DNA of 64,000 nt from Zingiber officinale (Eukaryota > Streptophyta > Magnoliopsida > Zingiberales > Zingiberaceae): the NCBI RefSeq assembly GCF_018446385.1, contig NC_055986.1, positions 29,323,593 through 29,387,592 on the forward strand, read 5' to 3'. The translations under genes and the position numbers were made by a program. Below, in pieces: positions 1 through 64,000 of the stretch (the stretch's first letter is position 1; each line of letters starts with the position of its first letter). The notes under the pieces are model-generated. The model saw only the letters and a program-made list of their open reading frames with translations. It searched no databases and had not been told where the DNA came from.

Positions 1-756
1 CTGCTTGGACTTTTCCGTTGCCAAGTCTCTATACTTGGACTTTTTCCCGAATCAGGTCAACCAGGTCAACCTTGACCTACGGTTGCACCTACAATCCCCC
101 AAACATCTATTCTTGTCTCACATCAAGAATAGAACTCTCTCACGAGTGTCAAACATCAACATGCAACTCAACTAGGTCAACCTTGACCTAAAGTTGCATC
201 AACAATCTTCCCAAGTCAAACATCAAAATACAACTCGAGTCAAGTCAACTCGAGTCGGGTCAACCAGGTCAACCTTGACCTAAGGTTGCACCAACAGCAA
301 GGACCAGTCGACTGGTAACGGGCAAATCAGGTTCTGATTTGTTCCAAGCTCTATAAGAAGGAGCTTGGTATGACCGACCAAGGTGACGAAATTAGACTTG
401 GTTAAGGTCTAATTAGTAGTCTTCAAGTGCTTGTGTAATCCAAGAGGTCTTGGTGAGTTTGTGGTGAGGTTTCTCCACCCACAAGGAGCGACTTGAGATA
501 GCCGGAGTTTGCCGGGGGCTAATCCACCGACGGATAGGGATCGTCCTCCTCAAGGACAAGTCGTGGAGTAGGAGCCCTAATCTCTGAACCACGTTAAATG
601 AACGTGTTAGCGGTTTGCTTGCTCTTTCTTGTATTTGGTATTTAGCTTTCTATTTGTGTTCGTTTGTATTCCGCTGCGCTAACATCGTAGGAAGCAAGGA
701 TTTGGGGGCGCCGTCTATCCAACCCCCCTTCAAGTCGGCCGCAAGATCCTCCAACA
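1..756 (+). mobile_element. 3' part of a retrotransposon LTR, cut by window start
   Basis: No coding capacity is seen. The stretch has the look of the 3' half of an LTR: a TATA-like CTCTATAAGAAGG near 350, a following transcript-like leader, and a terminal ...CCTCCAACA at 748-756, the inverted-repeat end common to copia LTRs. It opens with repeated GGTCAACCTTGACCTA blocks (about 55-290). The sequence after 756 belongs to the leader of the minus-strand element next door, so this is probably an LTR nested in that leader. The other end lies outside the window, so solo LTR versus full element is undecided. Confidence 0.5.
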
Positions 757-1056
757 GTACTGTGCTAAAGCCTTCTAGTTGAGACATCCTGCACACAAGT
801 AAACAACGAAAAGAAATATCCCAAGACTTGGTCTTGGATTAGCATTGCGGGAAGAAAAAAATAAGAGAAGTAACTAAATTGGTGTTGCACCAATTTAGAT
901 TTAATTGCAACGAAGAAGAAATTTCCAAAGCAATTAATAATAATATCAGATTAGAACTAAGCATAAAACTCGAAAACAAAACAAAAAAAACAAAATAAAA
1001 GTTAATATTTTCACCCCCTGTCTGATTGGTGGTTGCACCAAATCAGAGCGGTACCT

Positions 1057-1068
1057 GCTCTGATACCA
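1057..1068 (-). other. Primer-binding site (initiator tRNA-Met)
   Basis: The minus strand reads TGGTATCAGAGC, complementary to the 3' end of plant initiator tRNA-Met, two bases from the LTR end at 1071. It fixes the orientation of the element as minus strand. Confidence 0.85.
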
Positions 1069-1883
1069 CTTGTTGGACCGTGAAACGTCGATAGAGGGGG
1101 GGGTGAATATCGATTCGAAAAGCAGCGTTAAAAAGAGTTAAGCGCAGCGGAATAATAAAAAAATTTAGACAAATGAACACGGTGTTTTTTACTTCGTTCG
1201 GAGCCTGTGACGACTCCTACTCGAAGGCCCGTACTCCGTGAGTACTTTTGTTGGGCAATTTACTAGCAATTCGAAATGATAAGTACAAAGGCAGTACAAG
1301 AAATGTTAATAAATAGTAAAACAAAGCTATACCGACAGAGGGAAAGCTACAAAGAAAAGATCGCGTTGTCAGAGCTTCGTTAGAGTCGTTGGAGCGCAGA
1401 GCAGTAGAGCAAGCAGTCTAAGATTTCTGAGTTGATATAGAAGCTCCACCCTTGGGGCTTCTTTTATATGCTGCTCCGGGCGTCTGGATCCCTTCTGGGC
1501 GCCCTGGTGCGACATGGCAGGTCTAATCATCGAACTCCACGTGGCGACGACTCGGCTTGGATAAAATTCACCTCCGGGCGCCCGGATCCCCTCCGGGTGC
1601 CCGGGCCCCTCTTCTCCAGAAAGTCCTTCTCCTGCAAGAAAAGGTTAGTCCGAGGCAAATATACCTTGCAACACAGATTGTTAGCACAGTTTTATAGATA
1701 AGCAAATTGAGTATGAATCAGCAAAAAGAGTATGACTTAGATTCCGTCTTTCCGAGACCGGAATCTAGTCACGATCTCGACTTAGATATCCGAAATGGAT
1801 ATAAGCCGGATCGACGCCTAATGCTCCCTTCCCGGGAACGCGTCCTCGCAGTCACTCCCCTCCAGTGACTTACCTCACTTACC

Positions 1884-2047
1884 TGCCAGACGTTCGGTTA
1901 GCCCGTCGACCTAGCTGGACTTCGTGCCTAAGCGTCCAATCAGCCCGTCGACCCGCTTGGACTTCGTGCCAGCTATCCGGTCAGCCCGTCAACCTAGCTG
2001 GGCTTCGTGCCAGACATCCGGTCAGCCCGTCGACCTGTCTGGACTTC
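1884..2047. repeat. About 41-bp minisatellite inside LTR
   Basis: Four imperfect direct copies, each centred on (T/A)CAGCCCGTCGACC followed by (C/G)TTGGACTTCGTGCC or a close variant. They lie inside the LTR at 1071-2668. The local open frame at 1865-2098 is a by-product of this repetition and is not called as a gene. Confidence 0.75.
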
Positions 2048-2289
2048 TCCTGCACACTCGATCAGAGTGTTAGACAACAACAAACTAACTTAACCTGATT
2101 TGTCATTCATCAAAACCTGGGTTAAATCGTTAGTGCTAACCGCACCAACAGTTGACTTTTTCGTCCGGGACCTCTGCTCTGTTTCAGTCCCGCCTCGGTC
2201 CAGGTCTTCCGCTCTAGATCCGCTTACTTGGGTGATCATTGCAATCCGGAAAAGGGCTCACCCGAACCCAACTTCTGGTCTTCTCAAGC

Positions 2290-2545
2290 AGCCTTCCGCT
2301 CTGGCTTCTCGTCCCTCGGAATCGCTGCGTGTTTCCCCTCGTCCACCAGCGTACTCATCCGCAGTCTTCGTCCCTCGGTCGCACCGCGTGCCGACCTTCT
2401 CGCTAGCTGCGTCTCTTGCTCCCCGAGCAATCTTCCGCTCTGGCTTTCGTCCCTCGGAACCACCGCACGCTTCCTTCTCGTCCACCGGGGCACTCTTCCG
2501 CAGTGCCTCGTCCCTCGGACGCACAGCGTGCCGTCCTTCTAGCTA
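2290..2545. repeat. GC-rich tandem repeats inside LTR
   Basis: Imperfect copies of blocks built on CTTCCGCTCTGGCTT and CGTCCCTCGGA(A/C) recur about every 50-60 bp. Open frames on both strands here (2100-2546, 2258-2524) arise from the C-rich repeat and show no protein-like features. Confidence 0.6.
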
Positions 2546-2668
2546 GCTACGTCTTCCGCTCGACTACCTGTGCTCCTAAGCTCCTGCACACTTAGACACA
2601 AGGTTAGAAACAATGCATGACCTAACTTAACTTGTTGATCACACCAAAACAACCTTGGGGTTCCAACA

Positions 2669-3265
2669 GAGAGATTCTGACACACGTTATGTGTCAAGGG
2701 TTGGAGGGAGGATGATTTAAAGGGAGAGAAGGTTATGACATGTGTCAAGAGTTGGATGGGGTAATTTAAGTGTCGAATTAGGAAGGTAATTTAAAAGAAG
2801 GGAGAGATTTTGACCTATGTTAAAAATTATATAAAATAAAAATTTTGATAAAAAAAATAAACAAAATTGATTATAGAAATAAAACTAAATAAATATTAAA
2901 ATAATAAATAAATTAATTTAAAAAATAAAACTAAATAAAAATTAAATAAAATTAAAAAATATATAAGTATTAATGAAAAAATAATAAACAAAATTAATTA
3001 AAAAAATAAAACTAAATAAAAATTAAAAAATATATATAAATATTAATCAAAAATAATAAATAAAATTGATTAAAAAATTAAAACTAAATAAAAATTTAAA
3101 AATATATAAGTATAAATGAAAAAATAATAAATAAAATTAATTTTAAAAATAAGACTAAAAAAATCAAAGAAAATAGAGGGTAGAACGGTCTTTTGAAGGG
3201 GAGAGAGAGAGGAGGAGGGGGGAGGTGTGCGGTGTCGCGAGGGGGGGGGGGGGAAGAAATTTGCT
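2669..3265. other. AT-rich left edge of the U5 array
   Basis: No gene is seen. 2669-2790 holds a GTGTCAAG-GTTGGA block twice (around 2692 and 2736). From about 2820 to 3170 the sequence is almost pure A/T and consists of roughly four imperfect copies, each about 75-85 bp, of a unit containing AAAACTAAATAAAAATT and ATAATAAATAAAATTAATT. At 3187-3265 comes a GA-rich stretch with a run of about a dozen G from 3241. U5-array spacer sequence begins at about 3266. Confidence 0.6.
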
Positions 3266-3531
3266 TCAAATATTATGGTTGTATGATATACTTTATAAGA
3301 GTTTTGATTGCATGAGTCAACATCATGGGTGGTTCAAATATCGTGGTTGTATGATAAACATAGTGAGAGTTTCGAACTCTTGTTATATGAGCCTATCTAA
3401 TCTTTTATCATTACATTGTATCGCAAGGGAAGAGAAGAGGGTTTCTAGAGCCTAGCGCTGGGGTAAGGAAGGAGGATGCGAAGAGAGTGAATGTTCGGCG
3501 TTTGAGGGGTGATTAATTTGGCTAGTGTTTA

Positions 3532-3580
3532 GTCCCACATTGCTTGTGCTTGGTGAGCTTCCTGCAGAAGACATTATAAA
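3532..3580 (+). promoter_or_regulatory. snRNA promoter of U5 copy 1 (USE + TATA)
   Basis: GTCCCACATTG (3532-3542) matches the plant USE consensus RTCCCACATCG at 10 of 11 positions. TATAAA lies at 3575-3580, with 32 bp between them. That spacing is typical of Pol II-transcribed plant snRNA genes and about one helical turn more than in Pol III U6 genes. Confidence 0.85.
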
Positions 3581-3603
3581 TTGGTTCAAGGTTGATTGAT
3601 AAT

Positions 3604-3732
3604 AAAGCATGCAGTTGTGTGATAGACACAAAGCGAATTATTCTTTCTCCTTTTACTAAAGAATACCGTGTACTTGTCACCAAAAATAGCATATATTAAT
3701 CTTTGAAAGAGCTTTTTTTACAAAGGAGCCCT
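3604..3732 (+). pseudogene. U5: U5 snRNA copy 1 (D-like), probable pseudogene
   Basis: The overall U5 layout is present: ATTCTTT...AAAGAAT stem, Sm region, 3' hairpin ending GGAGCCC and 3' box. The invariant loop reads CTCCTTTTACT instead of CGCCTTTTACT, and the Sm site reads AATCTTTG instead of AATTTTTG. Both positions are under strong constraint in functional U5, because the loop contacts exon ends and the Sm ring binds the U-tract. The start is inferred from the TATA distance (about 30 bp), not observed. It groups with D monomers by GGTTCAAGG and GCAGAAGACAT upstream. Confidence 0.8.
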
Positions 3733-4005
3733 AACAAATTACAAGTTGAATTTGTTCCTAACAATTTTAAAATTAGATTTTGATTGCATGAGTCAACATC
3801 ATGGTGGTTTAAATATCGTGGTTGTATTATATACTCTATGAGAGTTTTGAACTCTTGTTGCATGAATCTATCTCATCTTTTTCCATTACAGTATATCCCA
3901 AGGGAAGAGAAGAGGGTTTACGGAGCGTAGCGCGTAGGAAACGAAGGAGGATGCGAAGAGAGGGAAGGTTCAACGTTTAGGGGTGATTAATTTGGCTATT
4001 GTTTA

Positions 4006-4054
4006 GTCCCACATTGCTTATACATGGTGAGCTTCCTACAGAGGACATTATATA
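4006..4054 (+). promoter_or_regulatory. snRNA promoter of U5 copy 2 (USE + TATA variant)
   Basis: USE GTCCCACATTG at 4006-4016 and TATATA at 4049-4054, spacing 32 bp. The promoter is better preserved than the RNA it would drive. Confidence 0.75.
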
Positions 4055-4078
4055 TTGGTTCAGGGTTGCATCATAATA

Positions 4079-4187
4079 AAACATGTAATTGTGTGATAAG
4101 CACAAAGCAAATAATTCTTTCATCTTTTTTTAAAGATACTGTGTACTTTTCACTAAAAACAGCATACATTAATTTTTGATGAGCCTA
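4079..4187 (+). pseudogene. U5: U5 snRNA copy 2 (B type), pseudogene
   Basis: The loop region reads CATCTTTTTTT, with loss of the ACT that closes the normal loop, and the 3' stem is altered (AAAGATACTGTG). The Sm site AATTTTTG is kept, but the following hairpin is deleted: the Sm site runs directly into ATGAGCCTAATC. The same hairpin loss marks copy 6; copy 10 has a related change. These define the B monomer. It shares GTACTTTTCAC with the other B copies. Confidence 0.85.
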
Positions 4188-4607
4188 ATCAAATTGCAAG
4201 TTAAATTTGTTCCTAACAATTTTTAAATTAATTATTTTAGTTGTAAGAGTTATAATGTTTCATATATTTAATTTTATCTCATATTTTTATTTTTTAATAA
4301 ATTAGATATTTTTGGTTCTATAGAAGTTTACACTAATTATTTGCATATATTTGGAAAGTACACCGACTATTAGGATATATTTTGAAAGTACAGATGAAGT
4401 GTGGTGGACAACTAAGCATAATATCATGGTTGCATGATATACTCTGTGAGAGTATTGATTGCATGAGTCAACATCATGGGTGGTTCAAATATCGTGGTGG
4501 TATCCCAACGGAAGAGAAGAGGATTTACGGAGCCTCGCTCAAGGAAGGAGGATGTGAAGAGAGGGAAGGTTCGACGTTTGAGGGGTGATTAATTTGGCTA
4601 GCATTTT

Positions 4608-4655
4608 GTTCCACATTGCTTGTGCTTGGTGAGTTTCCTACTTGGACATTATAAA
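4608..4655 (+). promoter_or_regulatory. snRNA promoter of U5 copy 3 (weakened USE)
   Basis: The USE reads GTTCCACATTG (4608-4618), one further departure from consensus (C to T at the third base). TATAAA is at 4650-4655, spacing 31 bp instead of 32. Confidence 0.7.
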
Positions 4656-4679
4656 TTGGTTCATGGTTGCTTCATAATA

Positions 4680-4806
4680 AAACATGCAGTTGTGTGATAG
4701 GAACAAAGCGAATTATTCTTTCGCCTTTTACTAAAGAATACCGTGTGCTTGTCACTAAAAACAACATACATTAATTTTTGAAAGAGCTCCTTTTACATAG
4801 GAGCCC
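4680..4806 (+). ncRNA. U5: U5 snRNA copy 3 (C type), RNA core intact
   Basis: U5 snRNA is the core RNA of the U5 snRNP, which holds both exons in the spliceosome. Visible here are the stem ATTCTTT/AAAGAAT closing the 11-nt loop CGCCTTTTACT, an outer stem with ACA/TGT pairing, the Sm site AATTTTTG, and a 3' hairpin whose arms GCTCCTTT and ATAGGAGC pair with one mismatch. The 3' box follows at 4810-4825 as CA-N7-AGTTAAA with a T in the spacer. The RNA looks functional; the weakened USE makes expression uncertain. Length of about 127 nt fits plant U5. The start is inferred from the TATA distance. Confidence 0.85.
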
Positions 4807-5187
4807 TAACAAATTATAAGTTAAAATTTTTCCTAATAATTTTTAAATTAATTATTTTTGTTGTAAGAGCTATAATGTATTATATATTTAATTTTATCTC
4901 AAATTTTTTATTATTATTTTAGATTGATTATTAGGGTATAGATGGCGTGTGGTGGACGACTCAACATCATGAGTGTGGTTCAAATATTGTGGTTGTATGA
5001 TATACTTTGAAAGAGTATTGATTGCATGAGTTAGCATCATGGGTGGTTCAAATATCGTGACTGTATGATATACTTAGTGAGAGTTTCAAACTCTTGTTAT
5101 ACGGAGCCTAGTGATGGGGTAAGGAAGGAGGATGCGAAGAGAGTGAATTTTCGGCGTTTGAGGGGTGATTAATTTGGCTAATGTTTA

Positions 5188-5236
5188 GTCCCACATTGCT
5201 TCTGCTTGGTGAGCTTCCTACAGAAGATATTATAAA
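5188..5236 (+). promoter_or_regulatory. snRNA promoter of U5 copy 4 (USE + TATA)
   Basis: USE GTCCCACATTG (5188-5198) and TATAAA (5231-5236), separated by 32 bp, with the predicted start 30 bp after the TATA box. This is canonical plant Pol II snRNA architecture. No monocot-specific RGCCCR element was noticed just upstream. Confidence 0.9.
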
Positions 5237-5260
5237 TTGGATCAAGGTTGCATGATAATT

Positions 5261-5386
5261 AAACATGTAGCTGTGTGATAGGCACAAAGTGAATTATTCT
5301 TTCGCCTTTTACTAAAGAATACCGTGTGCTTGTCACTAAAAATAACATATATTAATTTTTGAATAGGGTTTTTTACAAAGGAGCCC
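5261..5386 (+). ncRNA. U5: U5 snRNA copy 4 (D type), best-preserved class
   Basis: A 126-nt U5 RNA. Stem ATTCTTT (5296-5302) and AAAGAAT (5314-5320) enclose the invariant loop CGCCTTTTACT (5303-5313). GGCACA pairs with TGTGCT below the internal loop, and GTGA with TCAC further down. The Sm site AATTTTTG is at 5354-5361. The terminal hairpin is GGGTTTTTT / AAGGAGCCC, nine pairs if three G-U wobbles are allowed. Together with the intact USE, TATA and 3' box this is one of the strongest candidates for an expressed gene. Alternative identities (U1, U2, U4, U6) are excluded by the loop and Sm order. Confidence 0.92.
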
Positions 5387-5389
5387 TAA

Positions 5390-5405
5390 CAAATTACAAG
5401 TTAAA
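5390..5405 (+). terminator. 3' box of U5 copy 4
   Basis: CA-N7-AGTTAAA, three nucleotides beyond the predicted RNA end, matches the plant snRNA 3'-end formation signal CA(N)3-10AGTNNAA. Confidence 0.85.
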
Positions 5406-5845
5406 TTTGTTCCTAACAATTTTTAAATTAATTACTTTGGTTGTAAGAGGTATAATGATTCATTTAATTTTCTCATAATTTTTAATAATTTAGAAAATTT
5501 TGGTCCTCTTTACATTGATTATTAGGATATATTTAGTTAGTACACTGACTTTTAGGATATATTTAGAAAGTAGTTTGGTGGATGACTAAGCATGGTTGTA
5601 CAATATACTCTGTGAGAGTTTTGATTGCATGAGTCAACATCATGGTGGTTTAAATATCGTGGTTGTATAGTATACTCTATGAGAGTTTTGATCTCTTGTT
5701 GCATGAGTTTGTCTCATCTTTTACCATTACACTGTATCCCAAGGGAAGAGCAGGGTTTACGGAGCCTAGCGCATAGGAAATGAAGGAGGATGCAAAGAGA
5801 GGGAAGGTTTAGCGTTCGAGGGGTGATTAATATGTCTACTGTTTT

Positions 5846-5894
5846 GTCCCATATTGCTTGTGCATGGTGAGCTTCCTACAGAGGACATTATAAA
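5846..5894 (+). promoter_or_regulatory. snRNA promoter of U5 copy 5 (USE variant + TATA)
   Basis: The USE reads GTCCCATATTG (5846-5856), a C to T change in the core. TATAAA is at 5889-5894, spacing 32 bp. Confidence 0.75.
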
Positions 5895-5918
5895 TTAGTT
5901 CAGGGTTGCATCATAATA

Positions 5919-6046
5919 AAACATGCAGCTATGTGATAAGCACAGAGTGAATTATTCTTTCGCCTTTTACTAAAGAATACCATGTGCTTGTCACTAAAAA
6001 TAGCATATATTAATTTTTGAAAGGACTTTTTTTTACAAAGGAGCCC
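5919..6046 (+). ncRNA. U5: U5 snRNA copy 5 (E type), RNA core intact
   Basis: The loop CGCCTTTTACT within ATTCTTT/AAAGAAT is unchanged and the Sm site AATTTTTG is intact. The descending strand reads ACCATGTGC instead of ACCGTGTGC. The 3' hairpin 5' arm is T-rich (GACTTTTTTTT) against AAAGGAGCCC, so it is weaker than in C monomers. The 3' box CA-N7-AGTTAAA is at 6050-6065. E monomers are recognised by GCATGGTGAG, ACAGAGGACAT and TATAAATTAGTTCAG upstream. Confidence 0.85.
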
Positions 6047-6522
6047 TAACAAATTACAAGTTAAATTTCTTCTTAACATTTTTTAAATTAATTATTTTAG
6101 TTCTAAGACCTTTAATTTTCATACATTTAATTTTCTAAAAATTTAGGAATTTTTGATCCACTTTTCATTAATTATTTGGATATATATAGATAGTACATAG
6201 ACTATTAGGATATATTTAGAAAGTAGTGTGGTGGATGACTAAGCATCATGAGTGTCGTTTAAATATCGTGGTTGTACAATATACTCTATGAGAGTTTTGA
6301 TTGTATGAGTCAAAATTATGGTGGTTTAAATATCCTGGTTGTATGATATACTCTATGAGAATTTTGAACTCTTGTTGCATGAGTCTGTCTCATCTTTTAC
6401 CATTACACTATATCCCAAGCGAAGAGAAGAGGGTTTTCGGAGCATAGCGCGCAAGAAATGAAGGAGGATGCGAAGAGAGGGAAGGTTCAACGTTTGAGGG
6501 GTGAGCTTCCTACAGAGGACAT

Positions 6523-6660
6523 TATAAATTGGTTTAGGGTTGCATCATAATAAAACATGCAGTTGTGTGATAAGCATAAAGCAAAATATTCTTTCGCCCT
6601 TTTATAAAGAATACCGTGTACTTTTCACTAAAAACTGCATACATTAATTTTTGATGAGCC
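6523..6660 (+). pseudogene. U5: U5 snRNA copy 6 (B type), USE deleted
   Basis: The USE and surrounding 70-odd bp are missing: GAGGGGTGA joins directly to GCTTCCTACAG, as expected from deletion between two GGTGA repeats that flank the USE in other units. TATAAA remains (6523-6528), with the predicted start at about 6553. The loop has shifted to CGCCCTTTTAT, the outer stem is changed, and the 3' hairpin is lost (Sm site followed by ATGAGCC). Neither promoter nor RNA is expected to work. Confidence 0.85.
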
Positions 6661-7040
6661 TTAACCAATTGCAAGTTAAATTTGTTCCTAACAATTTTTA
6701 AATTAATTATTTTAGTTGTAAGCGTTATAATGTTTCATATATTTAATTTTATCTGATATTTTTATTTTATAATAAATTAGATATTTTTGGTCCTATGGAA
6801 GTTTACACTAATTATTTGCATATATTTGGAAAGTAAACCGACTATTAGGATATATTTGGAAAGTACAGATTGTAACGACCCAATTTTCCCTATTTCGAGT
6901 TCCAAATATCCATAAAAATATTTGGAAATGCTTTTAAAATATTCTAGAGATTTTTAGAAATTTTTAGAGTATTTTTACGTAATTTTTGGAGGTCGTTTAG
7001 TATTTTTACAAAATAAAAGAAATTTTGACAAAAAGAGTTA

Positions 7041-7115
7041 AAGGCGAGGCTCGAACCCATGATCTCGGGTTGGACCTGACCTAACCAGACACAGCCAACC
7101 AACTGGGCTGCGCAC
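7041..7115 (-). repeat. Antisense tRNA-like patch in LTR
   Basis: On the minus strand the segment carries a B-box-like GGGTTCGAGCC and an A-box-like AGTTGGTTGGC in tRNA order. The acceptor arms do not pair visibly, so it is not called as a tRNA gene. Equivalent patches occur at the same place in the other chromovirus LTRs of this window. Confidence 0.5.
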
Positions 7116-7969
7116 GCTTTGTTAACTAAGTATGGGGAGAAATAAATTTAAAGCATAGATAGTAATTAATTATAACTCGAGTATAAGAAAGGGAATTAGG
7201 TTTTGAGTTTCCAAAACCCAAAACAATTCCTCCCGAAATTCTCTCTCCTCACCTCTCTCGCGTGCGACAGCGGCGGCGTTGCTTGGACAAAGGCGAAGAC
7301 GAATTTAAGGTTTCATTTCGACGGCCGGCGAGCGTTCTTCTTCAAGGGTTCTACATAAACCCAAACTCCCCTCGGCAAGGCGAACGCACGGGCAGGAGAA
7401 GAGGCCGAGAATCCCAAGCCTTCGAACCCTAGGTCCCTTCCTCCGTCGGCTGTAAGTCATACAAGCAAGGGTAAGTACTACTCACCTGCGGTAGGAGTTG
7501 CTCCGAGCTTTCGGTTTTCGTTACCTTGCTTCCGGATCTTGTTGTGCCGAGTAGAAGAATATAATATGCTAGGGTTTTCTTCCTTGCTTTGTTGAGATGC
7601 TATTCTCGGATTTAAGCATGAGCAGTAGTTGAATTTGTTTTACTTTCATAGCTTGAACTTCACAGTATGCTTAGTTTTGCTTTCACATCATGTTTAAGTG
7701 GTTTTATTCCTTGCAGCATAGCCTAAGGAGCATGGTTGTGCTATGAAACCTTAGAAATTGTAGGTAGATGGAATGGTAAAGTGCCCCATTTGATCTGTTT
7801 AGGGGTTTATGAGAATGTTAGTACTATTATGTTGATTCGTTCCTTTAGTACAGATTAAAAATGTTAGTTGTAAGTGTTAGCAATATCATTCAGTTGCCTT
7901 AGGGTGCTTTGGTAATACAACATGCTTTAAAATTAGAAATGCATGTTATATTTACTTACGTGATGTATG

Positions 7970-8440
7970 ATTAGTAAGATTAACTAGCTTTCTTTTGCTC
8001 TATTTTACAGCATGTTTAGAAAGTCCAAGTTAGCTATCTTTTGCTCTATTTTACAGCATGTTTAGAAAGTCCAAGTTAGCTATCTTTTGCCCTATTTTAC
8101 AGCATGTGTAGAAAGTCCAAATTAGCTCTCTTTTGCTCTATTTTATAGCATGATTAGCAAGTTTGAATTAGCTTACTTTTGCTCTATTTTATAGCATGAT
8201 TAGTAAGATTAGATTAGCTTTCTTTGCTCTTATCACAGCATGTTTTAGAAGTTCAAACTAGCTCTCTTTTGCTCTATTCTAGAGCATGATTAGTAAGTTC
8301 AGATGTGCTTTCTTTTCCTTTGTTTTACAGCATGTTTAGAAAGTTCAGATTTGCTTTTCTGTTGCTTTGTTCTATAACATGCTTAGAGAGAGTGTAGATT
8401 TGTTTCCCTTGTATTGTTTTTATAGAGCATGCTTAATTAA
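7970..8440. repeat. 46-bp minisatellite in 5' LTR of chromovirus A
   Basis: About nine imperfect copies of a unit containing AGCATGTTTAGAAAGTCCAA then GTTAGCTATCTTTTGCTC and TATTTTAC. The first three copies are nearly identical and later ones drift. The 3' LTR carries the same array at about 14512-14985, so the array predates this insertion. Confidence 0.8.
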
Positions 8441-9585
8441 TTGTAATCCTACACTTGTTAGGTATATCTAAAGGATTCCAATAAATTCTAATAAAGGATT
8501 ATGAGAAAACTGAGTAAAAAGAAAAAGACTAAAGTCTAGTTAAAAAGAGATAACAAGTAAATTAAAGTAAGAGGCTAGTACCCGACTTCCGAGGTTGTTG
8601 TTAAACAAATCCAGGTGACCAATTCTGAGGTCTTGGCCCTGGTAAGACCGAGGTCTTTATCCTCATAGGGCTGGAGGCTCGCTACCCCAGTCACTATTAG
8701 AGAGCGCGCAAAACAAAGATGGTACTAAGCCTGGGCCCAAAGAAGAAAAGAAGAACAAGAAGAAGAAAGTGAAAGAGAAATTAAAAGATTAATTTCTGGT
8801 GTAAAGATATAAGAACATGAAACAAGTTTATGCTTAGAATCAATAAAAGTTTAGTTCTTTAATTTTAAGCTTACAGTAGTTGTTTCATTACTTTCCTGTC
8901 AGTTAGTGAGCATGTTTAGTATTCAGTTTTATTTCTGTATACCATGAGTACATGCAGCTTTGCTTTAGCATTTCAGTTTCAGTATTATTGCATTACTTTT
9001 ATGCACTTCGAGTTTTGTGAGATAGATTAGTACTTACTAAGCGTTTTCGCTTATAGATCTTTTTTCCTTTCCTCCTACTGCAGATAAAGGAAAAGCTAAG
9101 ATATGAAGGGAGACGACAGGATGGTGGTGGTGATGAAGGTGTGTGATGACTGCGACTGTGGAGAGATCCAGAGAGTGTTATCAAACCTGCAGGACCTATT
9201 TGATTAGAGTTTATGCTTTAGTTCTTTTCTTTAACACTATTTTGAAGTTTATGAGATTGTAGTTGAGTTTATTTCCGCATATGCATTTAGTCACTTTAAT
9301 TATTTGTGGAGTGATATAGTTGGTTGTCTTTACTGTTGTTTTTATAACTGCGTGGTTGTGAAAAATGAGTTCCAGCCGCCTGTGACTGCATATATGTCTT
9401 ATGTACTATGGATTTGGTCACCGGTACAGGGGAGACTCTGCCGAAATTTTTCGGTAGGAATTCCTCTGAACCGTGATAAATCTAAGTATTGCTAATAATA
9501 GCGTCAGTGACACTAGTAAGTAGAGTTGTAGTTAGGTAACGGTCGCCCTTAGCGAGTAGTAGTAAGAAAGGTGGGTTGTTACAGT

Positions 9586-9597
9586 TGGTATCAGAGC
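9586..9597 (+). other. Primer-binding site of chromovirus A
   Basis: TGGTATCAGAGC, complementary to initiator tRNA-Met, two bases after the 5' LTR end. Confidence 0.9.
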
Positions 9598-9944
9598 AGT
9601 GTTCCATTCTCCAGCATCACACACACATCAGCATCATCCTCGCCGTCTCCAAGTATGAAAGTATTTAAATCCTTTCTTTATTCTGCTTTCCTTATTATTA
9701 ACTGCAGTATAGAGTACTTATTTTTTTGAGTACTAAAGTAAGATAGAAGATTTAGTTTCCCTTTTCTTTATTCATATTTATGTATGATTAGAAGGGTTAG
9801 AGAGAGGATACCAAGTCCTTTTCTTTGCATAATTAGATGTTAAGAAAAAGGATGTCCCCGTACCATTCGTACTGAGAACCAAGATCAGGAGAACGAAGAG
9901 CTTAGATCAACTGAACCTGATCTCTCTGAAGTTGTTGCCTAACC

Positions 9945-10374
9945 CCAGAGACAAGTAGCAGAACAGCAGCAAGTGATTGCCAATCTGATGGAAAACCAGC
10001 CAGCAGTTCCTCCCCCAACCATTAATGTGGAGACTTCAGGGGTGACTGAAGTCCTATCAGTTGCCCTGGAAGTCGCCACAACAACAAGAAGACAAGAAGC
10101 ATACCTCATCCAGTGGCTGAAACTGAAACCAGAAAGATTCTCAGGCACGACTGAGCCCTGGGATGCCCAGGCTTGGTTCAAGACACTTGAGAGCACAATG
10201 AAGCTTCTTGACTGGCCAGAAGTCGAGAAGGTCAAGTGCGCCTCTTTCTGCCTGTCTGGAGATGCTCGTATGTGGTGGGAGAGGATAAAGACCAAGAGAG
10301 CAGTCGATCAGATGAGCTGGGCAGATTTTCAGTTAGAGTTCTATGAAGAGTTTTATCACCAACAAGCGCTATGA
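9945..10374 (+). pseudogene. gag fragment of chromovirus A
   Basis: Encodes the N-terminal part and start of the retrotransposon gag core; motifs AYLIQWLKLKPERFSG, FKTLESTMKLL and SGDARMWWERIK are typical. It stops at 10374 and then runs into unrelated frame. The rest of gag, the CCHC zinc knuckle and the aspartic protease are absent, removed by a deletion between about 10375 and 10480. Confidence 0.85.
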
Positions 10375-10484
10375 GGAGTTTATAGAGTTCAAGCCAGCCA
10401 AGATAGAAGATAAGACAGTAGGGAGCCCGGAGCCCCAGTCAAGTAAGTGCAGAAGAACAGAAAGAAGGTAAGAAAGAGGGGGTT

Positions 10485-13381
10485 CGGGTGGTCTGTGAAT
10501 ATCCCGAGGTATTCCCAGCAGATCCACCTGGACTACCTCTCAATAAATGAGTGGATTTGGGATTGAATTGGTTCCTGGAACCAGTCCAATTTCAAAAGCT
10601 CCGTATCACATGTCTCCAGCAGAGCTGAGGGAATTACAAGAACAACTACAGGAGTTACTTGACAAAGGCTTCATTCGCCCTAGTCATTCACCCCGGGAAG
10701 CTCCAGAGTTGTTCGTTAAGAAGAAAGACGGATCCGTGCTAATGTGCATAGATTTCAGAACGCTGAGCAAAGTAGCAGTGAAGGACAAGTACCCCCTTCC
10801 CAGGATCGATGACTTATTTGATCAGTAAAGAGGAGTAACAGTGTTCTCAAAGATAGACCTACGCTCTGGGTACCATCAGCTGAAGGTGAAAGAAAGAGAT
10901 ATACCCAGAACGGCGTTCAGGACCAGATACGAGCACTACGAGTTTGTAGTCATGCCTTTTGGAGTGACTAATGCACCTGCGATCTTCATGGACTTAATGA
11001 ACAGAGTGTTCAGAGAATATCTTGACAAATTTGTCATCGTATTCATCGACGACATTCTGGTCTATTCAAGGACCCCAGAGGAGCATGACACACACTTGAG
11101 GATGGTACTGCAGACTCTGCAGCAAAAGCAGCTTTATGCTAAATTCTCAAAGTGCGAGTTCTGGTTAAATCAGGTGGCGTTTTTAGGTCACATTATTTCT
11201 AAAGAAGGTATTCAAGTGGATCCAACCAAGGTGGAAGCGGTCAACAACTGGAGTAGACCCAAGAACGTTAGAGAGATCAGAAGCTTCCTTGGTTTAGCTG
11301 GGTACTACAGGAAGTTCGTGGAGGACTTTTCCAGGATAGCCTCTCCACTAACAGTCCTCGCCAGAAAGAACAAGAGATTCGAATGGTCAGATAAATGTGA
11401 GCAGAGTTTCCAAGAGCTCAAGAAGAGACTGACCAGTGCTCCCATTCTGACTGTTTCAGAGAGTGACAAGAGTTTCGACATTTATAGTGATGCTTCCAAG
11501 ATGGGCTTAGGAGCTGTACTCATGCAAGAAGAAAAAGTCATAGCTTATGCTTCCAGACAACTCAAAGATTGTGAGAAGAACTACCCTACTCATGATCTTG
11601 AGCTGGCAGCTGTGGTTTTTGCACTTAAACTCTGGCGACATTATTTGTATGGAGTTCAACGTAGAATCTTTACAGATCATCAGAGTCTTAAGTACTTCTT
11701 CACTCAGAAGGACTTAAACATGAGACAGCGCAGGTGGCTAGAGTTGGTCAAAGATTACGACTGTGAAATCCTCTACCACCCAGGCAAAGCTAACAAAGTG
11801 GCAGATGCACTCAGCAGAAAATCCAGTGCATCCCTGATGTCTTTGTCATCATTAGCTCGGCCACTGCAGAAGGAGTTGTCAGATTTTGGACTTGAAATTA
11901 TTGAAGGGCAACTCTCTGCATTGACCTTAGAGTCCACATTGCTTGAGGAGATACAGAGAAAGTAAAGTGAAGATCCAGACATCCAGAAAATCAAGCAAGG
12001 GTTACAGAAGGAAGACAAATCAGGGTTTCAAGTAACAGCCAGCGGGACTCTTTATCAGGGGAGTCGCATTTGCGTGCCCCATGATGAAGAACTGAGGAAG
12101 AAGATCTTAGAAGAAGCTCATAGTACACCCTACTCCATGCATCCTGGTTCTACCAAGATGTATCAAGATGTGAAACAGAGATTCTGGTGGTTTGGACTCA
12201 AAAGAGATGTAGCTAAATATGTCAGTACCTGCCTGACATGTCAGAGGGTCAAAGCAGAACACCAAAGACCAGGAGGAGTTCTACAACCTCTTCCTATACC
12301 AGAGTGGAAGTGGGAAGACATATCCATGGACTTCATAACAGGTCTCCTAAGACCCACGAATGGATATGATGCGATATGGGTGATAGTGGACAGATTGACC
12401 AAGTCTGCTCATTTTCTAGCCATCAAGGTGTCTCACTCTATAGAGCAGTTAGCACAGTTGTATGTTAAAGAGGTGATCAGACTTCACGGAGTTCCTAAAT
12501 CTATTGTTTCTGATAGAGATGGGCGCTTCACCTCTCACTTCTGGGAGTGTGTTCAAACTGCACTAGGCACCAAACTCAAGTTCAGCACAGCCTTCCATCC
12601 TCAGACTGATGGACAGACAGAGCGAGTAAACCAGATTCTAGAAGATATGCTCAGAGCTTGTGCACTAGATTTCAAAGGAAGTTGATGCAAGTATCTATGC
12701 TTAGCTGAATTTGCCTACAACAATAGCTATCAGGCCACCATCAAGATGGCACCTTATGAGGCGTTGTATGGTAGGAAGTGCAGATCACCCATTTGCTGGC
12801 AAGAAGCAGGTGAGAGAAAAGAAATGGAAGTAGAACTGGGCATTCAGACAGAGCTGATAGATGAGACTACTCAGGCTATCCAGAAGATCAGACAGAGAAT
12901 TGAGACTGCCCAGAGCAGACAGAAGAGTTATGCTGACACACGCCGTAGGCCACTTGAATTCCAAGTAGGGGATTCAGTTTTTCTCAAGGTCGCTCCTATG
13001 AAGGGAGTGATGAGATTTGGCAAAAAGGGAAAATTAAGTCCTCGTTATGTAGGACCTTACCTGATCACAGAAAGGATTGGAAAAGTAGCTTACAAGCTGG
13101 ATTTACCACAAGACATGTCAGCAATACATAATGTATTTCATGTCTCTCTGCTAAAGAAGTGTCTCCACGACCCTAGCCAAGTGATTCAGCCTCAGTCAAT
13201 GCAGATCCAAGATGATCTTAGTTATGAGAGCAGACCTACACAGATAGTGGACAGAGCAGTCAAGAGACTAAGAAATAAAGAAGTGCCACTAGTGAAGGTT
13301 ATCTGGCAGAACCAGAGGCACGAGGAAATCACTTGGGAGCGGGAGGACAGCATGAGACAGAAGTATCCAGAGCTATTCTAA
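10485..13381 (+). pseudogene. pol remnant of chromovirus A (RT-RNaseH-INT-chromodomain)
   Basis: In order: the RT start ([22 protein letters not shown]), a stop at about 10826, RT core with [12 protein letters not shown] and the active site FIDD (about 11045), RNase H ([23 protein letters not shown]), a stop at 11963, integrase with HHCC zinc finger and DDE positions (MDFITG, VSDRDGRFTS, TDGQTERVN), a TGA stop at 12683, then the C-terminal GPYLI and chromodomain-like RPTQIVDRAVKRLRNK...EEITWE, ending at 13379. At least three nonsense changes show it is dead. The order RT-RH-INT is that of Ty3/gypsy. Confidence 0.9.
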
Positions 13382-13416
13382 GTTCGAGGATGAACTTTTT
13401 ATAAGGTATGGGAGAT

Positions 13417-16132
13417 TGTAACGACCTAATTTTCCCTATTTCGAGTTCCAAATGTTCATAAAAATATTTGGAAATGCTTTTAAAATATTCTAGAGATTTT
13501 TAGAAATTTTTAGAGTATTTTTACGCAATTTTTGGAGGTCGTTTAGTATTTTTACAAAATAAAAGAAATTTTGACAAAAAGAGTTGAAGGCGAGACTCAA
13601 ACCCATGACCTCGGGTTGGACCTGACCTAACCGGACACAGCCAACCAACTGGGCTGCGCACGCTTTGTTAACAAAGTATGGGGAGAAATAAATTTAAAGC
13701 ATAGATAGTAATTAATTATAACTCGAGTATAAGAAAGGGAATTAGGTTTTGAGTTTCCAAAACCCAAAACAATTCCTCCCAAAATTCTTTCTCTCCTCAC
13801 CTCTCTCGCGTGCGACAGCGGCGGCGTTGCTTGGACAAAGGCGAAGCCGAATTTAGGGTTTCATTCCGACGGCCGACAAGCGTTCTTCTTCAAGGGTTCT
13901 ACACAAACCCAAGCTCCCCTCGGCAAGGCGAACGCACGGGCAGGAGAAGAGGCCGAGAATCCCAAGCCTTCGAACCCTAGGTCCCTTCCTCCGTCGGCTG
14001 TAAGTCATACAAGCAAGGGTAAGTACTACTCACCTGCGGTAGGAGTTGCTCCGAGCTTTCGGTTTTCGTTACCTTGCTTCCGGATCTTGTTGTGCCGAGT
14101 AGAAGAATATAATATGCTAGGGTTTTCTTCCTTGCTTTGTTGAGATGCCATTCTCAGATTTAAGCATGAGCAGTAGTTGAATTTGTTTTACTTTCATAGC
14201 TTGAACTTCACAGTATGCTTAGTTTTGCTTTCACATCATGTTTAAGTGGTTTTATTCCTTGCAGCATAGCCTAAGGAGCATGGTTGTGCTATGAAACCTT
14301 AGAAATTGTAGGTAGATGGAATGGTAAAGTGCCCCCATTTGATCTGTTTAGGGGTTTATGAGAATGTTAGTACTATTATGTTGATTCGTTCCTTTAGTAC
14401 AGATTAAAAATGTTAGTTGTAAGTGTTAGCAATATCATTCAGTTGCCTTAGGGTGCTTTGGTAATACAGCATGCTTTAAAATTAGAAATGCATGTTATAT
14501 TTACTTACGTGATGTATGATTAGTAAGATTAGTTAGCTTTCTTTTGCTCTATTTTACAGCATGTTTAGAAAGTCCAAGTTAGCTATCTTTTGCTCTATTT
14601 TACAGCATGTTTAGAAAGTCCAAGTTAGCTATCTTTTGCCCTATTTTACAGCATGTGTAGAAAGTCCAAATTAGCTCTCTTTTGCTCTATTTTATAGCAT
14701 GATTAGCAAGTTTGAATTAGCTTACTTTTGCTCTATTTTATAGCATGATTAGTAAGATTAGATTAGCTTTCGTTGCTCTTATCACAGCATGTTTTAGAAG
14801 TTCAAACTAGCTCTCTTTTGCTCTATTCTAGAGCATGATTAGTAAGTTCAGATGTGCTTTCTTTTCCTTTGTTTTACAGCATGTTTAGAAAGTTCAGATT
14901 TGCTTTTCTGTTGCTTTGTTCTATAACATGCTTAGAGAGAGTGTAGATTTGTTTCCCTTGTATTGTTTTTATAGAGCATGCTTAGTTAATTGTAATCCTA
15001 CACTTGTTAGGTATATCTAAAGGATTCCAATAAATTCTAATAAAGGATTATGAGAAAACTGAGTAAAAAGAAAAAGACTAAAGTCTAGTTAAAAAGAGAT
15101 AACAAGTAAATTAAAGTAAGAGGCTAGTACCCGACTTCCGAGGTTGTTGTTAAACAAATCCAGGTGACCAATTCCGAGGTCTTGGCCCTGGTAAGACCGA
15201 GGTCTTTATCCTCATAGGGCTGGAGGCTCGCTACCCCAGTCACTATTAGAGAGCGCGCAAAACAAAGATGGTACTAAGCCTGGGCCCAAAGAAGAAAAGA
15301 AGAACAAGAAGAAGAAAGTGAAAGAGAAATTAAAAGATTAATTTCTGGTGTAAAGATATAAGAACATGAAACAAGTTTATGCTTAGAATCAATAAAAGTT
15401 TAGTTCTTTAATTCTAAGCTTACAGTAGTTGTTTCATTACTTTCCTGTCAGTTAGTGAGCATGTTTAGTATTCAATTTTATTTCTGTATACCATGAGTAC
15501 ATGTAGCTTTGCTTTAGCATTTCAGTTTCAGTATTATTGCATTACTTTTATGCACTTCGAGTTTTGTGAGATAGATTAGTACTTACTAAGCATTTTCGCT
15601 TATAGATCTTTTTTCCTTTCCTCCTACTGCAGATAAAGGAAAAGCTAAGATATGAAGGGAGACGACAGGATGGTGGTGGTGATGAAGGTGTGTGATGACT
15701 ACGACTATGGAGAGATCCAGAGAGTGTTATCAAACCTGCAGGACCTATTTGATTAGAGTTTATGCTTTAGTTCTTTTCTTTAACACTATTATGAAGTTTG
15801 TGAGATTGTAGTTGAGTTTATTTCCACATATGCATTTAGTCACTTTAATTATTTGTGGAGTGATATAGTTGGTTGTCTTTACTGTTGTTTTTATAACTGC
15901 GTGGTTGTGAAAAATGAGTTCCAGCCGCCTGTGGCTGCGTATATGTCTTATGTACTATGGATTTGGTCACCGGTACAGGGGAGACTCTGCCGAAATTTTT
16001 CGGTAGGAATTCCTCTGAACTGTGATAAATCTAAGTATTGCTAATAATAGCGTCAGTGACACTAGTAAGTAGAGTAGAAGTTAGGTAACGGTCGCCCTTA
16101 GCGAGTAGTAGTAAGAAGGGTGGGTTGTTACA
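13417..16132 (+). repeat. 3' LTR of chromovirus A
   Basis: 2.72 kb, collinear with the 5' LTR. Differences seen while reading are mainly C/T and G/A transitions plus one- or two-base indels. A purine-rich GGTATGGGAGAT tract lies just before it. An antisense tRNA-like patch is at about 13588-13660 and the 46-bp minisatellite at about 14512-14985. Confidence 0.93.
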
Positions 16133-16137
16133 CAGAT

Positions 16138-16531
16138 GAAGTGTGGTGGACAACTAAGCATCATTAGTGTGGTTCAAATATCATGTTTGTATGATATACT
16201 CTGTGAGAGTATTGATTGCATGAGTCAGCATCATGGGTGGTTCAAATATCGTGGTGGTATCCCTAGGGAAGAGAAGAGGATTTACGGAGCCTCGCTCAGG
16301 GAAGGAGGATGCAAAGAGAGGGAAGGTTCGATATTTTAGGGGTGATTAATTTGGATAGCATTTAGTCCCACATTGCTTGTGCTTGGTGAGTTTCCTACTT
16401 GGACATCATAAATTGGTTCAGGGTTGCTTCATAATAAAACATGCAGTTGCGTGATAGGAACAAAGCGAATTATTCTTTCATCTTTTACTAAAGAATACCG
16501 TGTACTTGTCGCTAAAAACAACAAACATTAA
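16138..16531 (+). repeat. U5 array, block 2 (start of copy 7 unit)
   Basis: Resumes the array exactly after the CAGAT target duplication with GAAGTGTGGTGGACAACTAAG and continues to the middle of U5 copy 7, where the MITE interrupts it at TAA (16529-16531). The open frame at 16136-16339 is spacer and not conserved as protein. Confidence 0.9.
16365..16412 (+). promoter_or_regulatory. snRNA promoter of U5 copy 7 (USE + damaged TATA)
   Basis: USE GTCCCACATTG at 16365-16375. The TATA position reads CATAAA (16407-16412), so the box is damaged. Spacing is 31 bp. Confidence 0.7.
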
Positions 16532-16554
16532 GGGGGCACTACAAGAAAAAAACC

Positions 16555-16822
16555 TAACAACAACGGTTTTTCACCGTTGTCGTAGCCCCTTTCGGGCTGT
16601 TGTTAAAGGCCGTGTTGTTAAAAGGGGTACCCAAAGACAACAGTTTTTAACCGTTGTCTTTGATGGCAAAGACAACAGTTTTACAACGGTGAAAAACCGT
16701 TGTCTTTTCCTTCAAAGACAACAGTTTTTCACCGTTGTCTTTGAGCGTCTACCTTTAATAACAGGGTCTTCAACAACAGTTTTAAACTATCTACGACAAC
16801 GGTGAAAAACCGTTGTCTTTTT
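16555..16822. repeat. CACTA subterminal palindromes, left
   Basis: At least five occurrences of ACAACGGTTTTTCACCGTTGT or half-palindromes (GACAACAG / CCGTTGTC), each able to form a hairpin with a short T-rich loop. The open frame 16500-16805 is a consequence of this repetition. Confidence 0.85.
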
Positions 16823-16997
16823 TAGATAAAAAATAAAAAAAAATTAATGTACAATTTTTCAATATTATAAATCAATCAAAATATTAAATTTCAAAATAAA
16901 ATTTAATATACAATTTTCTAACATTCAAAAATAATATCTATAACATTCTGAAGAAATTTCATAAGCAACCAACAAAATTTCATAAGCAACCAACAAA

Positions 16998-19900
16998 ATA
17001 CAACAAAGCTATGACCAAGTGCTTTTGAAGCAAATTCTCCCCTAGGAAGGCTATCACATTGTTTGCTCACTTCAGCTAAAATTGCATCAACATTGACACC
17101 ATCTCCAGCAATGACAAGAACTACCTGACTGTCAGGACCATGTTCTGCCTGTAAAATTAGAGATTTTATAAAAGAAGAGCACCAAACCCATGGAACAACT
17201 ATCCTTATAGCAATTTGAAAGGTTTCATTGTGGATTTTTATCAAGTCTTCAGGTAATAAATTCCAGCTACTGAAAATTACAACAAAAAACATTAATAACA
17301 CAGGCACAATAGAACAGAAGACTCTGCACCTGAGAGAGTAAATCTGCAGCTATGTGAACTGGATTGGCATGTCTGTCGGCGATGACCGGCACCTCTGAAG
17401 GGCCAGCAAGCATATCAATGGAAACCATGGCTTCACTATTCTGCAAATCAGCCAAAGTATTCACCAAGGATCATTCTCTTCGTGATCAACAAAATGAACA
17501 GCTATGAGGATTGAACAGAAATTTAACTACTGTAGAGACATATCTCTAATACAATATCTATGAGATATATCGATACCAATTGAACAACTTACTGGGAATC
17601 AAAAATAAAGCCACGACACTGGTAAAGGTTATCGGAATTAGGGAGAAACAAATAAATAACACCCAAGTTGATAGGTCAAAGCAGATTTATCTTTTTAAGT
17701 GTCAGAAAATTGATGGTAGATGATTTGTGTATTACTTGGGCAATGATGTAGTTGTTTCCACTCCAATCTTGAGTCTAGTTTTAACAGCTCAAAAATGATA
17801 TTTGCATTCACTATTTAGAGGCTATCAATGTCACAATTTTTTAAGCTAAGAACATAAACATTATTATAGTTCCCACTGGCTATGAAACTTTCTTGATAAA
17901 ATTTGGTTCCTGTGTTTCTGTTAATCACTTTTCCAGGAAATAACAGTACCTGAGGTACATGATTCAATTTTATTCTTAAGGCAGGGATTTAGCTGAATGA
18001 TTGTTCCTAACAAATCTTATCTGACCTATAGCTCCAAGTTTCTGATTAACTACAAAGGGAAAAGAGCTAATAGTTTACAGAAGAGCCAACTGATCTGTCA
18101 TTTCATTCCTGAAAGATCTAGAAAGGAATGGCCATATTATCTGTTACATTTTGATCTTCTTACTTAACATATTATCTTCTTCCAAAAATCACCACAAAAC
18201 AAGATAATTAATACTACAGATTTGATTTGATTGATCACTACATTTCCAGTACCTCATGACAAGGAAAAAATCATTTGTGCATAGGACTAAAACAAGGTAA
18301 GTAGATGTAATCAAATGATAAGAGCAATATTCATAGAAATGTGAGGCTACAGAATTATTATCATACCTGAAGAATCATTTTTGCAGCAGTAACATATTGA
18401 TTTCCTGGCCCAAAAATTTTTTCAACCTGAAAAAAGCAATTAAAACATAGACGTAAAAGTAAGTGCAATCAATATTACATAATGCTTAAACCAAATGAAG
18501 AGGAGTATCAATTAAAAGCTTGACAGAAAACAAAGATTGAGTTAGTAGGGAGATCCTGCACCACAAGAGAATCTCATATAGGTGTATATTTGTTCATGTA
18601 TGATATGTAGGATTGACACAACAGCTAGAGGAGGGGGTAGTGAATAGCTGATGTCTGAAATACACAAATCAAAATCTTGAGTGCAAAGCTTAATTAAATG
18701 TTCGTTACTCAATGGAAATAAAATAAGCAACACTAGCAACACTAACTCCGTTGGTTCAGAACGCCTACATTCCAAATGTTTTTGTACTAACTAAATGAGA
18801 GATTCAAATATAGAATGCAGCAGAGAAATTTGCACACAATGCTCAGGCAACAAAATCCACCGTAATATAGTATCATATTCATGAAACAAGGCTCATAATG
18901 ATGAAAAAAGTTATATATATGTATATATATAATTGAAGCATGAGAATAATAGTTTGTGGTCAAGATTGCAAAAATGATGATTTTGTATGCAAGACAGCTC
19001 TCCTGTAAAAAAGTTTGTAAAAGTAGAAGATGAGTTAGTGCTAGTGTTCCTAGTTCCTACTCTTTCTAGCCAAGATGCCCACCTATCACTATTAAGTTTC
19101 CCAAAATGATAAAGAGATACCACCTCAAAATCAAGCTACATATACAAAGCACAAAATTACAATCCAGATAAAGCAAAGACAGAAGAAACTTGAAAATACT
19201 GCCAAACAAGAGATGCAACTTTCAATGGTGAGGGTTTGCAATCAACGTATTAGATGTTTGTAAGGATTACCTTTGGGCAAGATGATGTTCCCCAAGCCAT
19301 CGCTGAGATCGCCTAAGATAGAATGCATAGATACCATTGTGAGAAAAGACTTGTTGAAGAAAAAAAGAATGAAAAGGGTTAGAAATTGACGAACTTGAGC
19401 TCCCCCAACTTTTAGAATGTGGGTGACGCCAGCTTTCTTTGCACAATATAACACTTCCTGTTGTCACATAATCATGTTAACCTATGTCATAACATGGAAA
19501 ACCAGTGTAGGGATAGTGATGATAGATTATTTTTTAAGGCTACCTTGCAAATACTGCCATCACGACCAAGCGGAGTTGTTAGAACAATGGTTTTGCACCC
19601 GGCAAACTGTGGAGGCTGGTGCATACATAAATAAATTGAAAGTTAAACCAGATCCTTTTGCCTAAATGTGTTAAAATTCACTATGACTACAACATTGGAT
19701 ATTGTAAACAAGGATACTATACCACCGAGAGCATCAAAGCAGTTGAGGGTAAGACTGCAGTACCCCCTGGAACATAAAGGCCAACAGATGCAATGCACCG
19801 TGCTATTCTTTTGCACCTCACCCCCTATGCATGTTCATTCTATGAATTCAGTCACAAGTACAAGGAAAATAAACAAGAGAAAGAAGGCTAGTGCCTTATT

Positions 19901-20010
19901 CTTACTTTCATATTCTCAATCTCCTTCTCATGAATCCTTTAAGCAGCATAAAATGCATTAATATTGTCATAGGCCACATTAAACGCTTCTCTTACTATAG
20001 GATCAAGCTT
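16998..20010 (-). pseudogene. HISN8: Captured histidinol dehydrogenase gene fragment (8 exons)
   Basis: Histidinol dehydrogenase makes the last two oxidations of histidine synthesis in plastids. Exons read on the minus strand: A about 20010-19906 (REAFNVAYDNINAF), B 19824-19723 ([19 protein letters not shown]), C 19615-19544 (FAGCKTIVLTTPLGRDGSIC), D 19457-19395 (AKKAGVTHILKVGGAQ), E 19312-19271 (AISAMAWGTSSCPK), F 18426-18367 ([15 protein letters not shown]), G 17440-17330 ([15 protein letters not shown]), H 17148 to about 16998 ([17 protein letters not shown]). Exons B-G are whole codons, all joints checked keep GT/AG, and the spliced frame stays open except for one TAA in exon A where Gln is likely. 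The N-terminus with transit peptide and the C-terminal catalytic and zinc-binding part are absent, so no active enzyme is expected. Introns are retained, so capture was from DNA. Confidence 0.93.
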
Positions 20011-20019
20011 AACAATGAC

Positions 20020-20401
20020 AGAAAAATAAACCCACGGACAGCAGCTAGATCGAAAGAGAGGAGCTCGACGTCGGCAAGATCGGGAGAGGAACTCGGCGTT
20101 GGCTTGGAGAGGAATGCGGCGACACTGCCAGGCTGAGCTCTACACCGTGAATAGATGGCGATGCCCTAGCGCAGGAGGCGGCGGTAGTCGAGTGGTGCCA
20201 GCGTGATCTGCGATGGCGGCTGCGTCGGAGCGACTGTAATAGGAAACTAGGGCACGGGAGAGGGGAAAGGGCGGCGGTGATTGGCAGTAACCGACAGCAC
20301 CCTCGACGGCTGGCAATGTGAGGGCAGCGTCGGCTGCGTCTTTCGCGGAGAAGTCGCGAAGGAGGAGTCAGAGATAGGTTTTTGTTCGTTTGAAGAGTCA
20401 T
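20020..20401 (-). other. GC-rich segment upstream of the captured exons, unassigned
   Basis: GC-rich compared with its surroundings, with a minus-strand open frame of 118 codons (20401-20045) rich in Ser, Arg and Pro. It could be the transit-peptide exon and 5' leader of the same gene, a fragment of a second gene, or captured promoter DNA. Nothing in it is recognised, and no clean splice link to exon A was found, so it is not called as coding. Confidence 0.4.
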
Positions 20402-20454
20402 AGAGAAGTGGATTTTAGGTTTTTTTTCATGAAGTTAAAAAAATTGTTGTGTTT

Positions 20455-20723
20455 TTAGGATTCAACAACATTCAATAGACAACAGTTTAATAAAACTGTT
20501 GTATATTATCACATAAGAAACACTAAAAGACAATAGTTTTTTAAAACCGTTGTCTTTGACACACATTAGACAACAGTGTTTTGAAAAACTGTTGTTATTT
20601 AAAAAATATTATGATGAACAACAATAGTTTTCAATAAAACTGTTGTTAAATGGAAAAAAGACAACAATTTCTTAAAAAACTGTTGTCTATTAGGTGTGGT
20701 TAAATCCAAAAATTCTAGTAGTG
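20455..20723. repeat. CACTA subterminal palindromes, right
   Basis: Repeated GACAACAGTTT...AAACTGTTGT units (about five) leading to the terminal inverted repeat. The motif differs slightly from the left end (CAG for CGG), with TTT/AAA arms. Confidence 0.85.
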
Positions 20724-21419
20724 GGGTGTTTGGTTAAATGATGAGAATCACTATGGGTATGAGTGTTATAGTAGGGTGGAATGAGAATAGGAATGGAAGA
20801 GAAACCCATCAAGTTATATGAGTTTGGTTGATTCCTATAAATCTAGTAATCATTTCCAAAATGTCATTCCCAAACCCATAAACCAAACACTATCCTTTAC
20901 TATCATTCTATTCCCTCATTGCCAAACCCATCAACCAAACACCCCATAATTTGTGAAAGAACTCCTTTTACAAAGGAGCCTTAACACATTATAAGTTAAA
21001 TTTTTTCCTAATAATTTTTAAATTAATTATTTTAGTTGTAAGAGCTATAATATTTTATATATTTAATTTTGTCTCAATTTTTTTTTATTATTTTAGATTG
21101 ATTATTAGGGTACAGATGGAGTGTGGTGGATGACTCAACATCATGAGTGTGGTTCAAATATTGGGGTTGTATGATATACTTTGAAAGAGTTTTGATTGCA
21201 TGAGTCACCATCATGGGTGGTTCAAATATCGTGACTGTATGATATACTTAGTGAGAGTTTCGAACTCTTGTTATACAAGTCTGTCTAATCTTTTATCATT
21301 ACATTTTATACCAAGGGAAGAGAATAGGGTTTACGGAGCCTAGCGATGGGGTAAAGAAGGAGGATGCGAAGAGAGTGAATGTTCAACGTTTGAGGTGTGA
21401 TTAATTTGGCTAATGTTTA

Positions 21420-21468
21420 GTCCCACATTGCTTGTGCTTGGTAAGCTTCTTGTAGAAGACATTATATA
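21420..21468 (+). promoter_or_regulatory. snRNA promoter of U5 copy 8 (USE + TATA)
   Basis: USE GTCCCACATTG at 21420-21430 and TATATA at 21463-21468, spacing 32 bp. Confidence 0.85.
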
Positions 21469-21492
21469 TTGGATCAAGGTTGCTTCATAATA

Positions 21493-21618
21493 AAACATGT
21501 AGCTGTGTGATAGGCACAAAGCGAATTATTCTTTCGCCTTTTACTAAAGAATACCGTGTGCTTGTCACTAAAAATAGAATATATTAATTTTTGAAAGGGT
21601 TTTTTTACAAAGGAGCCC
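21493..21618 (+). ncRNA. U5: U5 snRNA copy 8 (D type), RNA core intact
   Basis: 126 nt, the same length as copy 4. Loop CGCCTTTTACT within ATTCTTT/AAAGAAT, GGCACA/TGTGCT outer pairing, Sm site AATTTTTG and the wobble-paired terminal hairpin GGGTTTTTTT / AAAGGAGCCC are all present. One difference lies just before the Sm site (AATAGAATAT for AATAGCATAT), which may weaken the 5' basal pairing. Promoter and 3' box are in place, so it is a good candidate for expression. Confidence 0.9.
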
Positions 21619-21621
21619 TAA

Positions 21622-21637
21622 CAAATTACAAGTTAAA
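21622..21637 (+). terminator. 3' box of U5 copy 8
   Basis: CA-N7-AGTTAAA, three nucleotides beyond the RNA end, matching the plant snRNA 3' box. Confidence 0.85.
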
Positions 21638-22104
21638 TTTGTTCCTAACAAATTTTAAATTAATTACTTTAGTTGTAAGAGGTATAATGATTCATATATT
21701 TAATTTTCTCATAATTTTTAATAATTTAGAAAATTTTGGTCCTCTTTACATTGATTATTAGGATATATTTAGATAGTACAATGGCTATTAGGATATATTT
21801 AGAAAGTAGTGTGGTGGATGACTAAGCATCATGAGTGTGGTTCAAATATCGTGGTTGTACAATATACTCTGTGAGAGTTTTGATTGCATGAGTCAACATC
21901 ATGGCAGTTTAAATATCGTGGTTGTATGATATACTCTATAAGAGTTTTGAACTCTTGTTGCATGATTTTGTCTCATCTTTTACCATTACACTGTATCCCA
22001 AGGGAAGAGGAGGGTTTACGGAGTCTAGCGCATAGGAAATGAAGGAGGATGCAAAGAGAGGGAAGGTTCAACATTCGAGAGGTGATTAATATGTCTACTG
22101 TTTA

Positions 22105-22153
22105 GTCCCACATTGCTTGTGCATGGTGAGCTTCCTACAGAGGACATTATAAA
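22105..22153 (+). promoter_or_regulatory. snRNA promoter of U5 copy 9 (USE + TATA)
   Basis: USE GTCCCACATTG at 22105-22115 and TATAAA at 22148-22153, spacing 32 bp; intact although the RNA is mutated. Confidence 0.8.
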
Positions 22154-22177
22154 TTAGTTCAGAGTTGCATCATAATA

Positions 22178-22304
22178 AAACATGCAGCTGTGTGATAAGC
22201 CCATAGCGAATTATTCTTTCACCTTTCACTAAAGAATACCGTGTGCTTGTCACTAAAAATAGCATATATAAATTTTTGAAAAGGCTTTTTTTACAAAGGA
22301 GCTC
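22178..22304 (+). pseudogene. U5: U5 snRNA copy 9 (E type), loop mutated
   Basis: The loop reads CACCTTTCACT, two changes in the invariant 11 nt, and the outer stem is weakened (CCCATAGCG for GCACAAAGCG). The Sm site AATTTTTG is intact; the hairpin ends AAAGGAGCTCG. The 3' box CA-N7-AGTTAAA follows at 22308-22323. Probably non-functional despite a perfect promoter. Confidence 0.85.
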
Positions 22305-22604
22305 GAACAAATTACAAGTTAAATTTGTTCTTAACAATTTTTAAATTAATTATTTTAGTTGTAAGAGCTATAATGTTTCATACAATTAATTTTTTAATAA
22401 TTTATAAATTTTTGATCCTCTTTACATTAATTATTAGGATATATTTAGATAGTACATAGACTATTAGGATATATTTACGAAGTAGTGTGGTGGATGACTA
22501 AGCATCATGTGTGGTTCAAATATCATGGTTGTACAATATACTCTGAGAGTTTTGATTGCATGATTCAAAATTATGGTTGTTTAAATATCGTGGTTGCATG
22601 ATAT

Positions 22605-24900
22605 TATAATGACCCGCCTTCTACTGATTAGGCTGTAAGGCCGGGGGTTACATTATGCTAACTATTCTTATGCGGAAAGGAGCTGAACTAATTTAAAATT
22701 CTGCTATTTGCTATAAAATTTGATGTTTATAGTCGGGATACATTTATGAAATTATACATATGCTAAAGAAGGGAGCTTAACTTTCTATTTGGTCGAAAAC
22801 TAAAGTTAGGCGCTTCTGGTTGAAATCAGACATTCCAATCGATCGACTGATCGATTGGAGTTTTTTGATCGATCCACTGATCGACTCAACTCACTACTGT
22901 GCACGGGGTCAAGTCTGAATCGATCGGCTGATCGATCCAGCCTGGCCAATCGATCCGATGGTTGATTCAGAGGCTCTCTGTTCGCAGGGATTTAAATTCC
23001 CGATCGATCGGTTGATCGATCCATGGCCGATCGATCAGCTGATCGACCCATCAGCTCTCTATACGCGACAGATCGCACTTCAATCGATCGATTGATCGAT
23101 CGAGGCTCCCCAATCGATCAGCTAATCGCCTCACTAGCGTTATGTACGCGAGGACTTCTCCCAATCGATCGGCTGATCGACTGAGGACTACTCAATCGAT
23201 CGGCTGATCGATTGGGTTACTGATTTCCGCAGAAATCAGACCCAACCTCATACAAAACTTTCAGAAATTCACCACAACCACCACACTACTACTGGGCATG
23301 CCATTACTCATGGTTAGCTATCTACTATCATGACAAAAACAATCTAAGCATAACATAGTGCATACTCTCATGAATCAAGACACTTGACATCTAAAAGTGC
23401 AGAAAAGTAAATACTATATGAAGTACTAAGTTCTTAATTTTCTAGTTCCCCCAAGGATCTTTATTCCAAGTTTTTGCCCACACACACATCTTCATCGCAT
23501 TGCCTCCAGCCTCTGCTATTCCATCTTTCCTTTACCTTTATCTGCAGTATAAGGAAAATGCAACGTAAGCTTGGGAGCTTAGTAAGAAACCATCTACCTC
23601 ACAAAAACATGCATTTGCAGAAATCATGCTTTTTAAAAGATGCTATGCTGATATGTAAGCTGAGAATCATACTGGAAATGCTAAATCATGGCACATGAGC
23701 ATGTAAATCATGGCAATCAAGAACTAAACATAGAGCTATCTGCTATATCAATAGAAAACTAAACTGAAGCTAAGCTGAATTCACTTATCTGTTTTGTGAA
23801 GTTTGAAAACTATTTTCGTAAATAGATAAAAATACTAAACATGCTGCTGATGGGCCCGACATCTGTACTTGCTGTGCACGCATTCCTAACTAGGCCAGAG
23901 GTAGCAAGTCCCGAATCTAGTAGGGTTACTAGGTTATCTAAACCTAGGGACGACTATGGGAGCCTAACCCAAGGACAACTGAAGTCCAGTACAGTGCCAC
24001 TGATAAAGTAAAATACTGTTTATAACTGATTTATCATATCTTGCTTTTTACTCGGTTATCTAAACCTAGAGCTAGGTTAGCTGAACCTAGAGGCAACTAT
24101 AGGAGCCCACCCATTGGACCGTAGTCCCATATAACCGAAGCAAGGCTATGTATGCTATTTAAAAATGCATCTAGGCATTTAACTGAACTATTAAAACACC
24201 TATTGTAGCATATAACTGTATTAGGCATTTTATCGAGCACCTGGTGTGCTCTAACTCTACATATGGCTGCACTATGAATATAATCGCGAACTATAGACAT
24301 AAAAACATACGATTAGCTACTTATACTGCAGGTGAGGGGTTACTTACATCCTGCGCTAGATTTTATTACAATCTGATCGCTAGATTTCCGGAGAAGAGGA
24401 TCTCTTCGACGATCTTCTTACGCCTACGCGTTCTTCTCGCGGAGAGGAATGTCTTCGTGCCGGAATTGTCGCCGGAAAGTTCTCCTACGATCCAAGGGGT
24501 GGAACCCTAGGCTTCTTGGGTTTGGGCGCCGAGAGGAAGAGGAGAAGGAAGGGTTTCGGCGGTGAGGGTTTGAGGGAGAAGAGAATTGTCGATCAAAAAT
24601 AACAACTCTCCACTTAATTTCCCTATTTATATTAACTAATTAATACACCCCAACTAAACCTTAAATATAATTGTTCTCCTCTTCTTTCAGCACACCCCTG
24701 CTGGGGCCCCTTGGTTACTAGAATCACCCTATATGTCATAGAGTCCATAGGTCTCAGGTTCGATTCCCGCTTAGGCTATTTTACATTTTTGTTTATTTTT
24801 GCTACTTCTGCTACTCCAAAAATTCCATAAAAATATTCTAAAATTCTAGAAAAATAATAGAATATTTCTAAAATTAATTTGAGAATTTTCGGGCGTTACA
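22605..24900 (-). repeat. 3' LTR of chromovirus B
   Basis: On the minus strand it runs from TGTAACGCCCGAAAA (24900) to a decayed ...GGTCATTATA (22605; the other LTR has GGTCGTTACA). It carries the CGATCG palindrome cluster and a tRNA-like patch at about 24701-24777 with GGTTCGATTCC. It keeps a stretch of about 57 bp near 23808-23870 that the other LTR lacks. Confidence 0.92.
22836..23216. repeat. Cluster of CGATCG-type palindromes in LTR
   Basis: About ten imperfect copies of (A)TCGATCGGCTGATCGAT and relatives at 20-60 bp spacing. Each is an inverted repeat ATCGATC/GATCGAT around a 2-4 nt centre. The same cluster lies in the other LTR at about 48996-49378. Confidence 0.85.
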
Positions 24901-24914
24901 ATCCCCCATACCTT
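24901..24914 (-). other. Polypurine tract of chromovirus B
   Basis: The minus strand reads GGTATGGGGGAT immediately before the 3' LTR start (TGTAACGCC), the expected position of the plus-strand primer. Confidence 0.8.
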
Positions 24915-24935
24915 ATAAAAAGTTCATCCTCGAAT

Positions 24936-27244
24936 TTAGAATAACTCTGGGTACTTCTGTCTCATACTAGCTTCTGTCTCCCAAGTTGCCTCTTCTGTTG
25001 TGTGATTTTACCAAATAACTTTTACTAATGGTACCTCCTTATTCCGTAATTTCTTAACTGCTCGGTCTATTATCTGAATAGGCCGACTGTCATAGCTGAG
25101 GTCTTCACGGACTTGTACCGACTGGGGCTCAATCAGCTGGGTGGCATCTGGGATATGCTTCTTCAGCATAGAGACATGAAATACGTTATGGATAACTGAC
25201 ATCTCCTGGGGTAGCTCTAGCTCATATGCTACCTTGCCAACTCTTCTAGTGATAAGGTATGGTCCCACATATCTGGGACTTAATTTGCCCTTCTTCCCAA
25301 AACGCATTACTCCCTTCATGGGAGCCACTCGGAGAAACACTGTATCCCCAACTGAAAACTCTAAGGGTCGACGCCGTGTATCAGCATAGCTTTTCTGGCG
25401 GCTCTGAGCTGTCTCTATTCTCGGGCGGATATGCTGTATAGCTGCTGTGGTATCTGCTACTAGATCTGTTTGAAGTTCTAGTTCTTTCTGTTCACCACAC
25501 TCATACCAGCAGATTGAAGATCCACACCTCCACCCATAGAGAGCCTCGTAGGGTGCCATACCGATAGTGGCCTGATAGCTATTGTTGTATGCAAATTCTG
25601 CTAAACACAGATATTTGCACCAACTTCCCTTGAAGTCTAGGGCACATGCTCAGAGCATATCTTCGAGTACATAATTTACTCGCTCCGTCTGACCATCTGT
25701 CTGAGGATGGAAAGCTGTGCTAAACTTTAACTTGGTACCCAGTGCTGACTGTACACACTCCCAGAATTGTGACGTGAACCTACTGTCTCTGTCTGAAATG
25801 ATGGTCCGTGGAACTCCATGCAGTCTAACAATCTCCTTGAGATACAACTGAGCTAGCTGCTCCATGGAGTAGGATATCTTGATAGCTAAGAAGTGGGCTG
25901 ATTTAGTCAACCTGTCGACTATTATCCAGATGGCATCAAAACCATTCGTGGTTCTAGGTAGTTCCACTATGAAATCCATAGAAATATCCTCCCACTTCTA
26001 TTCTGGGATCTGAATAGGCTGCAGAACTCCTCCTGGTCTCTTGTGTTCTTCCTTGACCCTCTGGCAGGTCAGACAGGTACTGACATATCTAGCGATGTCT
26101 CTTTTCATCCCAGGCCACCAAAAATATTTCTTTAGATCTTGGTACATCTTGGTGGAGCCAGGGTGCATCGCGTACGGAGTCTTGTGAGCCTCATCTAGAA
26201 TCTTCCTCCGTAGTTCCTCCTGATCCGGAACACATAGTCTGTCACCAACATGTAATACCCCACTATCAGCTATTCGAAACTCTCTACTTTCTGAATTTCG
26301 GGGTCCTGATCCTGAGCTGTCTGGATATCACCAAGCAGGGTAGATACTAATGTCATAGTAGAGAGTTGCCCAACTACTAGTTCGAGACCAAAATCTGTAA
26401 TCTCCTTTTGTCGGGGCGGTGACATGGCTGCTAGGGACAGTAAGGTGGCACTGGATTTCCTGCTGAGTGCATATACCACCTTATTGGCCTTTCCTGGATG
26501 GTAGAGGATGTCTATGTCGTAGTCTTTGACCAGCTCGAGCCATCTGCGCTGTCGCATATTCAGATCCTTCTAAGTGAAGAAGTACTTCAGACTCTGGTGA
26601 TCTGTATACACTCTGCATTGAGCTCTATACAAGTAATGTCTCCAAATTTTGAGTGCGAAAATAACTGCTGCAAGCTCAAGGTCATAAGTAGGATAGTTCC
26701 TCTCATAGTCCTTGAGCTGTCTGGAGGCATAGGTGATCACCTTACCATTTTGCATCAGTACTACTCCTAGTCCCAATTTAGAGGCATCACTGTAGATATT
26801 AAAGCTGTCTGTGTCTTCTGGTAGAGTCAGAATGGGTGCACTGGTCAATCTTCTTTTGAGCTCCATGAAACTGTTCTCACAGTCCTCTGTCCACTGAAAT
26901 TTTCTGTTCCTCCTGGTAAGAGCTGTCAGTGGGGAGGTTATCCTGGAGAAATCCTCTACAAATTTTCTATAATAGTCTGCTAGTCCCAAAAAGCTTCTGA
27001 TTTCACTGGCATTCTTAGGTCTCTTCCAGTTACTCACAGCTTCTATCTTACTGGGGTCTACCATGATACCATCCTTGGAGATGATGTGACCCAGAAACGA
27101 TACTTGATCCAGCCAGAATTCACATTTCGTGAACTTGGCGTACAGCAGGTTCTGTTGAAGGGTCTGTAGTACTATCTTCAGGTGCTCTACGTGTTCTTCC
27201 TGAGTTCCAGAATAAATAAGAATGTCGTCGATAAATATGATAAC
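24936..27244 (-). pseudogene. pol 3' half of chromovirus B (RT end-RNaseH-INT-chromodomain)
   Basis: Starts at the copia target site in the middle of the RT active site ([10 protein letters not shown]) and continues with RT thumb ([10 protein letters not shown]), RNase H ([24 protein letters not shown] followed by a stop at about 26568), integrase (MDFIVELPRTTNG, ISDRDSRFTS, TDGQTERVN) and the C-terminal GPYLITRRVGK then RPIQIIDRAVKKLRNK, ending at KYPELF (24936). In-frame stops interrupt it at several points, so it is a dead copy. Confidence 0.9.
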
Positions 27245-29193
27245 TGTTAGTTAGAGCCCTAGAGCCAATCATTTGATGATTGTATGGACTCATGTATATC
27301 ATATTCTTGTATATTAATAAAGGCATTTGATTTTGGTTATTATACTTACTTGTATTGGTGCCAAATAAACTAAGTATAATAGCGTCCTTGAATAGAAGGT
27401 TCTCACCTATATCAATCGGTTAGTTGAACTGATAGTGAGATGATATAGGGAACACTACTCTAAATCATTCCTAGTCGAGTATTAACATTCAGGGGCAATG
27501 TTAATGCAATAAGACTAGCATGTAGGTCAACTCGATGACTTGATCTCACAAGTCATGGATATGGAGATATCAAGTTGACACATGGGTATGCATTGGAGAA
27601 TGTATACTGAATGACCCGCCATGAGAAAGTATCATGGATCGTTATATGAGTGTCATATACTTTCTCATGTGGCTATTAGTATGACTATTAGTTCTTTGAC
27701 CTGAAGTCACCATAGATGCCTACATAAGGAGTTATGTACTTTGGTTTCGTCAAACATCACCCGTAACAGGGTGGACTATAAAGGCGATTACTGGGTATGT
27801 AATGAATTATGCAGAGGGATGTGAGTGATGTAGATGGGATCTATCCCACCCATATGACGGGAGCGACATCGATATTCTTGATAGAGTGAGACCACTAAGT
27901 GCATGGCCATGCCCAAATGAGTCAACATTAGATGTTGAGCTCATTTGATCGAGTGAGTCTACTTGGAGTTCAAGATTTAGATTGATTAGAGGATGACACG
28001 GTCTATGCCTCACATTGATCAATCTAGATGTCAAGGATAGAAGGACATTTGTCACATATTGTGAGGAGTCACAATTAGTAGTCACAAGGTGATGTTGGAT
28101 CTCAACATTTCTTGTAACTTGGGTAGCAATGATGTATTGCTAGATGTCGCTCATTGCTTATGTTTCTAAAAGAGTTTAGGGCATTGCCAACGTTACAAGA
28201 ACCTATAGGGTCACACACTAAGGACAATTAGATGGAGATTTGGTTCATATGATGAACCAAGAGGATTAGATTCATTTGATGAATCATATTGGATTAAGAG
28301 TAATCCAAATTGGGCTAATTGAGTTGGACTCAAGTTGATTCATGTATTCAATGAGTCTAATTTAGATTATGACTCATTAAATCAACTTAATTTAATGAAT
28401 TAGATTCATTATATTAAGTTGGCTTGAATCATATGGTTAGATTAGATCAACCATGAGAGAGATTTGATCAAGTTTGACTTGATTTGAGAGGAAGAGAAAA
28501 AGTCATGTTTGACTTGACTTTTTGCCACATCACTAGTGAGTTGGCAAGATGTGGACCAATAGGATTGCTCCACATCATCAATGTGTGCCACCTCATGGAG
28601 GTTACAAGCCTCCATAGCATTTAATGTGGCCGGCCCACATTAAATGAGGAGGTTACACTTGTTGCCATGTCATTTAGTGAGGTGGCAAGATGTGGACCAA
28701 TAGTGTTGATCCACATCATCCTAGAGTGCCACCTCATGGGGGTTACAACTCTTAATGGTCTCCACATTAATTAGAATTAATGTGGGGGTTACACCTCCTA
28801 GAGTGGCCGGCCACTTGATGGCTAAGGGGTTTTTTGAATTTCCTCTCATTGATTCATTCACTCTTCTTTTCCCTTGGGTGCTCTCTCTTCTCCTTCTCCC
28901 ATTCCTTGGCCGAACACTCCATTGGTGCTAGCACACCTTGTGTTTTGGTCATATCCTTCTACTTGTGTCCGTGTGGATACATATAGAGGTTGTCTACTTT
29001 GACAACTAGAGATCCGGCGATATCTTGGACAAGCGGGAACGCGAAGGGCTTCGCTACAAGGGTAATGATCTTAACTTTAGTGTAGATCTAAAGTTTTTAC
29101 AAACTCGTACAAGAAAAGGTTTTTCGAAAATTTTGTTTACGAATCTTTGCACGAGATCCATGGCTTTGGCTGACTCGGGGTTTCCGCGCCGCG
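27245..29193 (+). repeat. 5' LTR of the copia element, first segment
   Basis: Collinear with the 3' LTR from TGTTAGTTAGAGCCC to GGGTTTCCGCGCCGCG, where the Athila-type element interrupts; the last 34 bp resume at 39562-39595. Includes GC-poor promoter-like DNA and a sequence CACATCA-rich region (28540-28720) with duplicated GGTGGCAAGATGTGGACCAA blocks. The minus-strand open frame 27807-28085 recurs in the other LTRs but only as LTR sequence. Confidence 0.9.
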
Positions 29194-30840
29194 TGATGTG
29201 CGTTGATTATATACTCTTTTATTCATGTTTTTACGCACATTTACATACTTTGAGCATGCTTAATCTATGCATTTTTATACTTCTAGCTTTCCTTTTAGCA
29301 TATTTACTCTTTTGGTTCGGAGATCTGCTTTTTGTGCATTTTCTGTACATAGGAGTCGATTTGGTGAAGAATTTACATCTTTGGGCAAGCCTTGGAGGAA
29401 ACAAAGGGAGAAAGCACTAGGCCGTGTACCTCACACGGCCCTGCACTGGTATGGAGCTCGGGCCGTGTGGAGTTTGGCACCAACAGAAGAGGAAGATGAC
29501 ATGGTCGTGTGAACCTCACACGGCCGTGTCAAGATTTGAAGCCAACCAGAGCAGAAGCCTTACATGGCCGTGCGGATCTACACGGCCGTGTGAGGTTTCC
29601 AGAGACCAAGCAGGCTGTGGCCGTGTGCACCACACGACCGTGTAGCATTTCCAGAGAGCAGAAGGTTCCTGGCCGTGTGAATCACACGGCCGTGCAGCTT
29701 TGGCAGAGGAGGAACTGGACATGGCCGTGTGAATCTCACACGGCCGTGTCACGGGGCCGTATGGCGCCCGATTCCCTCCTCTATTTAAACCCTCCTTCAT
29801 GAATTGAAAGGGGATCTCTTCCCCTTGGGGAGAAGGCAAGATTTGGTGGTTTCCTCCCATTCTTGGGAGGATTTCTGGGCGATTCTAAGGGAGTTCTTGA
29901 CGATTTCGACTCTGGAGCGAGGATTGGATCCGAAGACGAGGCTTCTTCGTAGATAAGTCTTCTCTTTCTCCCTTTTCTTGGTTTCTTGGATTGGGGATTT
30001 AAGAAATGCTTGTAATCTTTATTTCTTCGGGCATTCTTCCTCGATTCATGGAGTAGATCTTGTATTCTAGGATTAAGGGAGTATTTGTATGATGGATTGA
30101 TGTAATCTCTTATGGATTTGCCATTTTCTTGTTTCAATAACATTGTCTTGCTTGTATCAATTAGATCTTGAATGATTAATGGTGATTTGTGCTTAATTCT
30201 CATTCTTGATTGATTGTTTGGATTTCTTGTGGACTTTGTAAAGATAAACTCTCACTCGATCATCCGAGGGATCCACGTGACAGGTGTAAGCCCGTGTAAG
30301 GACGTTTGAGAGATAATCTTGAAGAGGAAATAGGAACATTCAAGAGAGAAGGATGGATTTTGAGATTAGTTTCTTGTATCTTGATAGATTAATAAGTTGT
30401 GGGCTTCTACGTTGATATCCGAGGAAGGCATAGTAATAGGTGCGCTTCTGTGTAAGGACAACATAGGTTCACGTCTAATTGATCATATTTAGATACATTT
30501 CTCAGTCCTTAGCCGGTTATCTATTGCAAGAGAGAACCGGCAACTTTCTACAAGTGTTGGGCAATTGAGGGATAAGAATTGGTGAACCATTTACATTCAA
30601 GAAATCTTACAAAGAAACCGAAACTCCTAGAATCTCCCTTATTCATAACCCAAAACACTAAACTCTTGTTAGTTGATCTATAATATTAGATTTGTTTACC
30701 TTCACTTTGCATTTAAAACGATTGGATAGTTGTTTAGCTAATTCGCATTGAGACATTTCTAGTGCTTATTCCAGTCCCTGTGGATACGATAATCTTTTAT
30801 ATTACTTGCGACATTTCCGTACACTTGCGGAGAGCGAACA
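29194..30840 (+). repeat. 5' LTR of Athila-type element
   Basis: Contains a cluster of CACACGGCCGTGTG palindromes (about 29422-29762) followed by a TATA-like CTATTTAAACC (about 29780) and the probable U5 region. No gene is called; frames such as 29025-29420 and 29424-29645 are shadows of the repeat. Confidence 0.92.
29422..29762. repeat. CACGGCCGTG palindrome cluster, Athila 5' LTR
   Basis: About a dozen half or full palindromes of the form GGCCGTGTGAATCACACGGCC, spaced 20-50 bp, ending just upstream of CTATTTAAACC. Copies recur in the 3' LTR (38163-38480), where one repeat block is deleted. Confidence 0.9.
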
Positions 30841-30846
30841 AGTTTT

Positions 30847-30864
30847 TGGCGTCGTTGCCGGGGA
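30847..30864 (+). other. Primer-binding site of Athila-type element
   Basis: TGGCGTCGTTGCCGGGGA begins six bases after the LTR end; Athila/Tat elements use this class of PBS, distinct from the initiator-Met type in the other elements here. Confidence 0.85.
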
Positions 30865-31086
30865 CTGCGCTATAACATTAGGAATTATCAATTGAGTTAG
30901 ACTAAACAAAACATTTGTTTTCCTTTCATATTGCATAGTTGTAACTAATCATTAGATTTCTGTTTTTACTTTCTTGTATAACTTTTACTTCTTGCTAATT
31001 CTTTGTGTACAAATTCAATTATGCATTTTTGATTCTTTTATTTTTCTTTTCCTGTTGAATTGTCAATTGCTATCTTGTTCTTGTGT

Positions 31087-34000
31087 ATGCGAAGATCTAG
31101 CTTTGCAGGGGAATTCTTTCCTTTTGACCCTGAGATTGACAGAACTTTCCACAAAAGAAGAATTCTGCAAAGGCAAATAGAAGAACAAGAATATCTAAAC
31201 ATGGTGTGCAAGTCACTAGGAGATTATGGAGCTCCGAAGTCTGCAAAACAAATGGGAGCAATTGTTTACCCTAACATACAAGCAAGAAATTTTATACTCA
31301 AACCATCTTTTGTTTCCATGGTTCAGAAAACTCAGTTTGGAGGATTGGAGATTGAGAACCCTTATTCCCATTTGATGGAGTTTTATAGATATTGTTATAC
31401 TTTGAAATATGAAGAAGTTTCATCTGATATTGTTCAGCTGCTTGTTTTTCCTTTTAGTCTGAAGGATGCTGCAAAAAGATGGTATAATTCTCTAAAGTCT
31501 CAAAGTATCAAAACATGGGATGAGTTAGAGCAAAAATTCCTTGACCAATATTTCCCTCCAAGGAAAACTACTTATTTGAGAAGTCAAATTTTAAATTTTA
31601 AGCAATTGGATGGAGAAAAATTATACCAAGCCTGGGAAAGATATTCTTCTCTTCAGCAGTTATGTCCACATCATGGAATTGAGAAATGGTTAATTATGCA
31701 TTTGTTCTATGTTGGGCTTTCTTTCTCAAATAAGAATCAACTGGATTTAGCATATGGAGGATCATTCTTGAAAAAAAGTCTAGAAGAAACTTTTGAGATA
31801 GTTGGCAGAATTACGCAAAATTCCAATGATTGGGCAGAGCAAGATAGCTCATTCTTAACAATGGATATCATTAGGGGAAAGAATGACGTTGAAAAAGGGC
31901 TTATTTTGAATCAAAACGATTTCCAAACATTATTTCCTTGGTGCTGTGAATCATTATCAAAAATGTTTGGTGAAAAAGCATTTTTAACAGAAAAGGGGGT
32001 ATGTCTTGGTGATCTTAAGGAGGATGATCTGTCTTTAGATAATGAAGAGTTTTTAGAAGAAAGCTTGGCTAAGGAGGAGACTATGTTGATAGAACAAGAG
32101 CCAGTTTTACCAGAAATAGTACCACCTCAACTTGAACTTAAACCATTGCCACCAGATCTTAAGTATGAATTTCTTGGGCCGAATTCTACTTATCCAGTTA
32201 TAATTAATGCTCAGTTAAATGAGTTTGAAACAAAGAGACTGTTGGATGAGTTAAGGTTGCATAGAAAGGCCATTGGATATACAATTGATGATATAAAAGG
32301 GATTAGTCCATCTCTCTGTATGCATAGAATTTTACTTGAAGAGGGGTACAAGAACTCAATTGAGCATCAAAGGAGACTAAATCCAAATTTAAAAGAGGTA
32401 GTAAAGAAGGAAGTGATTAAACTTCTTGATGCAGGGATTATTTACCCAATTTCGGATAGTGAATGGGTGAATCCAGTCCACGTGGTTCCAAAGAAAGGAG
32501 GAATGACTGTTATCAAGAATGAAGAAGATAAGCTAATTTCAACACGAACAGTGACGGGGTGGCGAATGTGCATTGATTATCGGAAGTTGAATAAAGAAAC
32601 AAGGAAGGATCATTTCCCTTTACCATTTATTGATGAAATGCTTGAAATATTAGCTAAACATTCCTACTTTTGTTACTTGGACGGATATTCTGGATTTTTT
32701 CAAATTCCAATTCATCCTCAAGACCAGGAGAAGACTACTTTTACTTGTCCTTATGGTACCTTTGCTTATCGTCGGATGCCATTTGGGCTTTGTAATGCTC
32801 CAGCCACTTTTCAGAGATGCATGATGGCAATTTTTTCAGATTTAATAGAAAAAATTATGGAGGTTTTCATGGATGACTTCTCAATTTATGGAAATGATTT
32901 TGATTCTTGTTTGTCAAATCTTTCTACTGTTCTAAAAAGGTGTGAAGATACAAACCTAGTGTTGAAGTGGGGAAAATGTCATTTTATGGTTAAGGAAGGA
33001 ATAGTTTTGGGGCGTAAAATTTCAGAGCGTGGTATTGAGGTTGACCAAGCAAAAGTGGAAGTAATAGACAAATTACCCCCACACATCAATGTAAAAGGAG
33101 TTAGGAGTTTTTTGGGACATGCTGATTTCTATAGACGTTTTATTAAGGACTTTTCAAAGATTTCCAAGCCATTGACTAATCTGTTGATTAAAGATGTTGA
33201 GTTTTGTTTTGATAACGAATGTATTGAAGCCTTCAATAAAATCAAGAGTGCTCTTACAACAGCTCCAGTCATTCAAGCACCTGATTGGGATCTTCCTTTT
33301 GAAATAATGTGTGATCCTAGTGATTTTGCTGTAGGAGCAGTTTTGGGACAACGAAGAAATAAGATTTTACATGCGATCCATTATGCAAGTAAAACACTTG
33401 ATGCAGCCCAAGTAAACTATTCTACTACAGAAAAAGAATTATTGGCAGTGGTATTTGCTATTGATAAATTCAGATCCTATCTAGTAGGATCAAGAATAAT
33501 AGTGTATACTGATCATGCAGCTATTCGGTATCTACTTGGAAAGAAAGATGCTAAACCCAGGTTAATCAGGTGGATTTTACTTTTGCAAGAGTTCAACCTT
33601 GAGATTAGGGATAAGAAAGGAGCTGAAAATGTAGTAGCAGATCATTTGTCTAGAATACCTCAAAAGTCAGAAAATGAGGTGGATTTTGATTTACCTATTG
33701 ATGACATATTCCCAGATGAACACTTATTAGCTTTATCAAGTGTGAAAACTCCTTGGTACGCAGATTTTGTGAATTTCCTTGCTAGTGGAGTGTTACCTCC
33801 GGATTTTTCTCATCAACAAAGGAAAAAGTTTTTTTCAGAAGTTAAGAATTATGTTTGGGATGAACCTCTCCTATATAAGAAGTGCAATGATGTGATTTAT
33901 CGAAGATGTATACCTGAAGAAGAAGTTAGAGATATCTTGTTTCATTGCCATTCTTCATCCTATGGAGGACATTTGGGTAGTTCAAAAACAATTACGAAAA

Positions 34001-35046
34001 TTCTTCAAGCAGGATTTTATTGGCCAACTTTATTCAGGGATGCTAAGTTGTTTGTTCAGTCTTGTGATCAATGTCAGAGAACTGGGAGTATAACTAGAAG
34101 AAATGAAACGATGTTAAATTACATTCTTGAGGTTGAGTTATTTGATGTTTGGGGAATTGATTTCATGGGACCTTTCCCTCTTTCATATGGGAATAGGTAT
34201 ATTCTTGTGGCAGTAGATTATGTGTCCAAATGGGTGGAAGCTGTGGCAACTCCTACATGCGATGCGAAAACAGTTATCAAATTATTTAGGAGTATTATCT
34301 TTCCAAGATTTGGGGTGCCAAAGGCAGTCATTAGTGATGGAGGATCACATTTTATAGAGAAACAGTTTGAAAACTTACTTAGAAGATATGGAGTGAAGCA
34401 TAAAGTAGCAACACCTTATCATCCTCAAACTAATGGGCAAGCTGAGATATCTAACCGGGAAATTAAGTCCATATTGGAAAAGACTGTATCTACCTCAAGA
34501 AAGGATTGGGCGTTGAAATTAGATGATGCTTTATGGGCATATCGAACTGCTTATAAAACTCCTATTGGGATGACCCCATTTCGATTAGTTTATGGTAAGC
34601 CTTGCCATCTTCCAGTTGAACTAGAACATAAGGCTTATTGGGCAATTGCAAATTTGAATATGGATTTAAAGGAAGCAGGGGAGAAAAGGAAGCTTCAATT
34701 GAACGAACTTGATGAATTAAGGATGGATGCATATGAGCATGCTAAATCTTACAAAGAAAGGACGAAGAAATGGCACGATCAACACATTCTTCGTAAAGAC
34801 TTTAATGTAGGAGATTTGGTTTTGTTGTTCAATTCAAAATTAAAACTTTTTCCTGGGAAGCTTAAGTCAAGGTGGACGGGTCCATATGAGGTAAAGAAGG
34901 TTTACCCTTTTGGAGCTGTAGACATTTGGAACAAAGATTTTGGGATAAGTAAGGTAAATGGTCAACGTCTGAAAAAATATATTCATGGTACGAAGATAGA
35001 AGAGGTACAAAGGCTGTATTTTTCTGAACCCCGCTCTCCAGATTGA
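31087..35046 (+). CDS. Athila-type gag-pol polyprotein lacking protease
   Basis: One uninterrupted frame of about 1,319 codons from ATG 31087; the frame is open a little further upstream without an ATG. Order: gag ([11 protein letters not shown] near residue 12, core [19 protein letters not shown] near 135), a short linker, RT ([29 protein letters not shown], active site MDDF), RNase H ([31 protein letters not shown]), integrase HHCC finger and DDE core ([30 protein letters not shown]). No CCHC knuckle and no D-S/T-G protease motif lie between gag and RT, so part of the usual polyprotein is missing. The integrase lacks a chromodomain, as expected for Athila. Without a protease the product could mature only with help in trans. 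Confidence 0.9.
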
Positions 35047-35124
35047 ACTCTTTTAGCTAGTATAAATTCATTTTGTTGGTTTTTACTTGTTTTTGATTTG
35101 GTTTTCAGGTCTAGGTGCAAGACA

Positions 35125-35462
35125 AAACCCGGCCGTGTGCTATACACGGCCAGGCAAAGGTTGCAGGGAAGGGAAGTGCTGGGGCCGTGTCACCCAAACA
35201 CGGCCGTGTAAAGAATCCCGAGGAGAAAGATGGAGAGGCCGTGTCCCAGACACGGCCGTGCGAAGAAACCCGTGAAAGAAGAGGTTTAGGCCGTGTCCCA
35301 GACACGGCCCGTGTCTGGAATCCAGAGAAGAAAGGGAAGGGGGCTGTGTCACAGACACGGCCGTGCGATGAGAAATGAACATGGCCGTGTGATATCACAC
35401 GGCCTGATCCACATCTTTTTAAGGAATTAGGGCACGGGGTGTGGGGCGGCACACGGCCGTGT
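35125..35462. repeat. CACGGCCGTG palindrome cluster between pol and the post-pol gene
   Basis: About ten copies of GGCCGTGTCCCAGACACGGCC and relatives, the same decamer core as the LTR clusters but with different flanks (AGACACGG rather than TCACACGG). Frames on both strands here are low-complexity shadows. Confidence 0.9.
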
Positions 35463-35565
35463 ACCGCCGCTTGTTCCCTTTTCCTACCTTCCCATTTCTA
35501 AAGGTTTAAACTACTTCTTCTAATTTTTCCTTCTCATTCTTCTTTAGGAGATTTGATTTTCTTTC

Positions 35566-36877
35566 ATGGAAAACGTGATTGAGGAGATTTCGGCCACAAG
35601 AAAAGGGAAGGAGAAGGTGGTTGCAAGAAAGGAGAGGAATGTTTGCTTTAAAGGTATTTCTAATGACTTTGGTATTGTTTTCTCTAGTGATGAGCAGCGG
35701 TATAGATATTCTTCTTTATGTAAACGACCTCTTTTGGGCACTAGGTTTCTTGATGTTGAAACTTTAGAAACTTTGGGGTTTAAGGATGATTTAGTTTGGC
35801 TATTTGAAAGGATAGGATGGAGTGGTTTAGTGAACATGAAATATCCTACTTATCCTAGAATTGTTTTTGAATTTTTAAGCTCAATAGAGGTTGATAATGT
35901 TCAAGGTGGGGGGAAGTGTAAATTTCGTTTGTTTAATGAAAGTTATGAATGGACGTTGGGAGATTTTAATACTTGTTATGAATTGCCAAAGAATGAGCTG
36001 TGTGTGATTTTGCCCCAATTTGAGAATTCACATTTTTGGCAACAAATTTCTGAACAACCGCTATTTGATCCTCATAATTCTAGAGTTTCCCAAATTATCA
36101 ATCCTATTTTTAAATATACTTACTTATTCATGAAAAACACTGTATTTGGAAGGGAGGATAAAGAGGGATCAGTAAGACTCGTAGATTTGTATTGTTTGTG
36201 GGCAATGGTCGGAAATGTTCAAATTAATTCTGGTTATTTCTTTCTTAAACATTTGGCAAAATTAGGGAAATCGAATTCTACCAGTGGAGAGTTCTTGTAC
36301 ATTGGATTTGAATTCATGTTTAGCAATGAAAATGATTAAGCATGAAGAGCATGGATTTAGTTTAGTCATTAAAAATGGTTTCCCTTTAAAATTGCCCAAT
36401 CATGATTTTACTACAATTCATAATAAAGAGAATTGGTGTTTAAAGTTAGCTAGGCAACAATCTAGAGCTTTGTCATCTTTTACTCCAAGAAATGTTTCTA
36501 AGGGCAACCAAGAGATTCATAGTTTTATGTTTCAAGAACTTAATTCTGCTTTAAAGAATATTCATAGTGATTTAGATTCAACTTATGAATTTCTTGAGAA
36601 TAAGAAGCTTATGGAGGAGGAACTATTTAAAAAGTTACAAGATTGTTTTAAGAGTGAGAGAGAATTGTGTGATAAGATTTCTAAAATGATGAATGCTTAT
36701 AAGGCTAAAATGGAATTTCATGAAGATCTTAGAGGTTTTATGAGATATGTGCAGGATGATATTGATAAATTGTTTGAGTATCATAATTTTTTCAGAAACG
36801 AAGTTAAATGGTTTGTTAAAGATTTTGCATTTCTCTTCCCTGATTTTCCTGATTTTCCACCTCCTCCACCATATTGA
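35566..36877 (+). pseudogene. Athila post-pol gene (ATHILA ORF-like), frameshifted
   Basis: Two overlapping frames: 35566-36339 (257 codons) and a second open from before 36284 to 36877, joined by a probable single-base frameshift at about 36284-36339. The first part resembles the plant ATHILA ORF family (motifs YPTYPRIVFEFLSSIEV and CKFRLFNESYEWTLGDFNTC). The second is Lys/Glu-rich, probably coiled-coil, ending in FPDFPDFPPPPPY. It occupies the place of the env-like gene, but no convincing signal peptide or membrane segment is seen. Function is unknown. Confidence 0.75.
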
Positions 36878-36893
36878 TTTCATCGGGACGATG

Positions 36894-36916
36894 AAAAGTT
36901 TAAGTCTGGGGGGGTG
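36894..36916 (+). other. Extra polypurine-tract-like sequence
   Basis: AAGTTTAAGTCTGGGGGGGTG lies about 1 kb before the real PPT (GGTTTAAGTCTGGGGGTG, 37915-37935) and matches it closely. Between them (36917-37914) no gene is seen. Confidence 0.7.
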
Positions 36917-37914
36917 TCATGTACTGTTTAGTTTGGTTTTCATTTTCAGTTTTTAGTTTTTGTTAGTTTTTCATGTTGGTTCTTATTTTCATTGCTTGTG
37001 TTGCTTTATTTTGCTTGTTTTTGAAATAATCATGAAAAAAATTTGAGAACATCAATCTTCACTTATATGCTTTCTTGGATTCAAGTGAAATGTTAGCACG
37101 ATTATTGTCTTGATTCATGATGTTCGAATGATGCCAGTAGTAAACTTTGTGTAGTTCCTTTTTCTATCTTGGGAAGCATTAATAAGCTAGAATCTTATGG
37201 TGATGAGTTTTGGTTTTGGTTCAACCTTAAGGATTTTATCTTCACTACACTTGTGCCTGATGCTTGAATAGTTGATGTCATTGAAATAGTCATGATTCAT
37301 CTTGTTTGCTTAGTACTTGGTTTCCATGGTGATTTCTCAACTTTCATTTTGGTTACTGGATGAGGCTCAAATCATTAAAGCTCATTTGGAAAAATTAAAA
37401 TATCCCAACATGTGTGCTAAAAGTACATTTGTGAATAAGTTTTGCACAATGCCAACGAAAAAAAAATAAAAAATAAAAAATAAGGGATATAAAAAACAGT
37501 TGTCATGAGTGGAATCTAGCAAGTCACCCCTTTGAGACCGAGTTAGGTTACTGGGGAAATGACTGTTTAGCTTCCCTTGAGATTGAGCACACCTTTGAGA
37601 CCTTGGGTTAGTTGAGAAATATGAACCAAGTGAACGGTGAGTAAGTGCCTATCACTTGTTACTTGTCTTTCACTGTAAACATTAGGAATTCAAATTTGAT
37701 GACGACTTGACTAGGACATGGATTGAAACTTGAAGGGTGTTGAGTTACTTTTACACTGTGCACAAGATTCTTATGCTTGAACCATACTTTACTTGTTTCT
37801 ATGATCATGCTTGTTAATGAAACTTTTTGATAGAGTTAGGAAAGTGCACTAGGTTTTATGAATGTATTGTAGAACATATGAATTTAGACTGCGACATTTT
37901 ACTTGAGGACAAGC

Positions 37915-37935
37915 AAAGGTTTAAGTCTGGGGGTG
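37915..37935 (+). other. Polypurine tract of Athila-type element
   Basis: AAAGGTTTAAGTCTGGGGGTG directly precedes the 3' LTR start TGATGTGCG. Confidence 0.85.
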
Positions 37936-39556
37936 TGATGTGCGTAGATTATATACTCTTTTATGCATGTTTTTAAACACATTTACATACTTTGAGCATG
38001 CTTGATCTATGCATTTTTATACTTCCAGCTTTCCTTTTAGCATATTTACTCTTTTGGTTCGGCGATCTGCTTTTTGTGCATTTTCTGTACACATGAGTCG
38101 ATTTGGTGAAGAATTTACATCTTTGGGCAAGCCTTGGAGGAAACAAAGGGAGAAAGCACCAGGTCGTGTACCTCACACGGCCCTGCACTGGTATGGAGCT
38201 CGGGCCGTGTGGAGTTTGGCACCAACAGAAGAGGAAGATGACATGACCGTGTGAACCACACACTGCTGTGTCAAGATTTGAAGCCAACCAAAGCAGAAGC
38301 CTTACATGGCCGTGTGGATCTACACGGCCGTGTGAGGTTTCCATAGACCAAGCAGGCTGTGGCCGTGTGCACCACACGGCCGTGTAGCATTTCCAGAGAG
38401 CAGAAGGTTCTAGCTTTGGCAGAGGAGGAACTGGACATGGCCGTGTGAATCTCACAAGGCCGTGTCACGGGGCCGTGTGGCGCCCAATTCCCTCATCTAT
38501 TTAAACCCTCCTTCATGAATTGAAAGGGGATCTCTTCCCCTTGGGGAGAAGGCAAGATTTGGTGGTTTCCTTCCATTCTTGGGAGGATTTCTGGGCGATT
38601 CTAAGGGAATTCTTGACGATTTCGACTCCGGAGCGAGGATTGGATCCGAAGACGAGGCTTCTTCATAGATAAGTCTTCTCTTTCTCCCTTTTCTTGGTTT
38701 CTTGGATTGGGGATTTAAGAAATGCTTGTAATCTTTATTTCTTCGGGTATTTTTCCTCGATTCATGGAGTAGATCTTGTATTCTAGGATTAAGGGAGTAT
38801 TTGTATGATGGATTGATGTAATCTCTTATGTATTTGCCATTTTCTTGTTTCAATGACATTGTCTTGCTTGTATCAATTAGATCTTGAATCATTAATGGTG
38901 ATTTGTGCTTAATTCTCATTCTTGATTGATTGTTTGGATTTCTTGTGGATTTTGTAAAGATAAACTCTCACTCGATCATCCGAGGGATCCACGTGACAGG
39001 TGCAAGCCCGTGTAAGGACGTTTGAGAGATAATCTTGAAGAGGAAATAGGAACATTCAAGAGAGAAGGATGGATTTTGAGATTAGTTTCTTGTATTTTGA
39101 TAGATTAATAAGTTGTGGGCTTCTATGTTGATATCCGAGGAAGGCATAGTAATAGGTGCGCTTCTGTGTAAGGACAACATAGGTTCACGTCTAATTGATC
39201 ATATTTAGATACATTTCTCAGTCCTTAGCCGGTTATCTATTGCAAGAGAGAACCGACAACTTTCTACAAGTGTTGGGCAATTGAGGGATAAGAATTGGTG
39301 AACCATTTACATTCAAGAAATCTTACAAAGAAACCGAAACTCCTAAAATCTCCCTTATTCATAACCCAAAACATTAAACTCTTGTTAGTTGATCTATAAT
39401 ATTAGATTTGTTTAACTTCACTTTGCATTTAAAACGATTGGATAGTTGTTTAGCTAATTCGCATTGAGACATTTCTAGTGCTTATTCCAGTCCCTGTGGA
39501 TACGATAATCTTTTATATTGCTTGCGACATTTCCGTACACTTGCGGAGAGCGAACA
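37936..39556 (+). repeat. 3' LTR of Athila-type element
   Basis: Collinear with the 5' LTR with scattered substitutions. It lacks about 30 bp (one CACGGCCGTG block) near 38410 that the 5' LTR has. The palindrome cluster spans about 38163-38480. Confidence 0.92.
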
Positions 39557-39561
39557 ACGCG

Positions 39562-39595
39562 AAAAAGCGGTTTTCGCGGCCCGAATAACCCAACA
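39562..39595 (+). repeat. 5' LTR of the copia element, last 34 bp
   Basis: AAAAAGCGGTTTTCGCGGCC and the terminal CCCAACA complete the LTR begun at 27245; the same sequence ends the 3' LTR at 46253. Confidence 0.9.
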
Positions 39596-39596
39596 G

Positions 39597-39608
39597 TGGT
39601 ATCAGAGC
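39597..39608 (+). other. Primer-binding site of the copia element
   Basis: TGGTATCAGAGC, complementary to initiator tRNA-Met, one base after the LTR. Confidence 0.9.
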
Positions 39609-39779
39609 CACGTGCAATGACTTGTACAAGTTCGTTTGTATTTTTATGAAAAATATACCTTCTGTGATTTTCTTTAAAAATTGAGTTTTTAGAGTTTTTA
39701 TGAATAATTTTTCCGTAGAAGCGAAGCACAAGTGTCTCGGCACTTGTAGGCTTCGGCTACCGGAAAGTTTTCTTTTAAA

Positions 39780-40136
39780 CGGCTTCGTTTTGCCCCAAAT
39801 CTGTTTGGGACAGTGGGGTCGGGTGCCATTAGATCGCAAAGGAGCAACTCACGATGGTTAGATCGTGGGTAGGGGCATTTCCCCTAACCCCGCAAGGGAA
39901 TTTGCTCCGCGATTGCACCCGAAATCGCTAAAAACTAACCCGCCGGGAAGATTTTTCCTTAGCGGCAATGTCTCAACCTAAATCATTTTGGGACAGCGGG
40001 TTTAGGCGTTGTTGGATCGCAAAGGAACCCTCGCGATGGTTATATCGCGGGTAGGGGCGCTGCCCCTGGGCCCCGCAAGGGGATCCGTTCCGCGATTGCG
40101 CCAGAAACCGCTAAATGGGACCGCCGGGAAATTTTA
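39780..40136 (+). repeat. Tandem duplication of about 180 bp in the copia leader
   Basis: Two diverged copies, each with TTTGGGACAG(T/C)GGG, GGATCGCAAAGGA or close variants, CGATGGTTA(G/T)ATCG, a CCCCGCAAGGG block, GATTGC(A/G)CC and CCGCCGGGAA. The blocks GGGTAGGGGC and CCCCGCAAGG could form GC-rich hairpins in the RNA leader. From 40650 to 40760 there are three copies of GATTAGATTAGATCTAAGTC or variants. The remaining leader to 41284 shows no gene. Confidence 0.75.
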
Positions 40137-41284
40137 CTCATAAAAATTGTAAAATTTTTTTTTAAATTACAGAAAAATTATGAAAAATATATAATTTTGA
40201 ATTATATATTAATTTGTGATAGTCATGGCCCAAAATACCCAATAAGATTGGATTTGTGTTGTAATTCATAATATGGCCTGCGTGCCGTCATATGATTGTG
40301 TGTGCTGTATTTTTATTTTTTTCCCACGGCCTGCGCGTCGTGCCTTTCTTTTATTCTGGTTGTAAATTAGATTTAGACTTGAATGTAACTCGAGTTTCAA
40401 ATTGTAATGTACAAATTGGAGCGGTGGAGGGTCCACACGAGACGGAGTTCCGAGGCGGGCACGAGCAACACAAGGTGGTCAAAGGGAGGAGCTTGGAGAA
40501 GCTGTTGACCCTAGGTTGACCATTCGATCTTCTCATTGGCTTGAGAAGATCGTAGTAGGGTCATGACTAAATCACAAATAGATTAATTAGTTAATTACTT
40601 ATGTATATGATGCATGTTTAATAAGTAATTAATTAATTAGTGTCTTACGATTAGATTAGATCTAAGTCGTGCACATGATGCACCCTTGCGATTAGATTAG
40701 ATCTAAGTCGTGCACAAGATGCATCCTTTTTCGATTAGATTAGATCTCGATCGAACCAACTCTAATGCCTAACATGCCGTGTTACCTATCACTACCTCGA
40801 TCACATGTATTGTTGAATCGCCAGCGAGCAATACATATTATCTTGGTAGAGTGCGGAGGGACAATCTTGGTCCCGCCTATCAATGCATGGGTGAATATGA
40901 ACTCAATTAGATTGAGTATTCCTAGTTACCGGTTGGATCGAGTCAACTATAGGCATTATTCCAACGGTTGAAAAGATAGGTCAAAATCACATCTATATTA
41001 ACTCTCGGCGTATTAGCCAAAGCTAACTCGAGTTTTAATATAAATGCGGATATTGATTCTATATACAAGAGTTGCATAGAGATGTAATTGGTAATCGTTA
41101 CCTATCGATCATACTAAGCCTTGGGCGTATTAGCCAAAGCTAACTCAAGGGTTAGTATGATGTGGATCTTGTCCCACAAGAATTATAGAATTCAGTGGGA
41201 GCATCATTTAATTAAAGGCCTAATTAAATGATTTTAAAAGAATATGATATTTATTTTCTGCAAATTTTTCTGTTGTAGATAACC

Positions 41285-44248
41285 ATGACGTCAAATCACT
41301 TTCTCCCTGCGATCTGTCCTTGAGAAGGACAAGCTCAACGGAGCGAATTTCCTGGACTGATACAGGAACTTGAGAATAGTTCTCACCCAGGAGCGTAAGC
41401 TGTACGTTCTGGAGCAGCCCATTCCGGAGGCTCCTCCTGCCAATGCCCCGCGAGCCGACAAAGATGCTTATAAGAAGCATCAAGACGACGCATTAGACGT
41501 GTCCTGTCTAATGCTCGCGACCATGAACTCAGAGCTTCAGAAGCAACATGAGTTGATGGGTGCTTACGATATGGTTGAACATCTGCGTCAACTATTTCAG
41601 GGACAAGCGAGGCATGAGAGATTTGAGATCTCAAAGGCACTGTTTCAGTGCAAGATGTCAGACGGGGCTCCCGTAGGTCCTTATGTACTCAAGATGATTG
41701 GGTACATAGAGAACCTACAAAGACTAGGGTTCCCACTTGGCCAAGAGCTGGCCACTGACTTGATCTTGCAGTCCTTGCTAGATAGCTATAGTCAATTCAT
41801 TCTGAACTATAACATGAACGAGATTGACAAGTCACTGCCCGAGCTACTTAGTATGTTACGAACTGCTGAGATTAACCTTAAGAAGGTTAAGCCCATTCTG
41901 ATGGTCCAGAAGCACAAGGGCAAGGGCAAGCCCAAAGGTAAAGGAAAGTCCCAAACCAAGGGCAAAGGCAAGGCACTGAAGCCTGAAGGAGGGGTCGCCA
42001 AGGATGCTACCTGCTTCCACTGCGGTGAGACCGGGCACTGGAAGAGGAACTGCAAGGTATACTTGGAGGATCTTAAGAAGAAGCAAAGTGAGACTTCCAC
42101 TTCAGGTATATATGTTATAGAAGTCAATCTATCTATTTCTACATCTTGGGTATTAGATACTGGATGTGCTTCTCACATTTGTATTGATGTGCAGGCGCTG
42201 AGAAATAGCAGGGCATTGACAAAGGGCGAGGTGGACCTACGAGTAGGCAATGGAGCACGGGTTGCTGCTGTTGCTGTAGGGATTTACTTTCTATCTCTGC
42301 CCTCTGGGCTTGTACTAGAGTTAGTCGATTGTTGTTATGTGCCTGCATTAACTAAGAACATAGTTTCAGTTTCTTGTTTAGACAAGAAAGGATACTCTTT
42401 TATAATAAAAGATAAATGCTGTTATGTTTATTTAAAAGATATGTTCTATTGTAGTGCACCTCTGATAAATGGACTCTACATTCTAGACCTTGAGAGCCCT
42501 ATCTATAACATAAATACCAAGAGGATCAAGTCGACTGACTTGAACCAAACCTATCTCTGGCACTATCACTTAGGTCATATAAATGACAAGCGCTTATCCC
42601 AGCTCCATAAGGATGATTTGCTGGACTCATTTAGTTTTGAATCATATGAGATATGCGAGTCATGCCTACGAGGCAAGATGACCAAGACTCCCTTTAGTGG
42701 GAACAGCGAGAGAGCGACTGATTTGTTAGGACTCATACATAGTGATGTATGTGGCCCTTTCAATGTCGCTGCTAGAGGCGGTTATAGATACTTCATCACA
42801 TTTACTGATGACTTCAGTTATGTGTACCTGATGACACATAAATTTGAATCCTTTGAAAAGTTCAAAGAATTCAAGAATGAAGTACAGAACCAGCTTGGCA
42901 AGAGTATTAAAATACTTCGATCAGATCGAGGTGGTGAATACTTAAGCCATGAGTTTCGTGACTATCTAGCTGAGTGTGGGATCCTATCCCAACTCACTCC
43001 TCCTGGAACACCACAGTGAAATGGTGTATCTGAAAGGAGGAATCGCACCCTATTAGATATGGTACGATCTATGATGAGTCACACAGATCTTCCAACATAT
43101 CTATGGGGATATGCTCTAGACACAGCAGCTTTCATTCTCAACCAAGTTCCATCCAAGGCCGTGATAAAGACACCATATATGATATGGACTGGGAGAGATG
43201 CCCAGGTGTCTTTCATGAGGATTTGGGGTTGTGAGGCTTACGTACGACGTCAAGTCTCAGACAAGTTAGGACCCAAATCCGACAAGTGCTATTTCATTGG
43301 ATATCCCAAGGAAACTAAGGGATATTACTTCTACATTCCCAGTCAGCACAAGGTAGTTGTGGCAAAGACTGGGGTCTTTGTAGAAAAGGACTTTGTTTCT
43401 AGAAAGACTAGTGGGAGTACCTTTGATCTTGAAGAAGTTCAAGATGCGAACGATAGCACTGGAGCCTCGATGGAAGTTGAACTAGAACCACAAAGTGTTG
43501 TGGATGATGTTGTTCCACAAGGAGTTGAGGAACAACAACCAGTTCAAGTAGACATACCTCTTCGCAGGTCTGATAGGGTACGTCGTCAGCCTGAGAGATA
43601 TTCATTTCTCGTGTCTGACCATGATGACGTTGTGCTCATAGAGGATGAGCCCAGGAAGCTGTGATGAGACCAGATTCCGAGATATGGCGGATGGATGTCA
43701 AAAACCGCGTTTCTGAATGGAAACATACTCGAGGATGTGTACATGACACAACCTGAGGGTTTTTGTAGTTCCACAGCCATAGGATCTATCATGTATGCCA
43801 TGTTATGTACTCGACCTGATGTCTCGTATGCTTTGAGCATGACGAGCAGATACCAGTCAGATCCAGGTGAAAGTCACTGGATAGCGGTCAAGAATATTCT
43901 TAAGTACTTGAGAAGAACTAAAGAATATTTCTTGATATATGGAGGCGATGATGAGCTAGCTGTAAAGGGTTACAGTGATGCTAGCTTCCAGACCGACCAG
44001 GATGATTAAAAATCGCAGTCGAGGTTCGTGTTTTGCTTGAATGGTAGTGCTATGAGCTAGCAGAGTTCACAGCAGTTCTACAACGTTTCCATCTCATTCG
44101 AGAGATTATCGATAGAGGAGATGTGAAGATTTGCAGAATACCTACAGAGGCTAACATTGCAGATCCCTTGACCAAGGCTTTGGCACAGAGAAAGCATGAT
44201 GGTCACATTAGGTCTTTAGGCTTTAGAGCCTATACTGATTGGCACTAG
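41285..44248 (+). pseudogene. copia polyprotein, RT mostly deleted
   Basis: ATG at 41285 is soon followed by a stop. The main open part (41370-43019) holds gag (ALFQCKMSDGAPVGPYVLKM), zinc knuckle CFHCGETGHWKRNC, protease VLDTGCASHIC, GAG-pre-integrase LWHYHLGHINDKRL and the integrase core (DVCGPF, LRSDRGGEYLSHEF). A TGA at 43017-43019 replaces the usual Trp before [10 protein letters not shown]; the same frame reopens to 43664 with the GKGYYFY-type end of integrase. After TAFLNGNILEDVYMTQPEGF (43743 on) it jumps straight to IGSIMYAMLCTRPDVSYAL, so the RT catalytic core with YVDD is deleted. RNase H ends ADPLTKALAQRKHDG and stops at 44246. It cannot be autonomous. Confidence 0.9.
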
Positions 44249-44262
44249 TGCTAGTGGGAGAT

Positions 44263-46253
44263 TGTTAGTTAGAGCCCTAGAGCCAATCATTTGATGATTG
44301 TATGGACTCATGTATATCATATTCTTGTATATTAATAAAGACATTTGATTTTGGTTATTATACTTACTTGTATTGGTGCCAAATAAACTAAGTATAATAG
44401 CGTCCTTAAGTAGAAGGTTCTCACCTATATCAATCGGTTAGTTGAACTGATAGTGAGATGATATAGGGAACACTACTCTAAATCATTCCTAGTCGAGTAT
44501 TAACATTCAGGGATAATGTTAATGCAATAAGACTAGCATGTAGGTCAACTCGATGACTTGATCTCACAAGTCATGGATATGGAGATATCAAGTTGACACA
44601 TGGGTATGCATTGGAGAATGTATACTAAATGACCCGCCATGAGAAAGTATCATGGATCGTTATATGAGTGTCATATACTTTCTCATGTGGCTATTAGTAT
44701 GACTATTAGTTCTTTGACCTGAAGTCACCATGGATCCCTACATAAGGAGTTATGTACTTTGGTTTCGTCAAACGTCACCCGTAACAGGGTGGACTATAAA
44801 GGCGATTACTGGGTATGTAATGAATTATGCAGAGGGATGTGAGTGATGTAGATGGGATCTATCCCTCCCATATGACGGGAGAGACATCGATATTCTTGAT
44901 AGAGTGAGACCACTAAGTGCATGGCCATGCCCAAATGAGTCAACATTAGATGTTGAGCTCATTTGATCGAGTGAGTCTACTTGGAGTTCAAGATTTAGAT
45001 TGATTAGAGGATGACACGGTCTATGCCTCACATTGATCAATCTAGATGTCAAGGATAGAAGGACATTTGTCACATATTATGAGGAGTCACAATTAGTAGT
45101 CACAAGGTGATGTTGGATCTCAACATTTCTTGTAACTTGGGTAGCAATGATGTATTGCTAGATGCCGCTCATTGCTTATGTTTCTAAAAGAGTTTAGAAA
45201 CATTGCCAACGTTACAAGAACCTATAGGGTCACACACTAAGATAATTAGATGGAGATTTGGTTCATATGATGAACCAAGAGGATTAGATTCATTTGATGA
45301 ATCATATTGGATTAAGAGTAATACAAATTGGGCTAATTGAGTTGGACTCAAGTTGATTCATGTATTCAATGAGTCTAATTTAGATTATGACTCATTAAAT
45401 CAACTTAATTTAATGAATTAGATTTATTATATTAAGTTAGCTTGAATCATATGGTTGGATTAGATCAACCATGAGAGAGATTTAATCAAGTTTGACTTGA
45501 TTTGAGAGGAAGAGAAAAAGTCATGTTTGACTTGACTTTTTGCCACATCACTAGTGAGTTGGCAAGATGTGGACCAATAGGATTGCTCCACATCATCAAT
45601 GTGTGCCACCTCATGGAGGTTACAAGCCTCCATAGCATTTAATGTGGCCGACCCACATTAAATGAGGAGGTTACACTTGTTGCCATGTCATTTAGTGAGG
45701 TGGCAAGATGTTGACCAATAGTGTTGATCCACATCATCCTAGAGTGCCACCTCATGGGGGTTACAACTCTTAATGGTCTCCACATTAATTAGAATTAATG
45801 TGGGGGGGGGGGGGTTACACCTCCTAGAGTGGCCGGCCACTTGATGGCTAAGGGGTTTTTTGAATTTCCTCTCATTGATTCATTCACTCTTCTTTTCCCT
45901 TGGGTGCTCTCTCTTCTCCTTCTCCCATTCCTTGGTCGAACACTCCATTGGTGCTAGCACACCTTGTGTTTTGGTCATCTCCTTCTACTTGTGTCCGTGT
46001 GGATACATATAGAGGTTGTCTACTTTGACAACTAGAGATCTGGCGACATCTTGGACAAGCGGGAACGCGAAGGGCTTCGCTACAAGGGTAATGATCTTAA
46101 CTTTAGTGTAGATCTAAAGTTTTTACAAACTCATACAAGAAAAGGTTTTTCGAAAATTTTGTTTACGAATCTTTGCACGAGATCCATGGCTTTGGGTGAC
46201 TCGGGGTTTCCGTGTCACGAAAAAGCGGTTTTCGCAGCCCGAATAACCCAACA
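44263..46253 (+). repeat. 3' LTR of the copia element
   Basis: 1,991 bp from TGTTAGTTAGAGCCC to CCCAACA, nearly identical to the split 5' LTR. The most visible difference is a G run lengthened to about 12 at 45802. A TAGTGGGAG-like purine stretch (44252-44261) serves as PPT. Confidence 0.92.
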
Positions 46254-48550
46254 ATAACAAACTTATCTAAGTATTCTCTGAATACTCTTTTCATGAGGTC
46301 CATGAAAGTAGCTGGAGCATTTGTCACGCCAAAGGGCATGACTACGAACTCATAATGTCCGTATCTGGTCCTGAAAGTTGTCTTGGGTATGTCACCTTCT
46401 TTAACCTTCACCTGGTGGTATCCCGATCTGAGGTCTATTTTAGAGAACACTGTTGCTCCCTTTAGCTGATCGAATAGGTCATCTATCCTGCGAAGAGGAT
46501 ACCTGTTCTTAATTGTGACTTGGTTTAGTGCTCGGTAGTCTATACACAGGCGCATGCTCCCGTCCTTCTTCTTCACGAACAATATAGGCGCTCCCCATGG
46601 TGAGTGACTAGAGCGTATGAAGCCCTTGTTGAGCAGTTCCTGTAGTTGCTCCTAAAGTTCCTTCAGTTCTGCTGGAGCCATGCGGTAGGGTGGTTTGGAG
46701 ATGGGATTTGTACCTGGAATAAGTTCTATCTCAAATTCAATCTCCCTGTCTGGTGCTAGGCCTGGTAACTCCTCAGGGAAGACTACTGGGTAGTCACATA
46801 CAACTCGGACCTCCTCTAGCTTTCGGTCCTTGTCCTGACTGGTATCGACTACATGTGCTAAGAATCCCGTACATCCCGAATCAAGTAGTTTCTGTGCCTT
46901 CAGAGCTGAGAGAAACTTCTTGGCTTTTCTCCTTGGTTCTCCGATGTACCCAAACTGCACTCCTGCTTTGGGTTGGAATATAATTTTCTATTTAACGCAC
47001 TCTATGGAGGTGCCATACTTGATCAGAAAGTCCATTCCCAAGATGATGTCATAGTCCGTCATATCTAGCACCATCAGATCACCAAAAAGTTCTCTGTCTG
47101 CTATTATGGCTGGCACTGCTCGAAGCCAGTGCGTGGATGCCATCATTTCTCCTGAAGGTAGTGTCATCAGAAACTGACCACTGAGTACCTCTGGAGATAT
47201 TGCCAGCTTATCGGCGAATGTCCTGGATATATAGGAATGGGTTGCCCCAGTATCGAATAAGACAGTTGCACTTTGCTTTAAAATACTGATCCGACCTGTA
47301 ACAACTATCAAGGCATTCACTACATCCTCTCTGGTGAGTGAGTAGATCCTCACGTTCTTCGTGGCTGAGGGGGCTTCTAGTTTGCCCTGACTGATGTGTG
47401 GACCATCTATAGCAGCCTGTATCTGATGTAGTTGTGCTGGGTTACCTCCGTACTGGATCAGCTGTGATGGAGGGAAACTGGTCTTGTTTGGGCATTGCTT
47501 AGCCATGTGCCCTTCTTGGCCACATTCGAAGCATCCTCGTGTGCCCTTGCGACAAACTCCTGGGTGGAATTTCCCACAAGTAGAACACTTGGGATAGCTA
47601 GGTTGTTTACTAGCTGGTCCTCCTTTTGGGTAACTCCCTGATTTGCGTTTGTGACTAGAGTTCCCTTTCTAGTTGGAGCTATGGCCCTAGTGTTTCTGAG
47701 TACCCGATCCTCCTTGGCCCTTAGACTCTGAAATGGCTTGCTTCTGTTGTTTGATGTTGTTTTGGTAATGCTTGGTGGTTAGAGCACTACTTACCAATTT
47801 TTCAGTAGTTTGCGGCCTATGAACGCTGCTGGCCACATTCATCGCTATTTCCGGCCTTAGCATTTTAAGCATCAACCGGACTTGTTCTCTCTCAGTACTG
47901 ACTAGTTCAAGGCATAGACGAGCCAGTCTATTGAACTTCTTCACGGCCTCCTCAACTGAAAGGTTACCGTGATGAAATTCAGTGAACTCGTCGTAGTGGC
48001 AGTTTGTGACCCGCATGTGAAAGAACTCCTCAAAAAATTCTCTCTCGAAGTCAGCCCATGTCATCTGGTTCACTGGGCGCTTCGCTTTAATCTTCTCCCA
48101 CCACATACGTGCGTCTCCTGTAAAGAAGAAAGAGGCGCATTTCACCTTTTCATGCTCTGGCCAGTCCAGAAGCTCCATCGTACTCTCTAGTGTCTTGAAC
48201 TTGGCTTAGGCATCCCATGGTTCACTGATGCCTGAGAAATTCTCTGGCTTGATCTTCTACCACTGGATCAGATAGGCTTCCCTCTTTGCCCCTGCTGCTG
48301 GGGCCACTGGTGCTGCAGGTTGGACTGGTGGAACCTCTATCACTATTGGGGTTGCTATGTTAGGTTCTGGAGTGACAGTGGGGGTGTTCTGCTGATTAGC
48401 CCTTAGGGTGGCTATCTCCTGTTGCTGTTCAGCTAGTTGCTTCTGTAACTGAGCCACTACCTCTGTAAGGTTTGGGGGAGGAACTAAGCTGCCTGCCTCA
48501 TGCTGGGGCTCAGTAGTTGGTGTCTTTCTAGTTGGGCGTCCTGGTACCAT
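46254..48550 (-). pseudogene. gag, protease and RT 5' half of chromovirus B
   Basis: Minus strand, from MVPGRPTRKTPTT (48550) through a Gln-rich N-terminus, gag core (ELLDWPEHEKVKCASFFF, GDARMWWEKIKAKRP), zinc knuckle CFECGQEGHMAKQCP (about 47492-47537), protease LFDTGATHSYISRTFADKL (about 47230-47290), then the RT start (MAPAELKEL, then a stop, [33 protein letters not shown]) up to DKFVI, where the copia target ATAAC cuts it. Stops after IQW, KH and KEL among others break the frame. Confidence 0.9.
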
Positions 48551-48752
48551 TTTCTAGAGGAATAAAGGACATACATAACTAATACAATCATATTTGCATA
48601 TCTATTATTACCATGTTAGATGCTATCATATATAAACATGCTTTAGTTATCTATAAACATAAAAGCAAGAAACATAAATAAAGTGAGAGATATTCTTACT
48701 TGGAAGCTGCAGGTTCAATGCTGATGTGTGTGTGAAGGAGGTATGGAACCTC

Positions 48753-48764
48753 GCTCTGATACCA
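48753..48764 (-). other. Primer-binding site of chromovirus B
   Basis: The minus strand reads TGGTATCAGAGC, three bases inside the 5' LTR boundary at 48768. The stretch 48551-48752 is leader without genes. Confidence 0.9.
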
Positions 48765-48767
48765 CTT

Positions 48768-51004
48768 TGTAACGACCCGCCTTCTACTGACTAGGTTGTA
48801 AGGCCGGGGGTTACATTATGCAAACTATTCTTATGCAGAAAGGAGCTGAACTAATTTAAAATTATACTATTTGCTATAAAATCTGAAGTTTATATTCGGG
48901 ACATATTTCTAAAATTATACATATGCTAAAGAAGGGAGCTTAATTTTCTATTTGGTCGAAAACTAAAGTTAGGCGCTTTTGGCTGAAATCATACATTCCA
49001 ATCGATTGACTGATCGATTAGAGTTGTTTGATCGATCCACTGATCGACTCAACTCGCTACTGTGCACGGGGTCAAGTCTGAATCGATCGGCTAATCGATC
49101 CAGCCTGGCCAATCGATCCGATGGTCGATTCAGAGGCTCTCTGTTCGCAGGAATTTAAATTCCCGATCGATTGGCTGATCGATCCATGGCCGATCGATCA
49201 GCTGATCGACCCATCAGCTCTCTGTACGTGACAGATCGCACTTCAATTGATCGATTGAACTATCGAGGCTCCCCAATCGATCATCTAATCGCCTCACTAG
49301 CGTTTTGTACGCGGGGACTTCTCCCAATCAATCGGCTGATCGACTGAGGACTGCTCAATCGATCGGCTGATCGATTGGGTTACTGATTTCCGCAGAAATC
49401 AGACCCAACCTCATACAGAACTTTCAGAAATTCACCACAACCACCACACTACTACTGGGCATGCCATTACTCATGGTTAGCTATCTACTATCATGACAAA
49501 TAACAATCTAAGCATAACATAGTGCATACTCTCATGAAACAAGACACTTGACATCTAAAAGTGCAGAAAAGTAAATACTATATGAAGTACTAAGTTCTTA
49601 ATTTCCTAGTTCCCCCAAGGATCTTTATTCCAAGTTCCTGCCCACACACACATCTTCATCGCTGCCTCCAGCCTCCGCTATCCCATCTTTCCTTTACCTT
49701 TATCTGTAGTATAAGGAAAATGCAACTGTAAGCTTGGGAGCTTAGTAAGAAACCATCTACCTTACAAAAACATGCATTTGCAGAAATCATGCTTTTTAAA
49801 AGATGCTATGATGATATGCAAGCTGAGAATCATACTGGAAATGCTAAATCATGGCACATGAGCATGTAAATCATGGCAATCAAGAACTAAACATAGAGCT
49901 ATCTGCTATATCAATAGAAAACTGAACTGAAGCTAAGCTGAATTCACTTATCTATTTTGTGAAACATCTGTACTTGCTGTGCGCGCATCCCTAACTAGGC
50001 CCGAGGTAGCAAGTCCCGAATCTAGTAGGGTTACTAGGTTATCTAAACCTAGGGACGACTATGGGAGCCCAACCCAAGGACAACTGAAGTCCAGTACAGT
50101 GCCACTGATAAAGTAAAATACTGTTTATAACTGATTTATCATATCTTTCTTTTTACTCGGTTATCTAAACCTAGAGCTTGGTTAGCTGAACCTAGAGGCG
50201 ACTATGGAAGACCACCCATTGGACCATAGTCCCATATAACCGAAGCAAGGCTATGTATGCTATTTAAAAATGCATCTAGGCATTTAACTGAACTATTAAA
50301 ACACCTATTGTAGCATATAACTGTATTAGGCATTTTATCGAGCACCTGGTGTGCTCTAACTCTACATATGGCTGCACTATGAATATAATCGCGAACTATA
50401 GACATAAAAACATGCGATTAGATACTATACTGCAGGTGAGGGGTTACTTACATCCTGCGCTAGATTTTCTTACAATCCGATCGCTAGATTTCTGAAGAAG
50501 AGGATCTCTTCGACGATCTTCTTACGCCTACGCGTTCTTCTCGCGGAGAGGAACGTCTTCATGCCAGAATTATCGTCGGAAAGTGCTCCTACGATCCTAG
50601 GGGCGGAACCCTAGGCTTCTTGGGTTTGGTCGCCAAGAGGAAGAGGAGAAGGAAGGGTTTCGGCGGTGAGGGTTTGAGGGAGAAGAGAATTACCGATCAA
50701 AAATAACAACTCTCCACTTAATTTCCCTATTTATATTAACTAATTAATACACCCCAACTAAATCTTAAATATAATTGTTCTCCTCTTCTTTCAGCACACC
50801 TCTGTTGGGGCCCCTTGGTTACTAGAATCACCCTATATGTCATAGAGTCCATAGGTCTCGGGTTCGATTCCCGCTTAGGCTATTTTACATTTTTGTTTAT
50901 TTTTGCTACTTCTGCTACTCCAAAAATTCCATAAAAATATTCTAAAATTCTAGAAAAATAATAGAATATTTCTAAAATTAATTTGAGAATTTTCGGGCGT
51001 TACA
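48768..51004 (-). repeat. 5' LTR of chromovirus B
   Basis: 2,237 bp, TG...CA on the minus strand, collinear with 22605-24900 but lacking about 57 bp near 49962. Holds the CGATCG palindrome cluster (about 48996-49378) and the tRNA-like patch (about 50808-50882). Confidence 0.92.
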
Positions 51005-51183
51005 GATATACTCTATGAGAGTTTTGAACTCTTGTTGCATGAGTCTGTCTCATCTTTTACCATTACACTATATCCCAAGGGAAGTGAAGAGGGTTTTCGG
51101 AGTGTAGCGCGCAAGAAATGAAGGAGGTTGCGAAGAGAGGGAAGGTTCAGCATTTGAGGGGTGATTAATTTGTTTACTGTTTA

Positions 51184-51232
51184 GTCCCATATTGCTTGTG
51201 CATGGTGAGCTTCCTACAACGGACATTATAAA
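51184..51232 (+). promoter_or_regulatory. snRNA promoter of U5 copy 10 (USE variant + TATA)
   Basis: The USE reads GTCCCATATTG (51184-51194); TATAAA at 51227-51232, spacing 32 bp. Confidence 0.7.
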
Positions 51233-51256
51233 TTGGTTCAGGGTTGCATCATAATA

Positions 51257-51368
51257 AAACATGCAGATGCGTGATAAGAACAAAGTGAATTATTCTTTCA
51301 CCTTTTTTTTAAAGAATACCGTGTACTTTTCACTAAAAACAACATACATTAATTTTTTAAGAGTCATG
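51257..51368 (+). pseudogene. U5: U5 snRNA copy 10 (B type), pseudogene
   Basis: The loop reads CACCTTTTTTTT with the ACT lost. The Sm tract runs into TTAAGAGTCATGAC and the 3' hairpin is gone, as in copies 2 and 6. It shares GTACTTTTCAC and AAATTGCAAG with them. Confidence 0.85.
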
Positions 51369-51877
51369 ACAAATTGCAAGTTAAATTTGTTCCTAACAAT
51401 TTTATATTAATTATTTCATTTGTAAGAGTTATAATGTTTTATATATTTAATTTTATCTCATATTTTTATTTTTTTGTAAATTAGATATTTTTGGTCCTAT
51501 AGAAGTTTGCACTAATTATTTGCATATATTTGAAAAGTACACCGACTATTAGGATATATTTTGAAAGTAAAGATGAAGTGTGGTGGACAACTAAGCATCA
51601 TGAGTGTTCTTCAAATATCATGGTTGTACGATATACTTTGTGAGAGTATTGATTGCATGAGTCAACATCATGGGTGGTTCAAATATCGTGGTGGTATCCC
51701 AACAGAAGAGAAGAGGGTTTACAGAGCCTCGCTCAAGTAAGGAAGGAGGATGCGAAGAGAGGGAAGGTTCGATGTTTGAGGGGTGATTAATTTGGCTAGC
51801 ATTTATTGCCACATTGCTCCTGCTTGGTGAGTTTCCTACTTGGACATTGTAAATTGGTTCAGGGTTGCTTCATAATA

Positions 51878-52004
51878 AAACATGCAGTTGTGTGATAGGA
51901 ATAAAGTAAATTATTCTTTCACCTATTACTAAAGAATACCGTGTGCCTATCACTAAAAACAACATACATTAATTTTTGATAGAGCTCCTTTTACAAAGGA
52001 GCCC
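51878..52004 (+). pseudogene. U5: U5 snRNA copy 11 (C type), pseudogene
   Basis: Upstream, the USE is mutated (ATTGCCACATTG for TAGTCCCACATTG) and the TATA box reads TGTAAA (51848-51853). The loop reads CACCTATTACT. The Sm site AATTTTTG and the Watson-Crick hairpin GCTCCTTT-TAC-AAAGGAGC survive, making this the clearest view of the ancestral hairpin. Three separate lesions make function unlikely. Confidence 0.85.
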
Positions 52005-52619
52005 TAATAAATTATATGTTAAATTTTTCCTAACAATTTTTAAATTAATTATTTTAGTTGTAAGAGCTATAATGTTTTATATATTTAATTTTATCTCAAT
52101 TTTTTTTATTATTTTAGATTAATTATTAGGGTACAGATGGAGTGTGGTGGATGACTCAATATCATGAGTGTGGTTCAAATATTGTGGTTGTATAATATAC
52201 TTTGAAATAGTTTTGATTGCATGAGTCAACATCATGGGTGGTTCAAATATCGTGAATGTATGATATACTTAGTGAGAGTTTCGAACTCTTGTTATATGAG
52301 TCTGTCTAATCTGTTACCATTACATTGTATCGCAAGGGAAGAGAAAAGGATTTACGGAGACTAGCGATGGGGTAAGGAAGGAGGATGTGAAGAGAGTGAA
52401 TGTTCAGCATTTGAGGGGTGATTAATTTGGCTAATGTTTAGTCCCACATTGTAACGACCCAAAATTCCTCGTTACGAGTCCTAATAGTACGTAAAAATAT
52501 TTAGAAATGCTTTAGAAAAATTCTACAGATTTTTAGAAATTTTTAGAGTATTTTTATGTAATTTTTGGAGGTCGTTTGGTATTTTTACTAAATGAAAGAA
52601 GTTTCGACAAAAATAATGT

Positions 52620-52985
52620 CCAAGCCGAGATTTGAACCGGAGACCTCCGACCGAGCCAACTCTTAAGTGAATCTAGCTGACCAAGTGTACCAGCGAGCGT
52701 AGCTGATTAAAGAAGGAGCAAAAATCTGTTTAAGCAGTAGTTGAGGAATAGGAAATAAATTGAAATAAAAAGGGGCGGCTGAGGAATCGAACCCGTGACC
52801 TCTGACGCGGTCAAGATTTAGCAAAGTCCCAGCTAACGTTGCCGATTAAAAAGGGGAATGAAATTTATTTAAGTAATAGTTAATAGGAAACAGAAAATAA
52901 ATGGGAATAAAAGGCTACTGAGGAATCGAACCCGCGACCGGCGAATCCGGTGGACCAAGACTCCAAGCGGACGGATCAATTTAGA
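52620..52985 (-). repeat. Three antisense tRNA-like patches in LTR
   Basis: Minus-strand B-box-like sequences recur three times: GGTTCAAATCTC (about 52630), GGTTCGATTCCTC (about 52785) and GGTTCGATTCCTC (about 52930). Each is preceded at tRNA-like distance by a TTGGTCAGC or similar A-box-like block. The 3' LTR carries the same trio (about 55976-56365). They look like degenerate tRNA-derived modules; none folds into an obvious cloverleaf. Confidence 0.5.
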
Positions 52986-53599
52986 AAAGATAGAAAAATT
53001 TATTTAAGGAGTTAACAGAAATATTAAGTTATAAAAAGGGATAAGTTGATGCTCTATTTTCCTGTGACCTAAACCATTCTCTCCTTCTCTTCTACGTGCG
53101 ACGGCGGAGCTCGGGAAGAAAACAAAAGGGAGTTAGGGCATCGTCTCCGGCGGCCAACCAAGGTCCTAGAAGCCCTTCTTGTTCGGTTGTGAGTCTAAGG
53201 AGCAAGGTAAGTGCTTCCTCACCTGCAGTAGAGTAGTTTCGGATTCATGTGTTCTTGATTTCCGACGCATGCATGCCGCAAAGATTAATGATTTTGAAGA
53301 TTTCCTGCCGTGGGTTTCATAAAGAAGACGAGAAGAGGTTTTAATTAATTTGAATATGTGGTTTAGTTTATTCCTTATTGTTTGATTGGTGCTGCTACCA
53401 TGAAACTAAATTTAGTTCATTTAGATTTGGAAAGGAGTAAATTGTTTTGTTATGCAGTGAGCATGAGACAGATATCATATTAATTAATTTATGGGAAGAG
53501 AATGTATAAATTTAAGGGAATATTAGATTCAGAAAAGATGATGATTAAATGTTGATGACATAAATTAAGGATGGAAACTTTACTTTCAGATTTTTGGTG

Positions 53600-54115
53600 G
53601 AACTTATAGTGCAGATTTTTATGAAAGATTATAGTGCAGAATTTTGATTAAGCTTATAGTGCAGAATTTTGATTAAGTTTATAGTACAGAATTTTGATTA
53701 AGTTTGTAGGCAGATTTGATTATGCTTATAGTGCAGAATTTTGATTAAGCTTATAGTGCAGAATTTTGATTAAGCTTTGATTAAGCTTATAGTGCAGAAT
53801 TTTGATTAAGCTTATAGTGCAGAATTTTGATTAAACTTATAGTGCAGAATTTTGATTAAGTTTGTAGGCAGATTTGATTAAGCTTATAGTGTAGAATTTT
53901 GATTAAGCTTATAGTGCAGAATTTTGATTAAGCATACAGTGTAGAATTTTGATTAAGTTTGTAGGTAGATTTGATTAAGCTTATAGTGCAGAATTTATAT
54001 TAAGTTTGTAGGCAGATTTGATTAAGCTTATAGTGCAGAATTTTGATTAAGCTTATAGTGTAGAATTTTGATTAAGTTTGTAGGCAGATTTGATTAAGCT
54101 TTTATGCAGATTTAG
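53600..54115. repeat. 25-bp minisatellite in 5' LTR of chromovirus C
   Basis: About 20 copies of GCTTATAGTGCAGAATTTTG followed by ATTAA, interspersed with a shorter variant GTTTGTAGGCAGATTTGATT. The 3' LTR has a similar array at about 56985-57535 with a different copy order. Confidence 0.9.
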
Positions 54116-55186
54116 TTTAGTGCAGTTTCAATAAGCATTTCAGTACAGTTCTATTAAGTATTTCCATGCAATTCTGTTAAACATTTCAGTGCAGAGTTAA
54201 TAAGCATTTTAGTGCAGTTTTGTATGAGACACCTTTTTAATAGAGGTGTTAACAAGTATAAGCAAGATAAAGAAAAGAATGAAAAAAGCCAAGACCTTAA
54301 GTAGATCCCAAAGTCAAGACTTTAGGGATTTTAGCACACAAGGTGCTTATTAAAATGTCAAGACATTTAAAGAAGAAGTAATTAAGATATTTTACTTTAA
54401 AGAGACTAGTACCCGACTTCCGAGGTTGTCGTTAAACAAATCCAGGTGTCCAATTCCGAGGTCTTGGCCCTGGTAGACCAAGGTCTGCTCTTTTAGGATT
54501 GGTGGCTCGCTACCCCAACCTATTAGGGAACGCGCATAAGATGGTACTACGCCTGGGCTCAAGAGAAGTTGATTATTATTTTGAAGTATTAAAGTATAAG
54601 TTTTTAAACAAAAGAAATAAGCTTCACATAAGTTTAAAAATTCAGCAAGTTAGTTCTTTATGCTAGCATGATTGTATAGATTTGCTTTTCAGTATGTTTC
54701 TATTGCTATTAGATGAGCATGAGTAGTATTTATTTATGACCCTTCAGTTTTAGATTTCTTCCAGTTACATGCATATTCGAGTTTTGTGAGTTAGATAGAG
54801 CTTACTAAGCAATTTTACTTATAGTTGCATTTCCTCTTACTATAGATAAAGGAAAGGAAAAGCTATAGTCAAGGAAGGCGACAAGGAGGTGCGGATGAAT
54901 GTGTGATGTGTGGACTATAGAAGCCTTGAGATTTAGTTAAAGATTTTATTAAGATATTTTGTATTTAGACATTTGAGATTGTACCTTATATTCCATGTCA
55001 TTTGAGATTGATATGTAGTTTAGATGTGTAGATTAGTCATTTAGTTTTTCGCTGCTAGTTAATTGCATGTTTAGAGAGTTTATGTATTGATCTTTACATG
55101 TGAACAACTCTAATTAAGTAAAGTTAGTAGTCCAGTAGTGCTCCGCCCTCGCAGACTAGTAGTGAGGAGGGTGGGGTGTTACAAGT

Positions 55187-55198
55187 TGGTATCAGAGC
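55187..55198 (+). other. Primer-binding site of chromovirus C
   Basis: TGGTATCAGAGC three bases after the 5' LTR. Confidence 0.9.
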
Positions 55199-55367
55199 AG
55201 TTCCTATTCTCCAGCATCACACATCAGCACCAGCCTTACCGTCTTCAAGTAAGAAAGTATTTAAAATTCTTTTATTAGTATGCTTTTCCTTATTAATTGT
55301 AGCATAGAGAAATCCTTAGAAATATTTGTTTATAAGTGCTAAAGTGAGTTAAAAGTTAGAGAGTAAC

Positions 55368-55770
55368 AGTTAAGGACAAGTACTCTCTTCCCAGAATAGA
55401 TGATCTATTTGATCAGTTAAAGGGGGCAATAGTGTTCTCTAAAATAGACCTGCGTTTTGGATACCATCAGTTGAAAGTGAAAGGAAGTGATACACCCAGA
55501 ACAGCTTCCAGAACCAGATATGGACACTACGAATTCATAGTCATGCCATTTGGTGTGACTAATGCACCTACGGTCTCCAGGGACTTTATAACAAGTCTTC
55601 CAAGGACCACTAATGGGTACAATGCGATATAGGTGATAATGGACAAAGAAGTTAAGAGACTAAGGAACAAAGAAGTACCACTAGTAAAGGTTATTTGGCA
55701 TCAGAAACATGAGGAGACTACGTGGGAGCGTAAGGATAGTATAAGACAAAGATATCCAAAATTATTCTAA
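55368..55770 (+). pseudogene. Chimeric pol scrap: RT, integrase and chromodomain pieces joined
   Basis: The frame reads an RT piece ([29 protein letters not shown]), then without break an integrase piece ([17 protein letters not shown], stop), then the chromodomain end (KEVKRLRNKEVPLVKVIW, ETTWERKDS) to KLF and a stop at 55768. About 3 kb of pol between these pieces is missing in two separate deletions, as are gag and protease. The PPT AAGATATGGGGAAT follows at about 55792. Confidence 0.9.
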
Positions 55771-55805
55771 GTTCGAGGACGAACTTTTTATAAGATATGG
55801 GGAAT

Positions 55806-58613
55806 TGTAATGACCCAAAATTTCTCATTATGAGTCCTAATAGTGCGTAAAAATATTTAGAAATGCTTTAGAAAAATTATACAGATTTTTAGAAATTTTT
55901 AGAGTATTTTTATGTAATTTTTGGAGGTCGTTTGGTATTTTTACTAAACGAAAGAAGTTTCGACAAAAATAATGTCCAAGCCGAGATTCGAACCGGAGAC
56001 CTCCGGCCGAGCCAACTCTTAAGAGAAACCGGCTGACCAAGTATATCAGCGGGCGTAGCTGATTAAAGAAGGAGCAAAAATCTGTTTAAGCAGTAGTTGA
56101 GGAATAGGAAATAAATTGAAATAAAAAGGTGCAGCTGAGGAATCGAACCTGCGACCTCTGACCCGGTCTAGATTTAGCAAAGCGTGGCTGACCAAGTGTC
56201 CCAGCTAGCGTTGCTGATTAAAAAGGGGAATGAAATTTATTTAAGTAATAGTTAATAGGAAACCGAAAATAAATGGGAATAAAAGGGGCGGCTGAGGAAT
56301 CGAACCCACGACCTCTGACCCGGTCAGAGGTTTCGGCGAATCCAGCGGACCAAGAATCCAAGCGGACGTATCAATTTAGAAAAGATAGAAAAATTTATTT
56401 AAGGAGTTAACAGAAATATTAAGTTAAAAAAAGGGATAAGTTGATGCTCTGTTTTCCCGTGACCTAAACCATTCTCTCCTTCTCTTCTGCGTGTGACGGT
56501 GGAGCTCGGGCAAAAAACAAAAGGGAGTTAGGGCATCATCTCCGGCGGCCGACCAAGGTCCTAGAAGCCCTTCTTGTTCGGTTGTGAGTCCAAGGAGCAA
56601 GGTAAGTGCTTCCTCACCTGCAGTAGAGTAGTTTCGGATTCATGTGTTCTTGATTTCCGACGCATGCCGCAAAGATTAATTATTTTGAAGATTTCTTGTC
56701 GTGAGTTTCATAAAGAAGATGAGAAGAGGTTTTAATTAAATTGAATATGTGGTTTAGTTTATTCCTTATTGTTTGATTGGTGCTGCTACCATGAAACTAA
56801 ATTTAGTTCATTTAGATTTGGAAAGGAGTAAATTGTTTTGTTATGCAGTGAGCATGAGACAGATATCATATTGATTAATTTATGGCAAAAGAATGCATAA
56901 ATTTAAGGGAATATTAGATTCAGAAAAGATGATGATCAAATGTTGATGACGTAAATTAAGGATGGAAACTTTACTTTCAGATTTTTGGTGGAACTTATAG
57001 TGCAGATTTTTATGTAAGATTATAGTGCAGAATTTTGATTAAGCTTATAGTCCAGAATTTTGATTAAGTTTATAGTGAATAATTTTTATTAAGTTTGTAG
57101 GCAGATTTGATTAAACTTATAGTGCAAAATTTTGATTAAGCTTATAGTGCAGAATTTTGATTAAGTTTATTGTGCAGAATTTTGATTAAGTTTGTAGGCA
57201 GATTTAATTAAGCTTATAGTGCAGAATTTTGATTAAGCTTATAGTGCAAAATTTTGATTAAGATTATAGTGCAGAATTTTGATTAAGTTTGTAGGCATAT
57301 TTGATTAAGCTTATAGTGTAGAATTTTGATTAAGCTTATAGTGTAGAATTGTGATTAAGCTTATAGTACAGAATTTTGATTAAGTTTGTAGGCAGATTTG
57401 ATTAAGCTTATAGTGCAGAATTTTGATTAAGTTTGTAGGCAGATTTGATTAAGCTTATAGTGCAGAATTTTGATTAAGCTTATAGTGTAGAATTTTGATT
57501 AAGTTTGTAGGCAGATTTGATTAAGCTTGTATGCAGATTTAGTTTTAGTGCAGTTTCAATAAGCATTTCAGTGCAGTTCTATTAAGTATTTCCATACAAT
57601 TCTGTTAAGCATTTCAGAGTAGAGTTAATAAGCATTTTAGTGCAGTTTTGTATGAGACACCTTTTTAATAGAGATATTAACAAGTATAAGCAAGATAAAG
57701 AAAAAAAAAAGAAAAAGGCCAAGGCCTTAAGTAGATCCCAAAGTCAAGAATTTAGGGATTTTAGCACACAAGGTGCTTATTAAAATGTCAAGACATTTAA
57801 AGAAGAAGTAATTAAGATATTTTACTTTGAAGAGGCAAGTACCCGACTTCTGAGGTTGTCGTTAAACAAATCTAGGTGTCCAATTCTGAGGTCTTGGCCC
57901 TAGTGGACCAAGGTCTGCTCTTTTAGGATTGGTGGCTCACTACGCCAACCTATTAGGGAACGTGCATAAGATGGTACTACGCCTGGGCCCAAGAGAAGTT
58001 GATTATTATTTTGAAGTATTAAAGTATAAGTTTTTAAACAAAAGAAATAAGCTTCACATAATTTTAAAAATTCAGCAAGTTAGTTCTTTATGCTAGCATG
58101 ATTGTATAGATTTGCTTTTCAGTATGTTTCTATTGCTACTAGATGAGCATGAGTAGTATTTATTTCTGAGCATTTAGTTTTAGATTTCTTCCAGTTACAT
58201 TCATATTCGTGTTTTGTGAGTTAGATAGCGCTTACTAAGTAATTTTACTTATAGTTGCATTTCCTCTTACTACAGATAAAGGAAAGGAAAAGGTATAGTC
58301 AAGGAAGGCGACAAGGAGGTGCGGATGGATATGTGATGTGTGGACTATAGAAGCCTTGGGATTTAGTTAAAGATTTTATTAAAATATTTTGTATTTAGAC
58401 ATTTGAGATTGTACCTTATATTCCATGTCATTTGAGATTGATATGTAGTTTAGATGTGTAGATTAGTCATTTAGTTTTCTACTGCTAGTTAATTACATGT
58501 TTAGAGAGTTTATGTATTGATCTTTACATGTGAACAACTCTAATTAAGTAAAGTTAGTAGTCCAGTAGCGCTCCACCATCGCAGACTAGTAGTGAGGAGG
58601 GTGGGGTGTTACA
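55806..58613 (+). repeat. 3' LTR of chromovirus C
   Basis: Collinear with the 5' LTR. It is longer because of minisatellite copy-number changes and because the tRNA-like patches are better preserved. Confidence 0.92.
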
Positions 58614-58682
58614 CACATTGCTTGTACTTGGTGAGCTTCCTGTAGAAGTCATTATAAATTGGATCAAGGTTGCTTCATAATA

Positions 58683-58811
58683 AAACATGTAGCTGTGTGA
58701 TAGGTACAAAGCGAATTATTCTTTCGCCTTTTACTAAAGAATACCGTGTGTTTGTCACTAAAAATAGCATATATTAATTTTTGAAAGGGGTTTTTTTTTA
58801 CAAAGGAGCCC
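58683..58811 (+). ncRNA. U5: U5 snRNA copy 12 (D type), RNA intact, promoter broken
   Basis: Loop CGCCTTTTACT within ATTCTTT/AAAGAAT, Sm site AATTTTTG, hairpin GGGG(T)n / AAAGGAGCCC and 3' box (58815-58830) are intact. TATAAA is at 58653-58658. The USE was split by chromovirus C. The LTR end fused to the target gives TACACACATTG in its place, 8 of 11 matches to the array USE at the right distance, so residual promoter activity is possible but uncertain. Confidence 0.87.
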
Positions 58812-59298
58812 TAACAAATTACAAGTTAAATTTGTTCCTAACAATTTTTAAATTAATTACTTTAGTTGTAAGAGGTATAATGATTCATATATTTAATTTT
58901 CTTATAATTTTTAATATTTAGAAAATTTTGGTCCTCTTTACATTGATTATTAGGATATATTTAGATAGTACACTAACTATTAGGATACATTTTGAAAGTA
59001 GTGTGGTGGATGACTAAGCATCATGAGTGTGGTTCAAATATCGTGGTTGTACAATATACTCTGTGAGAGTTTTGATTGCATGAGTCAACATCATAGTGGT
59101 TTAAATATCGTGGTTGTATGATATACTCCGTGAGAGTTTTGAACTCTTGTTGCACGAGTTTGTGTCATGTTTTACCATTACACTGTATCCAAAGGTAAGA
59201 GAAGAGGGTTTACGGAGCCTAGCGCATAGGAAATGAAGGAGGATGCAAAGAGAGGCAAGGTTCAGCGTTCGAGGGGTGATTAGTATGGCTACTGTTTA

Positions 59299-59347
59299 GT
59301 CCCACATTGCTTGTGCATGGTGAGCTTCCTACAGAGGACATTATAAA
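59299..59347 (+). promoter_or_regulatory. snRNA promoter of U5 copy 13 (USE + TATA)
   Basis: USE GTCCCACATTG at 59299-59309 and TATAAA at 59342-59347, spacing 32 bp. Confidence 0.88.
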
Positions 59348-59371
59348 TTAGTTCAGGGTTGCATCATAATA

Positions 59372-59501
59372 AAACATGTAGCTGTGTGATAAGAACAGAG
59401 CGAATTATTCTTTCGCCTTTTACTAAAGAATACCGTGTGCTTGTCACTAAAAATAGCATATATTAATTTTTGAAAGGGGGATATTTTTTACAAAGGAGCC
59501 C
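59372..59501 (+). ncRNA. U5: U5 snRNA copy 13 (E type), core intact
   Basis: Invariant loop CGCCTTTTACT, 7-bp stem and Sm site AATTTTTG are present, with a good promoter and 3' box (59505-59520). The terminal hairpin 5' arm is altered (GGGGGATATTTTTT against AAAGGAGCCC), so pairing depends on wobbles and a bulge. It is probably the best E copy. Confidence 0.87.
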
Positions 59502-59504
59502 TAA

Positions 59505-59520
59505 CAAATTACAAGTTAAA
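59505..59520 (+). terminator. 3' box of U5 copy 13
   Basis: CA-N7-AGTTAAA, three nucleotides beyond the RNA end. Confidence 0.85.
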
Positions 59521-59927
59521 TTTGTTCTTAACCATTTTTAAATTAATTATTTTAATTGTAAGAAATATAATGTTTCATACATATAATTTTCTAATAATTT
59601 AGAAATTTTTGGTCCTCTTTACATTAATTATTAGGATATATTTAGATAGTACACAAACTATTAGGATATATTTAGAAAGTAGTGTGGTGGAAGACTAAGC
59701 ATCATGAGTGTGGTTCAAATATCGTAGTTGTACAATATACTCTGTGAGAGTTTTGATTGTATGAGTTAAAATAATGGAGGTTTAAATATCCTGGTTGTAT
59801 GATATACTCTATGAGAGTTTTGAACTCTTTTTGCATGAGCCTGTCTCATCTTTTACCATTACACTATACCCCAAGGGAAGAGTAGAGGGTTTTCGGAGCG
59901 TAGCGCACAAGACACGAAGGAGGTTGG

Positions 59928-62900
59928 TGTAACAACCCAAATTTCCTCAATTCGAGTCCTAAAAGTAATTTTAAAATATTTAAAAATGCTATAGAAATAT
60001 TCTAGGAGTTTTTAGAAATTTTTAGAGTATTTTTATGTAATTTTTGGAGGTCGTTTGATATTTTTACTAAACGAAAGAATTTTCGACAAAAAAATGTCCA
60101 AGCCGAGATTCGAACCCGTGACCTCCGGCCGAACCAATGTCTTAAGCGAATCCGGCTGACCAGGAAACCCAAGCGGGCATGCTGATCAAATAGGGAAAGA
60201 AAATATATTTAAGCAGTAAGGAAATCGAAAATAAATTGAAATAAAAAGGGCGCGTGTGAGGAATCGAACCCGCGACCTTTGACTCGGTCAAAACCCGGCT
60301 GACCAAGTGTTCACGCGGTCGTTGCTGAATAAGGAAAGAGTGACAAATATTTAAGGTATAGTATTTAATAAAAAAACCCTAGTTACAAAAGAGGGCTTAA
60401 TTTTTCCCGAGACCGAAAACCTTTCCTCTCCTCTCTCGCGACGGCGCTTCTCCTCTCGGGCGGAAACGAAGCCACACTTAGGGCACGTCTCCGGCGGCCG
60501 GAGAGCACCTTTCTCCGTGAGCTCTTCACACCTTCTCGGTCGACTCGTCGAGGGGAGCACGCTGACATAGAGGAATCACCGAGAGCTCGAGTTCTCCCGA
60601 AACCCTAGTGCTTCCTTTCCGGCTGTAAGTCCAAGAAAACCTAAGGTAAGTCGCTACTCACCTGCAGTAGGATAGTTTCGGGTTCTTATTCCTTTTGTTT
60701 TTGAATTCTCTATGAAGATTGTGGGTTGGGTTTGCTGCCGTGAGGTTCAAGGAAGAACATGAATGGTAAAGTTTAAGCATGCAGGCGGTTTACCTCAAGC
60801 TTTGTAGCTGGATTTCGGATTTTGTTGTTCTAGGCAAAGAACATGAAGAACAATTAGGATTTTAAGTTCATAGTAGCAATTGTTTATAGTAGCAACTTTT
60901 TCTTTGGTTCCCTTGCCGTGGCACATAGCAATCATGTTAGTTAGAGCCCTAGAGCCAATCATTTGATGATTATATTATGGACTTGTTGTATCATATTCTT
61001 ATATAAATAAAGGCATGTATTTTGGTTATTATACTTACTTGTATTGGTGTCAAATAAACTAAGTATAATAGCGTCCTTGAGTAGAAGGTTCTCACCTATA
61101 TCAATCGGTTAGTTGAACCGATAGTGAGTTGATATAGGGAACACTACTCTTAATCATTCCTTGTCGAGTATTAACATTCAGGGACAATGTTAATACAATA
61201 AGACTAGCATGTAGGTCAACTCGATGACTTGATCTCACAAGTCATGGATATAGAGATATCAAGTTGACACATGGGTATGCATTGTAGAATGTATACTGAA
61301 TGACCCGCCATGAGAAAGTATCATGGATCGTTATATGAGTGTCATATACTTTCTCATGTGGCTATTAGTATGACTACTAGTCCTTGGACCTGAAGTCACC
61401 ATGGATCCCTACATAAGGAGTTATGTACTTTGGTTTCGTTAAACGTCACCCGTAACTGGGTGGACTATAAAGGCGATTACTGGGTATGTAACGAATTATG
61501 CAGAGAGATGTGAGTGATGTAGATGGGATCTATCCCTCCTATATAACGGGAGCGACATCGATATTCTTGATAGAGTGAGACCACGAAGTGCATGGCCATG
61601 CCCAAATGAGTCAATATGAGATATTGAGCTCATTTGATTTAGTGAGTCTACTTGGAGATCAAGATTTAGATTGCTCAGAGGATGACACGGTCTATGCCTC
61701 ACATTGATCAATCTAGATGTCTAGGATAGAAGGACACTTGTCATATATTGTGAAGAGTCACAATTAGTAGTCACAAGTTGATGTTGGATCTCAACATTCT
61801 TGTAACTTGGGTAGTAATGATGTGTTGCTAGATACCGCTCATTACTTATGCTCCTAAATGGGTTTAGGGGCATTGCCAACGTTACAAGAACCTATAGGGT
61901 CACACACTAAGGATAATTAGATGGAGATTAGGTTTATATGATGAACCAAGAGGATTAGATTCATTTGATGAATCAAATTGGATTAAGAGTAATCCTAATT
62001 AGGCTAATTGAGTTAGACTTAAGTTGATTCGTGTGTTCAATGAGTCTAATTTAGATTATGACTCATTGAATCAATTTAATTAAATGAATTAGATTCATTA
62101 TATTAATTGGCTTGAATTAAATGGTTGGATTAGATCAACCATGAGAGAGATTAAGTCAAGTTTGACTTGACTTGAGAGGAAGAGGAAGAGTCAAGTTTGA
62201 CTTGACTTTATGCCACATCATTTGTGACTTGACATTAAGTGGCCAATGATGATGTGCCACATCATCATGTTTAGCACATGTGTGTGACACCTAATGGGGG
62301 TTACAAATTCACTTTCAATTTAATGTGGCCCTCCACATTTAATGAAAAAGGAGTTACACTCCATGAAGGTGGCCGGCCACTTTTGATTATGAATGGAATT
62401 CAATTTTATTCAAGGCTCATTCACATCTTCTTCTTCCTAGAGCTCTCTCTTCTTTCTCTCCCTCTCCTCTCTTGGCCGAACACCCTAGTTGCTAGCACAC
62501 CTTTGTTTGGTCCTCTCCACCTAATTTTGTTCGTGTGGATACGCATAGAGAGTTGTCTACCTTGACAACTTGAGATCCGGCACCTTGGACGAGCGGGATT
62601 CGTGAAAGGCACGCATCAAGGGTAAAACTCGTACTCTAATGTAGATCTAGATTTTATAAACTCGCAGTAGAAATTTTTATCTTAGCAAGGTTTCTTTGGT
62701 TCCCTTGACGTGGCACAAAACAATCACCCTTTTAATAGCATGTGCTTAACAGAAATCTGCCAATGCATTTCTTAACAGAATAATTGATGTTTGGTTTGAG
62801 TTTATAGTGTAGTATTTCAGTTTGAATCATGAATGTAACATGCCTAAGGACCTCTATTGCCCTATAGAAGTATAAGCTTTACATAGGTATCAAGCTTTAC

Positions 62901-64000
62901 CTAAGTTTTAAATTCCAGCAGATTCAAGCATTCTATCATCTTTATGTAGCAATTTCTTTTATAGTAATAGCATTCTTACCTTATGCCTTGCTTTGCTGGA
63001 AACGAATCAGAATATGTAGACCTACTGAGTGCATGCTTTAGTATATCATGGGTTAACTTTTGATAGCAGCAGTGATTACCTCTTCCTTATGCTTTACTTT
63101 GCTAGAAGTAATTTAGAAGGTGTAGGTTTGTTAAGTGTATGTCCTAGTATATTGCTATCTTTACGTAGAAATTTCTGATAGTAGCAGCATCTTTTCCTCA
63201 TGCTTTGCCTTGTTGGAAATAGCTAAGAAGTGTAGACCCATTAATTGCATATTTTTGCATTTTGAAGCAGTGCAGATTTTTACCTATTGTAGTAGTGCAG
63301 ATTTTTGCATTTTGTAGCATTGCAGTTTATCTCCTTTAGCAGTGTAGATTCTTTGTTTCTTATTTTGAAGCATGCTTAAAGAATTTAGATTTGCTTCCCT
63401 TTGTTTTAATTCTGACATAGCATGCTTAAGGAATTTAGATGTGGTTTCCTTTATTTAATTCTGTTGTAGCATACTTAAAGAAGTCAGATTCGAAGTTAGG
63501 TTTGCTTTCCTTTGATTTATTCTGCTGATATATGCTTAAAGAATCTTGTTGCTCTATAAAAAACTCTAGGATTTGCATGTAAGTGGAAAAAATAAGAGTT
63601 CTATTAAATCCTTAGAGGTTTAAGTAGTTATAAGAAAGAGATACCAAGGTCTTAATAGGATCCCTAAGTTTAAGAATTGGGATCAGTAGCACACCAAGTG
63701 CTCAAAGAAATGCCACGGCGTTTTAATATAAGAATATTAAAAGATAACAAGTATTTTATTTTAAAGAAAGGCTAGTACGACTTTCGAGGTTGTCGCATTC
63801 CAAAATCGGTCGAGGTCTTGTACCCCGTAAGTACCGAGAGAATAGAGATCCGCCAGGCTCGCTTGACATGCTGCTGGTACTACGCCTAGGCCCAAGAAGA
63901 AAGTTGATTATTATTTTGAAGTATTAAAGTATAAGTTTTGAAATAAATGAAACAAGCTTCACTTATGTTTAGAGTCAGCAAGTTTAGCTTCTTTTAATTC
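59928..64000 (+). mobile_element. Chromovirus D LTR, runs off the window
   Basis: Begins TGTAACAACCCAAATTTCC after GTTGG and is clearly related to the chromovirus C LTR (GGAGGTCGTTTG, antisense tRNA-like patches at about 60100-60330, GGTAAGT...CACCTGCAGTAGG, and CGACTTTCGAGGTTGTCGC near the right edge). It is interrupted by a copia LTR at 60935-62685. The right end of the LTR, the body and the target duplication are outside the window. AGCATGCTTAAAGAATTTAGA-type repeats occur at 63370-63540. No gene is seen. Confidence 0.85.
60935..62685 (+). mobile_element. Truncated copia LTR inside chromovirus D LTR
   Basis: Begins TGTTAGTTAGAGCCC and is collinear with the copia LTRs at 27245 and 44263. 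It ends at about AAACTCGCAGTAGAAATTTTT, some 110 bp before the expected ...CCCAACA. Both sides carry a 36-bp direct repeat (60899-60934 and 62691-62726) instead of a 5-bp target duplication. It is more diverged than the other two LTRs. Confidence 0.85.

Follow-up and report, generated by a model that had tools for sequence, protein, structure and literature searches.

The window analysed here, a 64,000-nucleotide stretch of ginger (Zingiber officinale) contig NC_055986.1 (positions 29,323,593 to 29,387,592), holds a tandem array of U5 spliceosomal RNA units broken up by transposons. A covariance search with the Rfam U5 family (RF00020, gathering score 40 bits) gave 13 matches at or above gathering, scoring 40.3 to 92.2 bits. 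All lie on the + strand and inside the interval 3266..59927, for which the original prediction had proposed a tandem U5 array. The refutation test set beforehand was on copies 4, 8 and 13, and these scored 80.8, 88.1 and 84.2 bits as U5. No Rfam family other than U5 reached its gathering score in the window, and a tRNA search across it found none. A permissive Rfam scan returned microRNA and snoRNA names at scores below gathering, several of them within inverted repeats of inserts, and we took these as chance matches. An exact search of viral contigs with a 23-base U5 core gave no match. Without its inserts the window array measures 8,420 bp, in line with the 8.5 kb or so predicted. The features, in window coordinates, are as follows.

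3613..3730, + strand: U5 unit 1, clusters with type C; Sm site altered, loop CTCC... (Rfam 73.9 bits, motifs, tree)
4087..4203, + strand: U5 unit 2, type A; loop mutated, 3' hairpin deleted (Rfam 40.3 bits, alignment)
4688..4805, + strand: U5 unit 3, type B; USE with 2 mismatches; loop, Sm site, hairpin and 3' box intact (Rfam 92.2 bits, motifs)
5269..5386, + strand: U5 unit 4, type C; complete set of parts (Rfam 80.8 bits, motifs)
5927..6043, + strand: U5 unit 5, type D; USE with 2 mismatches, exact loop (Rfam 84.8 bits, motifs)
6561..6678, + strand: U5 unit 6, type A; loop mutated, USE deleted, without 3' hairpin (Rfam 57.8 bits, alignment)
6871..16132, + strand: LTR retrotransposon with Ty3-type reverse transcriptase, RNase H and integrase domains; target duplication CAGAT
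16445..16531, + strand: U5 unit 7, type B, 5' part; a DNA transposon interrupts the Sm site (Rfam 51.9 bits, sequence)
16532..20946, unstranded: DNA transposon-like insert; target duplication TAA, CACTA-like start at left end (sequence, junctions)
20947..21000, + strand: 3' remainder of U5 unit 7, hairpin and 3' box region (sequence, self-BLAST)
21501..21618, + strand: U5 unit 8, type C; complete set of parts (Rfam 88.1 bits, motifs)
22186..22303, + strand: U5 unit 9, type D; loop CACCTTTCACT (Rfam 79.9 bits, sequence)
22605..51004, unstranded: LTR retrotransposon, target duplication GATAT; nested LTR pairs with Ty3-, ATHILA- and Copia-type domains
51265..51382, + strand: U5 unit 10, type A; without 3' hairpin, Sm site and loop mutated (Rfam 49.1 bits, motifs)
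51886..52003, + strand: U5 unit 11, type B; USE, TATA and loop mutated (Rfam 73.6 bits, motifs)
52441..52449, + strand: left part of unit 12 USE, GTCCCACAT, cut by the LTR retrotransposon at 52450..58613
52450..58613, unstranded: LTR retrotransposon within the unit 12 USE; target duplication CACAT
58691..58810, + strand: U5 unit 12, type C; USE split; loop, Sm site, hairpin and 3' box intact (Rfam 83.1 bits, motifs, sequence)
59380..59492, + strand: U5 unit 13, type D; weak 3' hairpin in a 34-nt fold, every other part (USE, TATA, loop, Sm site, 3' box) intact (Rfam 84.2 bits, motifs)
59928..64000, unstranded: left part of a further insert that extends past the window; LTR-like end resembling the element at 52450..58613

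A USE-TATA distance of about 32 bp is a mark of Pol II rather than Pol III promoters. Nine of the 13 window units have a TATA box 31-32 bp from the USE, and in seven the USE departs from RTCCCACATCG at no more than one position. The exact loop CGCCTTTTACT occurs in six units and the exact Sm site AATTTTTG in 10, and eight fold into a 3' hairpin at -5 kcal/mol or below over 34 nt; motif scoring of unit 7 omitted its far half. Units 2, 6 and 10 lost the terminal hairpin through a common deletion, as seen in the alignment, which also places a deletion at the USE of unit 6. The plant snRNA 3' box consensus CA(N)3-10AGTNNAA, as given in an excerpt of PMC5079582, is present in 11 of the 13 window units, yet in none of 25 dispersed U5 rows from the same genome, and because none of those rows fits it, the consensus is a poor test of function in this species. 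The original prediction held that every unit carries all parts; by motif and fold tests the complete set is found in two of 13, units 4 and 8.

The array had also been expected to continue past the right edge of the window, and the next 150 kb hold 44 further U5 matches, all on the + strand. The locus on this chromosome, hereafter C1, comprises 57 units over 191 kb, and the window is its left third. The array on the homologue, C2, at 34.31-34.46 Mb, has at least 22 units, 19 of them in the 19 kb that we read. DNA matches at 34.346, 34.351 and 34.450 Mb show that it continues past this read, and the idea of a compact, nearly transposon-free C2 array was therefore given up. The conserved loop I CGCCUUUUACU is exact in six of 13 window units, 30 of 57 units on C1, 11 of 19 on C2 and all 25 dispersed rows.

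Duplication can be distinguished at three nested levels. Units of about 650 bp are grouped in fours into a higher-order repeat, A-B-C-D, and units 1-25 were copied again later as one segment, with the junction near 29.43-29.45 Mb on C1. Alignment identity is 89-95% within types and 75-88% between them, and each type forms a single clade in 96-100% of 200 bootstrap trees. The window units have a period of four, with copies from different blocks closer to each other than neighbours are, which is the pattern of a satellite-type higher-order repeat. The further C1 units belong to the same four types, as do the 19 C2 units read, with low support for some. The segmental duplication is seen in the tree, where units 1-13 and 15-25 cluster with units 32-57.

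Transposons were carried along in this duplication, as both junctions are common to the two copies for two LTR inserts and the left junction only for two more inserts. For the element at 22605..51004, copy 2 has an insert with both junctions at the matching place, and for that at 52450..58613 it holds a 2,469-base insert, the length of an LTR, with the same junctions. The insert at 16532..20946, which we take to be a DNA transposon from its ends, has its left junction at the identical base in copy 2; its right junction was not at the position tested there. The left junction of the insert at 59928..64000 also matches a place in copy 2, and the next U5 match, unit 14, lies at 71711 in window coordinates. 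The element at 6871..16132, which has 98.4% identical LTRs and a chromodomain match below cut-off, is missing from copy 2, where units 37 and 38 are unbroken and only 616 bp apart; a 19-base look for its empty site there found none. Transposons have left 18 blocks of units on C1. We considered targeted insertion at one fixed site of the unit; the five window junctions fall in spacer, spacer, upstream of the USE, in the USE (unit 12) and in the Sm site (unit 7), and since these positions differ there is no common target.

We then compared gene and spacer rates by parsimony, using 72 of the 76 units (C1 units 7, 14, 31 and 38, cut by an insert or truncation, were dropped) and counting changes in types B-D at 119 gene sites and 345 spacer sites. 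Before or around the four-unit amplification there were 12 gene and 103 spacer changes, a ratio of 0.34 (CI 0.16-0.56), with deep branches outside any one type (2 gene and 19 spacer changes) excluded. After the amplification the counts were 130 and 370 on C1 (ratio 1.02, CI 0.83-1.23) and 67 and 186 on C2 (ratio 1.04, CI 0.78-1.36). The ratios before and after differ significantly (p = 0.00015), and correction for base context and gaps gave 0.31 before and 0.96 after. The spacer rate is itself uneven, at 1.57 of the average downstream and 0.71 far upstream, and the gene-to-spacer ratio therefore depends on the yardstick. Units were admitted only at 40 bits or more, which favours conserved gene parts and therefore works against a finding of lost constraint. 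A gene that changes more slowly than its flanks, as a functional gene should, is thus not what we find after the amplification.

Dispersed U5 loci of the same genome served as a control. The 25 rows compared for motifs were 24 of the 25 off-array matches among the best 47 genome-wide, plus one further; only the best candidates were scored genome-wide, so these rows are biased to intact genes. In 24 of them the pooled gene rate was 0.30 of the flank rate, from pairwise counts that are not independent, and one dispersed pair was without constraint (ratio 1.67). The constrained groups lie on six other contigs (C3, C4, C9, C10, C17 and C18), which we take as three homologous pairs. Mean CpG per gene was 5.5 in the dispersed rows and 2.1-2.2 in the array rows. 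With respect to the original prediction, the origin and anatomy hold, namely tandem plant U5 genes of Pol II type interrupted by transposons. The implied array of intact genes is not supported, given a gene rate close to that of spacer in both arrays after amplification, common defects and CpG depletion.

Mutation is now about as free in the gene parts as in the spacer, and the locus therefore looks like working genes becoming a satellite-like repeat. We consider it likely that this U5 cluster has largely escaped selection and become a satellite-like, transposon-riddled array, while dispersed, constrained genes probably supply U5. Expression may persist in a few copies of the array. In the course of events we propose, an ancestral U5 gene that carried a promoter of Pol II type (USE, with TATA 31-32 bp on) and a 3' box would have given rise to tandem copies, with unequal crossing over as the probable mechanism. 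The four types would have diverged with the RNA region under selection, type A already lacking the 3' hairpin, and the A-B-C-D block would then have been amplified as a higher-order repeat. From that point the U5 region would have changed at about the spacer rate, the array having largely ceased to matter as genes and behaving like satellite DNA. LTR and DNA transposons would have fragmented it, and the segment with units 1-25 would have been duplicated along with several inserts.

A possible, though less probable, explanation is that the array is a still-working U5 locus, in which transcription of the intact copies, a minority, provides the U5 RNA while redundancy permits decay elsewhere. All parts (USE, TATA spacing, loop, Sm site, hairpin and 3' box) are kept by 16 of 57 units on C1, units 4, 8, 34, 35 and 57 among them, and five of 19 on C2. 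In segment-wise rates after amplification, for segments picked after the fact and many at once, USE and TATA together had 23 changes observed against 39.5 expected over both arrays; the deficit was 2 against 12.7 on C2 (P 0.0003) and 21 against 26.8 on C1 (P 0.15). The whole promoter region was slow on both arrays (99 against 146.5, likewise post hoc), and stem-loop I, at a corrected ratio of 0.13 before the amplification, was slightly low at 0.84 after it (107 against 127.7, P 0.03, a weak and post hoc result). These weak signs, chiefly USE and TATA on C2, suggest that constraint on the array is possibly above zero, and because promoter elements are slower than spacer, some active copies are a serious rival to our main reading. 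However, once the block had been amplified the gene as a whole changed at 1.02-1.04 of the spacer rate, or 0.96 when context-corrected, and constrained U5 groups sit on six other contigs. A few lineages have few gene changes (units 3/34 with 1 gene and 11 spacer, 15/45 with 1 and 11, 17/47 with 2 and 19), but rate heterogeneity among the 21 lineages is not significant (p = 0.27). It is improbable that the array is transcribed from its conserved promoters to make variant or hairpin-less U5 RNAs that would act either as isoforms or as decoys binding Sm or U5 proteins outside the spliceosome, by which a satellite-like array would tune U5 supply. The slower change of promoter elements than of both gene and spacer on C2 would fit such isoforms or decoys, but chance in a post hoc comparison could also produce it.

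Two other explanations concern the units and their assembly. The second half of the C1 array could in part be a misplaced haplotype or repeat copy, since long self-matches between the C1 halves are about 95-98% identical and the assembly apparently comes from long reads of a highly heterozygous plant, according to an excerpt of PMC8342452. We regard this as unlikely. The longest matches of the 19 kb C2 stretch to C1 are 88-91% identical, with single units up to 93%, so each half is more similar to the other than to C2; the element with 98.4% identical LTRs occurs in the first half only; and the 13 window units are independent of the second half. The high copy number and transposon surroundings would fit units that originated as a transposable element or SINE carrying a U5-like sequence rather than as genes. 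This origin is highly implausible, because the head-to-tail units carry a plant U5 promoter and 3' box, an unsystematic look revealed neither a poly-A tail nor a target duplication belonging to them, and the best 40 of 142 single-unit DNA matches all lie in the C1/C2 locus pair.

Our preferred reading, a U5 cluster turning into satellite-like DNA, can be set against known systems. Animal snRNA arrays of the human U2 (RNU2) type are near-identical through concerted evolution and are expressed. The ginger array is likewise head-to-tail with a promoter in every unit; it differs in its four diverged types and drifting gene part. Alpha satellite higher-order repeats consist of diverged monomers in fixed order, amplified as blocks, with later duplications of larger segments and interruption by transposons. 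The ginger array resembles them, except that its monomer is a recognisable snRNA gene with a promoter. Multigene RNA families of the 5S rDNA type, which evolve by birth and death, also include variants and pseudogene copies; the ginger case differs in that it concerns U5 and a plant, and its block-wise amplification is placed ahead of the loss of constraint. Among plant U5 snRNA genes, small tandem or mixed clusters are known (excerpts of PMC545797 and PMC5079582). The 14 U5 genes of Arabidopsis, in the excerpted accounts, have in common with the ginger units the RNA family, the USE and TATA promoter and the 3' box; a single tandem duplication of U5 and a single U2-U5 cluster are found among them, and all 14 copies were judged active. 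In contrast, ginger has 57 tandem units on one chromosome, 16 of them complete by our motif and fold tests, with little or no gene constraint after amplification. Among the listed literature on snRNA genes, arrays and snRNA-derived repeats, with most subscription titles outside it, we saw neither a plant U5 array as large as this one nor snRNA genes organised as a higher-order repeat.

Taken together, the locus seems to capture an snRNA gene family on its way to satellite DNA. The order of events, from four-unit block amplification through relaxed selection and transposon entry to a large duplication, can be read from one locus. Decaying arrays of this kind can inflate snRNA gene counts made with covariance models in large plant genomes, which calls for caution. 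The array also lends itself to studying how a plant can abandon a large tandem set of U5 genes yet keep others working.

In a covariance-model scan of the window, 13 U5 matches reached the gathering score; every one is on the plus strand, and they score 40.3-92.2 bits with E-values of 8e-15 to 0.005. With at most one mismatch permitted, the core loop occurred 10 times against 0.97 expected, with 7 of the 10 inside units (the ~650 bp U5 repeats), and the USE word occurred 11 times against 0.88 expected, with all 11 preceding units. Without its inserts the window holds a single array of 8,420 bp in which units are spaced 474-689 bp apart. We scored each part of a plant Pol II-type U5 gene separately, using motif tests and, for the 3' hairpin, a fold test. 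Among the 13 window units, the USE was found within one mismatch in 7, a TATA box at 31-32 bp in 9, the exact loop in 6, the exact Sm site in 10, a stable 3' hairpin in 8, and the 3' box (consensus from the introduction of PMC5079582) in 11. Every part was kept in two units, 4 and 8. A hairpin deletion is common to units 2, 6 and 10, an LTR element with the target duplication CACAT interrupts the USE of unit 12, and a DNA transposon-like insert interrupts the Sm site of unit 7. The same tests found the full set in 16 of 57 units on the window's chromosome (C1) and in 5 of 19 on its homologue (C2), and some array copies may be active.

The window spans C1:29,323,593-29,387,592. To its right, 150 kb contained 44 further U5 matches, the last beginning at C1:29,517,993. 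No U5 match reached the gathering score in the 19.5 kb past that stretch or in the 20 kb left of the window. Together with the 13 in the window, these matches give 57 units on C1. Unit DNA there amounts to 38.2 kb in 18 blocks across 191 kb, two of the blocks being without a U5 match. On C2, 19 units lie within 19 kb, with no units in the 9.5 kb on each side; DNA matches go on at 34.346, 34.351 and 34.450 Mb, and thus C2 has at least 22 units. When one unit with its promoter served as a DNA query, the best 40 of 142 candidate matches all fell in the C1 and C2 array places. C1 and C2 are probably two haplotypes of one chromosome, and the genome analysed (3.09 Gb here) appears to be the published ginger assembly, which is described as haplotype-resolved, 3.1 Gb in size, with 11 chromosome pairs and a longest pseudochromosome of 194.39 Mb (PMC8342452). 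At the left edge, array homology begins sharply at window position 3262; ahead of it, within 1-3261, are a run of G and a tandem repeat of 71-72 bp that is AT-rich. This left flank recurs where the second copy of the duplication described below begins (757-3779 against 129799-132893 in joined coordinates).

The array is built at three levels. Units 2-13 follow the order A-B-C-D three times over, where A to D are diverged unit types; unit identity is 89-95% within types and 75-88% between them, and bootstrap support (200 trees) for each type as a single clade was 96-100%. Unit 1 clusters with type C. In a tree of all 57 units, 1-13 pair with 32-44 and 15-25 with 45-57 (18 with 48 and 50, 19 with 49 and 51), and units 14 and 26-31 have no counterpart in the other half. 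Long self-matches of about 95-98% show that a segmental duplication carried inserts along. Two LTR inserts have both junctions the same in the two copies, two further inserts share the left junction, and copy 1 alone carries the first LTR element (6871-16132). Same-type window units diverge by 5-11%. In the two shared elements the paired LTRs differ by 4.1% and 4.6%, counting mismatches only. Paired units diverge by 1-4% (with an outlier near 10%, unit 1 with 32) and copies of the shared LTRs by 2.4-4.1%, and the private element at 6871-16132 has LTRs that differ by 1.5%. These divergences fit an order of amplification, insertions, segmental duplication and newest insertion, with the proviso that transposon and unit clocks may differ. 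Amplification probably proceeded via unequal crossing over. An ATHILA ORF-1 domain lies at 35557-36339, in an element nested inside a 28 kb insert.

Of the 76 units read, 72 were placed on a tree and their changes counted by parsimony; the main ratios come from types B, C and D (119 gene sites, 345 spacer sites). Before and around amplification there were 12 gene and 103 spacer changes, a ratio of 0.34 (CI 0.16-0.56). Later branches had 130 gene and 370 spacer changes on C1 (1.02, CI 0.83-1.23) and 67 and 186 on C2 (1.04, CI 0.78-1.36), and the early and late ratios differ (p = 0.00015). After correction for base context and gaps, the ratio of observed to expected changes was 0.31 early and 0.96 late for the whole gene, and 0.13 early and 0.84 late for stem-loop I; without gap weighting, 197 gene changes were observed after amplification against 189.4 expected. 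A smaller test restricted to the window, with its 12 units of types A-D, pointed in the same direction. In type A, constraint was already lost on the stem branch, which carries 6 gene changes and 9 spacer changes, and its C1 ratio after amplification was 0.66 (p = 0.02), or 0.74 without its deleted columns. We conclude that the gene part has been strongly relaxed from constraint.

The promoter and spacer depart from a simple neutral pattern. On branches after amplification, the promoter region had 99 changes against 146.5 expected (0.68), and the USE plus TATA box 23 against 39.5 (0.58), or 2 against 12.7 on C2 alone (0.16), in segments examined post hoc and many at once. The spacer is itself uneven, at 1.57 downstream and 0.92 and 0.71 in two upstream parts. 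The alternatives are that mutation or alignment quality is not constant along the unit, or that selection still acts on some promoters, chiefly those of C2. Along the array unit, the change rate is high 136-240 bp past the U5 start and low at -84 to -1, in the promoter.

As a control, we used U5 loci outside the array; among the matches listed there were 25 such dispersed rows, on C1, C2 and six other contigs (C3, C4, C9, C10, C17, C18), and all 25 had the exact loop. Seven groups comprising 24 of these rows gave gene-to-flank ratios of 0.28, 0.31, 0.25, 0.45, 0.10, 1.67 and 0.35, pooled 0.30. The value of 1.67 comes from a single pair, L042 (C4:90.388 Mb) and L044 (C3:104.029 Mb), with 11 of 116 gene and 14 of 247 flank positions changed; one member of the pair may be decaying. 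The 3' box CA(N)3-10AGTNNAA was in none of the 25 dispersed rows (L001-L008, L026, L027, L033-L046), compared with 42 of 57 C1 array units. By eye, many dispersed genes have a CAAA...TTAAA-like stretch in its place, and dispersed groups (L001-L046) differ on both sides of stem I (for example GAGCACA/TGTGCTC, GGTACA/TGTACC, GATCACA/TGTGATC).

In one dispersed U5 group, which includes L027 (C1:3.136-3.146 Mb) and L034, L035 and L036 (C2:2.208-2.226 Mb), a tRNA gene lies ~190-255 bp upstream on the same strand at five of six places; the sixth, L033, was read for 292 bp upstream. Five tested U5 genes of this group have a USE within one mismatch and no TATA box by the motif test. The two genes may form a linked tRNA-U5 unit or share a transcript. 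On C9, a weak U6 match (L004:1977-2052, minus strand; 46.2 bits, gathering 44) lies on the strand opposite to a U5 gene, ~360 bp downstream of it.

For Arabidopsis, 14 U5 genes are reported; they include one tandem U5 duplication and one U2-U5 cluster, and the authors considered all 14 to be active (PMC545797). The ginger paper used Rfam to look for small noncoding RNAs, 1687 of which it reports as unclassified, and its main text does not contain the word snRNA (PMC8342452). Our literature search on snRNA genes, arrays and snRNA-derived repeats, which reached few subscription papers, found no similar plant array.

Dispersed rows averaged 5.5 CpG per gene, compared with 2.1 in the C1 array and 2.2 in that of C2. 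Changes from C to T and from G to A together outnumbered the reverse, at 308 to 124 for C1 and 131 to 50 for C2. The CpG loss and transition bias suggest methylation and deamination. We propose that the array would have been methylated, with U5 supplied from other loci.
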